Origin: Lacticaseibacillus paracasei subsp. paracasei
GTDB lineage: Bacteria; Bacillota; Bacilli; Lactobacillales; Lactobacillaceae
Assembly (NCBI RefSeq): GCF_000829035.1
Contig: NZ_AP012541.1
Location: 1,674,001 to 1,738,000, forward strand
Length of the DNA stretch: 64,000 nucleotides
Direction of reading: 5' to 3'
The notes under the pieces are model-generated. The model saw nothing but the letters and a program-made list of their open reading frames with translations. It did no database searches and was not told where the DNA came from. A program made the translations under genes and the position numbers. Numbering within the stretch: the first letter of the stretch is position 1; each line of letters starts with the position of its first letter. Positions 1 through 64,000 of the stretch are shown here, piece after piece.

Positions 1-499
1 ACAACTGTTGTGAGACAGAGTCGTGCAGTTCACGAGCAAGCCGATGCCGTTCACCGGTTAAAATGGCTTCTTTTGTTTCACCGGAAAATCGAACCGGCGT
101 GTTGCTATACCGTTCAATCTCACGTTGTAAGCGTATCATTTTTTGCCGCAACTCTTCAAGCAAGGCTGCCGGTTGCTTACCCAAAGCGCCGACTGCCTGC
201 TGCGAGCGACTAAAAATAGGTGCCTGATATTGTCCAGCATTTAATTGTGCCAATCGGCTGTCCAACTGACTGTGCATGACTCGCTGCCGCCACATGACAA
301 TAACCGTCGCACCGGTACTGATCAACAAAGCGCCGATTACCAGATAAACCAAAACTGGTGCGGACAGGACGGTGGTCAATAACACCTGCAAAAAATCATG
401 TTCGGTTACTTTAGCTAGCATGAAAACCAAACAGGCCTCGACCAAAAGCGCCCAGACCAGTAATGCCATAAAAAAGCCAACCAGCATCCGTCTTCTCAT
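1..499 (-). CDS. liaS: LiaS/VraS-type sensor histidine kinase (5' part, cut by window edge)
   Basis: This gene runs off the left end; 166 codons are visible. Two hydrophobic segments (about residues 5-30 and 46-70) are followed by a helical linker and then the HisKA_3 H-box at residues 150-166, ending RLARELHDSVSQQL, in which His159 is the predicted phosphoacceptor. The short extracellular loop of about 15 residues and the H-box type match intramembrane-sensing kinases of the LiaS/VraS family, which report cell-envelope stress. The ATG overlaps the liaF stop codon (ATGA), so the two genes are translationally coupled. By family precedent the regulator liaR should follow beyond position 1. The ATPase domain is not visible. 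Confidence 0.85.
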   Translation of the reverse strand, partial: MRRRMLVGFFMALLVWALLVEACLVFMLAKVTEHDFLQVLLTTVLSAPVLVYLVIGALLISTGATVIVMWRQRVMHSQLDSRLAQLNAGQYQAPIFSRSQQAVGALGKQPAALLEELRQKMIRLQREIERYSNTPVRFSGETKEAILTGERHRLARELHDSVSQQL

Positions 500-1200
500 A
501 CAGCCAGCACCTCCAAATCGCCGACACCCACACTCGTAATGATGTGAATGCGGCGCGGTGCATCATCATAGTCCTTTGAATATGCCGTGACACTTTGGCT
601 ATGCAGCATCGAATCTTTATTTTCAAAATGCAAGGTACCATAAAAGGCAGCGTGTTCAACCGCAACACCAACGCCAATCGGCACCAGAATTCGCGTTTTG
701 CCAAAACCTTTGCGAATCATGATCACACTATCGCCTTTAGGTAGAAACGTATCCCCTAAATCAATAATGGTATCGCCAGCTGGCACAACCATATTAATGT
801 CATCCCAATCATAGGTTGGCGAAATCGTATGCCGATCAGTCCACGAGTTAATCGTGCGCTTACCGGCTTTTTCACTGGGCTCCTGAGTCACTGGCGCTAC
901 ATACTGTTTGCGATCCCAAGCCGAAAACCCCATACCTGGTTTCGTAACGACCATGATTATGAACACACCCGCGATCATTAGAATGAGCCAAATGGCCGGA
1001 TTGATAAAAATTCCCAAGACTAACAAAATCCCACCAAAAGCCACATTGAACGAGCGCAACCGATGCCATCGCGCACCGAGGAAAAGAAAAAACACGCCCA
1101 CTAGGATCGTTGTCAGTGCCATAGGATTCGTGATGATCTGGAAAAACAGCCACAGGGTTAAAGCTAACTCGATGCCTAAAAATAATTGCCAGCGGCGCAC
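496..1200 (-). CDS. liaF: LiaF-family envelope-stress membrane protein
   Basis: The 234-residue protein has four N-terminal hydrophobic segments (about residues 5-22, 28-45, 53-67, 70-87) and a soluble C-terminal beta-rich domain from about residue 130, typical of the LiaF (cell-wall-active antibiotic response) family. In Bacillus, LiaF is the inhibitory partner of LiaS, and adjacency to liaS here supports the same role. I chose the GTG at 1200 because AAGGAGGG lies 6 bases upstream. An upstream in-frame ATG at 1236 would place this ribosome site inside the gene. Loss or change of LiaF affects daptomycin and bacitracin response in related Firmicutes, which is family knowledge and not visible here. 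Confidence 0.88.
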   Translation of the reverse strand: MRRWQLFLGIELALTLWLFFQIITNPMALTTILVGVFFLFLGARWHRLRSFNVAFGGILLVLGIFINPAIWLILMIAGVFIIMVVTKPGMGFSAWDRKQYVAPVTQEPSEKAGKRTINSWTDRHTISPTYDWDDINMVVPAGDTIIDLGDTFLPKGDSVIMIRKGFGKTRILVPIGVGVAVEHAAFYGTLHFENKDSMLHSQSVTAYSKDYDDAPRRIHIITSVGVGDLEVLAV

Positions 1201-1358
1201 GACGATCCCTCCTTGTCTACTTTTTAGCGTATACATTGACTCGATGTCGATTCATTTCAATTAATTATAACGAATTTCGTTGCCTTTGACTTAGGGCGTA
1301 AGGCTGAATTTGCAACCCAAGATGTGGCTCAATCGCCTTTTCACTTTTTTAAAGCCAC

Positions 1359-1410
1359 AAAAAACGACAAACGTCTTCTCCTTGATGACCGGAAAAGACA
1401 TTTGCCGTTG
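1359..1410 (-). terminator. Rho-independent terminator of greA
   Basis: Read on the minus strand, an imperfect stem (CGGCAAATGTCTT pairing with AAGACGTTTGTCG) is followed by a T run. It lies about 40 bases past the greA stop codon. Confidence 0.8.
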
Positions 1411-1449
1411 ATTGCTTTTGGCGCAAGTTGACAAAGCGTTATGTGCTGA

Positions 1450-1920
1450 TCAGCCTTCAACTTTGGTGATCTTGATCTTCATCTCACCACCAGGGGTACT
1501 GATCGTGACCTTATCGCCCACTTTACGGCCAATCAGACCTTGAGCGATCGGGCTTTCGTTGCTAATTTTACCGTTGAAGGCGTCTGCCTCAGCAGCGCCG
1601 ACGATTTCATATGTTTCTTCATCACCGTCTTCTTCAAATGTGACTTTCTTACCAAGTGATACTTCGTTCTTAGCAACCGCTTTTGAATCAATAATTTCAG
1701 CGTAACGAAGCATTGTTTGAATGGTCACGATCCGATTTTCCAAGGTGGATTGTTCATCCTTAGCTGCTTCATATTCAGAGTTCTCTGAAAGATCACCAAA
1801 ACCGCGAGCAACCTTGATCCGGTCGATAACTTCTGGACGCTTCTTTGTCTTCAGTTCCTCCAACTCGTCTTCGAGTTTCTTTTTGCCTTCCGCTGTCATT
1901 GGATAGCTTTTGTCTGCCAT
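1450..1920 (-). CDS. greA: transcription elongation factor GreA
   Basis: The 156-residue length is standard. The N-terminal coiled coil (about residues 5-75) carries the acidic tip around [15 protein letters not shown], which enters the RNA polymerase secondary channel and stimulates cleavage of backtracked transcripts. The C-terminal globular domain (about residues 80-156) has the family end with [20 protein letters not shown] precedes the ATG. The gene follows udk on the same strand with a 66-base gap and ends in its own terminator. Confidence 0.97.
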
Positions 1921-1986
1921 AAAATTCTTACCTCACTTCTTATTTTCCTTAGTCACTGTATTAAGACCAGCCGCATTTGTCAATGA

Positions 1987-2625
1987 TTACTCTTGCAAAC
2001 CGCGTTCGGCCAGAATGGCTTTGATCTTAGTAACCAGTAAATCAATGGCGACTTGATTTTGGCCACCTTCAGGCACAATCAAGTCAGCGTAACGCTTCGA
2101 TGGTTCGACAAACTGATGATACATCGGTTTTACCGTTTTTAAATATTGATTAATAATCGAATCCAGTGAACGCCCACGCGATACCATGTCCCGCTTGATG
2201 CGGCGGATGACCCGAATATCATCATCAGTATCGACAAACACCTTAATATCCATCATGTCGCGTAATTCTGCGTCATCAAGAATCAGAATACCTTCAAGAA
2301 TAATCACATCTTTTGGCGCCAGATGAACGGTTCGGTCAGAGCGATTATGAATCGTGTAATCATACACCGGTTGATCGACAGCTTGCCGATGGATCAACCG
2401 ATTTAAGTGATCCTTTAACAATGGTGTATCAAATGCCAGAGGATGGTCATAGTTAATCTTTTTTCGTTCTGAAAACGGCATGTCACTTTTCTTGTAATAA
2501 GCATCTTGCGCTAATAAAAGCAATGAGTGCCCCGAAAAATGATCAAAAATCGCTCGACTCACACTTGTCTTGCCGCTGGCAGAACCACCTGTCACGCCAA
2601 TCACAATCGGTTTTTTCTGCTGCAC
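1987..2625 (-). CDS. udk: uridine kinase
   Basis: The protein phosphorylates uridine and cytidine with ATP or GTP in pyrimidine salvage. The P-loop GGSASGKTS lies near residue 14, with DAYYK and YDHPLAFD, the Asp-containing nucleoside pocket YDYTIHNRS, and the lid RRIKRD. At 212 residues from the GTG start it has normal length. The GTG at 2625 is chosen because GAGGAGGG lies 8 bases upstream; a start at 2643 would put that site inside the gene. The order mltG-udk-greA is conserved in many lactobacilli. A palindromic repeat occupies the gap after mltG, so the udk mRNA leader can form a hairpin. Confidence 0.95.
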
Positions 2626-2660
2626 CTTGAAAGCCCTCCTCAAAACTCATCCTTCAGCCC

Positions 2661-2713
2661 AGAAACAACCGCATAAGGACCCTGGTCACAATGACCAAGG
2701 TCCTTATGCGGCC
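2661..2713. repeat. palindromic repeat A, copy 1 (short, core stem only)
   Basis: The core stem CCGCATAAGGACCCTGGTCA pairs with TGACCAAGGTCCTTATGCGG around the loop CAA. It is preceded by CCCAGAAAC, which resembles the conserved CAGAAAC flank of longer copies. The outer arm is missing on the mltG side, so this copy is truncated. It lies between mltG and udk, about 25 bases upstream of the udk ribosome site. No T run follows on either strand, so a simple terminator is less likely. Confidence 0.75.
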
Positions 2714-2727
2714 AAAGTCCAATTAGG

Positions 2728-3879
2728 TTACTTATCTGCCGCTGCATTATCGCTGGCAAACTTAGCCGTATTGGCATCATGTTGTTCCCGTGTTGTCGCG
2801 TAAAGTACTTCACCAGTTTTAAGGTTAGCAACAAAGTACAAGTAGTCCTTGTCACGTGCATCAGGGCTGAGAACCGCTGTGATACTTTGCTCACTTGGCG
2901 AGTCAAACGGTCCCGGTCCATAGCCGGTGTGGACGTATAAGTTGTACGGTGAATCAACGCTAGTATCCTTGTTAGTCAGATGCGTTTTATGCGTGTTCAA
3001 TGCATACATAACAGAGATATCCGATTGTAGTGGCATCCCCGCATCAATTCGGTTCAAGAAGACGCCAGCTATTTTGCGACGATCATCTTGGGTGACCCCT
3101 TCACGCTCAACTAACGATGCAAGCGTCATGACTTCTTGAACGGTGTATTGCTGCTTCTTAATGCTCTTGTAGTAACTCTGCATCACACTGTCTGTCTTGG
3201 CAACCATCGCATCCACAAGGTCCTTGACTGTTTCACCAGCGCCAACGTTATAAGTCGCAGGGAAAAGATAGCCTTCCAATCGATAGCGAACTCCTTTTGC
3301 ATTGGCCGCTGAACTCAGCAATTGCGGATATTTCTTAGCCAATTGATTAAAGAAGGTTTGATCTTTCATCAATGCCAGAAATTTCTTTCCGGTCAGATTT
3401 TTGTTACTTTTCGTTAACTTATCCATCGACGTCGCGATTTGTTCGATCGTTGTGCCTTCTTTAACTAGCAATTGGCCCGCAGCAGTGGTGGCACTGCCAC
3501 CCGCGCGCAAGGCTTGAATCACCGTGCTCATATTGGCGCGTTGTGTCAACTTGTACTGGCCCGCCTGAAAGTCGGCGATATTGTGGAATTTCACATAGTA
3601 ACTAAAAACAGTGGCGCTCTTAATGACATGTTTGGCTTCCAGCTGCGCGGCAATCTGTTTCGTTGACGAACCCGCTGGCACCGTCACACTAATCGACGTC
3701 TTGCCATTTGGATCAACCGGCTCAAGCGCTGAACGGACATAGCGGTAGCCCATCAAACCAACGATCACTAGGACCGCCAATACAATTCCAATAACCCAAG
3801 CAACGATCTTGTTGGCTGCTTTCTTTTCACTAGAACGCTGGCGCCGCTTGTCTTGTCGATCTGATGACCGTCTATCCAA
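2728..3879 (-). CDS. mltG: endolytic murein transglycosylase MltG
   Basis: This membrane-anchored YceG/MltG protein of 383 residues cleaves nascent glycan strands and is thought to end glycan synthesis. A cytoplasmic, charged N-terminus (RRSSDRQDKRRQ) precedes one membrane helix near residues 27-50. The extracellular part holds a LysM-like region and the lytic domain, where ASLVEREG carries the predicted catalytic Glu, followed by KIAGVFLNR and LQSDISVMY. The TTG start is chosen because AGAGGAGG lies 8 bases before it; ATG at 3930 has no such site. Repeat A copy 2 sits immediately upstream of the ribosome site. Confidence 0.95.
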   Translation of the reverse strand: MDRRSSDRQDKRRQRSSEKKAANKIVAWVIGIVLAVLVIVGLMGYRYVRSALEPVDPNGKTSISVTVPAGSSTKQIAAQLEAKHVIKSATVFSYYVKFHNIADFQAGQYKLTQRANMSTVIQALRAGGSATTAAGQLLVKEGTTIEQIATSMDKLTKSNKNLTGKKFLALMKDQTFFNQLAKKYPQLLSSAANAKGVRYRLEGYLFPATYNVGAGETVKDLVDAMVAKTDSVMQSYYKSIKKQQYTVQEVMTLASLVEREGVTQDDRRKIAGVFLNRIDAGMPLQSDISVMYALNTHKTHLTNKDTSVDSPYNLYVHTGYGPGPFDSPSEQSITAVLSPDARDKDYLYFVANLKTGEVLYATTREQHDANTAKFASDNAAADK

Positions 3880-3906
3880 AAATGTTGCCTCCTCTAAGGT
3901 TAACAC

Positions 3907-4020
3907 GGTCACTGGCACAGAAATCTGCACTTAAGGACCTTGTCCACAATGGCCAAAGTACCGGCCATCGTGCCCAAGGCTGCCTATGTGACGGTTTCTA
4001 AACGTGCCTGTGCCCGCTCT
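3907..4020. repeat. palindromic repeat A, copy 2
   Basis: This full-length copy has the pattern GGCACAGAAATCTGCAC, TTAAGGACC, an imperfect central stem, then GACGGTTTCTAAACGTGCC. Outer arms GTCACTGGCAC and GTGCCTGTGCC pair imperfectly. It fills the gap between pheT and mltG and ends about 15 bases upstream of the mltG ribosome site. Confidence 0.8.
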
Positions 4021-4093
4021 ACTTAACTATTCTGAACAATAAATCTGAATCAGCAAATATTATACCCAACCAGCGACAAAAATGCGACTGCAT

Positions 4094-6505
4094 CTAGCGA
4101 ATGGCAGCCCCGATTCCTGTCTGTAACGCCGCCTTCACTTTATCAAACGCCTGCGTCACTTCGTCTTCAGTCAACGTCTGATCGTCTCGACGATAAGTTA
4201 GCGTATACGCCAAACTCTTCTGACCCGCGGCAATGTGATCGCCTGCATAAACATCAAACAACGTCACATCCTGCAAGAAGGCACCGCCGTGTTCATGGAA
4301 AATAGCCATGACTTGATCGTTCGTTACTTGCTCGTCAACTTGCAAAGCAATATCACGGGTTACTGCCGGGAACTTCGGTGCGGGTTGCGCGATTTTTTCC
4401 TGTCGTGGCGCGGCAAATAGCGCATCCAAATCTAATTCAAAAACAAAGGTGGCTGGCAGGTGCTCTGCATGTTCAAAGGCAGGATGCAAGCGCCCCAAAA
4501 TGCCAACAAGTTGATCGCCGACAAAAATGTTTGCGGCCTGACCAGGATGGAGTTCAGCAACAGCTTGCGTTGCTTCAAAGCGAATCGGATCGGCCAGCGA
4601 ATAATCACCCAGCAAATGTGTCACAATGCCCTTAGCGTAAAAGAAATCAACGGCTTTCGCAGATTGATGCCAATCTTTTGCGACAACATTGCCAGTGATG
4701 GCACCACCCAAATATTCAATTTCGGTTGGCCGCACCTGATCGCCTGTTTTGGTAAAGATCCGACCTTGTTCATAAATCGCAACATCGGTTTCCTTCCGCG
4801 CTTGATTATACTTGATGACATTTAGCAAACCACTAATCATGTTCATCCGCAAAACAGCATGATCGGTCGTCATCGGTGAATCGACTTTGGTTGGGAGCCC
4901 AGGTTGCAGCTTGAATTGCTCGGCAGCCTCGGCACTTGTCAACGCATAGGTGATGACTTGGGTCAGACCCAATCCTTCTAATAGATGACGTGTACGTCGG
5001 ATCCGTTTTTGTTGCGAGGTGTACTCGCCAATAGTCATGGTTGTCGTTGGTAACGTACTTGGCAAATTGTCAAACCCATAGATTCGCGCAACTTCTTCCA
5101 CCAAGTCCGCTTTGATATGAATATCCCACCGGCGCGGCGGTACAGCGACGGCAAACAAGCCATCAGATTCGGTCACATCAAAACCGAGTTGTTCAAAAAT
5201 CTGCGTCACTTGTTGCTGCGTTAAATCGGTACCTAAAACATGGTTGATATGATCAAGCGAAATATCGACGACAACATCTTCTGCAGAAACTGAAGTCGGG
5301 CTAACCGTTCCCTCTGCAACCTGGCCCTCGCTTAATTCAGCCATCCAAGCAACTGCAGCATCTAAAGCACGATTGATATCAGCCAAGTTCGTCCCTTTTT
5401 CAAATCGGGAAGAGGCTTCAGACCGTAAATTGTACTTAAGGGCTGTTTTACGGACATTGACTGGATTAAAACTAGCAGACTCAATCACAACGGTAGTCGT
5501 TTCTGGCGTAATTTCAGAATTCAAGCCGCCCATGACGCCAGCCAAAGCAACTGGTACCTGCCCATTCGTAATCACAATATCTTGATCATCTAATTCATGT
5601 TCATTGCCATCCAGCGTGGTCAAAGGTTCGCCATTTTTAGCGCGCCGCACCACAATCTGCTGGCTGCCTAACTTGGCATAGTCAAAAGCGTGCAGCGGTT
5701 GCCCATAAGCCAGCATAATAAGATTGGTCACATCAACAATATTATTAATTGGACGAATACCTGCTAACCACAGGCGTTTTTGCAACCACAAAGGACTTTC
5801 TTGAACCTTCACATGATCAATGACACGCAGTTGATAACTCGGAGCGTCTTTGGCATCCTTGACCTCGGCACTCAAAAAGTCGCCGACCGGACGATCACCT
5901 TCAGTTAATGGCTTTTCTTCAAAATGGGGTTTTTCTGCATAAGTAGCGCCAACTTCCCAGGCTACGCCCCGCATGCCAAGTGCATCAGCGCGATTAGGCG
6001 TGATCTCAAAGTCCAAAACGGCGTCATGCATGCCTAACGCAGCTAAGGCATCACTGCCGGGCTCTAATGGCTCGTTAAAGACATAGATACCATTCAAATA
6101 TGGTTTCGGCACGACGTTTTCACTAAAACCAATTTCCTGTAAGGCACAAATCATGCCAAGGCTTTCTTCACCGCGCATTTTGCCTTTTTTAATTTTTACG
6201 TTATCCGCAATGCGCGCGCCTGGCAGCGCCACAATGACAGTCTGACCGGCAGCAACATTTGGCGCACCGCAGACAATTTGGCGCGGCGTTTCTTCACCGA
6301 CATCAACTTGACAAAGATGTAAATGATCAGAGTTCGGATGTGGCGTAGCACTTACCACTTTACCGACGACAATCTTTTTCAAGCCGGCGTCTGGATGCTT
6401 CACGCCATCAACTTCAATCCCTGTTCGTGACACTTTATCGGCCAGTTCTTCTGGTGAAACCGGCACGTCAACTAATTCTTTTAACCATTCATATGAGACG
6501 TCCAT
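4094..6505 (-). CDS. pheT: phenylalanyl-tRNA synthetase beta subunit
   Basis: At 803 residues this is the usual bacterial PheT length. It contains an N-terminal tRNA-binding EMAP-type domain (about residues 40-155, with HPNSDHLHLCQVDVG and IVCGAPNV), the B3/B4 editing domain, B5 (about residues 405-480), the class-II-like core and the C-terminal FDX anticodon-binding domain (KFPAVTRDIAL). It forms the alpha2-beta2 enzyme with PheS. CAGGAGGG precedes the ATG, and only one base separates it from the pheS stop, so the T-box upstream of pheS controls both. No terminator is obvious before mltG. Confidence 0.97.
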   Translation of the reverse strand: MDVSYEWLKELVDVPVSPEELADKVSRTGIEVDGVKHPDAGLKKIVVGKVVSATPHPNSDHLHLCQVDVGEETPRQIVCGAPNVAAGQTVIVALPGARIADNVKIKKGKMRGEESLGMICALQEIGFSENVVPKPYLNGIYVFNEPLEPGSDALAALGMHDAVLDFEITPNRADALGMRGVAWEVGATYAEKPHFEEKPLTEGDRPVGDFLSAEVKDAKDAPSYQLRVIDHVKVQESPLWLQKRLWLAGIRPINNIVDVTNLIMLAYGQPLHAFDYAKLGSQQIVVRRAKNGEPLTTLDGNEHELDDQDIVITNGQVPVALAGVMGGLNSEITPETTTVVIESASFNPVNVRKTALKYNLRSEASSRFEKGTNLADINRALDAAVAWMAELSEGQVAEGTVSPTSVSAEDVVVDISLDHINHVLGTDLTQQQVTQIFEQLGFDVTESDGLFAVAVPPRRWDIHIKADLVEEVARIYGFDNLPSTLPTTTMTIGEYTSQQKRIRRTRHLLEGLGLTQVITYALTSAEAAEQFKLQPGLPTKVDSPMTTDHAVLRMNMISGLLNVIKYNQARKETDVAIYEQGRIFTKTGDQVRPTEIEYLGGAITGNVVAKDWHQSAKAVDFFYAKGIVTHLLGDYSLADPIRFEATQAVAELHPGQAANIFVGDQLVGILGRLHPAFEHAEHLPATFVFELDLDALFAAPRQEKIAQPAPKFPAVTRDIALQVDEQVTNDQVMAIFHEHGGAFLQDVTLFDVYAGDHIAAGQKSLAYTLTYRRDDQTLTEDEVTQAFDKVKAALQTGIGAAIR

Positions 6506-6506
6506 C

Positions 6507-7553
6507 TTAACCCTCCTGGCTGAATTGCGTTAAGAAGCGCAAGTCGTCTGTGTAGAAACTGCGAATGTCGTCAATCCCGTATTTCAGCATCGCGAACCGA
6601 TCAGGACCAAGGCCAAAAGCAAAACCGCCGTAAACGTCAGCATCAATGTTCGCTGCCCGTAACACATTGGGATGCACCATGCCGGCACCTAACACTTCAA
6701 TCCAACCGGTATATTTGCAAACCGGGCAACCTTTACCGCCGCAACGAAAACAGGAAACATCAACTTCAACGGATGGCTCCGTAAATGGAAAATAACTTGG
6801 CCGCAAGCGAATTGTCCGATCTTTACCAAAAACGTGTTGGCACATGGCCAACAAGGTTCCCTTTAGATCAGCCATGGTTATATGCTTGTCAATGACGAGT
6901 CCTTCCATCTGGTGAAACTGATGGCTATGAGTAGCATCGTCGTCATCACGTCGATAAACCACCCCAGGGCTAATCATTTTCAGCGGTCCTTTGGTAAAGT
7001 CGTGCTTTTCCATTGTCCGCGCCTGCATTGGACTTGTCTGCGAGCGCATGAGTAACTCATTGGTAATGTAAAAAGTCTCTTGCATATCACGAGCAGGATG
7101 ATCCTTAGGGATGTTCATCATCTCAAAGTTATAGTGATCTTCTTCAACTTCTGGACCGGTCAAAACTTGGTAACCCATGCCCATAAAAAAGCCTTCAAGA
7201 TCGTCCATAATTTGCGTGATAATATGTGGTGTGCCAGCCTCAACCGGATCACCAGGCAAGGTCACATCAACGGTCTCTGATGCTAATTTCGCATTGATCA
7301 CCGCCTGTTCGAGCTGGGCTTTGCGGGCTTCGATCACTGCACTGAGATCGTCGCGAATTTTGTTGGCGAACGCGCCGACTTTTGGCCGTTCTTCAGCGGA
7401 CAAATCTTTCATGCCGCGCAAAACACCGGTAATCGGGCCCTTCTTGCCCAATAATTGGACGCGAATCTGATTTAATTCATCTAACGACTTAACCTTTTTA
7501 ATGGTGTCGTTGTTTTGTTGGAACAATTGTTCAAGCTTGGTTTGAAGATCCAT
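6507..7553 (-). CDS. pheS: phenylalanyl-tRNA synthetase alpha subunit
   Basis: This 348-residue catalytic subunit charges tRNA-Phe. An N-terminal coiled coil (residues 1-85) is followed by the class II core with motif 2 around [15 protein letters not shown], the cysteines [12 protein letters not shown] as in many Gram-positive PheS proteins, and motif 3 [10 protein letters not shown] near the C-terminus. The ATG at 7553 follows AAGGAGGAAGAAC. A longer upstream frame exists but overlaps the T-box terminator and is not used. Confidence 0.97.
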
Positions 7554-7616
7554 GTTCTTCCTCCTTGGTTGCTGACGTGAGGGTTGATACAACTTTCTGA
7601 TGCATTTGAAGGCATA

Positions 7617-7862
7617 AAAAAAGTCCCTCTCGAAAAAGGGACGAAGCATCGCGGTACCACCCTTGTTCATGGTCACGAAATAACCATGCACTCAACAAGG
7701 TAACGGCTAGGCCGGAGCTTTCTAAGTGTTGCCACTTCAAAAGTCAACTCAGAAAGTGAAGACAAACACTTTGACGATAGACGTCTTGCAGTCGTATGAA
7801 CGTCATTCCCTATCTCGTCAGCCTGTTTGGGCTTTCGTCATCGTTTTTACGTCTTTTTAGAT
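7617..7862 (-). promoter_or_regulatory. T-box leader of pheST
   Basis: The minus strand carries the T-box sequence AGGGTGGTACCGCG (plus positions 7650-7663), followed by a G+C stem and a run of seven T's at about 7617-7645. This is the antiterminator/terminator switch that senses uncharged tRNA. The upstream 180 bases are rich in potential pairing, as expected for stem I. I could not fix the specifier codon with confidence. Phe is inferred from the downstream genes. Confidence 0.93.
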
Positions 7863-7890
7863 AAACTAAGCTTAGCAAATTCAGCGCCAA
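7863..7890 (-). promoter_or_regulatory. possible pheST promoter
   Basis: On the minus strand TTGGCG is separated by 16 bases from TAGTTT, just upstream of the T-box leader. An overlapping TTGACG is also present but with poor spacing. The match is weak, so this is a position-based guess. Confidence 0.35.
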
Positions 7891-8014
7891 CGTCAAGTGG
7901 TGATTCGCGCTAGTTAATAAAAAATGTGGTGTCATCACGCTCCCTATGACTTGTCGTTTGCTAGACTCCGAGTAAGCTTTGAAAGGAACTAGACGATGCA
8001 GTCCCTAACCTCGG

Positions 8015-8187
8015 CCGTGCCAAACTCCGCAATCTCCGGCCAGACGGGGCTGGAACGCTGTGACGGCGCTTCGAGCCCGCAAAGCCCGCGGTCTCGAAGT
8101 CGCCTAACAACATCAGCGACAAGACCGGTCGCTGTGTTGTTTGCACGGCTGAGCCCCATCTGGCCTACGATTGCTCCGCCTTAGCAC
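8015..8187 (+). repeat. MITE-like repeat B, copy 1
   Basis: About 170 bases with imperfect terminal inverted repeats: one end reads CTCCGCAATCTCCGGCCAGA, and the other, in reverse complement, CGGAGCAATCGTAGGCCAGA. A near-identical copy lies inverted at 27626-27795. No transposase or convincing reading frame is present; short open frames in both copies are by-products of the repeat. It sits between the pheST leader and the terminator of the YodB-like gene. Confidence 0.85.
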
Positions 8188-8230
8188 TGAAATTTTGAAA
8201 TCCTGTATCAAATTGTCTATGAGAAACGAA

Positions 8231-8268
8231 AGACGAATAATTTTCCGCATTTGGAAAACCATTCGTCT
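8231..8268 (-). terminator. terminator of the YodB-like regulator gene
   Basis: A stem AGACGAAT...ATTCGTCT, extended by TTTTCC/GGAAAA, lies about 30 bases past the stop. On the minus strand it is followed by TTCGTTTC, a poor T run. Confidence 0.55.
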
Positions 8269-8299
8269 GCATTTGATACTTTTGGATTATGCTGAATCC

Positions 8300-8674
8300 C
8301 TACTTCTCGTTAGCGTGGCATTCAGCATCTGTGACCCATGCATCGCCCCATGCGTGTGCAGCGGCCATAACTGAATTGAGGCCGCGGCCTTTGTCAGTTA
8401 ACGCGTATTCAATCAAAGCTGAGTCTTTGTGGGTCAAGCGATCCACAAGGCCTTCGCCTTCGAGTTCCTTTAAGCGTTCGACCAAGACCCGATCGGAACA
8501 CCGCGGGATTAATTGCGCAATGTCCTTAAAACGGGAATTGCCATTGTTTAATAAAACTTCCAAAATCAGTCCGTTCCATTTCTTTCCTAAGATCTCAAAC
8601 GTATGTTGAAATTTTGGACAAAGAGCGACCTGCTGGCTTTGACAATCGGCTGTACTGGTTACTGTTGCATCCAC
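8300..8674 (-). CDS. HxlR/YodB-type redox-sensing transcriptional repressor
   Basis: This 124-residue winged-helix protein belongs to the HxlR family. Residues 19-42, starting CPKF and continuing LGKKWNGLILEVLL, closely resemble Bacillus subtilis YodB as I remember it, and RFKDIAQLIPRCSDRVLVERLKEL is the recognition region. YodB senses quinones and diamide through the Cys of the CPK motif, here Cys19. Other cysteines are at 11, 59 and 119, the last possibly matching the C-terminal YodB cysteine that forms an intersubunit disulfide. The GTG start is chosen because GAGGTGAG precedes it; an upstream in-frame GTG at 8701 lacks a ribosome site. A plausible target cluster lies at 23.4-26.9 kb. Confidence 0.8.
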   Translation of the reverse strand: MDATVTSTADCQSQQVALCPKFQHTFEILGKKWNGLILEVLLNNGNSRFKDIAQLIPRCSDRVLVERLKELEGEGLVDRLTHKDSALIEYALTDKGRGLNSVMAAAHAWGDAWVTDAECHANEK

Positions 8675-8701
8675 TCTACTCACCTCATAATTCCCATTCA
8701 C

Positions 8702-8740
8702 TTACATTTATATAGTGCTAGAATACCACAATGTGAAAAT
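8702..8740 (-). promoter_or_regulatory. promoter and possible autoregulatory site of the YodB-like gene
   Basis: On the minus strand TTCACA is separated by 17 bases from TATATA. The -10 region overlaps CACTATATAAATGTA, which differs at one base in each half from the TACT-N7-AGTA pattern attributed to YodB operators. Confidence 0.5.
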
Positions 8741-8796
8741 ATTACAAGCCAGTCCTCGAGAAACGTTGAAAAATATGGCAAAACTTTCCAGAAAAA

Positions 8797-8822
8797 GAAC
8801 CACGGCATTCATCCGTGGTTCC
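8797..8822 (-). terminator. terminator of the HD-domain gene
   Basis: Minus-strand stem GGAACCACGG / CCGTGGTTC with loop ATGAATG is followed by TTTTTC. Confidence 0.85.
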
Positions 8823-8864
8823 AATCGTCCTTCACAGCCAAATAGCTGCTAAAACTTTGCGATC

Positions 8865-9368
8865 CTAATTTAAAGCCTTTAAGTGAGTGTGGATCGGATG
8901 CCGGAGCTTGTGCATCCATGGTACAACGACTTCATCCATGGCGGCATAATCATCGACAAGTGAAACAACGAAACTTTCCTTATACTTTGGTAAGCCAACC
9001 GTTGCGCCCCACATGTGTTTGACGATAATGTCTTTTTCCATCGGTGACAATTCAGTCAGCTTTTCAGCATTCCGCAAAGCAATCCGTGGATGGATGAAGG
9101 CATGAGTCCCCAAGTCAAACTTGGTTTTACGCCAATCGTAGTAAAACAGGTCGTGCAACAAGCCTGCCCGGGCGATCGCACGAACATTCAAGTGCAGCCG
9201 TTTCCCAATCAGATAACTCTGATAAGAAACACTGATCGAGTGTTCCAATCGGTTAGAATAATGATGTTGCGGGTGTTCTGCCAGTCGCTGGACTTCGGGT
9301 TTGGCTAAAAGATCCGCCACATACCCAACGTACTCAGCATCCGATTGCCAATCGCGTTTTTTGCTCAA
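8865..9368 (-). CDS. HD-domain metal-dependent phosphohydrolase
   Basis: The 167-residue protein has an HD-domain signature: RLEHSISVSYQS supplies the first His, LLHDLFYYDW the His-Asp pair, and SLVDDYAAM the distal Asp. Such proteins hydrolyse phosphate esters or nucleotides; the substrate cannot be read from the sequence. The TTG start has AAGGAG 8 bases upstream and no alternative fits better. It stands alone, between a TrmH-family methyltransferase and the YodB-like regulator, with its own terminator. Confidence 0.8.
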   Translation of the reverse strand: MSKKRDWQSDAEYVGYVADLLAKPEVQRLAEHPQHHYSNRLEHSISVSYQSYLIGKRLHLNVRAIARAGLLHDLFYYDWRKTKFDLGTHAFIHPRIALRNAEKLTELSPMEKDIIVKHMWGATVGLPKYKESFVVSLVDDYAAMDEVVVPWMHKLRHPIHTHLKALN

Positions 9369-9451
9369 GACATCTGCTCCTTTTGTGGTTTGATGAACAC
9401 ACTTATAGTATAACAGGTTCTAACCAGAAAGGTCACGTTTGTAAGGGATTC

Positions 9452-10213
9452 TTAATCCCCGACTAAATGAAACATCATGACTGCTGCAGCAACCGCCACA
9501 TTCAATGATTCAGCTTTGCCCCGGATCGGAATGTAAAGGTTCGTATCGGTATTTTGTAACAAAACTGGATCCATGCCATTGCCTTCATTGCCCACAATTA
9601 AGGCAAATCGTTCGCTCGGTTGAATGCTATGATAACTTTTAGCTTTTTCATTTAATTCTGAGCCATAAACTGGGATGCCGCCACGGTGTAAGGCTTTGAT
9701 AATTGGCATTAATTTAGCGGAGACAATGCGCACATGGAATTGACTGCCTTGCATCGCACGTAATACTTTTGGACCGAACGCATCCGCTGTCCCATTACCG
9801 AAGACCACCGTTTGAATCCCAGCTGCATCTGCAGTTCGCACCAAGGTCCCAACGTTACCCGGGTCCTGAATCGCATCCAACAATAAGAACTGACCACTCA
9901 ATGGCTCTGGCAATTGTTCTGCGCGGCGCGGCATCACAGCAAAAATGCCTTGCGGGGTCTGAGTGTCGCTTAAATGCTCAGAAACGGATTCAGAAATCTG
10001 TGTGATTTTGTCATAAAATGGCTTGAGCGCACGATCTTCAACATACTTTTCGGTCGCATAAATATCATAAGGGGTCTGGCCACTGGCAAGTGCTTCTTGG
10101 ACCAAGTGACGGCCTTCTAATAAGTAGCGGCCAGCATCCTTTTGATGTTTTTTAACCGTGAGTTTCTTGGCTGTTTTGATTCTGTCATTCTTAGGTGATG
10201 AAATATATTCCAT
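9452..10213 (-). CDS. TrmH/SpoU-family RNA 2'-O-ribose methyltransferase
   Basis: The 253-residue protein has an N-terminal substrate-binding domain (about residues 1-95, with RYLLEGRHLVQEAL) and a SPOUT knot domain with the three SpoU motifs: LDAIQDPGNVGTLVRTADA (motif 1), ALIVGNEGNGM (motif 2) and IPIRGKAESLNVAVAAAV (motif 3). It should methylate a ribose in rRNA or tRNA with S-adenosylmethionine; the target is unknown. Bacillus YsgA is the closest type known to me. GGAG precedes the ATG. It is divergent from acyP. Confidence 0.9.
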   Translation of the reverse strand: MEYISSPKNDRIKTAKKLTVKKHQKDAGRYLLEGRHLVQEALASGQTPYDIYATEKYVEDRALKPFYDKITQISESVSEHLSDTQTPQGIFAVMPRRAEQLPEPLSGQFLLLDAIQDPGNVGTLVRTADAAGIQTVVFGNGTADAFGPKVLRAMQGSQFHVRIVSAKLMPIIKALHRGGIPVYGSELNEKAKSYHSIQPSERFALIVGNEGNGMDPVLLQNTDTNLYIPIRGKAESLNVAVAAAVMMFHLVGD

Positions 10214-10300
10214 GAAGTTCTCCTTATTTTTAAATGGTACTTTGTTTGCTTGATGCCGTTTGGCGGGTTTTCTTCTTGCAAGACAAAATCCAACTTAAGT

Positions 10301-10328
10301 CTGTTGTCGTTTCTACTATAAGCCTTAT
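10301..10328 (+). promoter_or_regulatory. possible acyP-yidC promoter
   Basis: TTGTCG (near 10307) is separated by 16 bases from TATGCT in the divergent gap. Match is moderate. Confidence 0.4.
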
Positions 10329-10412
10329 GCTACACTAGTATGGACTGTGGAGAAAGCTAAGATGAGCAAATGCTGCTTGACAGCATCTCCAATTAAGAAA
10401 GGAAGTGTCTTT

Positions 10413-10694
10413 TTGGTCAAACTTGCTAAACAAATCGTCGTCCGCGGACGGGTGCAAGGCGTCGGTTTCCGCTGGGCCACGAAGATGATCGCCGACAATC
10501 TTGATATTAGCGGCACGATTGAGAATCGGTCTGATGGCTCTGTCTTTATTCAGGCTGCAGGTGAACCGTTAAACCTTGCCAAATTTGTGGCGAAGGTTAA
10601 GGCCGGTCCAAACCCATATGCAAACGTGTCGACCTACGAAGAACAGCCGCTTGAAGACGTGCCAAACTTCCGCGGTTTTCAAGTTACCGGTTGA
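10413..10694 (+). CDS. acyP: acylphosphatase
   Basis: The 93-residue protein has the full acylphosphatase fold signature: IVVRGRVQGVGFRW, with the phosphate-binding Arg in GVGFR, and IENRSDGSVFIQAAG, with the catalytic Asn. It hydrolyses carboxyl-phosphate bonds. The TTG start at 10413 is preceded by AAAGGAAG at 7-base spacing and gives the normal family length; the upstream ATG at 10347 would add 22 residues without a ribosome site. It is followed 58 bases later by yidC, a pairing common in lactobacilli. Confidence 0.92.
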   Translation: MVKLAKQIVVRGRVQGVGFRWATKMIADNLDISGTIENRSDGSVFIQAAGEPLNLAKFVAKVKAGPNPYANVSTYEEQPLEDVPNFRGFQVTG

Positions 10695-10752
10695 ATCCAA
10701 CCAGTCCATACAGTATAGTTAAACCCGATTACATTTTGAAGGGAAAACATTC

Positions 10753-11751
10753 ATGCACAAGTCGAAAAAATTTGTCACACTTGGGTTGGTGAGCTTGCTG
10801 CCGTTGATTTTAGCAGCATGCGCGCAAACCACTAAAAAAGGCACAACCATGAAGCCGCCGACGGATCCGTTTTTTGGCACTTTTTATAAAGTGATCGGAC
10901 TGCCACTGCAACATTTGATGGAGTGGATCGCCAGTCTGGTTGGCACTGCCAGCAGTTATGGGATCGCCATCATCGTGATCACCCTGCTAGTTCGTCTGAT
11001 TGTCCTGCCACTGATGCTGCGGCAACAACGAACGATGACGGCTTATCAAGAGAAGCAGAAGATCATCCAGCCACAACTAAAGATCGTTCAAGAGGCTACT
11101 AAGCGCGCCAAGACACCTGAACAGCAGATGGCAATGAACGGTTACATGCGGAAAATATACTCAGCCAATGGCACAAGCATGATTCCTTCCATGGGCTGCC
11201 TACCAATGCTGATTCAACTGCCAATTTTCTCTGGTTTGTATCAAGCCATCGCTTACTCCCCAGAAATTTCTGAAGCCACTTTTTTTGGCATTCAGTTGGG
11301 GCATTCCAATTTTATTGTCACGATTTTAGCAACTCTGCCATACATTGTCGTCAGCTTGATCATGCTGCAAGGCGTACCGCCAGAACAACGTAAAGCCATG
11401 CAGACAACTGCCTTTCTGAATCCGATCATGACATTTGTCTTTTGTATGATGTACAACGCCGGATTAGGCCTCTACTTCGGTGCTGGCGGGATCATTCTGA
11501 TTATTCAACAAGCGATCGTAACCTATGTTGTTACGCCGAACATCCGGAAGCGAATGGATGCTGAAATGGAAGAAAATCCACCGGTTATCGTTGTTGACGA
11601 ACATACTTTTGATAACTGGGATACGGCAACTGCTGGTGCCACTGGTGCAGCTGGTACAACAGGTAGCAGCAAACCTGCTGATCCAGACGCCATTGATCAT
11701 GGCAAATTACGTCGGCGTAACGCCGGTAAGCAACAACGTCCCCGGAAATAA
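10753..11751 (+). CDS. yidC: membrane protein insertase YidC (lipoprotein type)
   Basis: The 332-residue protein has a lipoprotein signal peptide with lipobox ILAAC (Cys23) and five transmembrane segments. The hydrophilic-groove Arg lies in ITLLVRLIVLPLMLRQQRTM, and GCLPMLIQLPIFSGLYQAI is a family signature. It inserts and folds membrane proteins, alone or with Sec, as do Gram-positive SpoIIIJ/YqjG proteins. The C-terminal tail is basic (KLRRRNAGKQQRPRK), a feature of the YidC2 type that can bind ribosomes, after a Gly/Thr/Ala-rich linker. GAAGGGAAAAC precedes the ATG, and a strong terminator follows. Confidence 0.96.
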   Translation: MHKSKKFVTLGLVSLLPLILAACAQTTKKGTTMKPPTDPFFGTFYKVIGLPLQHLMEWIASLVGTASSYGIAIIVITLLVRLIVLPLMLRQQRTMTAYQEKQKIIQPQLKIVQEATKRAKTPEQQMAMNGYMRKIYSANGTSMIPSMGCLPMLIQLPIFSGLYQAIAYSPEISEATFFGIQLGHSNFIVTILATLPYIVVSLIMLQGVPPEQRKAMQTTAFLNPIMTFVFCMMYNAGLGLYFGAGGIILIIQQAIVTYVVTPNIRKRMDAEMEENPPVIVVDEHTFDNWDTATAGATGAAGTTGSSKPADPDAIDHGKLRRRNAGKQQRPRK

Positions 11752-11766
11752 TCATCAAGTCATGAA

Positions 11767-11802
11767 ATAGCCCTGATCGCAAAATTAGCGATCAGGGCTA
11801 TT
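11767..11802 (+). terminator. terminator of acyP-yidC
   Basis: The perfect 12-base stem AGCCCTGATCGC / GCGATCAGGGCT with loop AAAATTA is followed by ATTTGT. Confidence 0.85.
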
Positions 11803-11918
11803 TGTGTACGCGACAGGATCTGAAGCCAAAAGTATTTGATGTCCCCCTGTTTGTTCGCCTCATACAGTGTGGGTTGCTTGATGACACGCTCATATGAACT
11901 CACCCTGCGCTTGAAAAC

Positions 11919-11950
11919 AAAAAACCTCAGACAAATAGCTCGTCTGAGGT
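11919..11950 (-). terminator. terminator of the two-component operon
   Basis: On the minus strand CCTCAGACG / TGTCTGAGG is followed by TTTTTTG, directly after the kinase gene. Confidence 0.88.
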
Positions 11951-11959
11951 ATAAAACGA

Positions 11960-13546
11960 TTAAAGATTACTCTTGATATGGGTATCAGTTTTGCCTGCTT
12001 CTGCGCGCTTAGTGGTTTCCTGTGCAGCCAGTGCTTGGGCTTTAGCTTCCGTGATGGTTGGCAAATCAATTCGGAAAATGGATCCATGACCTAAAGCGGA
12101 GTCAACTTCAATTTGACCGTGATAACTCTCAACTAACTGTTGCGCGATTGATAAACCTAGTCCGTTGCCGCCTTTTTCACGACTACGAGCCTTATCAACT
12201 CGATAAAAACGATTAAAGATGCGTCGACGATCCGCTTCGGCAATACCTTCACCAAAGTCTTGCACCGCAACGGCGACACCGGAAACGCTGTTTTCAGCCA
12301 TTGATACGTGAATCTCCTTGCGATCAGTGGAATACTTGACCGCATTGTCCAATAAAATAATCATGACCTGTTCCAAATGATTGCGATACATACGCACAAA
12401 CGTTTTCTGTTCCAAGTCGTCATCTAATGTAAACGTGAATTCCGGATGAATCATCCGAAAATCACCAACGACTTGTTGCACAGTCTGGTGCACATCAACA
12501 ACCGCATTTGGAAATTGGATATCCACTTGATCAGCGCGAGTAAGATCTAGCATTTCTTGAATCAGACTCTTCATGCGAGTCACTTCCTGCAATGAGGCCG
12601 TTAAAGATTCCGCCAAAACTTCCGGATCATCTTTTCCCCAGCGATTTAAAAGCTGCAAATGCCCTTCGAGAATCGCCACAGGGGTGCGCAATTCGTGGGA
12701 AACATCCTGAACAAACTCACCTTGCTGATCAATGTAGCGTTGAATCCGATCCAACATACCATTAAATTCCAGCACTAAATCGCCAAGCTCGTCGTTGCGC
12801 TTCAAGGCTGGTATTCGAACCGTACTCTGCGGTTCCTCATTGACAACATCAATAGCATTCGTAATAAGCTTAATCGGCTTGAGAAAGCGCGTCGCCAAAG
12901 CATAGCCAATGAGAATAGAAATAAGAATAGCCGCAAATGACAGTCCCATAATGAGTAACGTAATCTCATGCATGGTCGCATGAAATGCCGTCAGTTTATC
13001 CGTAACCTGCACATAGCCGATCAAATCCGAACTAGTTGCAGAATAAATCGGTGCCGTACCGACCAAGCCATGAAAATCATCAATATTGGCTTCTTGAACT
13101 TCCACGCCATGAACCTTGCCTAATGTAATCGGCGTATCGCGCGATTGAAAAATATTTGTCCGATCAGGTGAAAAAACAGAGACGCTCACATCCGCTTGCG
13201 CTAGTTTTTGAATCACGGAATCGGAGAAAATACGATTTTGCGATTCACTTGGCACTGGAATAGAGGTTTGTCCACTCGGCATTGCACCTTCCAATCGCGG
13301 CACGACCTGCGCCATCGTTAAGTCACCACTGACTGGGGAAAGTCGTTGGACGACGGTGTTAAGGGTGTCCGTCACGGTTCGGCGTTCCTGATTCACTAAA
13401 ATCTGCCGCATCGCGCCATAAAGGATCATTGAAAAGGTCACAAAGGTCACAAAAATCCCGACACCTACTGTTAAGGCCCATTTAACCTTTAACGAGATGC
13501 GGGGACTTTTTCTAGTTTGCTCAAGCGTTTGTTTCTTCGGAATCAT
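11960..13546 (-). CDS. sensor histidine kinase, ArlS-like (HAMP, HisKA, HATPase)
   Basis: The 528-residue protein has a membrane helix near residues 24-50, an extracellular domain of about 140 residues, a second helix near 195-220, a HAMP domain (about 220-275), and a HisKA domain with DVSHELRTPVAILEGHLQLLNRWGKDD (phosphoacceptor His). The HATPase_c domain carries N (MIILLDNAVKYS), G1 (VQDFGEGI) and G2 (EKGGNGLGLS) boxes. The DHp sequence resembles ArlS-type kinases. The ATG overlaps the last base of the regulator stop (TAATG), so the pair is coupled. The C-terminal tail after residue 505 is Ala/Lys/Thr-rich. The stimulus is unknown. Confidence 0.9.
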   Translation of the reverse strand: MIPKKQTLEQTRKSPRISLKVKWALTVGVGIFVTFVTFSMILYGAMRQILVNQERRTVTDTLNTVVQRLSPVSGDLTMAQVVPRLEGAMPSGQTSIPVPSESQNRIFSDSVIQKLAQADVSVSVFSPDRTNIFQSRDTPITLGKVHGVEVQEANIDDFHGLVGTAPIYSATSSDLIGYVQVTDKLTAFHATMHEITLLIMGLSFAAILISILIGYALATRFLKPIKLITNAIDVVNEEPQSTVRIPALKRNDELGDLVLEFNGMLDRIQRYIDQQGEFVQDVSHELRTPVAILEGHLQLLNRWGKDDPEVLAESLTASLQEVTRMKSLIQEMLDLTRADQVDIQFPNAVVDVHQTVQQVVGDFRMIHPEFTFTLDDDLEQKTFVRMYRNHLEQVMIILLDNAVKYSTDRKEIHVSMAENSVSGVAVAVQDFGEGIAEADRRRIFNRFYRVDKARSREKGGNGLGLSIAQQLVESYHGQIEVDSALGHGSIFRIDLPTITEAKAQALAAQETTKRAEAGKTDTHIKSNL

Positions 13547-14232
13547 TACGAACGCATAACATAGCCGGTTCCCCGAACCGTTTGAATATAACTCGGTTCA
13601 CCCGGTCGATCGATTTTATTACGAATATAACGGACATAGACGTCAACAACATTCGTTTCCACGTCAGAGTTGTAACCCCAAACCTTTGAGAGCAAAACGT
13701 CACGAGCCAAAACAACATTGACATTTTCCATAAGCGTCAGCAATAATTCGTACTCACGTTTGGTTAATTCAATAATGTCGTCGCCGCGCCGAACAACGCG
13801 ATTTTCTTTTTCAATCACTAAATCACGATATTTGATGGTTGTCTGCTTAGCGGTGTTGTTTTCGCCTTCAATACTGATTCGGCGCAACAAAGCACGCAAG
13901 CGCGCGAGTAATTCTTCAATGGCAAATGGCTTCACAATGTAGTCATCAGCGCCATGATCCAAGCCACTGACGCGATCAATGACAGAATCCCGCGCGGTCA
14001 TCATAATGATCGGTGTATTCTTCACCTGACGAACGCGCCGGCAAACTTCAAGGCCGTTTAATTCTGGCAACATCAAGTCAAGCAAGATGGCATCCCAGTC
14101 CTCTGCCAAAGCCGCTTCCAACCCGGTTCGACCGTTAAAATGCACTTCGGTCTCATAGCCCTCGTGTTTTAATTCCAGTTCGACAAACCGCGCTAAATTT
14201 TTTTCATCTTCAATAATTAATATTTTACTCAT
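13546..14232 (-). CDS. OmpR/PhoB-family response regulator
   Basis: The 228-residue regulator has a receiver domain with acidic pocket IIEDEKN, phospho-acceptor Asp in ILLDLMLPELNG, conserved Thr in MMTARD and Lys in IVKPF. The C-terminal winged helix includes LTKREYELL, SKVWGYNSDVETNVVDVYVRYIRNKI and TVRGTGYVMR. It pairs with the kinase that follows. The ATG at 14232 has AAGGAG 7-8 bases upstream, and the 12-codon upstream extension is rejected. It most resembles ArlR-type regulators. Confidence 0.93.
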   Translation of the reverse strand: MSKILIIEDEKNLARFVELELKHEGYETEVHFNGRTGLEAALAEDWDAILLDLMLPELNGLEVCRRVRQVKNTPIIMMTARDSVIDRVSGLDHGADDYIVKPFAIEELLARLRALLRRISIEGENNTAKQTTIKYRDLVIEKENRVVRRGDDIIELTKREYELLLTLMENVNVVLARDVLLSKVWGYNSDVETNVVDVYVRYIRNKIDRPGEPSYIQTVRGTGYVMRS

Positions 14233-14433
14233 CAATGGTCTCCTTATACTTATTCGTCTCTGACGCACTCACAGACTGAATCCATTTGTTTTTTCTCATA
14301 AAAACATATGCTACGACAGTTTAGCACAGTTTTCTCATTTTGACTATCAGCCGCGCAACGATGGGGCTCGACAAACACAAGAAATCTTTGTTCGGAGACT
14401 TTCTCATTTTTCAAAACTGGTAAATTCTCATAA

Positions 14434-14479
14434 AAAGACCAATCCTTCAAACAATAAATATGTTTGTGAGATTGGTCTT
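14434..14479 (-). terminator. terminator of gnd
   Basis: Minus-strand stem AGACCAATC / GATTGGTCT, extended by CAAACA/TGTTTG, ends in TTTTTA about 23 bases past the gnd stop. Confidence 0.88.
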
Positions 14480-14501
14480 CATTTTTATAAATATGAAGTT
14501 A

Positions 14502-15920
14502 TTAAGCTTCGGTATACCATGAATAGTGGTAGATGCCGTCGCGATCGGTTCGTTCGTAAGTGTGCGCACCGAAGTAATCACGTTGTGCCTGCGTGAGGTT
14601 AGCAGGCAAGACGGCTGAACGGTAGGAATCGTAATAACTGATAGCGGCTGAGAAGCCTGGAACTGGTACACCAGCCTTGACAGCAACACCAACTAAGTCG
14701 CGGACACTTTCCTGATAATTCTTGGCGATATTCAAGAAGTAGTCATCCAGCAATAAGTTCTGCAAATCGGGCTTCTTATTATACGCATCAGTGATGTTTT
14801 GCAGGAAACGAGCGCGGATGATGCAGCCAGCGCGCCAGATCTTGGCCAAGTCCCCATATTGCAGCTTCCAATCGTACTTCTCTGAAGCAAAGCGCAATTG
14901 TTCGAACCCTTGGGCATACGACATGAGCTTACTGAAGTACAGAGCCTTGCGAATCATTTCAATGGCTTCTTTTTTGTCAACAGAAACATTGGCAACCGGC
15001 TTCGGCAATACCTTGCTGGCCTCAACCCGTTCTTGTTTCATGGCACTGATATAACGAGCGTAGACTGATTCAGTAATGACACTCTGCGGTACCCCTAATT
15101 CAAGTGCTGACTGGGAGGACCACTTGCCTGTGCCTTTATTGCCGGCACGATCAAGGATCATGTCAACAATCGGTTTGTCACTGCCGAGATCATCCTTGCG
15201 AGTCAAAATGTCAGCAGTGATGTCAATCAGGTAAGAATCCAGTTCGCCTTTGTTCCATTCACTGAAAATATCAGCCATTTCTTTGACATCAAGGCCAAGA
15301 AGATTGCGCATTAAGTTGTAGCTTTCAGCGATCAGTTCCATATCGCCGTATTCAATGCCATTATGCACCATCTTGACATAGTGGCCTGCTCCGTTTGGTC
15401 CGATATACGTGACACAAGGTGCGCCGTCTTCAGCCTTAGCGGAGATGGCTTCCAGAATTGGTGCGACCAGGTCATAGGCTTCTTTTTGGCCGCCTGGCAT
15501 CAATGAAGGGCCATGCAAAGCGCCTAACTCGCCACCGGAAACACCCATGCCGATAAAGTTAATGCCTGACTTGTCGAGCTCAGCACTGCGACGCATGGTA
15601 TCTTCAAAGAAAGTATTACCGCCATCAATCAGCACATCGCCTTTATCTAATAACGGGAGTAGTTCCTTAATAACAGCATCTGTACCAGCGCCAGCCTTAA
15701 CCATCATGATAATTCGGCGTGGTTTCTCAAGTGATGCGACAAAATCTTCAATTTTGTAACTTGGTACCAACTTTTTATCCGGATGCTCTTCAACAACCGC
15801 CTTTGTTTTGCTGCCAGTGCGATTGAAGATAGCAACGGTATTGCCGCGGCTTTCAATATTCAGGGCAAGATTCTTGCCCATAACTGCCATGCCGACAACA
15901 CCAATTTGTGGTTTATCCAT
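14502..15920 (-). CDS. gnd: 6-phosphogluconate dehydrogenase, decarboxylating
   Basis: The 472-residue enzyme oxidises 6-phosphogluconate to ribulose-5-phosphate with NADP+, releasing CO2, in the oxidative pentose-phosphate route. The Rossmann motif [15 protein letters not shown] is at the N-terminus, the substrate signature around [22 protein letters not shown] in the middle, and the C-terminal all-helical domain ends with ...[15 protein letters not shown]. The ATG at 15920 has AGGAGG at 9-base spacing; an ATG six bases earlier is closer to the ribosome site and less likely. It is monocistronic. Confidence 0.97.
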
Positions 15921-16103
15921 GAACATGGACCTCCTCATTCATTTCGTCATTTACTCCTTTTATGTTAGCAGAAACAGCTTGGGTTTAACAGTCAACAGCT
16001 AGTTTAGAAGCGGTCAATTTTTCTTCGCTTATTTTCTTTGAAAAAGAAGACGCCGCCTCAGGCAAACAGACAGAATCAGCTTTGTTTCAACTATTTTAAA
16101 ATG

Positions 16104-16418
16104 CTATCCCTCTGTGTGAGCTGTTATCACGGTGAAACTGTTAGCATTAATTGTCACGATGATGTGATCAATCTTGACGTACCAATTTTTACCCTTTCGA
16201 TTCATGATTGCTTCAGGATTCAGAATTTTCTCTTTGCAAAATGCAATGACGTCCCGATTAGTAAGTGAAAGATTGTGTTCAATCCGGATGCGCCCTAGTT
16301 TTGTAGTGTGCAATTTGTCTAAGTTTCTCAGTAACTGATTATCAGAAATCATTTTTATATTCACCGCAGCGAGCTTTATTTTTTGAGTCCGCTCCCTTAT
16401 CAACTGTTTTTGAGTCAT
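16104..16418 (-). CDS. small protein resembling the DUF3781 family
   Basis: The 104-residue cytoplasmic protein contains LDKLHTTKLGRIRIEHNL, DVIAFCKEKIL and NWYVKIDHIIVTINANSFTVITAH, a pattern I associate with DUF3781, a family without known function. It has no signal peptide or membrane helix. The ribosome site is weak (GTTGGG before the ATG). It stands alone between yceD and gnd, about 135 bases from the yceD stop. The local sequence looks more AT-rich than its neighbours. Confidence 0.65.
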   Translation of the reverse strand: MTQKQLIRERTQKIKLAAVNIKMISDNQLLRNLDKLHTTKLGRIRIEHNLSLTNRDVIAFCKEKILNPEAIMNRKGKNWYVKIDHIIVTINANSFTVITAHTEG

Positions 16419-16468
16419 GAACCCAACAAGACTTTCTCATAAAAACCGTTTTCGCTACTACAAAAGAA

Positions 16469-16504
16469 AATGGCATCCTCGCAATACAATTACGAAGGTG
16501 CCAT
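16469..16504 (-). terminator. terminator of yceD
   Basis: Minus-strand stem AATGGCACC...CGA / TCG...GATGCCATT is followed by TTCTTTTG, about 50 bases past the yceD stop. Confidence 0.75.
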
Positions 16505-16552
16505 TTGTCAATAGATCAAATCGCCTTACCGTGAGCCTGAAGACCTTATTGA

Positions 16553-17101
16553 TCACGATTGATCGTCATCAGGGAACATTCCCTTTAATTTCGTAAAGGG
16601 ATTGTCCGCCTGTTTTTCTTTTTTAACAGCTTTATCAAAATCCTCTTCAGCTAAAACTTCCCAGTCATCGCCTGAGGGCATATCACCGCTTGCGACTTCT
16701 TCTGGTGTCAGGACCTGCATTGGAATGCTCAACAACAGATGGTCCTCAATTGCTGGCAACAGATCCAGTTCAGCATCTTCGAGCGGCATAAGAATTTCGC
16801 CGTCCTCATATTGGTCAGCATGACCAGCGTCCGTTAAATAAATTTCGCTGAACGTAAAATCTTGCGGCAGTGTGACCGGCGTCAAACTGCGCGTTGACGG
16901 CACAACCAAATTACCCTTTAGATTAACACTGACCAAAAAGTCACCACGATCATAGACAATATCGCCGCTTACCTGAATGGGACTCACGTCAAGAACCTCG
17001 GGATCGCGATCCTGTAAATCCGTTTTAACATCTAACGTGGTGCTAAAATGCAACGGCTCCTGATCGTGTTTTATTAACTCCTGAACGGTCCATTTCAACA
17101 T
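16553..17101 (-). CDS. ylbN: YceD/DUF177 family protein (23S rRNA accumulation)
   Basis: The 182-residue acidic protein has the DUF177 layout: N-terminal MLKWTVQEL, central GDIVYDRGDFLVSVNLKGNLVVPSTRSL, the acidic stretch ENGE-like DQYEDGEILMPLEDAELDLLPAIEDHLLLSIPMQ, and a Lys/Asp C-terminus ending NPFTKLKGMF. In E. coli YceD is needed for normal 23S rRNA levels. It follows tmcAL as ylbN follows ylbM in Bacillus, but no rpmF lies next to it here. AAAGGAGGT precedes the ATG by 7 bases. Two repeat A copies separate it from tmcAL. Confidence 0.88.
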   Translation of the reverse strand: MLKWTVQELIKHDQEPLHFSTTLDVKTDLQDRDPEVLDVSPIQVSGDIVYDRGDFLVSVNLKGNLVVPSTRSLTPVTLPQDFTFSEIYLTDAGHADQYEDGEILMPLEDAELDLLPAIEDHLLLSIPMQVLTPEEVASGDMPSGDDWEVLAEEDFDKAVKKEKQADNPFTKLKGMFPDDDQS

Positions 17102-17120
17102 GTGGTTTACCTCCTTTAAA

Positions 17121-17238
17121 CGCGTTCGTAGGCGCAGAAACCTGCACATAAGAGCCTCAAGCCTCAATGGCCAAGGACCAGCCATTGAGGCTTGAGGCCA
17201 CTTATGTTCCGGTTTCTAAACGCGCCTACTCACGCTCT
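17121..17238. repeat. palindromic repeat A, copy 3
   Basis: Full copy: outer arms GCGTTCGTAGGCGC / GCGCCTACTCACGC, conserved GCAGAAACCTGCACATAA, core CTCAAGCCTCAATGGC / GCCATTGAGGCTTGAG, then GGTTTCTAAACGCGCC. It begins directly upstream of the yceD ribosome site. It forms a tandem pair, in the same orientation, with copy 4. Confidence 0.92.
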
Positions 17239-17246
17239 GCTCATAA

Positions 17247-17362
17247 ACGCGCTCACTGGCGCAGAAACCTGCGTGTAAGGACCTCAGGCGCAATGATCCA
17301 AGTTCGGTCATCACACGTGAGGACGCTTATGCTCCGGTTACTAAGCGCGCCAGTTCGCGCTC
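17247..17362. repeat. palindromic repeat A, copy 4
   Basis: Outer arms GCGCTCACTGGCGC / GCGCCAGTTCGCGC pair with two mismatches. The core is more diverged (CCTCAGGCGCAATGA / TCATCACACGTGAGG). It ends two bases from the tmcAL stop. Confidence 0.88.
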
Positions 17363-17363
17363 T

Positions 17364-18500
17364 TCACATCAGTGGTCGTCGGCCATAGTTCTGCTCAACG
17401 CCACCAATCGTTGTGATTAATCGATCCGCGCGATGGGTCATCGCGAGGACGCCATCCGGTGCAAGCATATCAGCACTGACCTTTGTGAGCAAGGGCCAGT
17501 CAAGATCATGCTTGACACTATTGAGATACTGCCGCCCAGTTGGCGTGAACCCTAAAACATGCAACTGCGGGTGTTGCCGTGCCTGATTAACCGCCGTAGC
17601 CGTCATATTCAAAGTAATGGCCAACGCTAGCCGTCGCAACCGCGCATAGGTATAGCGTTTCGATTTTACCTGCTTCAAAAAAGCAGTCATGTCTTGCGCG
17701 TCATCAATTTTTTGGGTGAAGCGATACTCTAACCCTTCTGCCATGGTTGCGACCAGCCGCAGTTCATTGAGCTCGGCTGTTTGCACGCGATATTTCAACC
17801 ACGGGAAAAATTGTGCCCAGCTATACTGTTGTTGCTTAGCATAAAAATCGACAAGCTCAGTAGGCACGATGGCTTCAACCGATTGATCAGCACGTAAATA
17901 CTCACGCACTGTCGAGGCGCTGGCGATGTTGGCTTGAATGCCTACTTCATCATGACCAATCCCACGACGCGCAAATGGTAACAATGTCATCGGCCTCTTC
18001 AACGCTAAATTAGCCTTGGCATAACTCAAGCCCAGCATAAAATTAGGATCAGTTTGGGTGATCCCAGCCGCTTTTGCATAAACAGCGTTGAGTTGCGTGG
18101 CGTATGTCTGCGTATAATCGCGAAATCCATCCTCAGTTAACGCTGCTGTCGCCAGTTTTTCAGCTAAATCCGCATAAGCAACTTCAGGATGCTCAGTACC
18201 AAAGGCTAAAGTGTTGACACCCATGGCGGCCAACGCGGTCACACCGGCTTCAGCAAACTGGTCAGCGGCCTGAACGGCTCCGGTCACCGGCAACTCAACG
18301 ACAATGTCTGCACCATGCTGCAAAGCCGCCTGCGCCCGAACCCATTTATCAAAAATAGCCGGCTCCCCGCGTTGTACATAGTTACCAGACATCACGACAA
18401 CGACAACATCTGCTTGCGCCAGCTTTCGCGCTTGTGCCAAGGCATATGCATGACCCGTATGAAATGGATTAAATTCAGCAATCATCCCAACTGTCTGCAT
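17364..18500 (-). CDS. tmcAL: tRNA(Met) cytidine acetate ligase TmcAL
   Basis: The 378-residue nucleotidyltransferase-fold protein (YlbM) makes N4-acetylcytidine at the wobble base of elongator tRNA-Met from acetate and ATP. The N-terminus [21 protein letters not shown] has the HxGH motif (HTGH), then [18 protein letters not shown] and FGTEHPE. GAGGCGGCC precedes the ATG at 18500. It closes the yqeG-yqeH-yhbY-nadD-yqeK-rsfS-yqeM series, as in other lactobacilli. Confidence 0.94.
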
Positions 18501-18535
18501 GGCCGCCTCCTAAACTGCAAGATCATCATGGTCAT

Positions 18536-19273
18536 TCATTTTTTCTTCGCATGAAAAAACCAGCGTGTGCTGTCCGCCTGAATTGGCTGACGGCCAAAAT
18601 CAGCTGTCACTTCAATTTTTTCAAACCCACTTGCGGTTAAGGCATCGAGATAGTCGTTAATCGGATAAGTTCGTTCTTTATGGGTTTCCGTAAGCGGTTT
18701 ATAGGCATCCAGGCCTTCATCATAAAGAAAGAACGTTAAATCATGCTCAACACTATGCGGCACCTCACCTACGAAACTGTGCCATAAAAAGGCAAAATCA
18801 TCGGTCTGATAATTGTACATATAACCAGGAAAAATCTGATCCATTTGATATAGCGAGTGCGCATCGAAAAGAAAGTCCCCGCCCGGCGGCAACAAAGATG
18901 CTACCTGAGTGAAGACTTGCTGAACTTCTTCAAGATTCGCCATATAACAAATGGAATCGTCAAAACATGTCACGACCGGAAACGGTGGTAAATCACTCAA
19001 ATCACGCATGTCGCCTTGAATAAGAGCCAGTTGGGCATCGGCTTCCTCAGCCTTTTCTGCCGCCAGCGACAACATTTCGTCCGATAAATCAAAGTCGGTC
19101 ACCTGATAGCCGGCTTGCGCCAACAACACAGCCAAGAAACCCGAACCGCCTGCCAACTCCAAGATAGGCTGACCAGCTGGTGCAATCCGCTTCGTGACAT
19201 AATCCCGCCACTGCGAATAGAGTGATTGATCCATCAGTTTGTCGTAAACTTCGGCAAACGTTTGATAAATCAT
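18536..19273 (-). CDS. yqeM: class I SAM-dependent methyltransferase (YqeM-like)
   Basis: The 245-residue protein starts MIYQTFAEVYDKLM and has motif I ILELAGGSGFLAVLLA, motif II DFDLSDEML and motif IV VVTCFDDSICY. The substrate is unknown. Its ATG overlaps the rsfS stop (ATGA), so it is coupled to the ribosome silencing factor. The position matches Bacillus yqeM, next to yqeL (rsfS). Confidence 0.88.
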   Translation of the reverse strand: MIYQTFAEVYDKLMDQSLYSQWRDYVTKRIAPAGQPILELAGGSGFLAVLLAQAGYQVTDFDLSDEMLSLAAEKAEEADAQLALIQGDMRDLSDLPPFPVVTCFDDSICYMANLEEVQQVFTQVASLLPPGGDFLFDAHSLYQMDQIFPGYMYNYQTDDFAFLWHSFVGEVPHSVEHDLTFFLYDEGLDAYKPLTETHKERTYPINDYLDALTASGFEKIEVTADFGRQPIQADSTRWFFHAKKK

Positions 19274-19629
19274 GCTTCAACCCACTGATCTACTTCAACC
19301 AGCGGTGCTTCCTGCCATAACTTTTCAAGGTTGTAGAATTGGCGTTCTTCTGGCATGAAGACGTGCACGACAACATCGTTCATGTCAATCAGCATCCATT
19401 TCGATCCTTTTTGGCCTTCAATACGACGAATCGTAACGCCGGCTTCTTCTTCTTTATCCTCAATTTCATCGACAATCGCTTGCACTTGTCGATCTGAAGT
19501 ACCGCTCATAATGACAAAGTAGTCAGCTAATAAACTGACACCGCGCATATCTAGCGCCACAATGTCTTCAGCACGCTTAGAATCACCTGCTTTGACAGCA
19601 ACTTCCAACATCGTTTTTGAATCAATCAT
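19270..19629 (-). CDS. rsfS: ribosomal silencing factor RsfS
   Basis: The 119-residue protein binds ribosomal protein L14 and blocks subunit joining in starved cells. Family motifs are clear: ALDMRGVSLLADYFVIMSGTSDRQVQAI, EGQKGSKWMLIDMNDVVVHVF and RQFYNLEKLW. AAAGGAG precedes the ATG, and three bases separate it from yqeK. Confidence 0.96.
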   Translation of the reverse strand: MIDSKTMLEVAVKAGDSKRAEDIVALDMRGVSLLADYFVIMSGTSDRQVQAIVDEIEDKEEEAGVTIRRIEGQKGSKWMLIDMNDVVVHVFMPEERQFYNLEKLWQEAPLVEVDQWVEA

Positions 19630-19632
19630 AAA

Positions 19633-20232
19633 TTACTCCTTTGTTAAGAATGCGTTATAAGTTAATAGTGTCTTTGGAAAAACGAGTTTGCGCGCACCAA
19701 TGAGATAAGTCAAGGTATTCTCCAATTCAATTCGACTAGCTTCTTCCAAGTTCGTTTCCGCTGCCTTACGCGCCTTTGCTTCAACCGGCAAAGATCGCGC
19801 CGGTTCGATAAAATCACCAACAAAAATGATTTCATCAAGCTTGGTCATTTCCGGATCACCTGTCGTGTGCCGCGCAATGGCAGTCAATACTTGCTTATCA
19901 GTAATGCCGACCTCTGTTTGAATGAAATGAACGCCGACAACACCATGCCAAACGCCGCGGCCATATTGCAACAAATCCGGATCGAAACCATCTTCAATAA
20001 TCACGCGTTTATAGGTCTCAACTGGAATCTCTTTACCATAATCGTGCAGTAAACCTGCTAAGCCTGCGCGATCAACGTCTTGATCAAAACGCTTGGCCAA
20101 TTCAATGGCAGTCGCTTCGACCCGCAAACAATGCTCATAACGCGGTTCATCGAGCCGATTGTGCAGCCGATTTAAAATTTCCTCACGACTTAAGCCATGT
20201 GTCAGACTTGCCGGATATTGATGTTCACTCAC
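19633..20232 (-). CDS. yqeK: YqeK-type HD hydrolase (symmetrical Ap4A hydrolase)
   Basis: The 199-residue HD-domain protein shows RYEHCLRVEATAIEL (first His), GLLHDYGKEIP (His-Asp) and IIFVGDFIEPAR (distal Asp). YqeK proteins hydrolyse Ap4A to two ADP. The GTG start at 20232 has GAGGG 8 bases upstream and overlaps the nadD stop by 8 bases; an ATG at 20262 would overlap nadD more and lacks a ribosome site. It sits in the conserved nadD-yqeK-rsfS order. Confidence 0.93.
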   Translation of the reverse strand: MSEHQYPASLTHGLSREEILNRLHNRLDEPRYEHCLRVEATAIELAKRFDQDVDRAGLAGLLHDYGKEIPVETYKRVIIEDGFDPDLLQYGRGVWHGVVGVHFIQTEVGITDKQVLTAIARHTTGDPEMTKLDEIIFVGDFIEPARSLPVEAKARKAAETNLEEASRIELENTLTYLIGARKLVFPKTLLTYNAFLTKE

Positions 20233-20875
20233 GATATAATCCCTCTTTTTGAATATAATCAATTACTGAATCAGGTACCAGATACTTCAAACTTCGGCCA
20301 TTTTCGACCCGATCACGCACATCAGTTGAGCTGATATCAATCAAAGGCGCATCCACCCACAGAATTGGATAACGACTAGCTGGCGTATACCCACGCCGTT
20401 TAACACCGACAAATGTCACCAATTTGACAAGTTCGTCAATGTGCGACCACTTTGGCAGATAATCCACCATATCGGCTCCAATAATGAAATAATAATCGGT
20501 GTCTGGATGTAACCGGTGCAGCTCCAATATCGTCTCATAAGTGTAGCTGACACCGCCTCGTCGGATTTCAATCCCTTCCAATCCAAAAAGCGGATTGTCC
20601 GCGATAGCTAGTTGCACCATATTCACACGATGCCGCGCTGAAATGGCAGTTTTAGTGTCGACATGCGGTGGTTGATTATCGGGCATAAAATAAACTTTTT
20701 CTAATCCCAACTCCGTGCCAGCTGCTTCGGCCATGATTAAATGACCGTTGTGAATCGGATTAAAAGTCCCACCAAATAGGCCAATCTGTTTTCGCCGATG
20801 CTGGCCAAGAATCTGCTCGCGCATTTCAACGGAGATCACGGGCTGGGTCAATGTGACACTCTGCGTCTTCTCCAT
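20225..20875 (-). CDS. nadD: nicotinate-nucleotide adenylyltransferase
   Basis: The 216-residue enzyme adenylates nicotinate mononucleotide in NAD synthesis. Motifs are IGLFGGTFNPIHNGHLIMA (HxGH), FMPDNQPPH, FIIGADMVDYLPKW and the C-terminal ISSTDVRDRV. The ATG at 20875 is preceded by AGAGGAT; about 25 residues precede the GGTFNP motif. It lies 10 bases after yhbY and overlaps yqeK. Confidence 0.95.
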   Translation of the reverse strand: MEKTQSVTLTQPVISVEMREQILGQHRRKQIGLFGGTFNPIHNGHLIMAEAAGTELGLEKVYFMPDNQPPHVDTKTAISARHRVNMVQLAIADNPLFGLEGIEIRRGGVSYTYETILELHRLHPDTDYYFIIGADMVDYLPKWSHIDELVKLVTFVGVKRRGYTPASRYPILWVDAPLIDISSTDVRDRVENGRSLKYLVPDSVIDYIQKEGLYRE

Positions 20876-20885
20876 AGTGATCCTC

Positions 20886-21197
20886 TTAGCGTGCGTTAAC
20901 TTCCAGGCTAATTTTTCGATGATCTTTCTTCTCAGCCTGCTTATAGACAACAACCGTGTGACCAATGATTTGGGCGATCTCCACACCTTGAATGGCCGCC
21001 TGTAAGGTATCGGCTACCTCTTGCGGTGTATCATCGGCAGCCGGCAGTAAACTGATTTTAACTAGTTCCCGCGCTTCGAGGGCATCTTTCACCCCAGCCA
21101 CAAACGTGTCACCTAAACCGTTCTTACCAACATTGATTAACGGCTTCGTGGTCATCGCCAAACTGCGTAAATATCGTTTCTGTTTCCCTGTTAACAT
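20886..21197 (-). CDS. yhbY: YhbY/YqeI-type ribosome-associated RNA-binding protein
   Basis: The 103-residue CRM-domain protein begins MLTGKQKRYLRSLAMTTKPLINVGKNGL, the classic family N-terminus, and contains the GxxG-like loop VGKNGLGD. It associates with pre-50S particles. AGAGGAG precedes the ATG. It follows yqeH after a 139-base gap and leads into nadD. Confidence 0.94.
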   Translation of the reverse strand: MLTGKQKRYLRSLAMTTKPLINVGKNGLGDTFVAGVKDALEARELVKISLLPAADDTPQEVADTLQAAIQGVEIAQIIGHTVVVYKQAEKKDHRKISLEVNAR

Positions 21198-21336
21198 CAA
21201 TAACGCTCCTCTAACCGTGTCGGCAGGCATAGCTCTTTAAACACAACTGGCTGAGTGCCTCGTTGTGGTCATGGATACTTACCGCCGTACACGTTTTACT
21301 TCGACATGATTAATTATGATACGAAAGATAGTTTTT

Positions 21337-22461
21337 CTAAATGAACGCACGCCGTAACAAAACATCCACACCTTTTGGCGCATAGCCGGCAACCGTAACA
21401 CCAGCAGGCACAGTGATCCAGCCTAACCCGGCGAAAACTAAGTCGGCTTTTTCCTTTGGGGTGAATTCAAACCGAACCAATGGCGGAAAGTCTGGCACTT
21501 CATCCGCCTGTGGTGGTGACAGTAAACCGCCCACATGCTTCTGATAGAAATCATCCGCATTTTCTAACTTGGTGCGATGCAGTGTCAACTGATTATCAGT
21601 GTAAATAACGAAACTGTTGCGACCTCCGCGAAGGTAATCAAATCGCGCTAAACCGCCAAGAAAAATAGTTTGGCCTTCATTCAATTGATAGGTTGCTGGC
21701 TTGATGACGGAAGTCGGTGAGACTAATTTTAAGTCTTTAGGGCCGACAAAGTGTGCCATCTGATGCCGATGAATGATCCCTGGTGTATCAATCAATGATT
21801 GGCCATCATCCAGCGGGATCATAATGCGATCCAACGTCGTTCCCGGAAAACGCGACGTGGTAATCAAATCCTCAACGCCAGTCAATTCTTTTATAATTCG
21901 ATTGATCAAAGTAGATTTACCAGTATTCGTCACGCCTACCACATAAACGTCTCGATGATCACGATATTTTTCAATGGCATCCAACAGCTCATCAACGCCA
22001 AAACCTTTTTTAGCGCTGGCCAGCATCGTGACTACCGGACGCAACCCTTGTGCCTTTGCCTGCTGCTGTAACCAATTCTTCAATCGATTCGGGTTAAGCG
22101 ACTTCGGCAACACATCGGCTTTGTTCCCGACAAGAATGACTGGGTTGTCACCCACAAAACGATGCAGTCCAGGGATGACACTGCCATTGAAATCAAAAAT
22201 ATCGATGACGTTGACAATCAACGCATTACTTTCACCGATGGCATTCAACAAGCGTAAAAAATCATCGTCCGTCAACGTCACCGGCGCAATTTCGTTGTAG
22301 TGCCGCAACCGAAAACAGCGCTGGCAATAAATCTCGTCATCAGGATCGGCCTTGCTTAAAGTGGCTTTTGGCAAGTATCCCGGCTTTTTGGGATCAGTTG
22401 TCTGCAAAATAGCGCCGCAGCCTATGCAACGGCGCTCTGTTTCAGTGTTCGTGGTATCCAT
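21337..22461 (-). CDS. yqeH: ribosome-biogenesis GTPase YqeH
   Basis: The 374-residue circularly permuted GTPase acts in 30S assembly. The N-terminal zinc finger has CIGCG and CQRCFRLRHYNE. The GTPase motifs occur in permuted order: VGNKAD (G4), SAKKG (G5), GVTNTGKSTLIN (G1), TTSRFPGTTL (G2) and DTPG (G3). AGGAGG precedes the ATG at 22461, 20 bases before the end of yqeG in another frame. Confidence 0.96.
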   Translation of the reverse strand: MDTTNTETERRCIGCGAILQTTDPKKPGYLPKATLSKADPDDEIYCQRCFRLRHYNEIAPVTLTDDDFLRLLNAIGESNALIVNVIDIFDFNGSVIPGLHRFVGDNPVILVGNKADVLPKSLNPNRLKNWLQQQAKAQGLRPVVTMLASAKKGFGVDELLDAIEKYRDHRDVYVVGVTNTGKSTLINRIIKELTGVEDLITTSRFPGTTLDRIMIPLDDGQSLIDTPGIIHRHQMAHFVGPKDLKLVSPTSVIKPATYQLNEGQTIFLGGLARFDYLRGGRNSFVIYTDNQLTLHRTKLENADDFYQKHVGGLLSPPQADEVPDFPPLVRFEFTPKEKADLVFAGLGWITVPAGVTVAGYAPKGVDVLLRRAFI

Positions 22462-22978
22462 GAATATCCTCCTGATAATCCAAATGCCGTTTCTTAGCGA
22501 GTGCTTTAAAAACGTAACCTTCAAAGTAACGATTAATTCTGGTGTTCCACGCATCACTTTGAACAAGTGGCTGGGTTAAAACGGTTCGCACACCAGCAAG
22601 ATTGCCTGCCCAAATATCGGTCAGCAATTGGTCGCCAACCATCACCACTTCAGATCGCTTAAGCCCTAATTGTTTGCGCGCTTTCGTGATACCCACAGGA
22701 AGCGGCTTCAAAGCACGAGCAACATATGCCACACCCAGCTTGGCCATTGCCTTGTGGATTCGATTTGCATTGTTATTCGAGACGACCACCACTTTAATCC
22801 CGCTATTGCGCAAGTCCGTCAGCCAGCGAGTCAGTGTTTCAGTGCCTTCGGGATGATCCCACGCCATCAACGTATTATCTAGATCCGTCAAGACCGCCTT
22901 AATCCCTTGTTGTTTCAAGCTGGCAGGTGTCAAACTGAAAATATTCGTTACCAGCCAAGTCGGCTCAAAAACTGCCAC
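22442..22978 (-). CDS. yqeG: YqeG-family HAD phosphatase
   Basis: The 178-residue HAD IIIA protein has the nucleophile motif VLTDLDNTLMAWD, motif II VVVSNNN, Lys in ITKARKQLGL and motif III MVGDQLLTDIWAGN. Substrate is unknown; some relatives are phosphatidylglycerophosphate phosphatases. The GTG at 22978 follows AGAGGGG at 9 bases. The ATG at 23005 lies just 8 bases downstream of a TATAAT box, so it would barely be transcribed. Confidence 0.9.
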   Translation of the reverse strand: MAVFEPTWLVTNIFSLTPASLKQQGIKAVLTDLDNTLMAWDHPEGTETLTRWLTDLRNSGIKVVVVSNNNANRIHKAMAKLGVAYVARALKPLPVGITKARKQLGLKRSEVVMVGDQLLTDIWAGNLAGVRTVLTQPLVQSDAWNTRINRYFEGYVFKALAKKRHLDYQEDIHGYHEH

Positions 22979-23013
22979 AAATCTTGTCCCCTCTCCGGTT
23001 TTCATATCCTTAT

Positions 23014-23019
23014 ATTATA
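23014..23019 (-). promoter_or_regulatory. -10 box of the yqeG-to-tmcAL operon
   Basis: A perfect TATAAT on the minus strand lies 35 bases upstream of the chosen GTG of yqeG. No good -35 box is visible. Confidence 0.5.
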
Positions 23020-23339
23020 GCCGAAAAGCGTGCCGAGCGCGAGTCAGCTTCATTGACAGGCGTGGCGAGCTCCAATCCTATTGATCCAAAGGTGTACGCC
23101 TTTGTCCGGGATGGTTCCGCGAGCTCTCTGCTTGCCATTAAAATTAAAGAAGCTAGTTAAGCTACTCTGTTTTCTTCCAACAGCAAAATCCTTCAGCAAT
23201 TATAAAAATTGCTATTTTTCCAAACAAGCGTCAAGCTTGAATGAAACCGTTATCTTTTTAAAGACGAAATCATCGCCTTATATGTCAAAACAAGGTACGA
23301 TTAGGTTGATAGCAGCGACTCGCATTCAGCGAATAAGAC
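23020..23339. other. intergenic gap between yqeG and the dioxygenase cluster
   Basis: About 320 bases without a supported gene between divergent transcription units. It holds a small stem AGCAATT / AAATTGCT followed by ATTTTTCC at 23195-23220, which could terminate plus-strand transcription. Nothing else is recognised; a 113-codon open frame here lacks a ribosome site and overlaps the real start of the next gene. Confidence 0.5.
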
Positions 23340-23359
23340 TGTTATACTTATTTTTAGTA
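23340..23359 (+). promoter_or_regulatory. extended -10 promoter with YodB-type operator
   Basis: TGTTATACT (23340-23348) is an extended -10 box; no good -35 box is seen. TACTTATTTTTAGTA (23345-23359) overlaps it and exactly matches TACT-N7-AGTA, the operator pattern I recall for Bacillus YodB. The first ribosome site follows within 15 bases, so a bound repressor would block initiation. Confidence 0.65.
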
Positions 23360-23384
23360 AGTGTATCAAGGAGGAGGCAATGTC

Positions 23385-24284
23385 ATGACCCGTTTGCATC
23401 ATGTGTCGCTGTTGACCGGTGATGCACCAGCGACAATTCAGTTTTATACAAAGGTTTTAGGTTTACGTCTGGTCAAAAATACCGTCAATCAGGAGAACGT
23501 TCATGTTCGACATCTGTTTTTCGGTGATTACCAAGGAACTCCTGGCAGTGTGGTTACCTTTTTTGCGATTGATCGATTGGGGCATCGCTACGATGGGCAA
23601 AATCAATTGGGTGGGATTGATCTTGCCATTCCAACTGGGTCATTGGCATTTTGGGAACAGCGTCTGCGGATGGCAGGTTGTGTGGTGACAGCCACGCTGA
23701 CCAGTTTAACTTTGGTTGATCCGGCTGATACGCCGGTCAGACTGTTGGTGACCGATCAAACGTTACCAACGCAACTTGTCGTGCCAAACGATGTTCCGGG
23801 CGAAAACCAGATTACCGGATTAATTAATGTCGATCTCCCAGTGGCCGATCATGAAGCTGAAAAGACCTTCTTTCAAACCATGCTGGGTGTGACCCCCGAA
23901 AATAATCAATTCAAGCTTGAGGCCGGTAACACCTTGACCCTTAAGCCTAGCCTCACTGATAGCATCAAACGATTTGGCCGCGGAAGCATGGATCATTTTG
24001 CGTTAACCGTTGACCATGAAGAAGCACTGCCGCGACTGGGGACAATTGCCGCACAACATGGCTATGAAGTTGAGGAGTTTGCTGATCGCGGCTGGTTTAA
24101 GAGCCTATATGTTCGCGATCCTGCCGATAATCGGATTGAATTTGCCACTAAGGAACCCGGCTTTGCGTTAGATGAGCCGCTTGCCCACCTCGGCGAAGGT
24201 CTCGGACTGCCGCCGAAGTTCGAGGCACAACGTCAAGCCATTGAAACGTATTTTAAAACCAAAGGAGTGGATTTCCATGATTGA
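23385..24284 (+). CDS. VOC-family ring-cleaving dioxygenase (MhqO/MhqA-like), first copy
   Basis: The 299-residue protein consists of two VOC (glyoxalase/extradiol dioxygenase) modules. Likely metal ligands are the His in LHHVSLLTGD, the His in DHFALTV and the Glu in RIEFATKEPGF. Relatives in Bacillus (MhqA, MhqO, CatE) are induced by and act on hydroquinones and catechols. AAGGAGGAGG lies 5-8 bases before the ATG at 23385. It overlaps the next gene by 8 bases, and the cluster has a YodB-type operator at its promoter. The substrate is an inference. Confidence 0.85.
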   Translation: MTRLHHVSLLTGDAPATIQFYTKVLGLRLVKNTVNQENVHVRHLFFGDYQGTPGSVVTFFAIDRLGHRYDGQNQLGGIDLAIPTGSLAFWEQRLRMAGCVVTATLTSLTLVDPADTPVRLLVTDQTLPTQLVVPNDVPGENQITGLINVDLPVADHEAEKTFFQTMLGVTPENNQFKLEAGNTLTLKPSLTDSIKRFGRGSMDHFALTVDHEEALPRLGTIAAQHGYEVEEFADRGWFKSLYVRDPADNRIEFATKEPGFALDEPLAHLGEGLGLPPKFEAQRQAIETYFKTKGVDFHD

Positions 24285-25245
24285 ACACACATTATTAGGT
24301 ATGAACCACGTCACAGCCATGGCCAGCGATCCTCAAGCGATTTTTGACTTCATGAGCAAAACGCTGGGATTGCATCTTATTAAGAAGACAGTTAACCAAG
24401 ATGCGTTGGATACGTACCATTTTTATTTCACTGATGATCAAGGTACTGCCGGAACTGACATGACATTCTTCACCTTCCCTAACCAGCCTAAAGGTAAAAA
24501 AGGCACGAACATGATCTCCCGCGCAAGTTTTCGTGTGCCTAGTGATGCAGCGTTAGATTATTGGCTCAAGCGATTTGCTGAAAAAGGGGTTGCTAATGAA
24601 GGTATTAGCAATCAATTCGGTACCAAGATTATTAACTTCCATGATCAAGATGATCAACAGTATCAGCTTGTATCCGATGAAAACGATCATGGGGTTGCCG
24701 GTGGGACGCCATGGAAACACAATGACGTACCTGAGGAATTCGCGATTACTGGCCTTGGACCAGTGACCGTTACCATTTTCAACTTAGGTCATATGCAATA
24801 TGTACTGACCGAGATTATGGGTTATAAGCAAATTGCTGAAGATGGCAACTGGTCACTTTACGAGGTTGGCGAAGGCGGTCATGGCGCCCAAGTGATTCTT
24901 GAGCATCGAGAAGATCTGCCGATTGCCGAGGAGGGCTTTGGCAACATTCACCACGCGGCTTTCTCGACTGAGAATCGAGAAACCTTAGGTACGTGGATTG
25001 ATCGCATCAAGCAGTATCGTTTGCCGCAATCAGGTTACGTTGACCGCTTCTACTTCAAATCCGAGTATTTCCGCGCGGCACCGCAAATTTTGTTTGAACT
25101 TGCAACCACCGGCCCAGGCTTCTTACAGGATGAAACTTATGATGAAGCCGGCATTCACTTAGAGTTGCCACCATTCTTGGAAAGCAAACGCGAAGAAATT
25201 GAAAAGCAATTAACCCCAGTCAAAACCGACTGGCGCGGACGTTAA
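24277..25245 (+). CDS. VOC-family ring-cleaving dioxygenase (MhqO-like), second copy
   Basis: The 322-residue paralogue of the upstream protein has VOC modules with GMNHVTAMASDPQ, NIHHAAFST and ILFELATTGPGF, the expected His, His and Glu ligands. It shares the LHLIKKTVNQD-type sequence with the first copy (LRLVKNTVNQE), so the pair arose by duplication. AAAGGAG precedes the ATG at 24277, inside the end of the first gene. Fifteen bases separate it from the esterase gene. Confidence 0.87.
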   Translation: MIEHTLLGMNHVTAMASDPQAIFDFMSKTLGLHLIKKTVNQDALDTYHFYFTDDQGTAGTDMTFFTFPNQPKGKKGTNMISRASFRVPSDAALDYWLKRFAEKGVANEGISNQFGTKIINFHDQDDQQYQLVSDENDHGVAGGTPWKHNDVPEEFAITGLGPVTVTIFNLGHMQYVLTEIMGYKQIAEDGNWSLYEVGEGGHGAQVILEHREDLPIAEEGFGNIHHAAFSTENRETLGTWIDRIKQYRLPQSGYVDRFYFKSEYFRAAPQILFELATTGPGFLQDETYDEAGIHLELPPFLESKREEIEKQLTPVKTDWRGR

Positions 25246-25260
25246 TGATTGGAGGTTGCG

Positions 25261-25902
25261 ATGGCAGAAGATAAAGTAAACTACGCATTTGTTAAAGGTG
25301 ATCCAACTGTCTCACCATTACTATTACTGCATGGCCAAGGCGGCGATGAAAATGACTTACTGCCAATTGGCAAGTACCTCTCGCCAAATAGTCCCATGTT
25401 GTCGATTCGCGGTCGCGTGCAAGAACAAGGCATGAACCGCTACTTCAAGCACACGGAAAATGGCGGCTTTGATTTAAACGATCTTGAACAGGAGACCACT
25501 TGGCTATTTTCAGTGTTAAATGACCTTTGCCGGAAATTTGACATCGACTATGAGCGATTTATCGTGATCGGCTATTCTAACGGCGCTAACGTTGCTGCAC
25601 GGGCGCTATTGACGCGAAGTGATACATTCCACACAGGCATTTTCTTTCACCCGATGGCACTTTCGACAGTCGATTCAAAACAAGATCTTAGCGATGTCAA
25701 AGTCTGGATGTCACATGGCGATCAAGATCCGATTGTGCCAGCACAAAACTTCAAAGTGCTCGATACGTACCTTGAAGAGCAAGGTGCCGATGTCACGATT
25801 TTCCGTCATGGGCAAAGTCACAATTTGAATGAAGAAGAATTGACAAACGCCAAAAGCTGGCTGGCAAAGAGTGGTCGGTTAGCTGATTGGCGACGGAGGT
25901 GA
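25261..25902 (+). CDS. MhqD-like alpha/beta-hydrolase (carboxylesterase/phospholipase family)
   Basis: The 213-residue serine hydrolase has the catalytic triad: Ser106 in GYSNG, Asp156 in HGDQDP and His187 in GQSH. The oxyanion region is LLHGQGGDENDL. Bacillus MhqD, of the same family, is co-induced with dioxygenases by quinones. TGGAGGTTGCG precedes the ATG at 25261; a TTG start at 25249 would contain that ribosome site. Six bases separate its stop from the reductase gene. Confidence 0.9.
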   Translation: MAEDKVNYAFVKGDPTVSPLLLLHGQGGDENDLLPIGKYLSPNSPMLSIRGRVQEQGMNRYFKHTENGGFDLNDLEQETTWLFSVLNDLCRKFDIDYERFIVIGYSNGANVAARALLTRSDTFHTGIFFHPMALSTVDSKQDLSDVKVWMSHGDQDPIVPAQNFKVLDTYLEEQGADVTIFRHGQSHNLNEEELTNAKSWLAKSGRLADWRRR

Positions 25903-25908
25903 AAGACT

Positions 25909-26877
25909 ATGCAACGTTTTGGTTTTGAACAGTATGGTGATCCGAGCGTTTTTGAAACCATTGAGGCGCCGATTCCCGAACCAAAAACTGGTCAAGTACA
26001 ATTGCAGGTTCTTGGCTTTGGCTTGAATCCCTACGATGCTTCACTGCGTCGTGGTGAACAAGCGGCTTTTCGAAAAGTTAAGTTCCCAGTTGTCCCCGGC
26101 ACAGATGTTCTTGGGCGAATTACCAAACTCGGCGAAGGGGTGACTGACTTTGCTATTGGTGATCTTGTCTTGAATTATCGACCAATTGGCGGTTACAGCG
26201 AGTATGTCACCGCCTCAACTTCAAAAATTTACAAAAAACCGACTGCCTTAAGCTTTTTGGACGCTGCTGCACTACCGCAAGTTGGCTTAGCTGCTTTTAA
26301 CATTTTGCACTATATGCTGTCACTTAAGCCTGGCCAAACTTTGGCAGTCATTGGCGCAAGCGGCGGTGTTGGTGCTATCTTGGTGCAGCTCGCCAAGTTT
26401 GAAAAATTAAATGTCATTGCCGTTGCAGGTGCCCAACACCACGACTATTTGCAACAACTCGGGGCCGATCAGATTTACAGCTATACAGATGATTTACCTG
26501 ACAGCCGTGCTGATGCTGTGGTCAACGCCGTTTTTGGCGCTGCAGACCACGGTGCCTCGCTAAAGCTTGTCAAAGCTGGCGGTCAATATGTGACGACCGC
26601 TTATGCTGACGTTGATGTTAGCAGCAAGCCCGGCACAACCCACCTGCAATTGAACCCATCGAAGGACTATTCTGTTCATGATGGCTTTGCCTATTTAGTT
26701 GATGTCGCCCAAAAATGGGGTCTGCAAGTTCGTGTAGCGCAATCATTTGCTTTTACCGTGGATGGCGTCATTGCTGCGCATGAAATGTTGGAAACACACC
26801 ACGCCCCGGGCAAGTTGATTGTGATGCAAGATCGTCATGTCACCCATCCGGTTCGTAAAGACATCAATCAACTTTAA
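25909..26877 (+). CDS. NADPH:quinone oxidoreductase-type MDR protein
   Basis: The 322-residue medium-chain dehydrogenase/reductase has the GroES-like N-terminal domain (FGLNPYDASLRRGE, VVPGTDVLGRI) and a Rossmann domain with LAVIGASGGVGAILVQLAK. It lacks the structural-zinc cysteines, which places it with the zinc-free quinone-reductase branch. GGAGGTGAAAGACT precedes the ATG. It completes the four-gene quinone-type cluster. A gap of about 75 bases and a separate ribosome site follow before the LOG gene. Confidence 0.88.
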   Translation: MQRFGFEQYGDPSVFETIEAPIPEPKTGQVQLQVLGFGLNPYDASLRRGEQAAFRKVKFPVVPGTDVLGRITKLGEGVTDFAIGDLVLNYRPIGGYSEYVTASTSKIYKKPTALSFLDAAALPQVGLAAFNILHYMLSLKPGQTLAVIGASGGVGAILVQLAKFEKLNVIAVAGAQHHDYLQQLGADQIYSYTDDLPDSRADAVVNAVFGAADHGASLKLVKAGGQYVTTAYADVDVSSKPGTTHLQLNPSKDYSVHDGFAYLVDVAQKWGLQVRVAQSFAFTVDGVIAAHEMLETHHAPGKLIVMQDRHVTHPVRKDINQL

Positions 26878-26953
26878 ACAAAAATTGGGTTAACGCCTTG
26901 TCCCGCTTGTTTTCACGCCGTATGATAAACGGGTGAACGAAAGGCGGGACAAC

Positions 26954-27517
26954 ATGAAAATTGCAGTTTATTGTGGCGCCAATAGTGGCGCGGATCCAGC
27001 ATTTCTACAGGCAGCAAGCAAAGTTGGCGCATGGATTGCGGCACGTGGCGATACGCTGATTTATGGCGGCGGTAAACTCGGACTAATGGGCGCAGTTGCG
27101 CAAAGTGCCCTTGACCATGGCGGTGACGTCATCGGCATCATGCCGCAAGTGCTCGCTGATCGCGGCTTAGCCATGCCAGCCTTGACGCATTTAGAAGTCG
27201 TTGCTGACATGGGAACGCGAAAAGCCAAAATGATCGAGATGGCAGATGCCGACCTTGCCCTTCCCGGCGGTCCTGGCACTTTGGAAGAAATCACCGAAGC
27301 AATTTCCTTCTCCCGAATTGGCCTTAACGCAAGCCCAACGATCCTGTTTGATCAAAATGGGTATTACCAACCTTTGAAACAGATGTATCAAACCGCAGTT
27401 GACCAAGGTTTCTTTGATCAGGATGCGTTCGATAACGTGATATTCTCGGATGATCTAACCGCCATCAGTACGTTCATTGCCAACTATCAACCGTTGGGGG
27501 TTCGGCAATATCATTAA
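26954..27517 (+). CDS. LOG-family protein (nucleotide 5'-monophosphate phosphoribohydrolase)
   Basis: The 187-residue Rossmann protein has YCGANSGADPAF, LIYGGGKLGLMG and LPGGPGTLEEITEA, the catalytic PGGxGTxxE of LONELY-GUY proteins that release bases from nucleoside monophosphates. GGCGGGACAAC precedes the ATG at 26954. Its link to the preceding cluster is positional only. A strong terminator follows. Confidence 0.9.
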   Translation: MKIAVYCGANSGADPAFLQAASKVGAWIAARGDTLIYGGGKLGLMGAVAQSALDHGGDVIGIMPQVLADRGLAMPALTHLEVVADMGTRKAKMIEMADADLALPGGPGTLEEITEAISFSRIGLNASPTILFDQNGYYQPLKQMYQTAVDQGFFDQDAFDNVIFSDDLTAISTFIANYQPLGVRQYH

Positions 27518-27549
27518 ACAGGTTGAGATATTATTCTCAGTCGGTCAAC

Positions 27550-27591
27550 AAAAAGGAACGATTTTTCACTATGGAAAAATTGTTCCTTTTT
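27550..27591 (+). terminator. terminator of the dioxygenase-LOG region
   Basis: A long stem AAAAAGGAACGATTTTTC / GAAAAATTGTTCCTTTTT. A and T runs on both sides would let it work on either strand. Confidence 0.9.
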
Positions 27592-27625
27592 GCCTGCTCA
27601 TGGATTATTTACTTAAAAAACCGTA

Positions 27626-27795
27626 GTGCCAAGGCGGAGCAATCGTAGGCCAGATGGGGCTCAGCCGTGGAAACAACACAGCGACCGGGCTTTGTCGCTG
27701 ATGTTGTTAGGCGACTTCGAGACCGGTTTTTGGGCTCGAAGCGCCGTCACAGCGTTCCAGCCCCATCTGGCCGGAGATTGCGGAGTTTGGCACGG
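27626..27795 (-). repeat. MITE-like repeat B, copy 2
   Basis: About 170 bases, reverse complement of the copy at 8015-8187 with few differences, including the distinct central block GCGACTTCGAGACC. The ends begin AAGGCGGAGCAATCGTAGGC and, on the other strand, CCAAACTCCGCAATCTCCGG. The remaining gap to 27921 holds nothing recognised. Confidence 0.85.
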
Positions 27796-27921
27796 CAAGA
27801 AAGTTTTAGCCTAGCAACTTTCTACGATTATTCGGAATTTAATGAATCACAAGTCTTGCAAGGAAATTATGGCTCAGCCTCTTTTTTTAAATGTGACCCC
27901 ATGTTTTTCACTTATATACGC

Positions 27922-27968
27922 AAAAAGAGCATGTCAGCTCGTCAAGGCGAGTTGTGACATGCTCTTTT
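27922..27968 (-). terminator. terminator of infC-rpmI-rplT
   Basis: Minus-strand stem AAAAGAGCATGTCA / TGACATGCTCTTTTT with an inner CTCG/CGAG pairing, directly after rplT. Confidence 0.93.
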
Positions 27969-27977
27969 AAATTGGCA

Positions 27978-28334
27978 TTAAGCCAAAGCTTTTTTAGCTG
28001 TGTCAGCCACAGCCTTGAAGCCATCTGGATCGCTAACAGCAAGGTCAGCGAGCATTTTACGGTTCATGTCGACATTTGCAACCTTCAAGCCATGCATTAG
28101 CTTGCTGTAGGAAATATCGTTCATGCGTGCCGCGGCGTTGATCCGTGCAATCCAAAGACGACGGAAATCACGCTTCTTAGCGCGACGATCGCGGAAAGCA
28201 TAACGGTATGACACCATGACTTGGGCATTAGCTGCCTTAAACAGCAAATGCTTGGCACCACGATAGCCCTTAGCGAGCTTCAGTACCTTCTTACGACGCT
28301 TACGAGTAACTGTTCCACCTTTAACACGTGGCAT
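27978..28334 (-). CDS. rplT: 50S ribosomal protein L20
   Basis: The 118-residue basic protein begins [29 protein letters not shown] and contains [23 protein letters not shown], typical L20. It binds 23S rRNA early in 50S assembly and usually represses its own operon through the leader. AGGAGG precedes the ATG; rpmI lies 34 bases upstream. Confidence 0.98.
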
Positions 28335-28368
28335 TAGAATTCCTCCTCAAATCAAATCCGATAGATTA

Positions 28369-28569
28369 TTATTTCATCTGGCTGAGCATCTGGCGGATCC
28401 GCTTCATATCTGAGTGGGATACCAATGCTGACTTACGCAATTGACGGCGTTGTTTCTTGGTCTTGCCGTGGAAACGGTGAGACGTATAAGCATGACCGCG
28501 CTTCAGTGCACCTGATGCGGTTTTCTTAAAACGCTTTGCGGAAGCACGGTGGGTCTTGAATTTTGGCAT
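28369..28569 (-). CDS. rpmI: 50S ribosomal protein L35
   Basis: The 66-residue protein begins [20 protein letters not shown] and ends [11 protein letters not shown], standard L35. AGGAGGAAAAAGTC precedes the ATG. Middle gene of infC-rpmI-rplT. Confidence 0.98.
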
Positions 28570-28648
28570 GACTTTTTCCTCCTGTAAACATCAGCGTGTT
28601 GCTGGTGAAGTTCACCAGCTTGCGCTTTTTATACGATCTTGCCGAAAA

Positions 28649-29164
28649 CTACTTCTCGGCACGCGGTGCAAGCATCAAGAACATGCTGCGGCCGTCCATC
28701 TTAGGATGCGTTTCAACAGCAGCAATTTCCTTAACGGCATCCGCCATCTGCTCAAGGACTTTGCGACCAAGGTCCTTATGCGTGATTGCCCGACCACGGA
28801 ACCGAACGCTGACTTTAACCTTGTCACCTTTTTCAAGGAACTTGGTGGCGTTCTTGAGTCGAGTATTGAAATCTGCTTCACCGATGGTTGGGCTTAGGCG
28901 GATCTCCTTGATGGTGACAGTCTTTTGTTTCTTCCGAGCATCGCGCTCTTTCTTTTGAAGCTCAAACCGGAATTTCCCGTAATCCATAATACGGGCAACC
29001 GGTGGCTTGGCATTAGGCGATACTAGGACAACATCTAAATTTGCATCCTCGGCAATGGCCAAGGCGTCACGCGTACTCTTAACGCCGAGCTGTTCACCGG
29101 TCTGGGAGATCAATCGAACTTCACGTGCGCGAATACTGTCATTGACTATCAGATCTCTTGCTAT
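28649..29164 (-). CDS. infC: translation initiation factor IF-3, ATA start
   Basis: The protein has 171 residues. The N-domain begins [19 protein letters not shown], and the C-domain contains [26 protein letters not shown] and [10 protein letters not shown]. Homology to other IF-3 proteins begins upstream of the first in-frame TTG (29113), and the only ribosome site, GGAGGTG, lies 7 bases before an in-frame ATA at 29164-29162. No ATG, GTG or TTG exists between. Non-standard starts on infC are known in bacteria and let IF-3 repress its own translation. It heads the L35-L20 operon. Confidence 0.93.
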
Positions 29165-29169
29165 GGTTG

Positions 29170-29312
29170 TTCACCTCCGTGTGAATTTCAGAGAAAAAAC
29201 AAAAGCAGCGTGGCCACAAAGACCCCGCTGTTCATTAAATACCGAACTAATGAGCCTAGCGGTCCAAGGACTTAGGCGAGAAGCGGGAACTTCTGCTTTT
29301 TCTCAACGGATA
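29170..29312 (-). promoter_or_regulatory. infC-rpmI-rplT leader (L20-leader type)
   Basis: The 140-base untranslated leader contains a stem CAGCGGGG...CCACGCTG followed by CTTTTGTTTTTT, a terminator-like structure 15-40 bases upstream of the infC ribosome site, and an upstream AGAAGTTCCCGCTTCT segment that could form alternative pairs. In Firmicutes, L20 leaders control this operon by attenuation. I assign this by position and structure and have not aligned it to the family. Confidence 0.7.
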
Positions 29313-29314
29313 TA

Positions 29315-29343
29315 ACTATACAGGAACATTCAGGCGACGTCAA
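29315..29343 (-). promoter_or_regulatory. promoter of infC-rpmI-rplT
   Basis: TTGACG, 17 bases, TATAGT on the minus strand: a near-consensus housekeeping promoter just upstream of the leader. Confidence 0.88.
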
Positions 29344-29362
29344 GTTTCAGCTTTTAGCGATT

Positions 29363-30061
29363 TTACCGCTGATAAAATGGCGCAAACTCACCGCTCACAT
29401 AGCGTCCTAATTCATTGTCATTAGGACTTACGTGGAATTGGGTCGTTTCTGGTAAATAAGCTTCTGCAAAAGCAACAACGGCGTGTAGGTCTGTTCCTTT
29501 ATCTGCATCTACGACCAGCAACAGGCTTTGGGTATCATCAGCGCGGATCATGGTGGTCAAATAGGCTGCATGAACAGTTCTCAGCTTCGCCAAGTAGTCG
29601 CGCAAGTGCTTAACTAATGTGGCGGTTTCACGCGGCGGTTCACCGATCCGCACAGCCTCACCATTTTTAGCACTATCAGGTTTAGCCACGTAAAACAAGT
29701 TGGCGCGTGATAGCAGCATATTTTCGCCGTATGGATTGATGGCGACACCTTGTATATCGTGATCTTCGTATAAAAAGTTGGCACAGTCATTGATGGTGGC
29801 AACAGCGTATTGATCATGATCTGGGCTTTTACCGAAATTAGCCTGGTCGGTAAAAATTGGTAAGAAGTCCTGTCCTTGATCATCCGTAATCATGACGATT
29901 GTCGGATCACCATCTCTCGTTGTCCCAACAGGCAATATGAATTTAGCAGTCTTTAAAGCAGCGTAAAAAGCGGCTTGGGTCTCCTCATTCTGATCAGCCC
30001 GTAATAACTGAATCAAATGAATAAGTTGTGGATTTTGAACAATTGGTTCATCAGTCATCAT
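29363..30061 (-). CDS. SseB-family protein
   Basis: The 232-residue protein matches the SseB (enhanced serine sensitivity) layout: an N-terminal domain (about residues 1-130, with FILPVGTTRDG, LPIFTDQANF and GVAINPYGENMLLSR) and a C-terminal domain ending NELGRYVSGEFAPFYQR. The biochemical role of the family is unclear. AAGGGG precedes the ATG, and it overlaps the upstream membrane-protein gene by 11 bases. Confidence 0.78.
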   Translation of the reverse strand: MMTDEPIVQNPQLIHLIQLLRADQNEETQAAFYAALKTAKFILPVGTTRDGDPTIVMITDDQGQDFLPIFTDQANFGKSPDHDQYAVATINDCANFLYEDHDIQGVAINPYGENMLLSRANLFYVAKPDSAKNGEAVRIGEPPRETATLVKHLRDYLAKLRTVHAAYLTTMIRADDTQSLLLVVDADKGTDLHAVVAFAEAYLPETTQFHVSPNDNELGRYVSGEFAPFYQR

Positions 30062-30494
30062 CGTTTTCCCCTTTATCTCGTTTCTGATCGGCACTCACTT
30101 TGCCACGAAACCTGCGTAATTTTTTTGGTAGGCCAACCAGCCATGAGAGTAACACAATGCCAACACTGCCGAAAACAGCCACACCTTGAGGTTGAAATTC
30201 AATTTTAGCAAACCACCAAGTTGCGATGCCATAAGCACCAACAACAGTTAGCAACATCACAATGCCCATGATCACTAACAGGCCACGGCCGCGATGGGCA
30301 ATTAACCAGTAACCGCGCTGATTCGGGGTCCGCCATGGCAGCTTCATGTAAGCGAACAAAACCACCAAATACAAAACGGCAGCGAGGATCTTTGTGACCA
30401 CGAATAAGACGAGCCATGAAGCCCATAATGCGATAAACACCGATTCACCCTTTCTTTTGACGTGTGTCGTAAATGTGTCCAGTTTATCATACAT
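30051..30494 (-). CDS. uncharacterised membrane protein
   Basis: I do not recognise this 147-residue protein. It has three hydrophobic segments (about residues 20-47, 73-92 and 102-122 from the chosen Met) and a charged C-terminus (KKLRRFRGKVSADQKRDKGENDDD). It overlaps the SseB-like gene, so the two are probably co-expressed. No strong ribosome site is seen before the ATG at 30494; upstream in-frame TTG codons extend it to 30563, so the start is uncertain. Confidence 0.6.
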   Translation of the reverse strand: MYDKLDTFTTHVKRKGESVFIALWASWLVLFVVTKILAAVLYLVVLFAYMKLPWRTPNQRGYWLIAHRGRGLLVIMGIVMLLTVVGAYGIATWWFAKIEFQPQGVAVFGSVGIVLLSWLVGLPKKLRRFRGKVSADQKRDKGENDDD

Positions 30495-30589
30495 GCTGAA
30501 AACAAATGGCGGATGTGCTAAATTTGGCGAGAACAAACCTGTTCCTAAAGATACTAACAACAAAATTATGAATGAATGGAGAAATCACC

Positions 30590-31159
30590 ATGGCAACAAT
30601 TGACTTAGTGAGGCATGCTGAACCAGACATCACGATTCATGATGATTTTTTGCGGCCACTGACCAGCGCTGGTCAGCGGCAAACTCAGCAGTTGGTTGAC
30701 AGTTTGCATCAATATCCGTACACGGCCTTTTTTTCAAGCCCACTCAAACGTGCTGTTGATACGATCACACCGATTGCAGATGATCACGGCTTACCCGTTC
30801 AAAAAAACGAACTATTGGTGGAGCGAAAAATGCCTGCATGGCTGCCAAATTTTTCTGACTATGTTAATCAGCAGTGGCAAGATTTAACATTCTTTGAAAA
30901 ACCTGGTGAATCTATTCATCAAGTTCAAGAACGTTACCTTTCATTTTTATATGGACTGCCAAGTTCGGCATTCGTCGCTGTCGGTAGTCATGGCACGGCG
31001 ATAAGCAGTCTTGTCGAAGCGGCCATCCCCGGTATCGGCTATCATTTTTTCTCGAAACTTGGTTACGCCGCTGTCACCCGTATCGAAATGCATGCAGGCA
31101 ATATGGTTCACCTAGCTGTCTGGGAACCAAAATCAAAGACATTTAAAGTTCTAAAATAG
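30590..31159 (+). CDS. histidine phosphatase family protein (phosphoglycerate mutase-like)
   Basis: The 189-residue protein has the catalytic DLVRHAEPD (RHG-type motif), FSSPLKRAVDT and GSHGTAISSLV, which supplies the second His. The substrate is unknown. GGAGAAATCACC precedes the ATG at 30590. It is transcribed divergently from the SseB/membrane pair and converges on thrS. Confidence 0.87.
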   Translation: MATIDLVRHAEPDITIHDDFLRPLTSAGQRQTQQLVDSLHQYPYTAFFSSPLKRAVDTITPIADDHGLPVQKNELLVERKMPAWLPNFSDYVNQQWQDLTFFEKPGESIHQVQERYLSFLYGLPSSAFVAVGSHGTAISSLVEAAIPGIGYHFFSKLGYAAVTRIEMHAGNMVHLAVWEPKSKTFKVLK

Positions 31160-31218
31160 TGTTTCCAAACCTCAAAATAATCCAAAACTGATGGCGCTTT
31201 TCGGGATTTTGATCAAAA

Positions 31219-31256
31219 GAAAAAGGAGCTTTGAGAACAATGTCTCAAAAGTTCCT
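31219..31256 (-). terminator. terminator of thrS
   Basis: Minus-strand stem GGAACTTTTGAGA / TTCTCAAAGCTCC with loop CATTG is followed by TTTTTC. Confidence 0.85.
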
Positions 31257-31279
31257 TCCCCATTTGATTGAAAATGACA

Positions 31280-33253
31280 CTAATCACCTAAAACCTTGGT
31301 CGCTTCGCCTGGCTTGGTTTTGCCGTCACGGCTGTAATTCTTCACTTCAGCGACTAAAGCATCGATGAACATGTTGCCTGCTTCTTCTTTGGTGTGTTCA
31401 TCCCCATAGCGGCGAACCGAAACCGCAGCATCATTCAATTCCTTATCGCCGACAACAACGGTGTATGGAATCTTCTTGGTTTGCGCTTCACGAATCTTGT
31501 AGCCCATCTTTTCGTTCCGATCGTCAACTTTAACGCGGAGACCGGCGACTAACATTTGTTTCTTAATGCGATTGACGTAATCCAGATGCAGATCATTGTT
31601 GACTGGAATCAAAACAGCTTGTGTCGGTGCTAGCCAAGTTGGGAAGGCACCCTTGTAGATTTCCGTCAGATAGGCAATGAACCGTTCCATCGTGCCGACA
31701 ATCCCGCGGTGAATCATGACTGGCCGATGCTCTTCACCGTCTTTACCGACGTAGGTTAGATTAAACCGTTCCGGAAGCATAAAGTCCAGTTGAATGGTTG
31801 ACATGGTTTCGTCATTGCCAAGTGCGGTCTTCGTTTGGATATCCAACTTTGGACCATAGAAGGCAGCTTCACCTTCGGCTTCGTAATAATCCAGTTTCAA
31901 GTCGTCCATGGCACCTTTTAACATGCTTTGGCTACGGGTCCACATTTCGTCATCATCGAAGTATTTTTCGGTGTTCTTAGGGTCACGATATGAAAGCCGG
32001 AAACTGTAATCGGTGATATTGAAGTCTTCGTAGACATCCATGATCAAGCGCAGAATCTTTTTGAATTCTTCTTGAACTTGGTCTAAAGCAACAAAAGTAT
32101 GACCATCGTTCAGCGTCATTTCACGGACACGTTGCAGGCCGGACAGGGCACCTGACTTTTCATAACGGTGCATCATGCCGAGTTCTGCGATCCGCAACGG
32201 TAATTCACGATAAGAGCGAATGTGATGGTTATAAATCTGAATATGGCTTGGGCAGTTCATTGGCCGCAATTCCAACATTTCGCCGTCACCCATGTCCATT
32301 GGCGGGAACATGTCTTCGCGATAGTGATCCCAATGACCAGACGTCTTATAGAGATCCAAGTTAGCTAAAACAGGTGTGTAGACGTGTTCATACCCATCAG
32401 CAATTTCCTTGTCAATGATATAGCGTTCGATAACACGACGAATCGTGGCACCATTTGGCATCCAGTACGGCAAGCCTGCACCAACCTTAGGATCAACGAA
32501 GAATAGATCCAAATCACGGCCGATCACCCGATGGTCATGTTCAGCAGCTTCTTGGCGTCGTTTGGCATCATCTTCCAGACCCTTTTCGCTCCAATATGCC
32601 GTGCCGTAGATCCGTTGCAGCATCGGGTTGCTGCTCTTGCCTTGCCAGTAAGCACCAGCCACTGACAGCAGCTTCAGATGCTTCAAGTCCTTGAGACTTG
32701 GGAGCAACACTTTTTCTTCAAAATCAACGAAGTCGCCTAACTTATAGCCTTTGATCGGATCGCCAGCAGCTTCAACCAACTGCTTCTTGAATGGATCATT
32801 TTTGAAGGCTTGGAAAGCTTCGGCGCGACTCAACACAACTGGTTCAAGTGCCGCGTTTTCCTTGATAATCGCTTCCATTTTCTTTTGAACGGTTGGCAAA
32901 TCATCAACACTCACCTGACCGTCAGCACGATCGGTATCGTAGTAAAAACCGTCTTCCGTTGCTTGACCCTGACCAAAATGAATATCCGGGTATAAGTCTT
33001 TCAAAGCAGCGGCCAGCACAAACGCTGCTGTTTGCCGCAAAACGGTCAAACCTTCTGCATCATCCTTGGTCATAATTTGCAATTGACCAGAATGCGCAAT
33101 CGGTTCGTCATAAGCGATCAAATCGCCATCTAACTTGCCAGCGACAGCCTTCTTTGCCAAGCTATTACTAATACCCTCGGTGATTGCCTTAACTGTGGTG
33201 CCATCAGGAAACTGTTTGACGTTACCATCAGGAAATGTAATATCTAATGCCAT
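31280..33253 (-). CDS. thrS: threonyl-tRNA synthetase
   Basis: The 657-residue enzyme has a TGS domain (residues 1-62), the editing/SAD domain, the class II core with motif [26 protein letters not shown] and [13 protein letters not shown], and the HGTP anticodon domain ([10 protein letters not shown]...). It charges tRNA-Thr. AAAGGAG lies 8 bases before the ATG at 33253; the upstream 17 codons overlap the T-box terminator and are not used. Confidence 0.97.
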
Positions 33254-33287
33254 GAGTAAGACTCCTTTATTGTTTTTTCGAAGAAAC

Positions 33288-33545
33288 CAAAAAATCCCTG
33301 ACATCTCTTAAGAGATATCAGGGACGATCAGTGATCGCGGTTCCACCCAGTTTGCCAACAGCACCGGCTGTTGGCCACTTAATTGACGCGTAACCTGCGT
33401 AACAGGGCCTTGCGGCAATCTCGAGAAGTGGTTCGGATCAGATCTTGCAAGACTTTCAGCCATGGTCTCGCTCTCTATTGGATGATCCTTTGTTGCTTCC
33501 GTCTTCGATAGCTTCATTGAAACACATTGCGCAGTCAGGTGCAAG
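33288..33545 (-). promoter_or_regulatory. T-box leader of thrS
   Basis: The minus strand carries GGGTGGAACCGCG (plus 33336-33348), then a terminator stem (ATCCCTGACATCTCTT pairing with AAGAGATATCAGGGA) and a T run at about 33288-33327. A weak TTGCAC-N17-TTCAAT promoter lies at 33516-33544. The sequence GAACCACT upstream contains Thr codons, but I cannot fix the specifier. Confidence 0.92.
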
Positions 33546-33560
33546 AGGTTTTCTGAAAAA

Positions 33561-33679
33561 GAGCGCTCTCTGGCGCGTTTAGGAACCGGAACATAAGGAC
33601 CTCAAGCCTCAATGGCGGGGCTTTGGCCATTTAGGCTTGAGGTCCTTATGTGCAGATTTCTGCGCCAGAGAGCGCGTTT
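33561..33679. repeat. palindromic repeat A, copy 5 (nearly perfect hairpin)
   Basis: The most complete palindrome of the family: outer arms GCTCTCTGGCGC / GCGCCAGAGAGC, then GGAACCGGAACATAAGGACC, core CTCAAGCCT / AGGCTTGAG and GGTCCTTATGTGCAGATTTC. Orientation is reversed relative to copies 2-4. It lies between the thrS leader and the end of dnaI. The 100 bases from 33680 to dnaI hold nothing recognised. Confidence 0.93.
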
Positions 33680-33779
33680 CAGCCACAGCGTGAACTAGCT
33701 CCGTCCGCACGGCTACAATTAATTCTGGAAATAACATCATCCGCCAACGGTTTACAACTGAATAGCGCTACTTTGAGCG

Positions 33780-34715
33780 TCAATCTGCCAATGGATTGCG
33801 CCGATTTTCACCGCCGACCTGCACTTCTTTAGCTAAAAAATGAATCCGTTCCATGATGCGCTTGGCTTTGAGCATCTCTGAATTTCCGCGATCTGTGCCG
33901 GCAAGTGAGGCAGTTAAATCTTCCATGCTTTTATTCGAGCTAAACAAGGTCGGCATTTTTTCCTGCATGCGATACTGCAAAATGATGCCAAGAACATCGT
34001 CGCGAACCCATGGGCTAATGCTTTCAGCACCGATATCATCAAGAATCAGAACTTGCGCGCGTTTGATGCGATCAATCTTTGGCAAGACGGTGTTGTTCCC
34101 GATGGCATTTTTCATTTCAACCACAAATGTTGGGACATGAATCAAGGTACTGGCAATCCCGCCTTTTTCGGCAAGATCATTGGCGATCGCGCCAAGCAAA
34201 TATGTTTTGCCGACTCCAAATGGACCACTCAAATATAGTCCTTGATGAAAAGCCTTAGGATCGGCAACAACGGCGAGAACGAATTGATTAGCCGCCAACA
34301 AAGCATCCATCCGCTCATCAGTCGGATCGTAATTGGTTAAGCTTGCCCCACGAATGTCCTTGGGCATGTTAACCGATGTGACTAAGGAAGCCTGTTTAGC
34401 CTCCTCATCGGCCGCAATTTTGGCATCTGTTGGTTCATAAGCGACGTCAATCAAACCGTTAGCTGCCACTAGGGTCGGCTTATAACCCGGTGCCAATGGT
34501 AATTCGCCACGAGCAATTTTGTTTCGTTCGCTGACAAATTCGTAGATCTTCGCGGTTCCGCGATCAATCGCATCATCGGCGAGTTCGCCGGTATGTTGTT
34601 TTAGAAAAGCCTGAACTTCAGGGTCCTGCAAGGCTTCTTTGACCATCTTGAAATAACGATCCCGCCACTGTCGAGAATCCATCAACATGGCAATTCGTTT
34701 CCGCATATCTTCCAT
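33780..34715 (-). CDS. dnaI: primosomal helicase loader DnaI
   Basis: The 311-residue AAA+ protein loads the replicative helicase. An N-terminal helicase-binding domain (about residues 1-130) is followed by Walker A SGPFGVGKTYLLGAIA, Walker B VLILDDIGAES and an Arg finger region. GGAGGCGCGAACTG precedes the ATG, which overlaps the dnaB end by one base. The dnaB-dnaI pair is typical of Firmicutes. Confidence 0.95.
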   Translation of the reverse strand: MEDMRKRIAMLMDSRQWRDRYFKMVKEALQDPEVQAFLKQHTGELADDAIDRGTAKIYEFVSERNKIARGELPLAPGYKPTLVAANGLIDVAYEPTDAKIAADEEAKQASLVTSVNMPKDIRGASLTNYDPTDERMDALLAANQFVLAVVADPKAFHQGLYLSGPFGVGKTYLLGAIANDLAEKGGIASTLIHVPTFVVEMKNAIGNNTVLPKIDRIKRAQVLILDDIGAESISPWVRDDVLGIILQYRMQEKMPTLFSSNKSMEDLTASLAGTDRGNSEMLKAKRIMERIHFLAKEVQVGGENRRNPLAD

Positions 34716-36061
34716 CAGTTCGCGCCTCCTTTATCACCGAGTTCACGCAGTTTCGCCAATTGGGCTGCTAGTTTCTCGCGGTCAGCATCGCTCACCTTTT
34801 TCTTTTCAGGCTGGTAACCTTCTTGTGCCCAATCTGGCAACTTCTCCTGCCGCGGACCTTTGGCGCTACCTTGACGCCGTTTTTGGCCACTGGCCTTCTG
34901 TTTTTCAAAGTCACTTATCTGTTTCAAAGCAGCCTCGGGACTGTTCACATTAGCTTTCAGCCAACTGTTAGCAATTGCATCAAGCAATGCCTGATTAATA
35001 CTGTCATTGGTTCGTAAAATATAATCAATCAAAATATTGATCGTCGGCGCATCGAACACATTCCGCTCACTCAGCTGCTGAACGGCACGTAACTCGTTGT
35101 TAGCCGGGTACATTCGGACATTTTTTGCCTGCTTGGCGGCGGTTAAGAATTGGCGCGGTGGCATACTTTTGGCTTTTTGCAACAAAGCTTCGTCAGCTGA
35201 TGCCACTTTTGGCGGCGCCGTCGTGGTCGTCGGCTGCGCATGTGGTTGTGCTCGGGTGTAGCCTTGTTCAGCTAAGCGCCGCAATTGACTCAAATTAATC
35301 TTGCCGGTCATGACATCTGTGGCGCGACTAATCAAGCGAGCAAAATCCGGCGGTTGAATCCCGTAAAAACCGGCGATTTGATACAACGCTTCCTGATGCG
35401 TTGCGAGTTGCCCCGCTTGAATATTACTATTCGCCAGCATCGCTTTGACTAATGCCCAATCATAGCCGCCGCCTGTGCCAAGCCGTGGCCGCGTGGCTTC
35501 TTTTTGCGTCATATCTGATTTAGCTGCCACCACTGCTGGTGGTTCCTTGCTCAAATCATGATCAAACCGAAACACATCGAGAAAACTGGCTGTAATCTCC
35601 TGCCATTCAGGTCTGCGGACTGGTTTGAGGCTAAATTGGCCAACCAGCTCATCGTATCTTTTTTCCCCAACTTTGTCGTATAGGAGCAACCCGAGAAGAT
35701 CGTCCTTGAAAAAGGCATCAGGTGCCACCGGTGCATACAACTCATAAGCGTAGTAACGCCCTAATGAGTCGACTTGCGTATAAGTGCGCAATAACCCGAC
35801 CGCCTCCAGTTTGACACGCGCATTGAATAATTGATCAATATCAATATCTAACAAATCCAGCAGCCATAATTGCAGACGTCGATCAGTCACTAGTGCGCGA
35901 TCTTTAACTTCCTGCCACAGGCTCAGATACAATGCCATCGCAATCGGCCCGATGAGCGGCTGATAGAGTGAAATTGCTACTTTTTCGTCAAAATCACTCA
36001 AATGACCGGCTTTTGTTAACACAAACCCTGCCTGTGGACTAAATGTATCAGGACGTTGCAT
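34715..36061 (-). CDS. dnaB: replication initiation and membrane attachment protein DnaB
   Basis: The 448-residue protein of the Gram-positive DnaB/DnaD type acts at oriC and at restart with DnaD and DnaI. The N-terminal winged-helix region (FDEKVAISLYQPLIGPIAMALYLSLW) is followed by a Pro/Thr-rich linker (about 275-295) and a DDBH2-type C-terminal domain (VINILIDYILRTNDSINQALLDAIANSWLKANV). It is basic at the C-terminus. GAGGTGAAAGTGC precedes the ATG. Confidence 0.92.
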   Translation of the reverse strand: MQRPDTFSPQAGFVLTKAGHLSDFDEKVAISLYQPLIGPIAMALYLSLWQEVKDRALVTDRRLQLWLLDLLDIDIDQLFNARVKLEAVGLLRTYTQVDSLGRYYAYELYAPVAPDAFFKDDLLGLLLYDKVGEKRYDELVGQFSLKPVRRPEWQEITASFLDVFRFDHDLSKEPPAVVAAKSDMTQKEATRPRLGTGGGYDWALVKAMLANSNIQAGQLATHQEALYQIAGFYGIQPPDFARLISRATDVMTGKINLSQLRRLAEQGYTRAQPHAQPTTTTAPPKVASADEALLQKAKSMPPRQFLTAAKQAKNVRMYPANNELRAVQQLSERNVFDAPTINILIDYILRTNDSINQALLDAIANSWLKANVNSPEAALKQISDFEKQKASGQKRRQGSAKGPRQEKLPDWAQEGYQPEKKKVSDADREKLAAQLAKLRELGDKGGAN

Positions 36062-36086
36062 GCACTTTCACCTCTTTTCAGACAAC

Positions 36087-36112
36087 GGACCTGAGACATT
36101 TGCCTCAGGTCC
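36087..36112 (-). other. hairpin between nrdR and dnaB
   Basis: A perfect 9-base stem GGACCTGAG / CTCAGGTCC with an 8-base loop lies in the 79-base gap. No T run follows on the minus strand, so it may be an mRNA processing or stability element or a weak terminator. Confidence 0.5.
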
Positions 36113-36140
36113 GGTTTACCATTTTCAGCTGCGATGATCT

Positions 36141-36608
36141 TTACTTCTTGGTCTTTTCTTTCTTCATCATGTCCTGCAGTTCCTGCATGAAGACAGACAT
36201 ATCTTTAAACTGTCGATAAACGCTGGCAAAACGGATATAGGCAACATCATCGACATCGGCTAGTTTAGACATGACAAACTCACCGATCGCCTGACTGGAG
36301 ACTTCGTTTTCACCAATCGCACGCAACTGATTTTCGACAGAATCGACAATACTTTGCATTTGTTCCATGGTAACCGGCCGTTTTTCAGCAGCCCGAATAA
36401 GTCCTTTTAGGATCTTCTCACGATTAAATTCTTCACGTGTACCATTCTTTTTGATCACTAACAGCGGGGTTTGTTCAACCCGTTCAAAGGTTGTAAACCG
36501 AAACCCGCAATTTTCGCATTCGCGACGGCGGCGAATCGCACGGCCACCGTCTGTTGGTCGGGAATCGACAACTCGCGAACTATTATGATGGCAATGGGGA
36601 CATTGCAA
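36141..36608 (-). CDS. nrdR: ribonucleotide reductase repressor NrdR
   Basis: The 155-residue protein has an N-terminal zinc ribbon (CPHC at residues 3-6 and CENC) and an ATP-cone domain ([24 protein letters not shown]). It senses ATP/dATP and represses nrd operons. GGTGGAG precedes the ATG. It heads dnaB-dnaI as in Bacillus. No nrd genes are in the window. Confidence 0.97.
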
Positions 36609-36662
36609 GACTCCACCCTCTTAATCAAAGTTTGATAGCTTATTATAGCACGCGTAAGCCGC

Positions 36663-37265
36663 TTATGATAGCCGTTGCAGCCGGTGGATCAAGGCATTGG
36701 CTTGGGCAATGGTTGCCTCTTGAGTCCCATTATTATCAATCACAAAATCTGCCAATGCTGCCTTTTGCGCTAACGGCATTTGCGATTGAATTCGGGCCTC
36801 CGCGTCAGCCTGTGAGAGCCCGTCTCGTGCCATTAAACGCGATAGTTGGATATTGGGATCAACGCTCACAACCGCAACACCATCAAAGTCATCGGCATAA
36901 TCGGCCTCATACAACAAAGGAATGTCGCCGACAACGATGGCGGCCCCACCGGCTTTTGCCTGTGCAAGTGCCTGACTGATGGCCTCGCGCAAATAAGGCC
37001 GATTGATCTGATTCAAGGCTGCCATTCTGCCTGGCTGGGAAAAAACAATCTCGGCCAGCTTGGCGCGATCTAGGCTGCCATCCGCGCGCAGCACTTCAGG
37101 ACCGAAAGCTTGAGCAATGCGCGCAAGAACAGGCTGCCCAGGCTCGACAATCTGGCGGGCAATGACATCAGCATCCACCACCGGAAACCCAGCGGCTTTG
37201 AAAGTGCGGCTCACCGTCGATTTCCCCGATGCAATGCCACCGGTTAACCCCAAGAGATAAGTCAC
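36663..37265 (-). CDS. coaE: dephospho-CoA kinase
   Basis: The 200-residue kinase catalyses the last step of coenzyme A synthesis. P-loop LTGGIASGKSTVS and DADVIARQIV and VVGDIPLLYEA are visible. The start is GTG with AAAGGAGG upstream, overlapping the mutM stop (GTGA). Confidence 0.96.
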   Translation of the reverse strand: MTYLLGLTGGIASGKSTVSRTFKAAGFPVVDADVIARQIVEPGQPVLARIAQAFGPEVLRADGSLDRAKLAEIVFSQPGRMAALNQINRPYLREAISQALAQAKAGGAAIVVGDIPLLYEADYADDFDGVAVVSVDPNIQLSRLMARDGLSQADAEARIQSQMPLAQKAALADFVIDNNGTQEATIAQANALIHRLQRLS

Positions 37266-38110
37266 GCTGGCCGCCTCCTTTGATGTAATGGCTGACAGTG
37301 TGGGCAGTAATGGGTTCCGCGCTGACCAACCTTAATTTTGACAATCGTCGTGCCGCAGCGATCGCACGGGGTACCTTCCCGATCATAGACGTGCAAGGCA
37401 TTTTGAAAAGAACCGCGATTGCCTTCTGCATCAACATACGTATGCGCGCTGGTGCCACCTGCCGCAATGGCTGCATTTAATTCTTGGATAATCGCGTCAT
37501 GCAGTGTTTTGATTTCTTTAGATTTCAAGGTATCAGCTGGCTGCAGCGGATTGAGCCGACTTAACCAAAGTACCTCATCAGCGTAAATATTGCCCACACC
37601 AGCGACCACGGTTTGATCGAGTAAAACCGACTTAATCGGTTTATGATGACGTTTCAAACGCTGGGCAAAGTCCGCTTCGTCAAAGGTGCTTGGGGTTGGT
37701 TCCGGCCCAAGTTTAGCAAGTGCTGTGACCTGATCCTCCTGCCCGGTTTTGATCAGCCGCATCCGCCCGAACTTTCGCAGATCCCGATAGCGCAACTGAC
37801 TGCCATCCTGAAAAGTGAACGTAACGTGATCGTGCTTGTCAAAAGGTGTGTTTGCATCTTTGACAACATAGTAACGCCCTTCCATACGCAGATGGCTGAT
37901 GATCGTTTCACCATTGCTGAGGCGCATCAAAAGATACTTGCCGCGCCGATCAATGGTCGTGATCTCACTGCTGACAATTTCCTTTTGAAAAGTCGCCAAC
38001 CCATTGATCAGGATTTTCTCCCAGTTAGTGTTGATGGCGGTAATGACTTTATTTTTGACTAACGGCAGAAGCGAGCGGCGAACTGTTTCCACTTCAGGTA
38101 ATTCAGGCAT
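37262..38110 (-). CDS. mutM: formamidopyrimidine-DNA glycosylase
   Basis: The 282-residue enzyme removes 8-oxoguanine and ring-opened purines. Maturation exposes the catalytic Pro2 in MPELPEVETVRR, which fixes the ATG at 38110, preceded by AAGGAG. Other signs are Lys in RRGKYLL, Asn in GVGNIYADEVL, and the C-terminal zinc finger CDRCG...CPHC. It lies 10 bases after polA, in the polA-mutM-coaE order. Confidence 0.97.
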   Translation of the reverse strand: MPELPEVETVRRSLLPLVKNKVITAINTNWEKILINGLATFQKEIVSSEITTIDRRGKYLLMRLSNGETIISHLRMEGRYYVVKDANTPFDKHDHVTFTFQDGSQLRYRDLRKFGRMRLIKTGQEDQVTALAKLGPEPTPSTFDEADFAQRLKRHHKPIKSVLLDQTVVAGVGNIYADEVLWLSRLNPLQPADTLKSKEIKTLHDAIIQELNAAIAAGGTSAHTYVDAEGNRGSFQNALHVYDREGTPCDRCGTTIVKIKVGQRGTHYCPHCQPLHQRRRPA

Positions 38111-38120
38111 TGAAATCTCC

Positions 38121-40766
38121 TTATTTAGCGTCGAACCAAGTTGGTCCATAATGACTTTCAACCTTTAATGGCACATCAAGGTGAACTGCTGAGTCCATGA
38201 CTTTGGGCACGAGCTCGCTAAGCTGGGCAATTTCTTCTTCAGGTGCCTCGAAGATGAGTTCATCGTGAACCTGTAGAAGCATTTTAGCTTGCAAACCGGC
38301 CTCATCCAAGGCCTTTTGCATGCGAATCATGGCTACCTTGATAATATCCGCAGCGCTACCCTGAATCGGCGTATTCATAGCGGTCCGCTCGGCAAACTTA
38401 CGCAGATTGAAGTTGCGTGAGTGAATTTGTGGCAGATAGCGCCGCCGATGGAACAGGGTTTCGACATAGCCGTCTTCACGCGCCTTCTTGACCATCGCAT
38501 CCATATAATCATGAACCTTAGGATATTGATCAAAATAACCATCAATGAACGCTTTTGCCTGTTTACGGGAAATGCCAATGTTTTGGGATAGACCATAGTC
38601 ACTAATGCCATACACAATGCCGAAGTTAGTTGCCTTGGCTTGCCGCCGCATATCAGGTGTGACTTGATCTGGCGAACTCAGGCCAAAAATCTTCATCGCA
38701 GTGTTGGCGTGAATGTCGACGCCATGTTTAAACGCCTCCTGCATATTCTCATCCCCGGAAATATGCGACAACACCCGCAACTCAATTTGGGAATAGTCAG
38801 AACTAAAAATTTGCCAACCTTCATGTGACGGTACAAAGGCCTTGCGGATAATCTTACCTTCATCACGAGCAGGAATATTCTGCATGTTAGGATCAACTGA
38901 GCTCAATCGGCCAGTTTGCGTCAAAGTCTGCAAATAGCGGGTATGAATCTTATGATCAGGCAATTGCGCCTTCAACAAGCCGACAACATAAGTCGAATTC
39001 AATTTAGCCCAGCCGCGATAATCCAAAATGTCCTGCACAATCGGACTTGCCGATTTCAATTCGTTCAACACGTCAACGCTTGTCGAGTAACCGGTCTTCG
39101 TTTTCTTGATCACAGGCAGATTCAATTTTTCAAAAAGAATTTCGCCGAGCTGCTTTGGTGAGTTCAAATTGAACTTCACGCCAGCTTCTGCATAGATTTT
39201 CTCTTCCAAAATCTTGATGCTTTGTGAGAATTCAGTGCCCATAGCCTTCAGTGTTTTAGCATTTAGGGTAATCCCTTGAATTTCCATTTCTGCCAAAACC
39301 CGAGAAAGCGGCATTTCCATATCTGTGAATAAGTCCGTTTGTTCCTGTTTTTCCAAATCACCAGTCAAATCAGGCCGCAATGCGAACAAAGCATCAGACT
39401 TGCGAGCAAACTGGCCAAACAGCTTATCGTCTTCTGGCACTTGCCGTTTGGCGCCTTTGCCATAAATATCCTCATCACGCGGCAAGTCATGATAATCGTG
39501 ATCTTCAGCGATTTTACCCAAATCATTGCTGTTTTCGTCAGGATTAATCAAATAGGACGCCAATAACACGTCAAAAGCGATATCCGGTAATTTCACGCCG
39601 AGTCGATTAGCGGCGACGATGTTTCGTTTGCCATCAAAAACTGTCAGATCTCGTTTGGCATCTTCCAGCCACCGTTTAACCGCTGGCAGCGTCAGCAAGG
39701 TGACATCGGTACTCACATAAGTTTCTTCCTTAGTGCCAATAAAGAAACCGATTTGTTCGGCCACATGATAATTATCCTCGAGCATTTCAATCTCAAAAGT
39801 CAGAGGTTCGGTCAGTTTGGTGAGTGCAAGAATCGATTGCTCATCCAGCACGGAAAAATGAACCGCCTGAACAGGTTTAGCGACACTACCACCAATTTTT
39901 TTGAGCAACGAATTCATATTCATTTTTGTATAGAAGTCCCGGAGTTTGTCTAAATCCGGTCCAGCGTATGTCACATCCGCTAAGTCCACGGTAAGCGGTG
40001 CATCGCGATCGATCGTTGCCAACTGTTTGCTTAAGAAAGCGTTATCTTTATCGTTGATCAAATTCTCTTTAAGCTTGCTCTTTTTCATGTCATCCACATT
40101 AGCATAGAGGTTTTCCATGCTTCCGTATTGATTGAGCAATTTCAGAGCTGTTTTTTCACCGACCTTGGTCACCCCAGGATAGTTGTCCGAGGTATCACCC
40201 ATCAAACCTTTGAGATCAATAATTTGAGCCGGTGTGATGCCAAGCTTTTCTTTGACATGTGCTGGGGTGTAGGCTTCAAGCTCATTGACACCCTTCACTG
40301 TCACTTGAACTGTGGTCCGATCGGTCGTCAGCTGCGTCAAATCGCGATCACCCGTGACAATCGTCGTTTCCCAGCCGGCCTCATCCGCACGCTTAGCCAT
40401 TGTGCCGATAATGTCATCGGCTTCGTAATCCTTTAATTCATAATGCGCGATGCCCATGTCATCCAATAATTCCTTGATATAAGGCAATTGTTCCAGCAAT
40501 TCGCTCGGTGTCTTGGCGCGACCACTTTTGTAATCAGCATATTTGGCTGTGCGAAAAGTCGTCTTGCCTGCATCAAATGCTACTAAAGCGGCATCTGGTT
40601 GGACTGCCTTTAAAACAATCTCGAGCATGTTGTTAAACGCATAAATGGCGTTGGTGTGCAAGCCATCTTGGTTCGTAAAACGGTCTAATTGATTATATAA
40701 AGCAAAAAATGCACGAAATGCGACTGAGTTACCATCGACTAATAATAATTTTGTTTTGCTCGCCAT
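38121..40766 (-). CDS. polA: DNA polymerase I (proofreading domain degenerate)
   Basis: The 881-residue protein has a 5'-3' exonuclease domain (residues 1-290, with LLLVDGNSVAFRAF and GLMGDTSDNYPGV), a middle 3'-5' exonuclease-like domain, and a complete polymerase domain with motif A FSSDYSQIELRVLSHIS, motif B RRQAKATNFGIVYGIS and motif C LQVHDELIFE. The middle domain lacks the DxE acidic motif (the position reads FEIEMLED), so proofreading is predicted absent, as in other Gram-positive PolA. AAAGGAAG precedes the ATG at 40766. Confidence 0.97.
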   Translation of the reverse strand: MASKTKLLLVDGNSVAFRAFFALYNQLDRFTNQDGLHTNAIYAFNNMLEIVLKAVQPDAALVAFDAGKTTFRTAKYADYKSGRAKTPSELLEQLPYIKELLDDMGIAHYELKDYEADDIIGTMAKRADEAGWETTIVTGDRDLTQLTTDRTTVQVTVKGVNELEAYTPAHVKEKLGITPAQIIDLKGLMGDTSDNYPGVTKVGEKTALKLLNQYGSMENLYANVDDMKKSKLKENLINDKDNAFLSKQLATIDRDAPLTVDLADVTYAGPDLDKLRDFYTKMNMNSLLKKIGGSVAKPVQAVHFSVLDEQSILALTKLTEPLTFEIEMLEDNYHVAEQIGFFIGTKEETYVSTDVTLLTLPAVKRWLEDAKRDLTVFDGKRNIVAANRLGVKLPDIAFDVLLASYLINPDENSNDLGKIAEDHDYHDLPRDEDIYGKGAKRQVPEDDKLFGQFARKSDALFALRPDLTGDLEKQEQTDLFTDMEMPLSRVLAEMEIQGITLNAKTLKAMGTEFSQSIKILEEKIYAEAGVKFNLNSPKQLGEILFEKLNLPVIKKTKTGYSTSVDVLNELKSASPIVQDILDYRGWAKLNSTYVVGLLKAQLPDHKIHTRYLQTLTQTGRLSSVDPNMQNIPARDEGKIIRKAFVPSHEGWQIFSSDYSQIELRVLSHISGDENMQEAFKHGVDIHANTAMKIFGLSSPDQVTPDMRRQAKATNFGIVYGISDYGLSQNIGISRKQAKAFIDGYFDQYPKVHDYMDAMVKKAREDGYVETLFHRRRYLPQIHSRNFNLRKFAERTAMNTPIQGSAADIIKVAMIRMQKALDEAGLQAKMLLQVHDELIFEAPEEEIAQLSELVPKVMDSAVHLDVPLKVESHYGPTWFDAK

Positions 40767-40884
40767 AAGTGGGCTTCCTTTTCTACGGCCGCTGCTGTCA
40801 CCGCGACCTGAGTTAGTTGTCATAGTCATTGTACCAAATTCTGCTAACCGGTGACTTGCTGGTCAGGGGAAAACTGGCAGAAAA

Positions 40885-40916
40885 CAAAAAGAGAACTGGC
40901 AAATACCAGTTCTCTT
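40885..40916 (-). terminator. terminator of the BI-1 family gene
   Basis: A perfect stem AGAGAACTGG / CCAGTTCTCT is followed on the minus strand by TTTTTG. Confidence 0.92.
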
Positions 40917-40928
40917 GAACATTTTTAG

Positions 40929-41639
40929 TTAATTATTGTTATTCCCAACACCGAGAATCTGTAGGATTGCGGTGAACAGGTTCAAGAAGTCGAGATAGAG
41001 CATTAACGCACCGAGAACCGCTAGCGAGCCTTCCGAAACGGCAGCTTGTCCATCATTGCCAGTGGTGAGATACAGGTTCTTCAGCCGCTGCGTATCCCAC
41101 GCCGTTAATACAATGAAGATAATCAGGACACCGTATGAAATCAGCAGTTGCATCCCATTTGAGCCAAGGAACATATTCACAAATGACATGATGATGATCC
41201 CAAACAAGGCAACCATCGCGATACTGCCGGCTTTGCTCAAGTCACGCTTGCCAAAATGGCCAACCATCGACATGACCAGAAAGACAACCGCTGTCGTAGC
41301 TAAAGCAACGGCAAGGTTAGTACCGTCCGCAACCATGGCAACTGAAGCGAACGTGAAGCCAAAACTAGCGGACATGAGGTAAAACATCACTGTTGCATAC
41401 CCCGGACTTGCCTGTGCGCGACGCCCTGTCACAAAAAATGACAAAATGATCGGCATAAAAGCCATGATCCAAAAAACAATCGGATGCCCACTCACAAAAC
41501 TGGTGTACTCAGCTCTGAATGGAAATCCTAACAAATAACTGACGAGCGCCGTCACGACCAGCCCGCTCCCCATCAAGGTATAGATGCGGGAGAAGAACTG
41601 TGTCAAGCCGGCCTCGTTTACAACACGGCGTTCTTGCAT
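40929..41639 (-). CDS. Bax inhibitor-1 family membrane protein
   Basis: The 236-residue protein has seven hydrophobic segments and family sequences TALVSYLLGFPF, SASFGFTFASV, GHFGKRDLSKAG, LLISYGVLIIFIVLTAWDTQRLK and LDFLNLFTAILQILG. Bacterial BI-1 proteins such as YetJ conduct calcium in a pH-dependent way. GAAAGGAATGAACGCT precedes the ATG at 41639. It stands alone with its own terminator. Confidence 0.92.
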   Translation of the reverse strand: MQERRVVNEAGLTQFFSRIYTLMGSGLVVTALVSYLLGFPFRAEYTSFVSGHPIVFWIMAFMPIILSFFVTGRRAQASPGYATVMFYLMSASFGFTFASVAMVADGTNLAVALATTAVVFLVMSMVGHFGKRDLSKAGSIAMVALFGIIIMSFVNMFLGSNGMQLLISYGVLIIFIVLTAWDTQRLKNLYLTTGNDGQAAVSEGSLAVLGALMLYLDFLNLFTAILQILGVGNNNN

Positions 41640-41799
41640 AGCGTTCATTCCTTTCAAGTAACTCTTTCGAGTATCTGAAGACCATTATAACCGGAATGAT
41701 GATATTTGTCAGTCAGGCGAAAGACCGATCTTTATTATGAGCAGTTTTCGATCATTTTAGACACAGTTTTCGATGTCCAACAAATCATGATCACACGGT

Positions 41800-43110
41800 C
41801 TATTCTTCAGCCAATATGGTTTCGTAAGCTTTTTCATACTTTTGAATATCACCGGCCCCCATAAAGACAACCACTGCATTATGATATTGCAGCAAAGGCT
41901 TCATGTCTTCCTGATGAATCACTGCAGCGCCTTTGATCTGCGCGGTGATATCTTCGGATCGGATTTTACCAGTTTTCTCACGAGCAGAACTGAAAATCGG
42001 GGTTAAGAATGTTTGATCAGCTTGGCTTAGGACCTGAACATATTGTGGCTCGTAGGCCTGCGTGCGGCTGAAGGTGTGCGGCTGAAAGACAGCAATAATC
42101 GCCTTGTCAGGATACTTTTGACGAGCAGCATCTAAGGTTGCTTTGATTTCATTCGGATGATGAGCATAGTCGTCGACGATGATCATGTCCTTGAGATCCT
42201 TTTCGGCAAACCGACGCTTAACGCCACTGAAGTTGCCGAGCTCGCGGGCAATCAACTTTGCATCCAGCTTTTCCATGTGAGCGACCGCGACCACAGCCAG
42301 TGCATTTAGGACGCTGTGTTCACCAAACAGCGGCACAAAGAAATGACCGATCAGTTGATCGTGGAAGTAAGCATCAAAGCTGCTGCCTTTCGTATCGCGA
42401 TCAACGTTGCGAGCCTGAAAATCATCACGGTCACTAATCCCATAATAATAAACCGGCACCTTTGCCTTTAGCTTCCGCAGCCAAGGATCATCCCCCCAAG
42501 CTACAATTGCTTTTTTAACTTGATTGGCCTCAGTTTCGAAAGCATCGTATACATCTTCAAAACCAGTGTAGTAATCAGGGTGATCAAAATCGATATTGGT
42601 CATAATCATGTAGTCAGGATGATAGGCCAGAAAATGCCGGCGATATTCATCAGCTTCAAATACAAAGAATTTGGAGTCGGGAATGCCCTTGCCTGTGCCA
42701 TCACCGATCAAATAGCTGGTTTTAGCAACGCCGCTTAAGGTATGGGCCAGCAAACCGGTTGTACTGGTCTTTCCGTGCGCACCAGCAACCCCAATACTGG
42801 TATAACCTTCAATCAGCTTGCCCAAGAATTCGTGATAACGATAAATCGTGAGTCCCAATTCCTTGGCCCGTTTGATTTCAGGATGATCGTCCGTAAAACT
42901 ATTGCCAGCAATGACAGTGTAACCCGGTTTCAGGTTAGCCGGATCAAACGGCAGCATCTTAATGCCGGCAGCGGCAAGTCCTTTTTGGGTAAACGTATAT
43001 TGAGTAATATCACTGCCCAAAACCTGATGCCCTAAATCATGGAGCACCAATGCCAATGCGCTCATACCTGATCCCTTGATACCAATAAAATAATAGGTTG
43101 CCTCTGTCAT
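41800..43110 (-). CDS. murC: UDP-N-acetylmuramate-L-alanine ligase
   Basis: The 436-residue enzyme adds L-Ala to UDP-MurNAc in peptidoglycan synthesis. The N-terminal Rossmann part ([16 protein letters not shown]) is followed by the ATP loop [16 protein letters not shown] and [13 protein letters not shown]. The ATG overlaps the sftA stop (ATGA). Confidence 0.97.
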
Positions 43111-45617
43111 GACGTTTGTTCCTCTTTCTTTGCTTGACTGTAATAAACTTCCCGCGGCTTTGCGCCTTTAGCTGGCGAAACGAGATGCTTCGCTTCAAGC
43201 GCATCAATCAAATTAGCCGCGCGGTTGTAACCGATAGAAAAAACCCGTTGAAGCTTTGAAGTCGAGATATGCCGTTCACCAGATAGATAGTCTAGAACTT
43301 CAGGCATCAACTCGTCTTCATGTGACACGCTGGCTTCAGCCGATTTGACCAAGCCAGCCGGATCAAAAAGATAACGTGGTCCGCGCCGAGCTTTGACATA
43401 ATCAACAATCGCATCAATTTCGCGATCCACGAAGGTTCCTTGCAGGCGGATCGGCTGACTAGCGCCATTGCCCAGATACAGCATATCACCACGACCAAGC
43501 AGCCGTTCTGCGCCTGCCGTGTCAATAATCGTTCGTGAATCAATTTGGCTGGCGGTCATGAAGGCGATGCGCGTCGGAATATTATTCTTGATGGTACCAG
43601 TAATCACATCCACACTTGGCCGTTGAGTGGCGACCAACAAATGAATCCCAGCCGCCCGGGCCTTCGCCGTGATTCGCGCAATGTCATCTTGAATCTCACT
43701 GCCCGCAGCTAGCATCAGATCGGCCAACTCGTCAATGATAATCACTAAGTATGGCAGGACTTGTGCGTATTCGTGAAAACGCTCGGCCTTTGCATTGAAC
43801 TGTTCCAAATTACGGACACCAGCCGCCGCCAACTTCTTATAGCGATCATTCATTGTTGACACGACCCACTTCAAAGCGGCACTGGCAGCTTTGGGATCGG
43901 AAATAACTGGCGATACCAGATGTGGCAAGCCATTATAACCGGCAAGCTCCACTGCTTTTGGATCAATCAGTAATAACCGCACTTGTTCCGGTGTAGCCTT
44001 ATAGAGCAAGGATACTAACAGACTGTTGATGAAGACAGACTTTCCCGAACCAGTTGCTCCGGCGATCAAGCCATGTGGCATCCTAGCCAAGTTGGTGACC
44101 ACAGGCTGGCCAAAAAGATCCACACCTAAAGCAATCGTCAGTGGCGATTTTGCCTGCTGAAAAGCCGGGGTATCTAGGACTTCGCGTAGCATCACTGGTC
44201 GCGGTTTCAGATTTGGTATTTCAATGCCAACCGTATTTTTGCCAGGAATCGGTGCTTCAATCCGAATGTCTTTGGCTGCTAAGGCCAATTTCAAGTCATC
44301 ATTGAGGTTTGTGATTTTATTGACTTTAACACCACTGGCCAGGCGGACTTGAAATTGGGTGACAGTCGGGCCAACAGTGTGAGCGACCACGTGTGCATCC
44401 ACGTTAAAGGCTTGCAACGTTTTATCCAACCGATCGCTTTGTGCCACAACCCAATCTTCTTGGGCAGCCTGATCAACTTTGACCGGCGAAGCAAGTAGCT
44501 TGAGCGGTGGCAGTGTGCTAACCCCCGGTATTGGCCCTGTAGGTGCGGAACCTGTGTCCTCAGCCGCAGCCATTGATGAAGGTAAAATACCAGTTGACGG
44601 TGATTGCGTTAGTGCTGACGTTGAATAGTCGGCATCATTGGCTGATGGTGTTTCAGCCGTCGTTGAAGGTGGCCCTGATGTTTTTGGTGATGTTTGCATC
44701 TCTGCCTGAGCTTGCTTTGCCTTTGCCTTCTGGGCAGCTAATTCACGCCGTAGCTTTTTGGCCGCATGTTTGCGCCGCAACGCCTCAATTCTCGCTGCCT
44801 TGCGACTGTTAGGCGCATGTGGCTTATTGATGACAGACTGTGAGGACGAATCAACAAACGGCTTGTTAACCGATGCTGGAGCCTCCTCTGCCTCATCAGC
44901 GGTCACAGCGGTCAGTAATGTCTTTTTTTCGGTCTCCGCTGACTTAGCCTGTGGTTCAACAGCAGATGTTGCCGGTGTCGAAGACGATAATTGGTGCGTG
45001 TCGGTTGGTGTTACCGGTTTGGCGGCAACTGACGGTGCGGTTGCTTCTGGCAAAGTCTCATCAAGCGGCTTTTGGTTCTGCGTCCCGGCTTCATCCGATT
45101 TTTCTGCTAATAAGGTATCTTCCTGCGGTGCTTTAGAAGCGTTCGCTCGTCTGTCAGCCTCATTTTCATCTTGTTTTTCTATAAATGACGTCGTCGATTT
45201 GGCTGTATTCGTATCAGACGGTGTCAGCGAAATATCATGATTGACGGCCATCTTATTTTCGATGCCATGGCCCGCAAAAAGATAAACCGTTTGCGAATCT
45301 GGTCGCAAAATCTCAGCAATTTGTGCGTAATCGGTACGATCAACGGGACGCCGATGAGCTGTGCTGTTTGGTGTCGATAGGCGCGACAACTCATCGCGGC
45401 CCCGCGGTCGTTGCGGATAATCAAAGGCACGCAAATCGGCCTGAGCCTCCGCGACCTTGCGCGGATCCACATCAGGCTTTGGTTCGTGCGCCAATTGCGG
45501 TGGCAACTGATATTGTTCCTCGTGTTGCGCCTGTGTCCAGTCCGAAGTATTCAACTCAGATTGGGGTTCCGGCACTTTATTTTGATGTAGAAATGCCGGG
45601 CCATCATAATGCGCCAT
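43107..45617 (-). CDS. sftA: SftA-like soluble FtsK/SpoIIIE-family DNA translocase
   Basis: The 836-residue protein lacks the N-terminal membrane helices of FtsK. Residues 1-370 are hydrophilic, low-complexity and rich in Ala, Ser, Thr, Glu and Lys, with a basic coiled segment ([21 protein letters not shown]). The motor begins near residue 385, with Walker [17 protein letters not shown], Walker [13 protein letters not shown] and [18 protein letters not shown]. The C-terminal gamma winged helix binds KOPS-like DNA sites ([19 protein letters not shown]). Bacillus sftA (ytpS) also lies next to murC. It clears DNA from the closing septum. AAGGGG precedes the ATG. Confidence 0.9.
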
Positions 45618-45769
45618 GATTGAATCCCCTTCTATTCATGTTTCTAGCAGTGCCTCTATTTTAGCATAAGCACCGCAACCAATAATCCTTGATCCCTAAA
45701 AATATCACCAGCAATTGGAAAAAGATTCATGTTAAGACCAGTGATTTTGCAATTGGAGACAAAAGAAAA

Positions 45770-45792
45770 GACGTAAGCACGAGGCTTACGTC
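45770..45792. terminator. terminator after ytpR
   Basis: Perfect stem GACGTAAGC / GCTTACGTC with a short loop; the minus strand continues TTTTCTTTTG and the plus strand ATTTTTT. Confidence 0.82.
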
Positions 45793-45851
45793 AAATTTTT
45801 TCGTTATTCGCGATCAAAACAATTACAACCGGCTGTTCAGATGGGCACAAA

Positions 45852-46493
45852 TTATGATGCTTGAACAGCAACAACGGCCTCGGCTTTTTTAGCATCAAAT
45901 GGTGTGCCTGCAGGTAAACTATCAGGCATCACCAAGATACCGCGACGTTGTGGCGCGCCAGGAATGCCTAACTCACGAGCACTGCTGATCATGCCGTAAG
46001 AGTCAACACCACGCAACGAGCCCGGCCAGATAATTTTGCCATCTGGCATCATGGCACCTGGCAAAGCAACAACAACCGTTTGGCCGAGTGCTGCATTTGG
46101 TGCACCGCAAACGATTTGAACCTGTTCATTACCAATATCAACTTGCGTCACATGAAGATGATCAGCATCAGGATGATCCTTAAAATCAACAATTTTGCCA
46201 ATCACAAACTTAGGGGTTTCATCGACCGCTAGTTTACCCGGCAGCCCTGCCGTCTGAATAGCCTGATTAAGCTCGGCAATTTGTGTTGCGGTCAACACAA
46301 GGCGACCTTGGCCAGTTAACTGACCCAGCCACTGTGTCACGTTGAAAAAGTTGTAGCCAATCACGTTGCCTTTATCATTGAGAATCGCAACAATGTCACC
46401 ACGTCGCTGAATTGTTTGTGTTGCCGTATCCTGACCTGTGATGGCAAGCAAGGTGTCGCCAAACGCTGGTTGATTATAACTGGTAATGAGCAT
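45852..46493 (-). CDS. ytpR: YtpR-family tRNA-binding protein
   Basis: The 213-residue protein has an N-terminal family domain and a C-terminal EMAP/tRNA-binding OB fold (about residues 95-205) with VIGKIVDFKDHPDADHLHVTQVDIG, IVCGAPNA and GMISSARELG. The same fold is in the PheT N-terminus at 6.4 kb. Its cellular role is unknown. GGAGG precedes the ATG at 46493. It follows ytpP by 15 bases, as in Bacillus ytpP-ytpQ-ytpR. Confidence 0.92.
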   Translation of the reverse strand: MLITSYNQPAFGDTLLAITGQDTATQTIQRRGDIVAILNDKGNVIGYNFFNVTQWLGQLTGQGRLVLTATQIAELNQAIQTAGLPGKLAVDETPKFVIGKIVDFKDHPDADHLHVTQVDIGNEQVQIVCGAPNAALGQTVVVALPGAMMPDGKIIWPGSLRGVDSYGMISSARELGIPGAPQRRGILVMPDSLPAGTPFDAKKAEAVVAVQAS

Positions 46494-46508
46494 ATAAACC
46501 TCCAAAAA

Positions 46509-46826
46509 TTAATGCAAGCCGTTAATGAAATCTTCGACTTGTTGTTTCGTCTTACGATCTTTATTCACAAAACGACCGGTTTCCTTGCCATCGTTAAAGG
46601 CAATAAAGCTCGGAATGCCAAACACACCCATATCTTGAGCAACTTCTAAATTCTTATCGCGATCAACCGCGATGAATTCATAATCTGAAAAGTCCTTCTC
46701 AATTTCAGGCATAGCTGGTTTGATAAAACGGCAATCCGAGCACCAATCTGCAGAAAAGAACAACATTTTTTTACCTGGTTGCTTGACCTCATTTAAAATT
46801 GCTGCATTAGAGCCTAATTCTTTCAT
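46509..46826 (-). CDS. ytpP: thioredoxin-like protein YtpP
   Basis: The 105-residue thioredoxin-fold protein has active site WCSDC in place of WCGPC and cis-Pro in FGIPSFIAF. The altered dipeptide suggests a different redox potential. AAAGGAT lies 8 bases before the ATG at 46826. It is co-directional and close to ytpR. Confidence 0.9.
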   Translation of the reverse strand: MKELGSNAAILNEVKQPGKKMLFFSADWCSDCRFIKPAMPEIEKDFSDYEFIAVDRDKNLEVAQDMGVFGIPSFIAFNDGKETGRFVNKDRKTKQQVEDFINGLH

Positions 46827-47083
46827 AGCCAACATCCTTTCGCTTACTATTTATAAGTAACTATAACAGGAAATCGTCTTAAGATCAATGATGCTCGTGC
46901 TGTGTTACATTATACTCAAGGTGATAAAGCTTGAACAGGTCAACAAAAGCCAAGTCACACATCGTCAGATCAGTTAGAGATTAGCAGAAGACGTCAGCAA
47001 TGTCTCGCCTTTATATCAGTTTTAAAAGAACGTCCGGAATAGGTTGGACAGGTTCGTCTTCATCACTAAAGGGGGTCACAAAT

Positions 47084-47425
47084 TTGGCAATTTTCAAAAA
47101 GAAGTCGAATTGGCGTGTCTGGATAGCCGCTGCTGCGGTGACGGCCGGCATGGCTTCGATTGTTTATCGGCGCCTGTATTATCGAACCATTCCTAATCGC
47201 ATTTTGTCCATCGTCAAGACCAACTTTACAAATCGCGGCACCATCGAAAATAGCTGGATCAACATGCAGCCAACCGAACGCGGGACTGGCCGTGATCGCT
47301 ATCGCGTGTATACTGGCGGGTTGACCGTGCGTGAAGGCGACCGCCTCAATCAGTTTGCCTTTGCTGTTGAGCCCGATGGTACCTTAAGACAATTAAAACA
47401 ACTTCACGAACCGATTAATGCTTAA
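47084..47425 (+). CDS. uncharacterised membrane-anchored small protein
   Basis: The 113-residue protein starts at TTG, preceded by AAAGGGGGT. One hydrophobic helix (about residues 10-27, [17 protein letters not shown]) is followed by RRLYYRT and an external or cytosolic domain of about 85 residues with [26 protein letters not shown] and [11 protein letters not shown]. The domain shape (two strand-rich repeats) loosely recalls PepSY-like modules, but I do not assign it. It overlaps the end of convergent trmB by 11 bases. Confidence 0.7.
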
Positions 47426-48059
47426 AATGCGCGACAAGTTCGTAGATTCGACCGCCATCAGCGCTGAACTTCTCTTCGTATTCAGTGGGCACGTTATCCG
47501 TGACGCGTTTGTCGTGATGTAGGTTCAAGGAAACCAAATCGAACGTCATCCCAAAATGATTCATGCTGACCAAGGAATATTCAAACAACCCTTGATTATC
47601 CGTTTTAAACTGCAGCAAAGCATCTGGCTTCATAATGGCTTGATACTGTCGCAAAAAGTCACGATAAGTGAGCCGCCTTTTTTCGTGACGGGTTTTTGGC
47701 CACGGATCGGAAAAGTTTAAAAACAAGCCATCAATCTCACCTTCACTAAAATAATCGGTTAAGTCCGCACCATCGCCCAGCACAAGCTGCAAGTTTGGCA
47801 ATTTTAAGGCAACCTGTTTTTTCAGAATCATCGCTACAGCGGCTTCCTGTAACTCTAAAGCAATAAAGTTTCGATCTGGATGGGTCTTGGCCATTTCGAC
47901 AATAAATTGGCCCTTTCCAGAGCCAACCTCAAGATACAATGGCCGTGCTTGGTCAAATCGCGATTGCCAGTGACCTTGCATCTTTTCTGGGCGAACCAAA
48001 ATCATCTCAGGATGAGCCAAGATTAGCGGTTTCGCCCACTGTTTGTTACGTAATCGCAT
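47415..48059 (-). CDS. trmB: tRNA (guanine-N7)-methyltransferase
   Basis: The 214-residue enzyme makes m7G46 in tRNA. It has MRLRNKQWA at the start, the SAM site [25 protein letters not shown], and the signature [25 protein letters not shown] precedes the ATG at 48059. It follows ytmP as in Bacillus (ytmP-ytmQ). Confidence 0.96.
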
Positions 48060-48113
48060 AAAATTTCTCCTTAACTTGAACATTGGCTAGGTCAAAGTAC
48101 ACCGTGACCGCTC

Positions 48114-48157
48114 AAAAGGCCTGGGACAAAATCACTTTTTGCCTCAGGCCTTTTTTG
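48114..48157. terminator. terminator between ytmP and trmB
   Basis: Stem AAAAGGCCTGGGAC / TGCCTCAGGCCTTTT; T runs follow on both strands. Confidence 0.8.
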
Positions 48158-48187
48158 ATGAATGACCTTGCTTGTTTGCAGCACAGC

Positions 48188-48961
48188 TTACCGACTCGCT
48201 TGTAAACATTCGAATTGATGCAAAACTTGCGCAACTTCTTCGAATCGTTGATGCGTGGCTGCTACCTTAATATCATGAAGCAAATGCAGATCACCGTACC
48301 AGTACAGTCGGCGTTTCAAATCCTCATCAAGTCGTGCGCCATAAGCATCCAAAAACTGGTGACTTGTGGCTGGACTGCCATAGTGGGCAAGTACATCCGC
48401 AAGATCATAAGCCGGATCGCCCAGCGCCACCTGCTCCCAGTCTACTAAATACAACCGACCGCCTGCCTGTAACCAATTCTTGTGGTTCAAATCGCCATGA
48501 CAAACCGTTTGCACATCCGTGTGCGGTAACCACTGCTTTAAATCGTGCAGAGCCGTTTTGATCTTAGGCTGCGCAGCCACATCGACTGGGAAATCCTGAA
48601 GTAGTGCGATTCGTAATTGCTCAGGATCAAGGACTTGACCGCCTACTTGACGTAATAACCGTTTTAACAGACTTGAGTGGTGCACCTGTGCCAACATTTT
48701 GGCCACGACTGGCAACATCATTTGTTGCCGCGTTAACGTTTCACCGTCCAGCCACTCTTGAGCGGTTAGCACGTCTCCCGTACTCACCCGCCGCGTCCAC
48801 AACAGCCGCGGGGTAATGTGTTCAACTGATAGTGCCGCAAGAAACGGCGAGGCATTGCGCTTAAGGAAATATTTTTGATTGGCATAAACCCCAAGAAACG
48901 CACTTCCGGTGGATCCACCTGCAGGCTGCAGGGACCACCCGGAATCTAATTCAAACTCCAT
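48188..48961 (-). CDS. ytmP: YtmP-like aminoglycoside-phosphotransferase-fold kinase
   Basis: The 257-residue APH/choline-kinase-fold protein has Lys in YFLKRNASPF, catalytic VCHGDLNHKNWL (Brenner motif) and metal-binding LYLVDWEQVALGDPAYDLA. The substrate is unknown, perhaps a sugar or amino alcohol. AAGGAGT precedes the ATG at 48961. Confidence 0.9.
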   Translation of the reverse strand: MEFELDSGWSLQPAGGSTGSAFLGVYANQKYFLKRNASPFLAALSVEHITPRLLWTRRVSTGDVLTAQEWLDGETLTRQQMMLPVVAKMLAQVHHSSLLKRLLRQVGGQVLDPEQLRIALLQDFPVDVAAQPKIKTALHDLKQWLPHTDVQTVCHGDLNHKNWLQAGGRLYLVDWEQVALGDPAYDLADVLAHYGSPATSHQFLDAYGARLDEDLKRRLYWYGDLHLLHDIKVAATHQRFEEVAQVLHQFECLQASR

Positions 48962-49074
48962 AGGCACTACTCCTTACTTCTGGCCGCAGGAATGATTCAC
49001 AACATCAAAAAGACACTCCCAGGCGCTCGTGCGTCCACGCTCAATATTACTAACTTGCGAAATTCACGTCAAGA

Positions 49075-49197
49075 GCAGAGCGCAAACTGGCCCGCTTAGA
49101 AACCGGAACATAAGCGGCCTTAAGCCTAAACGGCCGGTCTTTGGCCATTTAGGCTTAAGGTCCTTATGTGTAGGTTTCTGGGCCAGTTTGCGCGTTT
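49075..49197. repeat. palindromic repeat A, copy 6
   Basis: Outer arms GCGCAAACTGGCCC / GGGCCAGTTTGCGC pair perfectly; flanks TTAGAAACCGGAACATAA and TTATGTGTAGGTTTCTG; core CTTAAGCCTAAACGGCC / GGCCATTTAGGCTTAAG. First of a tandem set after ytmP. Confidence 0.93.
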
Positions 49198-49201
49198 AGG
49201 C

Positions 49202-49318
49202 AGAGTGTGAACTGGCGCGGTTAGAAACCGGAGCATAAGCTGCCACAAGTGCGATGGCTGTACTTTGACCATTGTGCTTGTGGTCCTTATGTGAAGGTTT
49301 CTGCGCCTGTGAGCGCGT
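49202..49318. repeat. palindromic repeat A, copy 7, with a truncated third unit to 49342
   Basis: Core CCACAAGTGCGATGG / CCATTGTGCTTGTGG, flanks TTAGAAACCGGAGCATAA and TTATGTGAAGGTTTCTGCGCC. The boundary AGGCAGAGTGTGAACTGGCG (49198-49217) recurs at 49320-49339 with one change, showing the start of a third unit that is cut off at the ecsB end. Confidence 0.92.
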
Positions 49319-49350
49319 TTAGGCAGAGTGCGAACTGGCGCATCTGTCAT

Positions 49351-50565
49351 TCAACGCATCGCATCATGTACCCTCAACCGAACACGTGCATACCATCGCG
49401 TGAAGCCCCAGACAAATGCAGTCCCGCCAACAAATATTGTCAACGCGGCGAGCCACTGCAGTCGGATCAACGCAACCAGTGTGAAAACAACCACTTCAAG
49501 CAGCAACAACGTCATCAAAAGCCGTTCAAAGGCCGCCAGTTTTTGATTTGGTGCTACTGGATACAAGTGCGTGAAGACAATTTCATCATATTGGAAGAAG
49601 AATGGCAACAGCTGAAAGCCAACCATATACAAGAATAGAATCGTAAAGCCAAGCAACAGCCACCACTGAGACAAAACCGCCACGATAATCGCGCCGATCA
49701 CCAGTAGCCGCAAGTACAACCCAAGATACTCACCGCCACGCAAAAAGCCGCGCAGATACAAGTATGCCCACGTCTCTGTCTTGCTTGGCTTAACCAACTT
49801 CAAAAGTGGATCGAGGTACCGGCGACGATGGACGCTATTGGCCAAACCTGGCACATCCGTGAATAGATTATAAAATCGATACAGTCGACCCATGCGATCT
49901 GCTTCGAGGTCAATTAAAGCTTCAAAATTCAATAACCCATCTGCCAACAAGGAACTTCGCAGCCATCTGAAGACCAAATTCAGAGTCAGCGCCACTAACA
50001 AGGCCACAGCCGGATGCAAGTAAAAACCTAGAAAAAGAGCTGCGAATGTGATGACAAGCAGTACAAGTCGTGGATGTCGCCAATTGATCGGCAGATGATA
50101 GCGCTGAAGCAATTGCAGCCACAAGTCGAGATCTTTGAATAACCACACAGCTAGTAGCAGCGTCACCGTCGCACTGATTGGATCTTGACCCAATTGTGCA
50201 AATAATGGCCACATCGCCAAAGCCGCAAAACCCAATAAAGTTGCCGGTAACATCATGCTGTATCGCCGTGCCTTCAACAAATAGTCACTGAAGGCCTCTG
50301 CTTTTGGCAGTAAGAAGACTTGATCGGGCGCCTGCGCCAACGTGGCTAACTGGCCAAGCGCGATTAAAGCCGTAAAAATGACAGCCAGACACAAAGCTAA
50401 CCACCAAGATGGTTGCAATGTTTTCACTAGCAGACTGTAGGCATATAAGGCACCACCAAAAAGTATTAGCAAGACCAGTACAAAATGGTCATTGAACACC
50501 AATCGCAAATATTTTTGCTGTTCTTGGACATGTTGTCGAAGTCGAGTTCGCCATAACGCGACCAT
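49351..50565 (-). CDS. ecsB: ABC transporter permease EcsB
   Basis: The 404-residue integral membrane protein has about 8-10 hydrophobic segments in three groups and no soluble domain. Its N-terminus MVALWRTRLRQHVQEQQKYLRLVFNDHFVLVLLILFGGALYAYS matches EcsB. It pairs with EcsA, whose stop overlaps its start (TAATG). In Bacillus the system affects intramembrane proteolysis by RasP, secretion and competence. Confidence 0.92.
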   Translation of the reverse strand: MVALWRTRLRQHVQEQQKYLRLVFNDHFVLVLLILFGGALYAYSLLVKTLQPSWWLALCLAVIFTALIALGQLATLAQAPDQVFLLPKAEAFSDYLLKARRYSMMLPATLLGFAALAMWPLFAQLGQDPISATVTLLLAVWLFKDLDLWLQLLQRYHLPINWRHPRLVLLVITFAALFLGFYLHPAVALLVALTLNLVFRWLRSSLLADGLLNFEALIDLEADRMGRLYRFYNLFTDVPGLANSVHRRRYLDPLLKLVKPSKTETWAYLYLRGFLRGGEYLGLYLRLLVIGAIIVAVLSQWWLLLGFTILFLYMVGFQLLPFFFQYDEIVFTHLYPVAPNQKLAAFERLLMTLLLLEVVVFTLVALIRLQWLAALTIFVGGTAFVWGFTRWYARVRLRVHDAMR

Positions 50566-51293
50566 TACTGTTCCTCCGTCATTTTCATATAGATGTCATC
50601 CAAGCTGCCATCCTGAAGATCAAATTGCTGCTTCAAAGAAGGTAAATCACCAGTTGCTCTGACTTTACCTGCTTTGATCAAAACGAATTCGTCAGCATAT
50701 TGTTGAGCGGTTGCCAAAATATGGGTTGACATCAAAATAGACGCTCCTTGCTCCTTTTTTGCTGTCACCAAGTCCAACAGATCATGGACGGCCAGTGGAT
50801 CAAGTCCAGAAAAAGGTTCGTCGATGATAAAAAGCTGTGCATGCGTCATAAACGCCGCCACAATCATGACCTTTTGCTGCATCCCTTTTGAGAATTTTGC
50901 TGGAAACCAGTCCAACTTATTGTCGAGTCGGAACATTTTCAGCATATTATCGGCATCTTGCCATGCAACCGTCGCATCAAGATCGTAAGCCATGATGGTC
51001 ATTTCAAGATGTTCCCGCAACGTCAATTCCGGATAAAGCACCGGTGTCTCAGGCACATACGCGAGGTCAGCTCGAAAACCAGTGGGATCATCGTGTAATG
51101 TTTTGCCATCAAGTGAAATCGTCCCGCTTTGTGGGGTCAACAATCCTATAATATGTTTGATGGTCGTTGACTTGCCCGCACCATTCAAACCAATTAACCC
51201 GACAATTTTGCCTGCCGGTACGGTAAAGTTGATATCTTTCAAGACCGTTAAATTGCCGTAACCACCGGTCAATCCTTCAATTGTTAAAGTCAT
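50565..51293 (-). CDS. ecsA: ABC transporter ATP-binding protein EcsA
   Basis: The 242-residue ATPase has Walker A GLIGLNGAGKSTTIKHI, the Q loop, signature FSKGMQQKV, Walker B LFIIDEPFSGLDP and a His switch in STHIL. It is divergent from hit, as ecsA is from hit in Bacillus. Confidence 0.95.
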   Translation of the reverse strand: MTLTIEGLTGGYGNLTVLKDINFTVPAGKIVGLIGLNGAGKSTTIKHIIGLLTPQSGTISLDGKTLHDDPTGFRADLAYVPETPVLYPELTLREHLEMTIMAYDLDATVAWQDADNMLKMFRLDNKLDWFPAKFSKGMQQKVMIVAAFMTHAQLFIIDEPFSGLDPLAVHDLLDLVTAKKEQGASILMSTHILATAQQYADEFVLIKAGKVRATGDLPSLKQQFDLQDGSLDDIYMKMTEEQ

Positions 51294-51389
51294 CTTACCA
51301 GTCCCAATCTGTATAATTTCAGTTAGTGATATGATAGCATGAAATCAAGGTTTCTATTTAAAAAGCGCAAGCAGAAATGAGGCAGCAAC

Positions 51390-51818
51390 ATGAATGATTG
51401 CATTTTTTGCAAAATTGTCCGTAACGAAATCCCCAATGTTACCGTATATGAAGATGACGTTGTCAAAGCCTTTCTGGATATCACGCAGGTTACACCGGGA
51501 CATACTTTATTAGTCCCCAAAGTTCACATTCCAGATATTTTCGCTTATGACACTGAACTTGCCGCAGCGGTTTTTGAACGTCTGCCAAAAATTGCCCGCG
51601 CCATCAAGGCCAGTGACCCGGCAATTAAAGGTATGAATATTTTGAATAACAACGGCAAGGTCGCCTATCAAAGCGTTTTTCACTCACATATCCATTTGAT
51701 TCCTCGCTATAGCGATCAAGATGATTTTGGCATGCACTTTGGCGATCACAGTGCACAGTATGACACAGAGAAACTTGAAGCGGTCGCTGACAAAATTCGT
51801 ACCCAGCTGGAGGCCTAA
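51390..51818 (+). CDS. hit: HIT-family nucleotide hydrolase
   Basis: The 142-residue protein starts MNDCIFCKIVRNEIP and has the histidine triad in FHSHIHLIPRY. Such proteins hydrolyse nucleoside phosphoramidates. GAGGCAGCAAC precedes the ATG. It lies three bases before the next gene. Confidence 0.96.
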   Translation: MNDCIFCKIVRNEIPNVTVYEDDVVKAFLDITQVTPGHTLLVPKVHIPDIFAYDTELAAAVFERLPKIARAIKASDPAIKGMNILNNNGKVAYQSVFHSHIHLIPRYSDQDDFGMHFGDHSAQYDTEKLEAVADKIRTQLEA

Positions 51819-51820
51819 GC

Positions 51821-52192
51821 ATGAAATTTAAACACGGCTTTTTACTCGGAGCACTGACCGGAACAGTTTATGCGCTGTTGACTGCAAAAAAAACCGGTCC
51901 ACAACTTCAACAAGAGATCGCGGCCTACTTTGAAGGCTTATCAGACGGAGTTGGTCAGGTGCGTGAGAGTGTTGCTCAGTTCAGTCAATCCCTCACCCAT
52001 TTATCTGACGAACTCAACAATACTTTGAAACCTGCCATGAAAGATATCACAGATCGGGTCGAGACTTTTGAATTTGAAACGGCCCCGCGCGTTGATGCGA
52101 TCCAAAAGCATGTTGAAAATATCAATGATGCTGTCAGCAATCTTGATGCTATGCCGACTGCCGATCAGCGTGAACCTTTACCAAAACATTGA
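51821..52192 (+). CDS. YtxH-like small membrane-associated protein
   Basis: The 123-residue protein has an N-terminal hydrophobic segment with KFKHGFLLGALTGTVYALLTAKKTGPQLQQEI, the YtxH pattern, followed by amphipathic helices (residues 35-105). Function is unknown. GGAGGCCTAAGC precedes the ATG, overlapping the end of hit. Confidence 0.8.
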   Translation: MKFKHGFLLGALTGTVYALLTAKKTGPQLQQEIAAYFEGLSDGVGQVRESVAQFSQSLTHLSDELNNTLKPAMKDITDRVETFEFETAPRVDAIQKHVENINDAVSNLDAMPTADQREPLPKH

Positions 52193-52272
52193 AAATTGCC
52201 GGCGATGTCCATCAATTAAGTCGTGACGGTTTCGTGAAACTTATGTGAAGATCCGCGTGCGGCAGTAAGTTA

Positions 52273-52281
52273 TGGTATAGT
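52273..52281 (+). promoter_or_regulatory. prsA promoter, extended -10
   Basis: TGGTATAGT (TG-N-TATAGT) lies 48 bases before the prsA ATG; no good -35 box is seen. Confidence 0.5.
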
Positions 52282-52328
52282 AGACGGCAGTGTTAACCGA
52301 AACTTTTAAGATTAGGATGTGTGATTGC

Positions 52329-53231
52329 ATGAAAAAATGGATTCTCGGCGTTGTTGGTTTGTTTGTAGCAGTGACGTTAGCTGGTTGTTCAAGCAGCACG
52401 GTTGCAAACATGAAAGGTGCCAAGGTCACCAAAGACGAGTACTATGACGCCATGAAGAAGACCACCACTGGCCAAGCAACATTGCGTAACATGATTGTTT
52501 TGAAGGCATTGGAACAACAATACCCGAATAAGGTGTCTGATAAGAAGGTCAACAGTCAGTTCAATACACTGAAGAAACAATATGGTTCTTCATTCGATAC
52601 AACCCTTGAACAAAATGGGTATACCGAATCAAGTTTTAAGGATCAAATTCGGACAACCTTGTACTCAGAAGTTGCCTTGAAGGCCCTCAAAAAGCCAACA
52701 GAAAAACAAATTGCTGCTCAGTGGAAGAAGTATCAACCGAAGATCACCGTGCAACATATCTTGGTCAAGACCGAAGATGAAGCTAAACAAATCATTTCCG
52801 ACTACCAAAAAGACCCAACCGAAAAGAACTTTGAGGCCCTTGCCAAGAAGAACTCAATCGATACTGGAACAAAAGATAAGGGCGGTAAGTTGACGGCGTT
52901 TGACAACACCGATACTAGCTTGGATTCAACCTTCAAGAAAGCAGCCTTTAAGTTAACCAAGGCCGGCGATATCACCACAACACCGGTTAAGACGCAGTAT
53001 GGCTATCATGTTATCCGCGTTATCTCCGTTGGTAAAAAAGGCACGATGAAGGAACACAAGAAAGATTTGGAAAACCAGCTCTATACAACATGGCAGAGCG
53101 ACCAAACCGTGATGAACGGTATCATCACCAAAGTGCTTAAGAAGGAAAATGTTTCCATTAAGGATAACGACTTGAAGGATGTTCTTTCAAGCTATCTGAG
53201 CACCAGCTCAAGTACCAGTACTTCAAACTAA
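52329..53231 (+). CDS. prsA: PrsA foldase lipoprotein
   Basis: The 300-residue peptidyl-prolyl isomerase has signal MKKWILGVVGLFVAVTLAGC with the lipid-bearing Cys20. A SurA-like N-domain is followed by a parvulin PpiC domain (about residues 135-230, with ITVQHILVK and YGYHVIRVI), and a Ser/Thr tail. It folds exported proteins at the outer face of the membrane. AGGATGTG precedes the ATG. A terminator follows. Confidence 0.96.
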   Translation: MKKWILGVVGLFVAVTLAGCSSSTVANMKGAKVTKDEYYDAMKKTTTGQATLRNMIVLKALEQQYPNKVSDKKVNSQFNTLKKQYGSSFDTTLEQNGYTESSFKDQIRTTLYSEVALKALKKPTEKQIAAQWKKYQPKITVQHILVKTEDEAKQIISDYQKDPTEKNFEALAKKNSIDTGTKDKGGKLTAFDNTDTSLDSTFKKAAFKLTKAGDITTTPVKTQYGYHVIRVISVGKKGTMKEHKKDLENQLYTTWQSDQTVMNGIITKVLKKENVSIKDNDLKDVLSSYLSTSSSTSTSN

Positions 53232-53256
53232 AAATTAAATCAGTGTTAGCACTTGA

Positions 53257-53290
53257 AAGCCTCGCAATTAATTTTGCGAGGCTTTTATTT
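53257..53290 (+). terminator. terminator of prsA
   Basis: Stem AAGCCTCGCAA / TTGCGAGGCTT followed by TTATTTG. Confidence 0.9.
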
Positions 53291-53340
53291 GTGTTGCAAA
53301 CATGACGCAATGAATGGCAAGTGATTGTTTGTAGGACTCA

Positions 53341-53388
53341 AAAAAGGCTGATAAAGATGGGCGCTATCCCATCTTTATCAGCCTTTTG
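53341..53388 (-). terminator. terminator of yhaM
   Basis: A perfect stem of about 20 bases (AAAAGGCTGATAAAGATGGG and complement) with a 6-base loop; the minus strand continues TTTTTTG. Confidence 0.93.
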
Positions 53389-53425
53389 ACAACCACATGA
53401 CTACAACTAAACTGACTGAATTCGC

Positions 53426-54403
53426 CTAGTGCGGATCCGGAAAAGTTTGACCATTTTTAGGTCGATAGAAGCGACGATTGTCCATACCGAAAAGTCGTTC
53501 TGTGAAGGTACCAGGATCAACATGTTGGTAGGCGGTTGTCATCATATTGATTGATGCGTCCAATTCGTCTAAATCATGCAACACTTGCGCTTCAAGCAGC
53601 TCTGGCCGCACCGGCGAGCCGTATTCAAGCAATCCGTGATGTGCAAGCACGACATGACGTAGTAAGAGCATATCTTCAGCGTTGATATCAATTTTAAGTT
53701 GCTGTGCTGCTAAGACAATCTGTTCGTCAATGAGAACGATGTGACCAATCAAGTTGCCTTCAACCGTGTAATCAGTTGAGATTGGCCCGCTTAACTCAAT
53801 GGTCTTACCGAGATCATGTAAAATTGCGCCTGCATATAGCAAACTTTTGTTCAAGCTCGAATACTGTTGAACGACACTTTTAGCAAGTCGCAAGATGCTT
53901 AGCGTATGAAAAGCGAGACCACCAGCAAAAGCATGGTGATTTGACTTGGCGGCCGGATAACTGAAAAATGCCTTCTTGTGATCATTGATCAGTTTACGGA
54001 CAATTCGATTCCAGTTAGCATTGGTGATTTCGAAGATGTAACTGTTCAGTTCCTCTTCCATATCACTGGGTGCTTCTGGCGCCCGCTCAACAAAGGCTTT
54101 AGGATCATTGCCTTCCTCTTGGGTTGCCAACCGCAATGAAAAAATCTTAATTTGCGGATTGCCTTGATATAATTCACGCTTACCCGACAATTGGACGACT
54201 TCGCCAGCCTTAAACTGAGCAATGTCATTGTCGCTAGCATCCCAGAACTTACCTGAAATATGTCCTGAATTGTCTTGAAAAATCATCGCAATAAATTTTT
54301 TGCCATTCTTTGCGACACGCACTTCAGCTGATTTAATCAGCACAGGAAGCCGAACATCTTCTTCATTATGATAATCGAAAAGCCGTTTTACCAAGGTCGT
54401 CAC
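53426..54403 (-). CDS. yhaM: 3'-5' exoribonuclease YhaM
   Basis: The 325-residue protein has an OB-fold domain (about residues 15-105, with VAKNGKKFIAMIFQDNSGHISGKFWDA) and an HD domain with HHAFAGGLAFHTLSI, AGAILHDLGKTIELS and VVLAHHGLLEYGS. It degrades RNA and single-stranded DNA from the 3' end. The start is ambiguous: GTG at 54403 has AAGGA only 4 bases upstream; TTG at 54394 is preceded by AAGGTG. Confidence 0.94.
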   Translation of the reverse strand: MTTLVKRLFDYHNEEDVRLPVLIKSAEVRVAKNGKKFIAMIFQDNSGHISGKFWDASDNDIAQFKAGEVVQLSGKRELYQGNPQIKIFSLRLATQEEGNDPKAFVERAPEAPSDMEEELNSYIFEITNANWNRIVRKLINDHKKAFFSYPAAKSNHHAFAGGLAFHTLSILRLAKSVVQQYSSLNKSLLYAGAILHDLGKTIELSGPISTDYTVEGNLIGHIVLIDEQIVLAAQQLKIDINAEDMLLLRHVVLAHHGLLEYGSPVRPELLEAQVLHDLDELDASINMMTTAYQHVDPGTFTERLFGMDNRRFYRPKNGQTFPDPH

Positions 54404-54431
54404 CTTTTCCTTGAATTTTCACACTACTTAA

Positions 54432-54460
54432 ATCATACAGATATCAATGATAAAGTACAA
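54432..54460 (-). promoter_or_regulatory. promoter of yhaM
   Basis: TTGTAC, 17 bases, TATGAT on the minus strand, about 30 bases upstream of the start. Confidence 0.75.
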
Positions 54461-54694
54461 GGAAGGTTGGTGCTTGAGTGAATGAGAAACCATGCTTCAT
54501 TGTCATACAAATGTTAGGCACATCCAAGGACGAGTCAGCGCTCGGGTAAGAGCTGGCACCTAACCCTTTTTAAAAATAATGGTTGGATACTGCAAAAGAA
54601 AATGCACCACCTATGAATTGCCTTTTGCCAGCAAGTTTAGTTCAAACATTGTCGCGACACGCTCAGCCTTCTCTATGCGCATGAATTTCCAAAG
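54461..54694. other. intergenic region with an unexplained inverted repeat
   Basis: No gene is supported. The segment 54511-54565 starts GTTAGGCAC and ends GGCACCTAAC, with CGAG/CTCG and GAGTCAGCGCTC inside, so it can fold. It is neither repeat A nor repeat B. The rest shows nothing recognised. Confidence 0.45.
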
Positions 54695-54726
54695 AAAAAG
54701 GATCTCCGCAATCAACGGAAATCCTT
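54695..54726 (-). terminator. terminator of yheA
   Basis: Minus-strand stem AAGGATTTCCG / CGGAGATCCTT then TTTTCTTT. Confidence 0.85.
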
Positions 54727-54739
54727 CAATCACCAGTCA

Positions 54740-55084
54740 TTACTTGCCTTGATAGACATCAATAATTGGTTGGGAAATAATTTTGTTCAATTCGTCCATC
54801 ATCTGAGATAGGCCTTGTTCTTTTGCCATCAAATTTTGGATCGGCTGGATGTCGCGCATCTTGTCGCCAAGTTCTTGCAATGACTTAACTTCATCATCCG
54901 TGAAATCTTGTCCCTGCATTGACTTTTGCTGCATCTCATATTGCTTTTGTTGGAATTGTTGGAACAAACCGTAAGCAACGGCGTCCAGCTTCAAGAGATC
55001 AAACGCCTTCTTGAGATCCTGAAATTCCTGTGTTGTCTTGATATCTGCCGCCATCTGATTAGCGGTGTCGTAAACATTTGCCAT
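54740..55084 (-). CDS. yheA: YheA/YlbF-family protein (UPF0342)
   Basis: The 114-residue all-helical protein has YDTANQMAADIKTTQEFQDLKKAF, YGLFQQFQQKQYEMQQKSMQG and DELNKIISQPIIDVYQG, the YheA pattern. The family includes RNase Y-associated YlbF/YmcA-like proteins; its own role is unclear. GTGAGGTAAAGT precedes the ATG. It follows the PBP gene closely and likely shares its transcript. Confidence 0.9.
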   Translation of the reverse strand: MANVYDTANQMAADIKTTQEFQDLKKAFDLLKLDAVAYGLFQQFQQKQYEMQQKSMQGQDFTDDEVKSLQELGDKMRDIQPIQNLMAKEQGLSQMMDELNKIISQPIIDVYQGK

Positions 55085-55105
55085 ACTTTACCTCACTTTT
55101 TGAGC

Positions 55106-57148
55106 CTATTTAAACCAGCCCTTGATATTATCATACCATTGTCCCACAGTTTGCTTGGCACTGTCTATGCCTTTCTCGATACTATCCTGAATTCCTTGCC
55201 ATGTTTTGTCGCCACTGGATGGTGTTTGGATGCTAGCCATTTGTGCGGCATCTTTCGTGTCAAACGCGGTTTGTGGCGTATTCGGCATTAGGTTCGTCAT
55301 TTCGAGTTTAAATAACGGTGCCACCCCAGACGTGCTGGTGCCTTGAAGGAAATGCTGACTGTCAGTTGTCGGGTAGCCAATCCAGGTCGCATTTACAATA
55401 TCTGGCGTATAGCCAATGACCCACTGATCCTTAGTGCCATAGCCCCAACTACTTGGGACCTCAGTACTGCCAGTTTTCCCGGCGATTGTGTAGCCAGCTG
55501 GTTTAGCAGTTTGACCGGTCCCTTCGTTAAACGTTCCGATCATCATGCTCGTCATTTCCTGAGCCACTTTTTTTGATATGATTTGACGCATCGTTGGATG
55601 TGAGTTGTCGACCACCGTTTGACCTGACGCATCAACAATTTTGCGAATGAAGTGAGTCGTTGGCAATTTACCGCCATTCGCAAACACCGCATAGGCCCGT
55701 GCCATCATCAGCGGTGAAACCCCATTTTTAAGGCCACCAAGTGCAGCAGCAAGATTCTGATCGCTTTCTTTTAGTTGGATGCCAAACCGATCTAAGCTAG
55801 TGACCCCTTTTTGTACACCAATCTTATTAAGCAGCCAAACAGCCGGCGCGTTGATCGAATCGGCTAACGCTTTATACATCGGGACAGTACCTAAATAGGT
55901 GCCGGTTGCATTGGTCGGCGTATAATTATTTTTACCGTAACTAAGTTTCTCGTCCTTCAAGACAGAATCATAATGATAACCATTTTCAAGTGCTGGTGTA
56001 TAAACCATCAACGGCTTGATCGTGGAACCCGGCGAATTGCGAAGTTGTGTTGCGTAGTTAAACCCTAAGAAGGTATGCTCACCGCGATTACCAACGACCG
56101 CCCTGACACCGCCTGTTTTCGGATCAAGCACGATGGAAGCCCCTTGAACCTGCTTACCATCTGCGGCATTTGCCGGAAACGCCCAGTCTTGAGCAAAGCT
56201 GTTTTGAAGGTTGCGTTGATAAGTTTGATCCAAATTGGTATAAATTTTATAACCTTTGTTCAAAATATCATCGACACTAATACCTTCACTGCGCGCCTCT
56301 TCAATGACGGAGTCAAAATAAGACGGATATTTTTGACTGTTGGCCGTTGAAAAAGTATCGACAACCTGCACTGACTGCGCTTTTGCCGCATTGGCCTGCG
56401 CCTGCGTGAGCTTCTTATTGTCCACCATCAATTGCAAAACGACATTGCGGCGCGACAAAGCATTGTCCATGTGATCAGCGGGGTTATAGTAGCTAGGATT
56501 CCGTAACATCCCCGCCAGAATTGCCCCTTCACTCGCATCAAGCTGGCTGGCATCTTTGCCAAAATACCGCTTAGCAGCATCTTGAACCCCCCAGACCCCA
56601 TTGCCAAAATAAGCATTATTGAGGTACATCGCAAGAATGTCTTGTTTGGAGTAAACTTTATTCAACTGGATGGCCATAAATAGTTCTTGGGCCTTGCGCA
56701 TCACCGTCTGCTTTTGCGTCAGCAAGGTATTCTTCGCCAATTGTTGGGTAATCGTACTACCACCACCCATGATTTGGCCATGGTGGATGACATAATTCAA
56801 AGCAGAGCGAAGAATCCCTTTGATTGAAAAACCGCCATTGGTATAAAACGTACGGTCTTCCGTCGAGATAACGGCATTTTGTACTTGCGGACTAATCGCC
56901 TTTAACTCGACGTAGGTCCCTTTTTGGCCGTACAGTGTGCCGGCTTCTTCGTTGTTAGCGTCATAAATGACGGTTTTTGTTTGTAAGGTACTCTTGATGT
57001 TTTCAACATCGGCGGTTTTGGCTTTATAAGTAAACCAAGCAGAGAACCCGAGCATGACTGTCAGACCAATTAAAATCAGCCAACGAATCACCTGAAACCG
57101 GCGGAAAAACCACCGTGTTCCCTGCCAAATTCGTGATAAGAACTGCAT
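55106..57148 (-). CDS. class A penicillin-binding protein (PBP1A family)
   Basis: The 680-residue bifunctional enzyme has one membrane helix (about residues 19-40), a GT51 glycosyltransferase domain (ISTEDRTFYTNGGFS, GGGSTITQQLAKN) and a transpeptidase domain with SPGSTIKP (SxxK), DSINAPA (SxN) and GKTGSTEV (KTG). It polymerises and cross-links peptidoglycan. TAGGAGGACGGAA precedes the ATG at 57148. The C-terminus ends in a short amphipathic tail. Confidence 0.95.
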   Translation of the reverse strand: MQFLSRIWQGTRWFFRRFQVIRWLILIGLTVMLGFSAWFTYKAKTADVENIKSTLQTKTVIYDANNEEAGTLYGQKGTYVELKAISPQVQNAVISTEDRTFYTNGGFSIKGILRSALNYVIHHGQIMGGGSTITQQLAKNTLLTQKQTVMRKAQELFMAIQLNKVYSKQDILAMYLNNAYFGNGVWGVQDAAKRYFGKDASQLDASEGAILAGMLRNPSYYNPADHMDNALSRRNVVLQLMVDNKKLTQAQANAAKAQSVQVVDTFSTANSQKYPSYFDSVIEEARSEGISVDDILNKGYKIYTNLDQTYQRNLQNSFAQDWAFPANAADGKQVQGASIVLDPKTGGVRAVVGNRGEHTFLGFNYATQLRNSPGSTIKPLMVYTPALENGYHYDSVLKDEKLSYGKNNYTPTNATGTYLGTVPMYKALADSINAPAVWLLNKIGVQKGVTSLDRFGIQLKESDQNLAAALGGLKNGVSPLMMARAYAVFANGGKLPTTHFIRKIVDASGQTVVDNSHPTMRQIISKKVAQEMTSMMIGTFNEGTGQTAKPAGYTIAGKTGSTEVPSSWGYGTKDQWVIGYTPDIVNATWIGYPTTDSQHFLQGTSTSGVAPLFKLEMTNLMPNTPQTAFDTKDAAQMASIQTPSSGDKTWQGIQDSIEKGIDSAKQTVGQWYDNIKGWFK

Positions 57149-57259
57149 TTCCGTCCTCCTAATGTGAATCTTGTTTATTGTAGCATAGGCGACAACCGCC
57201 AAAATTTCATCGACATCTTTTTAAGCAAACTTTATGGTCAAATGAATTGAGGAAATCAC

Positions 57260-58093
57260 TTGTTGTTTCAAACTTCTGCACGCGCCACGCTGCCCACCAG
57301 CCTTCGTGATCAACTTCAAGCATGGTTGATACCACGTAAACGGCAACACCAATTGCGCGTTGCCAAAACAATTTTAGTTAATGGTCATTATCGTAATTTT
57401 AATGAAAAAGTACAGCCTAGTGATGTTATCACGATGACTTATGATGAACCCACGCCACTTGCCTACGTTCCGGAAACGCCGGCCCTCACAATTCATTATG
57501 AAGATGATGATCTACTCATTGTCGATAAGCCGGCTGGTATGAAAACTCACCCAAACTTACCAGGCGAAACCGGTACCTTAATGAACCAGGCAGCCGCTTA
57601 TCTGGCCCCTTTTCCGGCGTTAATTACCCATCGGCTAGATATGGCGACCAGTGGTTTATTGGTCATCGCGAAGAACCCTTTAACGCAAGCCATCATTAAC
57701 CGACAGTTGGCTCTTAAAACCATGCATCGGGATTATATAGCGTTAGTACCGCAGGGAATTGCGGCCAGTGGCACCATAACGGCTCCGATTGGGCATGATC
57801 CTGATGATCAGCGTAAACGCATGATTAGACCGGACGGGGCATCGGCCATTACTCATTTTCGCCGGATCGCAGAAACGTCAACAACTGCGACGGTTGCGCT
57901 CAGACTCGAAACCGGCCGCACCCATCAAATTCGGGTACATTTAGCTAGCATTGGCTATCCAATCCTAGGTGATCCGCTTTATGCCCCTGATCAGACAACC
58001 TATCAGCGCATGTATCTGCACGCCTTTCAGGTTCGCTTCACAAAGCCGCTATCAGACACAACGTTGACGGTGACCAGTCCCCTGCCTTTTTGA
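57260..58093 (+). CDS. RluD/RluA-family RNA pseudouridine synthase
   Basis: The 277-residue protein has an S4-like N-terminal region (about 10-60) and the catalytic domain with LLIVDKPAGMKTHP, HRLDMATSGLLVIAKN (catalytic Asp) and GRTHQIRVHLASIGYPILGDPLY. The target RNA is unknown. The start is TTG with GAGGAAAT upstream. It is divergent from the PBP. Confidence 0.92.
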   Translation: MLFQTSARATLPTSLRDQLQAWLIPRKRQHQLRVAKTILVNGHYRNFNEKVQPSDVITMTYDEPTPLAYVPETPALTIHYEDDDLLIVDKPAGMKTHPNLPGETGTLMNQAAAYLAPFPALITHRLDMATSGLLVIAKNPLTQAIINRQLALKTMHRDYIALVPQGIAASGTITAPIGHDPDDQRKRMIRPDGASAITHFRRIAETSTTATVALRLETGRTHQIRVHLASIGYPILGDPLYAPDQTTYQRMYLHAFQVRFTKPLSDTTLTVTSPLPF

Positions 58094-58159
58094 ACAATTT
58101 TGAGCCAAAGTAATGGCACATACCATGGCAAGCAGCGGGCCACTAATTGTGTGACAACG

Positions 58160-58205
58160 AAAAGAGCTGGGTTTGACAAGGTTGACCTTGTTGCCCAGCT
58201 CTTTT
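58160..58205. terminator. bidirectional terminator between rluD-like gene and argR
   Basis: Stem AAAAGAGCTGGG / CCCAGCTCTTTT with an inner hairpin GACAAGGT / ACCTTGT. Confidence 0.88.
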
Positions 58206-58226
58206 GCTTGTGATGTTGCCAGATGG

Positions 58227-58682
58227 TTACGAATTGAAGGCTTGCCGATAAGCCGCTTCAAACCATTTTGCCTGCTTCTCATCCGGGCTAATCACGACAA
58301 TCGTGTCATGACCAGCGATGGTGCCGACAACTTGCTCAAAACCGATGTCATCAATAATCGCTGCCAATAAATTGCCGTTGCTCGGTAACGTTTTGATCAC
58401 GTTCATGAAATGCACCCGAGTAATTGACAGCCCGACTTCGCGAATTGAGCGACCTAACCGTTCTAACTGGGACTCTGAAGAGCCGCGAAAAATGGTATAA
58501 CGTAACGTCCCGGTTGCGTCCTGCGATTTGACGATCTTCATCTCGCGAATGTCGCGCGAAATCGTGGCTTGCGTCGCATCAATACCAGCCGCTTTTAATG
58601 CTGCCAATAACTCTTCCTGCGTGGCGATTGGCTTTTGATTAATGATTCGTGTTAAGGCCGCTTGGCGTTCACTTTTATTCAT
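58227..58682 (-). CDS. argR: arginine repressor ArgR
   Basis: The 151-residue protein has the N-terminal winged helix (MNKSERQAALTRIINQ, ATQATISRDIREMKIVK) and the C-terminal hexamerisation/arginine domain ending GTIAGHDTIVVI...GFEQVVGT. It binds ARG boxes with arginine as corepressor. GGTGGAGG precedes the ATG at 58682; an in-frame GTG one codon earlier is closer to the site. It is co-directional with argS upstream, as is common in lactobacilli. Confidence 0.95.
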   Translation of the reverse strand: MNKSERQAALTRIINQKPIATQEELLAALKAAGIDATQATISRDIREMKIVKSQDATGTLRYTIFRGSSESQLERLGRSIREVGLSITRVHFMNVIKTLPSNGNLLAAIIDDIGFEQVVGTIAGHDTIVVISPDEKQAKWFEAAYRQAFNS

Positions 58683-58705
58683 CACATGGCCTCCACCATT
58701 ATTGT

Positions 58706-58820
58706 TGCGCGGGAGTCAGTCCAAGAGACATCGGCGTGTAAGCGGCCTTAGATGTGATGGCCGTACTTTGACCATTGTGACCAAAGTCCTTATGCGTAGG
58801 TGTCTGGACTGACGAGCGCG
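58706..58820. repeat. palindromic repeat A, copy 8
   Basis: Outer arms GAGTCAGTCCA / TGGACTGAC pair perfectly, unlike other copies in sequence; core GGCCTTAGATGTGATGG with CCATTGTGACCAAAGTCC is imperfect. It lies between argS and argR. Confidence 0.88.
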
Positions 58821-58852
58821 TTATCGTCACTGCCGGTTGCTGACGCGCAAGG

Positions 58853-60535
58853 TTACATTTCTTCTGGCGCACCGACACCCAACAGTTGCAGCGCATTTGT
58901 TAGCACTTGTGTCGTCGCCTTAACCATCGCCAATCGAGCTGGCAGCTCACTGTCCTCAACCAGCACTTTGACATTGGCATAATACTTATTGAAAGCTTTT
59001 GCCAAGCGTAGTGCATACTTAGCAATCACAGAAGGTTCATATTCCTTGGCTGCACGCAAGACCATGCTTGGGTAATCGCCAAGGGCGCGCAAAACGTCCC
59101 AAGCCGCTGGATCACTTAAAGCCACTTCAGGCGCCGGGTCAATCGCAGCCTTCCGCAAAATGCTATTAGCCCGCGCGTTCGTGTACTGTACATATGGACC
59201 AGTTTCACCTTCAAAACGCACGACTTCTTCTAAGTTGAAGTCGAAGTTGTCTAAGCGTTCGTTCTTCAAGTCATGGAAAATGACGGCGCCGACACCGACT
59301 TCATGCGCAACTTTATCCGCATTTGGTAAATCGGGATGCTTTTCAGCAATTTGTTGTTTCGCCAGACCGACAGCATCGCGCAAAACATTTTCCAGTAAGA
59401 TAATGTTGCCTTTACGCGTTGACAACTTCTTGCCATTCGCCGTAATCAGCCCAAATGGAATGTGGTGAATATCATTCGCCCAGTCGTAACCCATTTCTAA
59501 CAAGACGGCTTTTAACTGCTGGAAGTGTTCGCGTTGTTCATTACCAACAACGTACAGGCTTTGAACAAAATGATAATGTTCTTTCCGGAAAATCGCAGCA
59601 GCGAGATCACGCGTCATATACAGCGTTGCGCCATCTGACTTCTTGATCAGCGCTGGATTCAAGTTATACGCACTCAAATCCACAATTTCGGCACCTTGAC
59701 TAGTTTTCAGCAAATGCTTGTCTTCAAGCCGCTTCACCACATCAGCCATTTTGTCATTATAAAAGGCTTCGCCATTGTAAGAATCAAAATCAACACCGAG
59801 AATTTTGTAAATTCGATTGAACTCAGCCAGTGAAACTGTGCGGAACCAGCGCCAAAGCGCAATGGCTTCTTCATCGCCATCTTCCAGCCGCTTAAACCAA
59901 GCACGGGCCTCATCGCCCAACTCGGGATTTGCCTCGGCCTTCTCATGAAATTCCACATAGTAATGCAATAGATTTTTGATCGGATCGGCTTTGACAGCGT
60001 CCTCGGATCCCCACTTCTTGTACGCCACAATCAGTTTACCAAATTGTGTGCCCCAGTCGCCAAGGTGATTAATTTTAATCGGTGTATACCCGATTTTGCT
60101 GAGAATGTTGGCTAAGGCATTGCCAATCACGGTTGAGCGTAAGTGCCCCATGGACATTGGTTTAGCAATGTTCGGGCTGCTCATGTCGATCGGTACATTC
60201 CCGCTGCCGATATTAGCATCACCATAATGCTCGCCAGCTTGCGCGATCACTTTCAACACATCGTGGGCAAAACTGATTTTATCCAGATAAAAGTTAACAT
60301 AGCCACCAACAGCCTTCACTTTTTCAAACGGGGTCACATCAATTTGACCGACCAAATCGCTCGCAATCATCTTTGGTGCGCGATGCATGATCTTCGCCAA
60401 GGAAAAGGTTGGAAAAGCATAATCTCCTAAGTCTGATGATTTGGGTGTTTCAATCAAGGACTTGATCGCAGCCGCGTCTAATTGACCGGCAAGTGCTGGT
60501 TCAAGTGCCTTAACAACAAGTTCTTTAAAATCCAT
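58853..60535 (-). CDS. argS: arginyl-tRNA synthetase
   Basis: The 560-residue class I enzyme has the N-terminal Add-1 domain, HIGH variant SPNIAKPMSMGHLRSTVIGNAL, KMSKS-like KKLSTRKGN, and a DALR C-terminal anticodon domain (FNKYYANVKVL). AGGAGGAAGTT precedes the ATG. It is controlled by the T-box upstream. Confidence 0.97.
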   Translation of the reverse strand: MDFKELVVKALEPALAGQLDAAAIKSLIETPKSSDLGDYAFPTFSLAKIMHRAPKMIASDLVGQIDVTPFEKVKAVGGYVNFYLDKISFAHDVLKVIAQAGEHYGDANIGSGNVPIDMSSPNIAKPMSMGHLRSTVIGNALANILSKIGYTPIKINHLGDWGTQFGKLIVAYKKWGSEDAVKADPIKNLLHYYVEFHEKAEANPELGDEARAWFKRLEDGDEEAIALWRWFRTVSLAEFNRIYKILGVDFDSYNGEAFYNDKMADVVKRLEDKHLLKTSQGAEIVDLSAYNLNPALIKKSDGATLYMTRDLAAAIFRKEHYHFVQSLYVVGNEQREHFQQLKAVLLEMGYDWANDIHHIPFGLITANGKKLSTRKGNIILLENVLRDAVGLAKQQIAEKHPDLPNADKVAHEVGVGAVIFHDLKNERLDNFDFNLEEVVRFEGETGPYVQYTNARANSILRKAAIDPAPEVALSDPAAWDVLRALGDYPSMVLRAAKEYEPSVIAKYALRLAKAFNKYYANVKVLVEDSELPARLAMVKATTQVLTNALQLLGVGAPEEM

Positions 60536-60559
60536 AACTTCCTCCTAAAATGATGATGC

Positions 60560-60752
60560 CACGAAAAAAGGACCCATCTCTCCTGTTCGAAGAGACGAGC
60601 CCTAGCCCGCGGTACCACTCTGCTTGACAATATGTCCACTCAAAGCACTGATTCTCAAAAGCGCGCCATCAGGTCCGACGTGATCGTTTGCACTATCCGA
60701 TCTCACTAAGAACCGCCAACTGACCTTATTTCCTCTTTCTCACAGAACCTTA
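60560..60752 (-). promoter_or_regulatory. T-box leader of argS
   Basis: The minus strand contains AGAGTGGTACCGCGG (plus 60608-60622), then stem AGGGCTCGTCTCTTCG pairing with GGAGAGATGGGTCCT and TTTTTTCG. Upstream sequence of about 130 bases has AGTGAG and paired segments of stem I. The Arg specifier was not fixed. It begins a few bases after tRNA-Gly. Confidence 0.92.
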
Positions 60753-60755
60753 TAC

Positions 60756-60826
60756 AGCGGTCGACGAGAATCGAACTCGCGACACCAGCTTGGGAAGCTG
60801 GAGTTTTACCACTAAACTACGACCGC
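60756..60826 (-). tRNA. tRNA-Gly, anticodon CCC
   Basis: The 71-base cloverleaf has acceptor stem GCGGTCG / CGACCGC with discriminator T, D arm TAGTTTAGTGGTAAAAC, anticodon arm CCAGC-TTCCCAA-GCTGG (CCC) and T arm GCGAGTTCGATTCTCGT. CCA is not encoded: the sequence continues GTATAAGG. No terminator separates it from the argS T-box. Confidence 0.96.
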
Positions 60827-60841
60827 AAATCAACGGATATA

Positions 60842-60869
60842 AGTATATCACGAGGGCTACATTTTGCAA
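60842..60869 (-). promoter_or_regulatory. promoter of tRNA-Gly (and possibly argS)
   Basis: TTGCAA, 16 bases, TATACT on the minus strand, 16 bases upstream of the tRNA. Confidence 0.78.
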
Positions 60870-60940
60870 AGGTCATCAAAGGTGACTTTTTCTATGAATT
60901 TGATGAGAAAAAATCTTAAAAATGAGTACCGGCAATTTTC

Positions 60941-60968
60941 TTGTTAATGTTTCTCACCGTGCTATAAT
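60941..60968 (+). promoter_or_regulatory. promoter of the HicB-like gene
   Basis: TTGTTA, 16 bases, TATAAT, 24 bases upstream of the start. Confidence 0.78.
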
Positions 60969-60992
60969 ATTAGTAAAGAAGGAGTGGTCGAG

Positions 60993-61379
60993 ATGGCAAA
61001 AACGGGACGTCACTATTATTTCGTGGCGCGCAACGAGAAAACCAAAACAGGTTATCACATTAGTTTTCCAAATATTCCTAACGCTGAGGCAGTCGGGACA
61101 ACATACGAAGAGACCGTTTATTATTCATATCGGGTCTTGGCTGACTTCCTGAGCCATCTGCCAAAACAAGAAGCGGAAATTCGTGCCTACACGCTTTCCG
61201 ATATTCCGGATACGGTTTCCAGCAATGTTTTCTATTCATTGGTGAGCGTCACGCCTGACTTTGATCCGCACAAAATGGAAACACATTTTACCTTGCCACA
61301 AACACCGCCTGCCGATATTCGACAAAAAGCAGCTAAACTGGCTGGATTAGTGACGCCAAATGATAACTTGGCTTTGTAA
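60993..61379 (+). CDS. HicB-like antitoxin-family protein without HicA partner
   Basis: The 128-residue protein has a HicB-type RNase-H-like fold at the N-terminus: HYYFVARNEKTKTGYHISFPNIPNAEAVGTTYEETVYYSYRVLADFL. No ribbon-helix-helix or helix-turn-helix tail is evident; the C-terminus is ADIRQKAAKLAGLVTPND. No HicA-like toxin lies on either side, so it is orphan. GAAGGAGTGG precedes the ATG at 60993. Confidence 0.78.
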   Translation: MAKTGRHYYFVARNEKTKTGYHISFPNIPNAEAVGTTYEETVYYSYRVLADFLSHLPKQEAEIRAYTLSDIPDTVSSNVFYSLVSVTPDFDPHKMETHFTLPQTPPADIRQKAAKLAGLVTPNDNLAL

Positions 61380-61392
61380 CTAGGTATTCAAC

Positions 61393-61575
61393 ATGCAAAC
61401 TTTTCGAATGTTGTTGTTAGTTATTTTTCTTGTTGGCGTTGGGTTAGCTTTGATCGGCCTAGTAAGTTGGTTGATTGCCCTATTGCGACACCGCGAAACA
61501 AAACCGATGCGGCGACTGACTTGGCTGAGCGGCGGAGTGGCGCTTGCGGCGCTGATTGTCAACGCGTTTACGTAA
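61393..61575 (+). CDS. tiny two-helix membrane protein
   Basis: The 60-residue protein has two hydrophobic segments (about residues 6-31 and 42-58) joined by RHRETKPMRRL. I recognise no family. It lies 13 bases after the HicB-like gene, has AGGT before the ATG, and ends before a terminator, so it is likely real and cotranscribed. Confidence 0.6.
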   Translation: MQTFRMLLLVIFLVGVGLALIGLVSWLIALLRHRETKPMRRLTWLSGGVALAALIVNAFT

Positions 61576-61622
61576 ACAACTTTGATTTAAGCGATAATTC
61601 TTAAGTCATCATTTCAAGAAGA

Positions 61623-61649
61623 GCACTGCCAGTGATGGGAGTGTTTTTT
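61623..61649 (+). terminator. terminator after the small membrane protein gene
   Basis: Stem GCACTGCCA / TGGGAGTG followed by TTTTTTG. Confidence 0.8.
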
Positions 61650-61716
61650 GTTTGGGATTGCACGGAATGGTCGTGCAATCAAATCGAGAATGAAAATTGA
61701 ACGTTGTTGCTTCAAA

Positions 61717-61834
61717 AACGCGTTCGCTGCCGCAGAAACTGGTGTGTAAGGACCTTGGAAGCAATGACCAAAGCCCGGTCATCACGTCCAAGGCCGCTTA
61801 CACGCCGGTTTCTAAACGCCTCAGCTCACGCTCT
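61717..61834. repeat. palindromic repeat A, copy 9
   Basis: Outer arms GCGTTCGCTG / CAGCTCACGC, flanks CAGAAACTGGTGTGTAAGG and TTACACGCCGGTTTCTAAACG, core CCTTGGAAGCAATGACC / GGTCATCACGTCCAAGG. It lies about 70 bases upstream of pyrD. Confidence 0.92.
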
Positions 61835-61904
61835 GAGGCGTTGACTGGTTTCTATTGTATTTCTATGCTTAAATAGGAACAGCAAATAATGAAGGAGTGG
61901 GCTT

Positions 61905-62843
61905 ATGACTGACCTGCAAACAAGTATTGGCGACTTTCAATTTGATAATGTGTTCATGAACGCAAGCGGTGTACGCTGCTACACCGAGGAAGACTTAGAT
62001 GCGTTGGCACAAAGTGATGCTGGGACCTTTGTCACTAAAAGTGCTACCCAAGCAAAACGCCTCGGCAATCCCAGCCCGCGCTATGCTCGACTAGAACTCG
62101 GCTCTATCAATTCGATGGGCTTACCTAATGAGGGCCTCGATTACTATCTCAACTACGCCTTGAAGTTTCAGGAAAAGCATCCAGGTCAATGGATTTTTCT
62201 GTCAGTTGCCGGCTTGACAATGGAAGAAAATCTCGCCATGGCACACACTATCGAAGACTCCGATTTTAATGGCTTGGTCGAGTTTAACCTGAGCTGCCCA
62301 AATGTTCCGGGTAAACCCCAAACCGGTTACGATTTTGACCGAACCAAGGAAGTGCTTACCAACCTCTTCACGTTCTTTACCAAACCAGCAGGCGTTAAAT
62401 TGCCACCTTATTTTGACCTCGCGCAATTCGACCAAATGGCTGCCATCTTAAATCAGTTCCCGTTGCAATTTGTGAATTCTATTAACAGTCTCGGCAACGG
62501 CCTCATGATCGATCCCGAAACTGACACAGCGTTAATTAAGCCAAAAGGCGGCTTTGGCGGTATTGGCGGCGCCTATGCGAAACCAATCGCACTAGCCAAT
62601 GTCCGTGCCTTTTCACAGCGGCTGGACCCGAAGATTCAGCTTATCGGCACTGGTGGTGTGACCAATGGCCGTGATGCCTATGATCTCATCCTCGCCGGTG
62701 CGAGTTTGGTTCAAGTTGGCACCTTGCTTCAAGAAGAAGGACCGGCCGTATTCACCCGCCTGAGCCGTGAACTTCAGGCTGTCATGCAGACCAAGGGATA
62801 TACCAACCTTAGCGACTTTAAAGGACAATTGAAAACCCAATGA
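61905..62843 (+). CDS. pyrD: class 1A dihydroorotate oxidase (fumarate-type)
   Basis: The 312-residue cytosolic FMN enzyme oxidises dihydroorotate, with fumarate as acceptor in class 1A. The active-site Cys lies in VEFNLSCPNVPGKPQTGYDF, typical of class 1A, with FMN motifs SINSMGLPNEGLDYY, GGFGGIGG and IGTGGVTNGRDAYDLI. GAAGGAGTGGGCTT precedes the ATG. No other pyr gene is nearby. Its stop overlaps the next gene (ATGA). Confidence 0.95.
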   Translation: MTDLQTSIGDFQFDNVFMNASGVRCYTEEDLDALAQSDAGTFVTKSATQAKRLGNPSPRYARLELGSINSMGLPNEGLDYYLNYALKFQEKHPGQWIFLSVAGLTMEENLAMAHTIEDSDFNGLVEFNLSCPNVPGKPQTGYDFDRTKEVLTNLFTFFTKPAGVKLPPYFDLAQFDQMAAILNQFPLQFVNSINSLGNGLMIDPETDTALIKPKGGFGGIGGAYAKPIALANVRAFSQRLDPKIQLIGTGGVTNGRDAYDLILAGASLVQVGTLLQEEGPAVFTRLSRELQAVMQTKGYTNLSDFKGQLKTQ

Positions 62844-64000
62844 CGAACGAAAAAATGAAGGTTTGGGCATACTTTAAACACAACGCTGGCGACTTTAGCC
62901 GGCATTGGGGCGCGTATATCATGCTCATCAGCGTCACTAATCTATTTATTGGGTTAGCTGTGATCCCGTTTTTTAATTTTGCTGCTCAGCAAACGTTGCG
63001 AATTGGTCACGTGCCTTACATTACCTTGACGAACCTCGGACAAATTCTGACTCATGATCCCGGAGTTGCTGCAGTTCTCACCTTGTTGGGGCTGCTACTA
63101 CTGTTATTCGTTTACTGGCAGTTCACCTTCTTGATTCTAGGTATTCAAAACATTCATCGGCAAACTCGCTTAAGCTTCTTTCAATTAGCAATCGCGACTT
63201 TGAAAAAAACCCACCGCCTAACACCGACAACCATCGCTGTCTTAATCGCTTACTTTGTTTTAATCTTTCCATTTTCAAGCGTTGTTTTCAAAACAAGCTT
63301 GCTGGCCAAATTAACCATTCCCGATTTCATCGTCGATTTTATTTTTGCCCGATGGTATCTCGGCCTACTGGTCATAGCGCTTTACATGATGGGTACCTGG
63401 CTCGCCGTTCGCTTGTTGCCGTTATTACCTGCTTTAATTTTGAGCGAAACCCCTCCTCGAAAAGCGGTTGCCAAAACTTGGCGGATGACGCGCGGCCAAA
63501 CTTGGCGCACATTGTTAGCAGTCTTGTTAATCTTCATACCGGTAGCTGTTCTGACCACTTTGCTGACCATTGGCCTATATTTACTTCAGTCATACTTGGA
63601 CAGTCACTGGGAACATTGGGCCTTACTTGGAGCAACCATCAACCTTGGTGTGTTGCAAGTGGTTATGCTGCTATTAACAGTGTTCTTTACCGTTATGCTT
63701 TATCAATTGGGAACCTCGCAGGCAGAGACATTTCAACTCATTCCCAACCAAGACTTGATTGCCCGAGTCCCAAAACGTCGGCGCAATCTTCTTTTCCGAA
63801 TTGGCGCCGTTGGCTTAATTGCGTTAGTCATCGGTGGCAGCAGTCTTTTCTACTACGCTTATCTGACTGGTGCACTGGCAAGTCAGCCGTTAACTATCTC
63901 ACACCGCGGGGTTGATGATGGTAACGGAGTCCAAAATACAATCCCAGCGTTACAAGCCACCGCTAAAGAAAAACCGGATTATGTTGAGATGGATTTGCAC
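62840..64000 (+). CDS. membrane-anchored glycerophosphodiester phosphodiesterase (3' end cut)
   Basis: The frame runs open to the window end (387 codons). Six to eight membrane helices fill residues 20-340 (glycerophosphoryl diester phosphodiesterase membrane domain), then LTISHRGVDDGNGVQNTIPALQATAKEKPDYVEMDLH begins the GDPD catalytic domain with the HRG motif and ExD metal site. It probably cleaves glycerophosphodiesters, perhaps teichoic-acid related, outside the cell. The ATG overlaps the pyrD stop. Confidence 0.88.
   Translation, partial: MTNEKMKVWAYFKHNAGDFSRHWGAYIMLISVTNLFIGLAVIPFFNFAAQQTLRIGHVPYITLTNLGQILTHDPGVAAVLTLLGLLLLLFVYWQFTFLILGIQNIHRQTRLSFFQLAIATLKKTHRLTPTTIAVLIAYFVLIFPFSSVVFKTSLLAKLTIPDFIVDFIFARWYLGLLVIALYMMGTWLAVRLLPLLPALILSETPPRKAVAKTWRMTRGQTWRTLLAVLLIFIPVAVLTTLLTIGLYLLQSYLDSHWEHWALLGATINLGVLQVVMLLLTVFFTVMLYQLGTSQAETFQLIPNQDLIARVPKRRRNLLFRIGAVGLIALVIGGSSLFYYAYLTGALASQPLTISHRGVDDGNGVQNTIPALQATAKEKPDYVEMDLH

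Follow-up and report, generated by a model that had tools for sequence, protein, structure and literature searches.

The closest described counterparts of the repeats analyzed here are REP/REPIN sequences, NEMIS/Correia, RUP and other MITEs, YPAL/RU-2, EFAR/Efa-1, and group IIC introns. In the available parts of two papers, REP/REPIN sequences are described as high-copy extragenic imperfect palindromes with internal mismatches, alternative complementary stem residues, and clustering (PMC3116915, PMC3733652), and the present repeats resemble them in these traits. Unlike REP/REPIN, they form a single hairpin of approximately 121 nt without a GTAG end, their arrays in the host are only head-to-tail, and the host has no Y1 match. 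NEMIS/Correia, RUP, and other MITEs are likewise non-autonomous, approximately 100 to 170 nt long, located near genes, and able to fold as transcripts; the available text of the sources characterizes them as mostly TA-ended, A+T-rich, and generating target duplications (PMC2229807, PMC10969869). In contrast to these MITEs, the present family shows variable stems with constant loops and no duplication at one clean filled/empty site, the remaining sites being diverged or secondarily changed. The class feature of NEMIS/Correia-like RNA processing elements is RNase III cleavage of the transcribed hairpin. EFAR/Efa-1 elements are also palindromic, EFAR is reported to integrate into stem-loop targets, and Enterococcus faecalis belongs to the same order as the host. 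Compared by description, Efa-1 of E. faecalis is a double hairpin of approximately 163 nt, unlike the present single hairpin (available part of PMC2267715). YPAL/RU-2 of Yersinia, another taxon, is similar in not being A+T-rich and in having target sites that coincide with or adjoin dyad symmetry; as far as the available description goes, YPAL differs in making target duplications of 3 to 26 bp (PMC2229807). Group IIC introns recognize a stem-loop in the DNA on the 5' side of their insertion site, but the available text describes ribozymes with a maturase (PMC10190682), and nothing of that kind was seen in the present family. In the literature covered, with subscription papers and preprints mostly outside the scope, the family was not found described, and sequence strings retrieved no paper.

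The repeats are probably copies of a mobile palindrome of approximately 121 nt that is non-autonomous, folds preferentially on one strand, inserts in a polar manner, and decays after insertion; its range appears to be part of the order Lactobacillales.

Palindromic copies in the window

A covariance model was built from 36 copies and used to search genomes and the window, i.e., the whole 64,000-nt stretch of Lacticaseibacillus paracasei subsp. paracasei DNA that was analyzed. The original prediction had listed nine long palindromic copies. Eight of them match the model end to end (E value of 7.4e-17 or better), whereas the copy at 2661 is a degenerate core-hairpin remnant (2643..2737, minus strand; E value of 0.064) whose fold retains the core palindrome and whose outer arms are unrecognizable. 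The corresponding place in two syntenic relatives, G005 and G010, matches the model weakly (E values of 0.32 and 0.14), and the remnant may be common to these relatives.

On the minus strand, a single, diverged full-length element is located at 3901..4020 (92.0 bits; E value of 1.5e-20) and another single element at 61716..61834 (103.9 bits). A head-to-tail pair on the same strand comprises the upstream member 17245..17363 (101.2 bits), which begins immediately past the TGA stop codon of the minus-strand open reading frame 17364..18500, and the downstream member 17118..17238 (140.1 bits), the end of which adjoins what looks like the ribosome-binding site of the next gene. The plus strand carries the element at 33560..33679 (122.6 bits), a second head-to-tail pair at 49077..49197 (134.7 bits) and 49202..49320 (107.6 bits) separated by the 4-nt gap AGGC, and the element with the weakest score of the eight at 58706..58823 (77.5 bits; E value of 7.4e-17). 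RNA fold z-scores, obtained for five strands from four window copies, ranged from -5.3 (58706..58823) to -12.5 (49077..49197). The paired arms quoted earlier for the fifth, sixth, and eighth copies are present in the sequence. A partial match at 28756-28782 lies inside an open reading frame and was taken as chance.

Spread of the family

The palindromes belong to a large family of hairpins of approximately 120 bases that many lactobacilli, and some of their relatives, carry. The host genome contains at least 150 copies, and those among the matches listed are dispersed over 120 loci on both strands (29 plus and 27 minus in one contig half, 26 plus and 38 minus in the other, with the position of the origin assumed). 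For integron attC sites, the class feature is a cassette array with an integrase. With the host included, the repeats were present in 97 of the 350 genomes sampled at the family level, representing 21 of the 40 genera there, and in 20 of 295 genomes of the order-level sample; none of the 397 genomes other than the host in the phylum-level sample carried a match. The family is therefore not limited to the copies first noticed. It is a large repeat family of the host genome that occupies rRNA operons as well as operon-like spacers and lacks an Rfam match: at gathering scores, Rfam identified only a tRNA in the window, and at E values up to 1 it returned nothing over 48900-49500. No copies were detected in a phage collection by blastn or in viral contigs by one exact pattern.

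Consensus and fold

On one strand, termed the A strand, the element has the form AGAG/TGAGCGTGA...CGCGTTT/A and folds into a long hairpin. Its helices vary and covary, whereas the unpaired letters that break them up are conserved: a tandem mismatch of G-A/G-A, a bulge of NTT, an internal loop of GGA/GCA, and in most cases a single-base bulge. Among the 150 host copies in the matches listed, 113 start with AGAG and 29 with TGAG, and 134 end with CGCGTTT or CGCGTTA; the terminal pairing is only imperfect. MITEs of DDE insertion sequences are marked by target-site duplications and by terminal inverted repeats in common with an autonomous element. In 25 A-strand rows from other genomes and plasmids, the G-A-rich loop letters are the most constant positions: G8 and A9 occur in 23 rows each, G18 in 25, the TT bulge letters in 23 each, GGA in 24, 24, and 22, GCA in 24, 20, and 24, and the end TT in 25 each.

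The stems covary, as originally proposed. In the 36-copy alignment, 95.6% of cells are paired, both partners have changed in 24 of the 46 pairs, and the covariation score is 0.293 compared to 0.143 ± 0.006 in shuffled and at most 0.066 in slid alignments. In 31 rows from other genomes and plasmids (30 distinct, 6 being reverse-strand re-calls), 96.5% of cells pair, 40 of 46 pairs are double-changed, and the score is 0.773 compared to 0.211 ± 0.011 in shuffles. The background consisted of tree-free shuffles and slides.

Compensatory change could reflect selection on the fold in place if the copies were cis-acting RNA elements kept for their function, such as RNase III sites, mRNA stabilizers, or attenuators in operon spacers. 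Copies occur in operon-like spacers, including a PTS operon, and between 23S and 5S rRNA genes, and their folds are very stable, which favors that explanation. Over all 46 pairs, G-U exceeds A-C by 385 to 112, which counts against a mobile element. Five wobble-rich pairs account for 274 G-U and 8 A-C; in the other 41 pairs, G-U (111) shows no preference over A-C (104), an equality that appears only once these five pairs, picked from the data, are set aside. The totals just given leave out five reverse-strand re-calls; in no single pair does A-C exceed 8. In the rows from other genomes and plasmids, G-U exceeds A-C by 70 to 5, these rows having been chosen by a G-U-tolerant model. The near equality outside the five wobble-rich pairs gives no sign that selection maintains the fold once a copy has settled. 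Further points against cis-acting elements are the lack of a preferred orientation to genes, the differences in sites between species, and the internal deletions that distinguish element copies of near-identical plasmids. Function in place is thus quite improbable as the explanation of the family.

Genomic context and polarity

The eight full-length window copies lie in gaps between same-direction genes, judged from mechanically called open reading frames. The claim that such gaps are the rule does not extend to a wider sample, in which 69 of 102 copies with both neighbors called have codirectional neighbors, 29 divergent, and 4 convergent. Orientation relative to neighboring genes is otherwise balanced (31 ++ and 38 --), which counts against a mobile element.

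The two element ends differ in their surroundings. A terminator-like hairpin with a T-run was found at 22 of 84 5' ends and 0 of 73 3' ends in a mixed set that includes orthologous, non-independent sites and from which one 3' call (L025), at an array-internal end, was set aside. For the host alone, such structures occur at 23 of 120 5' ends, some of these calls being weak, and at 6 of 119 3' ends among the matches listed; inspection by eye assigned the latter to three array remnants, two hairpins preceding start codons, and one genuine-looking case. Gene ends lie within -9 to +2 of 11 of 39 5' ends and of 0 of 45 3' ends. All 25 host arrays in the matches listed are head-to-tail, with gaps of 3 to 6 nt in 27 of 30. 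Simple tandem duplication accounts for some array units. On the whole, neighbors within an array resemble each other somewhat more than other pairs do (median, 0.795 versus 0.773; P = 0.002), which counts against a mobile element.

These placements, together with the fold, suggest how a mobile element might propagate. A protein would recognize the folded A strand, as RNA or single-stranded DNA, through its conserved unpaired letters and leave the helix sequence free, which would account for compensatory change among propagating lineages. The 5' end would insert behind gene 3' ends (stop codons, T-tracts, and terminators) or next to the 3' end of a copy already in place; the latter would produce head-to-tail arrays with gaps of mostly 3 to 6 nt. 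After insertion, copies decay without detectable fold selection and are partly deleted, and some are rewritten by fold-back template switching. A bolder and rather unlikely version is a bacterial counterpart of SINEs: a structured hairpin RNA (or single-stranded DNA), recognized by its conserved G-A loops and free at nearly every helix position. Its 5' end would be inserted just past transcription units and existing copies, at their 3' ends, and it would spread through the order and its plasmids by means of a class of enzymes so far unconnected with palindromic repeats.

Search for a mobilizing enzyme

No enzyme moving the element was found, which counts against a mobile element. The original prediction had proposed looking for a Y1 (RAYT) transposase gene. 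Such a transposase moves REP/REPIN-type repeats, and the present copies resemble these in being intergenic, palindromic, numerous, imperfectly paired, and without visible coding capacity. Y1 matches occur in 13 of 30 genus genomes and, by inspection, are not tied to copy number. The lead is not supported: PF01797 has no match in the host, with its at least 150 copies, or in G005, G003, G004, and G020, each with at least 20. The unit length of approximately 121 nt argues against REP/REPIN as well, as do the ends; the consensus ends of the host copies among the matches listed carry neither GTAG nor CGTC at the palindrome foot. A REP/REPIN origin is therefore extremely unlikely.

Placement after a hairpin with a T-run and after the element's own hairpin end would also suit a satellite retroelement, dependent on a borrowed reverse transcriptase and directed to a stem-loop and T-tract as group IIC introns are, and the frequent wobble is always G-U. 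Against this, RVT_1 matches nothing in the host, G005, or G042, and no intron-like domain was seen, making a satellite retroelement very unlikely. The combination of gene-end polarity, head-to-tail arrays, and covarying helices around constant loops points to an insertion mechanism that a RAYT or a reverse transcriptase resident in the genome does not explain. A short-word BLAST search of 1.39 Mb revealed no split or autonomous element, another point against a mobile element; the same data contained lone halves of the element, 66 of them from the 5' side and 52 from the 3' side.

Filled and empty sites

Four of the six window loci were aligned with G005 and G010, and neither relative has a model match there. 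The element at 33560..33679 is missing in both, and at the locus of 17118..17238 both have a short spacer without elements. G005 and G010 carry elements at other places. At the site of 3901, the relatives may retain a decayed remnant, which was counted against a mobile element, as was the possibility that the remnant at 2661 is common to them. Target duplications could not be read from the syntenic species, as the spacers are too diverged.

A plasmid multicopper-oxidase site provided six filled and three empty records, without a target duplication, and the empty site is not obviously a stem-loop. It is the only clean filled/empty site, which counts against a mobile element. Several other candidates were rejected: one plasmid PTS site is a hairpin deletion with a remnant, a second is an array change, and the C107 site in G005 holds a remnant. 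Three identical host copies were rejected as recent insertions, as they are rRNA-operon copies with identical flanks. Of 11 element loci in approximately 260 kb, 10 are common to G005 and G010, 3 of them in a segment of 98 to 99.9% identity. This indicates slow turnover and counts against a mobile element.

Rewriting of arms by fold-back copying

Besides selection on folding, the original prediction had offered copying that keeps palindromes, and some copies bear its traces; selection on the folding of settled copies is unsupported. Some element arms are rewritten by fold-back copying. In the asymmetry test (row G000:1707560+), the 5' arm of 33560..33679 is complementary to the 3' arm where the bulge and outer G-A mismatches were erased. 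In the plasmid copy L165, the 5' arm is the exact reverse complement of the 3' arm at positions where the sister copy L179 keeps mismatches. The family lends itself naturally to tests of whether compensatory change stems from RNA selection or from fold-back copying.

Covariation might arise solely from such quasi-palindrome template switching at the DNA level, one arm being rewritten from the other and the fold never selected. Template switching is reported, in the available part of one paper, to create and maintain RNA hairpins (PMC8794818). However, fold-back copying should erase loops and bulges too, and exact erasure is absent from 187 of 207 copies; across rows from other genomes, no positions are more constant than the loop letters, and the frequent wobble on the A strand is G-U and never A-C. 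Fold-back copying as the sole source is accordingly unlikely, and a mobile element whose copies are partly rewritten is preferred. In favor of fold-back copying, 20 of the 207 copies have had one or more asymmetric marks exactly erased, with cases in each direction. At pair 16-129, G-C and C-G are swapped (58 and 41 of 121 rows, including 5 reverse-strand re-calls) with few intermediates, and at site 1086 of G005 and G010, the core is very different yet paired, while the flanks are nearly the same.

Family of palindromic repeats in the host genome

Searching the window (positions 1674001 to 1738000 of contig C1; G+C content, 46.6%) and the 3.02-Mb host genome with a covariance model built from 36 host copies revealed a real, large set of palindromes of about 121 nt, best called non-autonomous palindromic repeats. 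By all signs, the family is mobile. The original prediction had assigned nine window copies to it; eight of these proved to be full-length members and the ninth, at 2661, a remnant. At least 150 end-to-end matches were found in the host, the weakest among the matches listed having an E value of 1e-15, and these were grouped into 120 loci (95 single copies, 20 pairs, and 5 triples).

Read on the A strand (the AGAG...CGCGTTT/A reading), the element begins with AGAG (or TGAG)CGTGA, followed by helix 1, G-NTT, helix 2, GGA, helix 3, usually a bulged base, and the long helix 4 with its loop, and returns via GCA, GA, and CGCGTTT (or GTTA). Among the host matches listed, 113 of 150 start with AGAG and 29 with TGAG, and each of the 25 arrays contains a single end type. 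A further match to the element core, at window positions 28756 to 28782, appears to be due to chance; it lies inside an open reading frame, in a stretch that by eye looks similar to initiation factor 3 coding sequence.

Of 102 classified copies, 69 lie between codirectional, 29 between divergent, and 4 between convergent genes. Three identical copies with identical flanks (C1 positions 261824, 822165, and 2608764) are located directly 3' of the 23S end, in what appears by eye, judged from the rRNA ends, to be the 23S-5S spacer. The host genome gave no match to the Y1 (RAYT) transposase (PF01797) or reverse transcriptase (PF00078) profile, and no split form of the element was detected in 1.39 Mb of sequence examined.

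Taxonomic distribution

An exact 24-nt pattern matched 27 stretches in a named genome collection from which close records of the host genome were possibly excluded, all from Lacticaseibacillus (L. zeae, L. chiayiensis, and L. suilingensis). With the host included, the element was present in 18 of 41 genomes of relatives, in 97 of 350 genomes of the family sample (21 of 40 genera; at most 10 copies scored per genome), and in 20 of 295 genomes of the order sample (12 of 74 genera, four family labels); the host was the single positive among 398 genomes of the phylum sample, the larger samples having been searched under stricter filtering, at the cost of weak matches. Plasmids contributed 29 records, from Lactiplantibacillus (14), Pediococcus (9), Lacticaseibacillus (4), Lactococcus (1), and Limosilactobacillus (1). 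The phage collection and viral contigs searched yielded no matches, the element had no Rfam match when the window was searched, and no description of the family was found in the literature searched.

Covariation and probable strand of folding

In the 36 host copies, 95.6% of cells were paired and 24 of 46 pairs had changed on both sides. The covariation score was 0.293, compared to 0.143 ± 0.006 for shuffles and at most 0.066 for slides of the same alignment. For 31 rows from other genomes and plasmids (30 distinct, 6 of the 31 being reverse-strand re-calls), the score was 0.773, compared to 0.211 ± 0.011 and at most 0.116, respectively; 40 of 46 pairs were double changed, and 96.5% of cells were paired, a value biased towards the model because these rows were chosen as its matches. 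Many helices in these rows consist of different letters, and the highest constancy was found in the unpaired letters.

Over all 46 pairs, 116 copies (leaving out five reverse re-calls) contained 385 G-U and 112 A-C pairings. Five pairs, separated post hoc from the data, carry most of the wobble (274 G-U, 8 A-C), and A-C did not exceed 8 in any single pair. The remaining 41 pairs showed 111 G-U and 104 A-C, the balance that neutral decay predicts, and single copies thus give no sign of upkeep as RNA. The spreading lineages seem to have folded on the A strand, as RNA or single-stranded DNA. In 25 A-strand rows from other genomes, selected by a model that tolerates G-U, 70 G-U and 5 A-C were counted.

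Polarity of placement

All 25 host arrays are head to tail, with gaps of 3 to 6 nt in 27 of 30 cases among the matches listed. Of 28 neighbor pairs, nine have an identity of about 90% or more and resemble tandem duplicates; in the remaining 19, identity is 65 to 84%, values also covered by same-type pairs that are not neighbors (median, 0.773). As a set, array neighbors are more alike than other pairs (P = 0.002).

Outside tandem junctions, a terminator-like hairpin with a T-run adjoins 22 of 84 A-strand 5' ends and 0 of 73 3' ends, a count that includes orthologous sites; random 45-mers gave 18 of 1,000. In the host only, the corresponding values were 23 of 120 and 6 of 119 (Fisher P = 0.0012). 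In 28 TGAG-type flanks, T accounts for 64 to 82% at positions -8 to -4, the T-tracts belonging either to terminators or, for some copies, to a ribosome-binding site read on the opposite strand. Counted on open reading frames rather than annotated genes, a gene end falls within -9 to +2 of the 5' end for 11 of 39 upstream genes; of downstream genes that read towards the 3' end, 0 of 45 end within that distance of it. One insertion rule could underlie both terminator sites and arrays, because the 3' end of the element likewise presents a hairpin followed by T's.

Turnover at aligned sites

The related, syntenic genomes G005 and G010 are mostly 75 to 90% identical to the window. Alignment covered four of the six full-length window loci, the other two being 58706 and 61716, and neither genome had a model match at 3901, 17118/17245, 33560, or 49077/49202; a decayed remnant is possible at 3901. 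Both have elements of their own near window positions 33290 and 48060, and weak matches occur at the place equivalent to remnant 2661 (E values of 0.32 in G005 and 0.14 in G010). G005 and G010, mostly about 95% identical, have 10 of 11 element loci in common in about 260 kb, 3 of the 10 in a segment of 98 to 99.9% identity; at the eleventh, the G005 copy is a remnant.

In the multicopper-oxidase spacer of plasmids, six aligned records (L090, L164, L166, L173, L174, and L175) carry the element, placed between CAG and the ribosome-binding site, and three with similar flanks (L171, L172, and L176) are without it; comparison of filled and empty records revealed no target duplication. The PTS IID/DUF956 spacer occurs in three states (a single unit, the cut unit by itself, or two units together with a cut third), and cores are deleted at three further plasmid sites. 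Changes at the PTS site and these three sites are array changes and internal deletions. Plasmid copies L093, L177, L178, L180, and L182 lack the internal hairpin and retain recognizable ends.

At least one asymmetric feature was erased exactly in 20 of 207 copies, in both directions, including window copy 33560; ordinary point mutation could explain some of these erasures. In plasmid copy L165, an entire arm is rewritten relative to its sister L179. Such fold-back rewriting resembles the template-switch process described in PMC8794818 and PMC7202029. At G005/G010 sites 1086 and 13716, several compensated pair differences accompany at least one almost unchanged flank, consistent with either in situ rewriting or conversion by another copy; at sites 19113 and 61738, element content is nearly identical.

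Two other features were observed. G005 carries more than 1 kb of extra sequence (L107, about 4900 to 6430) at the place matching window positions 2700 to 2740; it is absent from the window and G010 and by eye resembles an insertion sequence. A second, apparently unrelated repeat family forms an inverted pair at window positions 8014 to 8188 and 27625 to 27796, with pieces 96 to 100% complementary, and in G005 and G010 its query segment yielded many additional partial matches.
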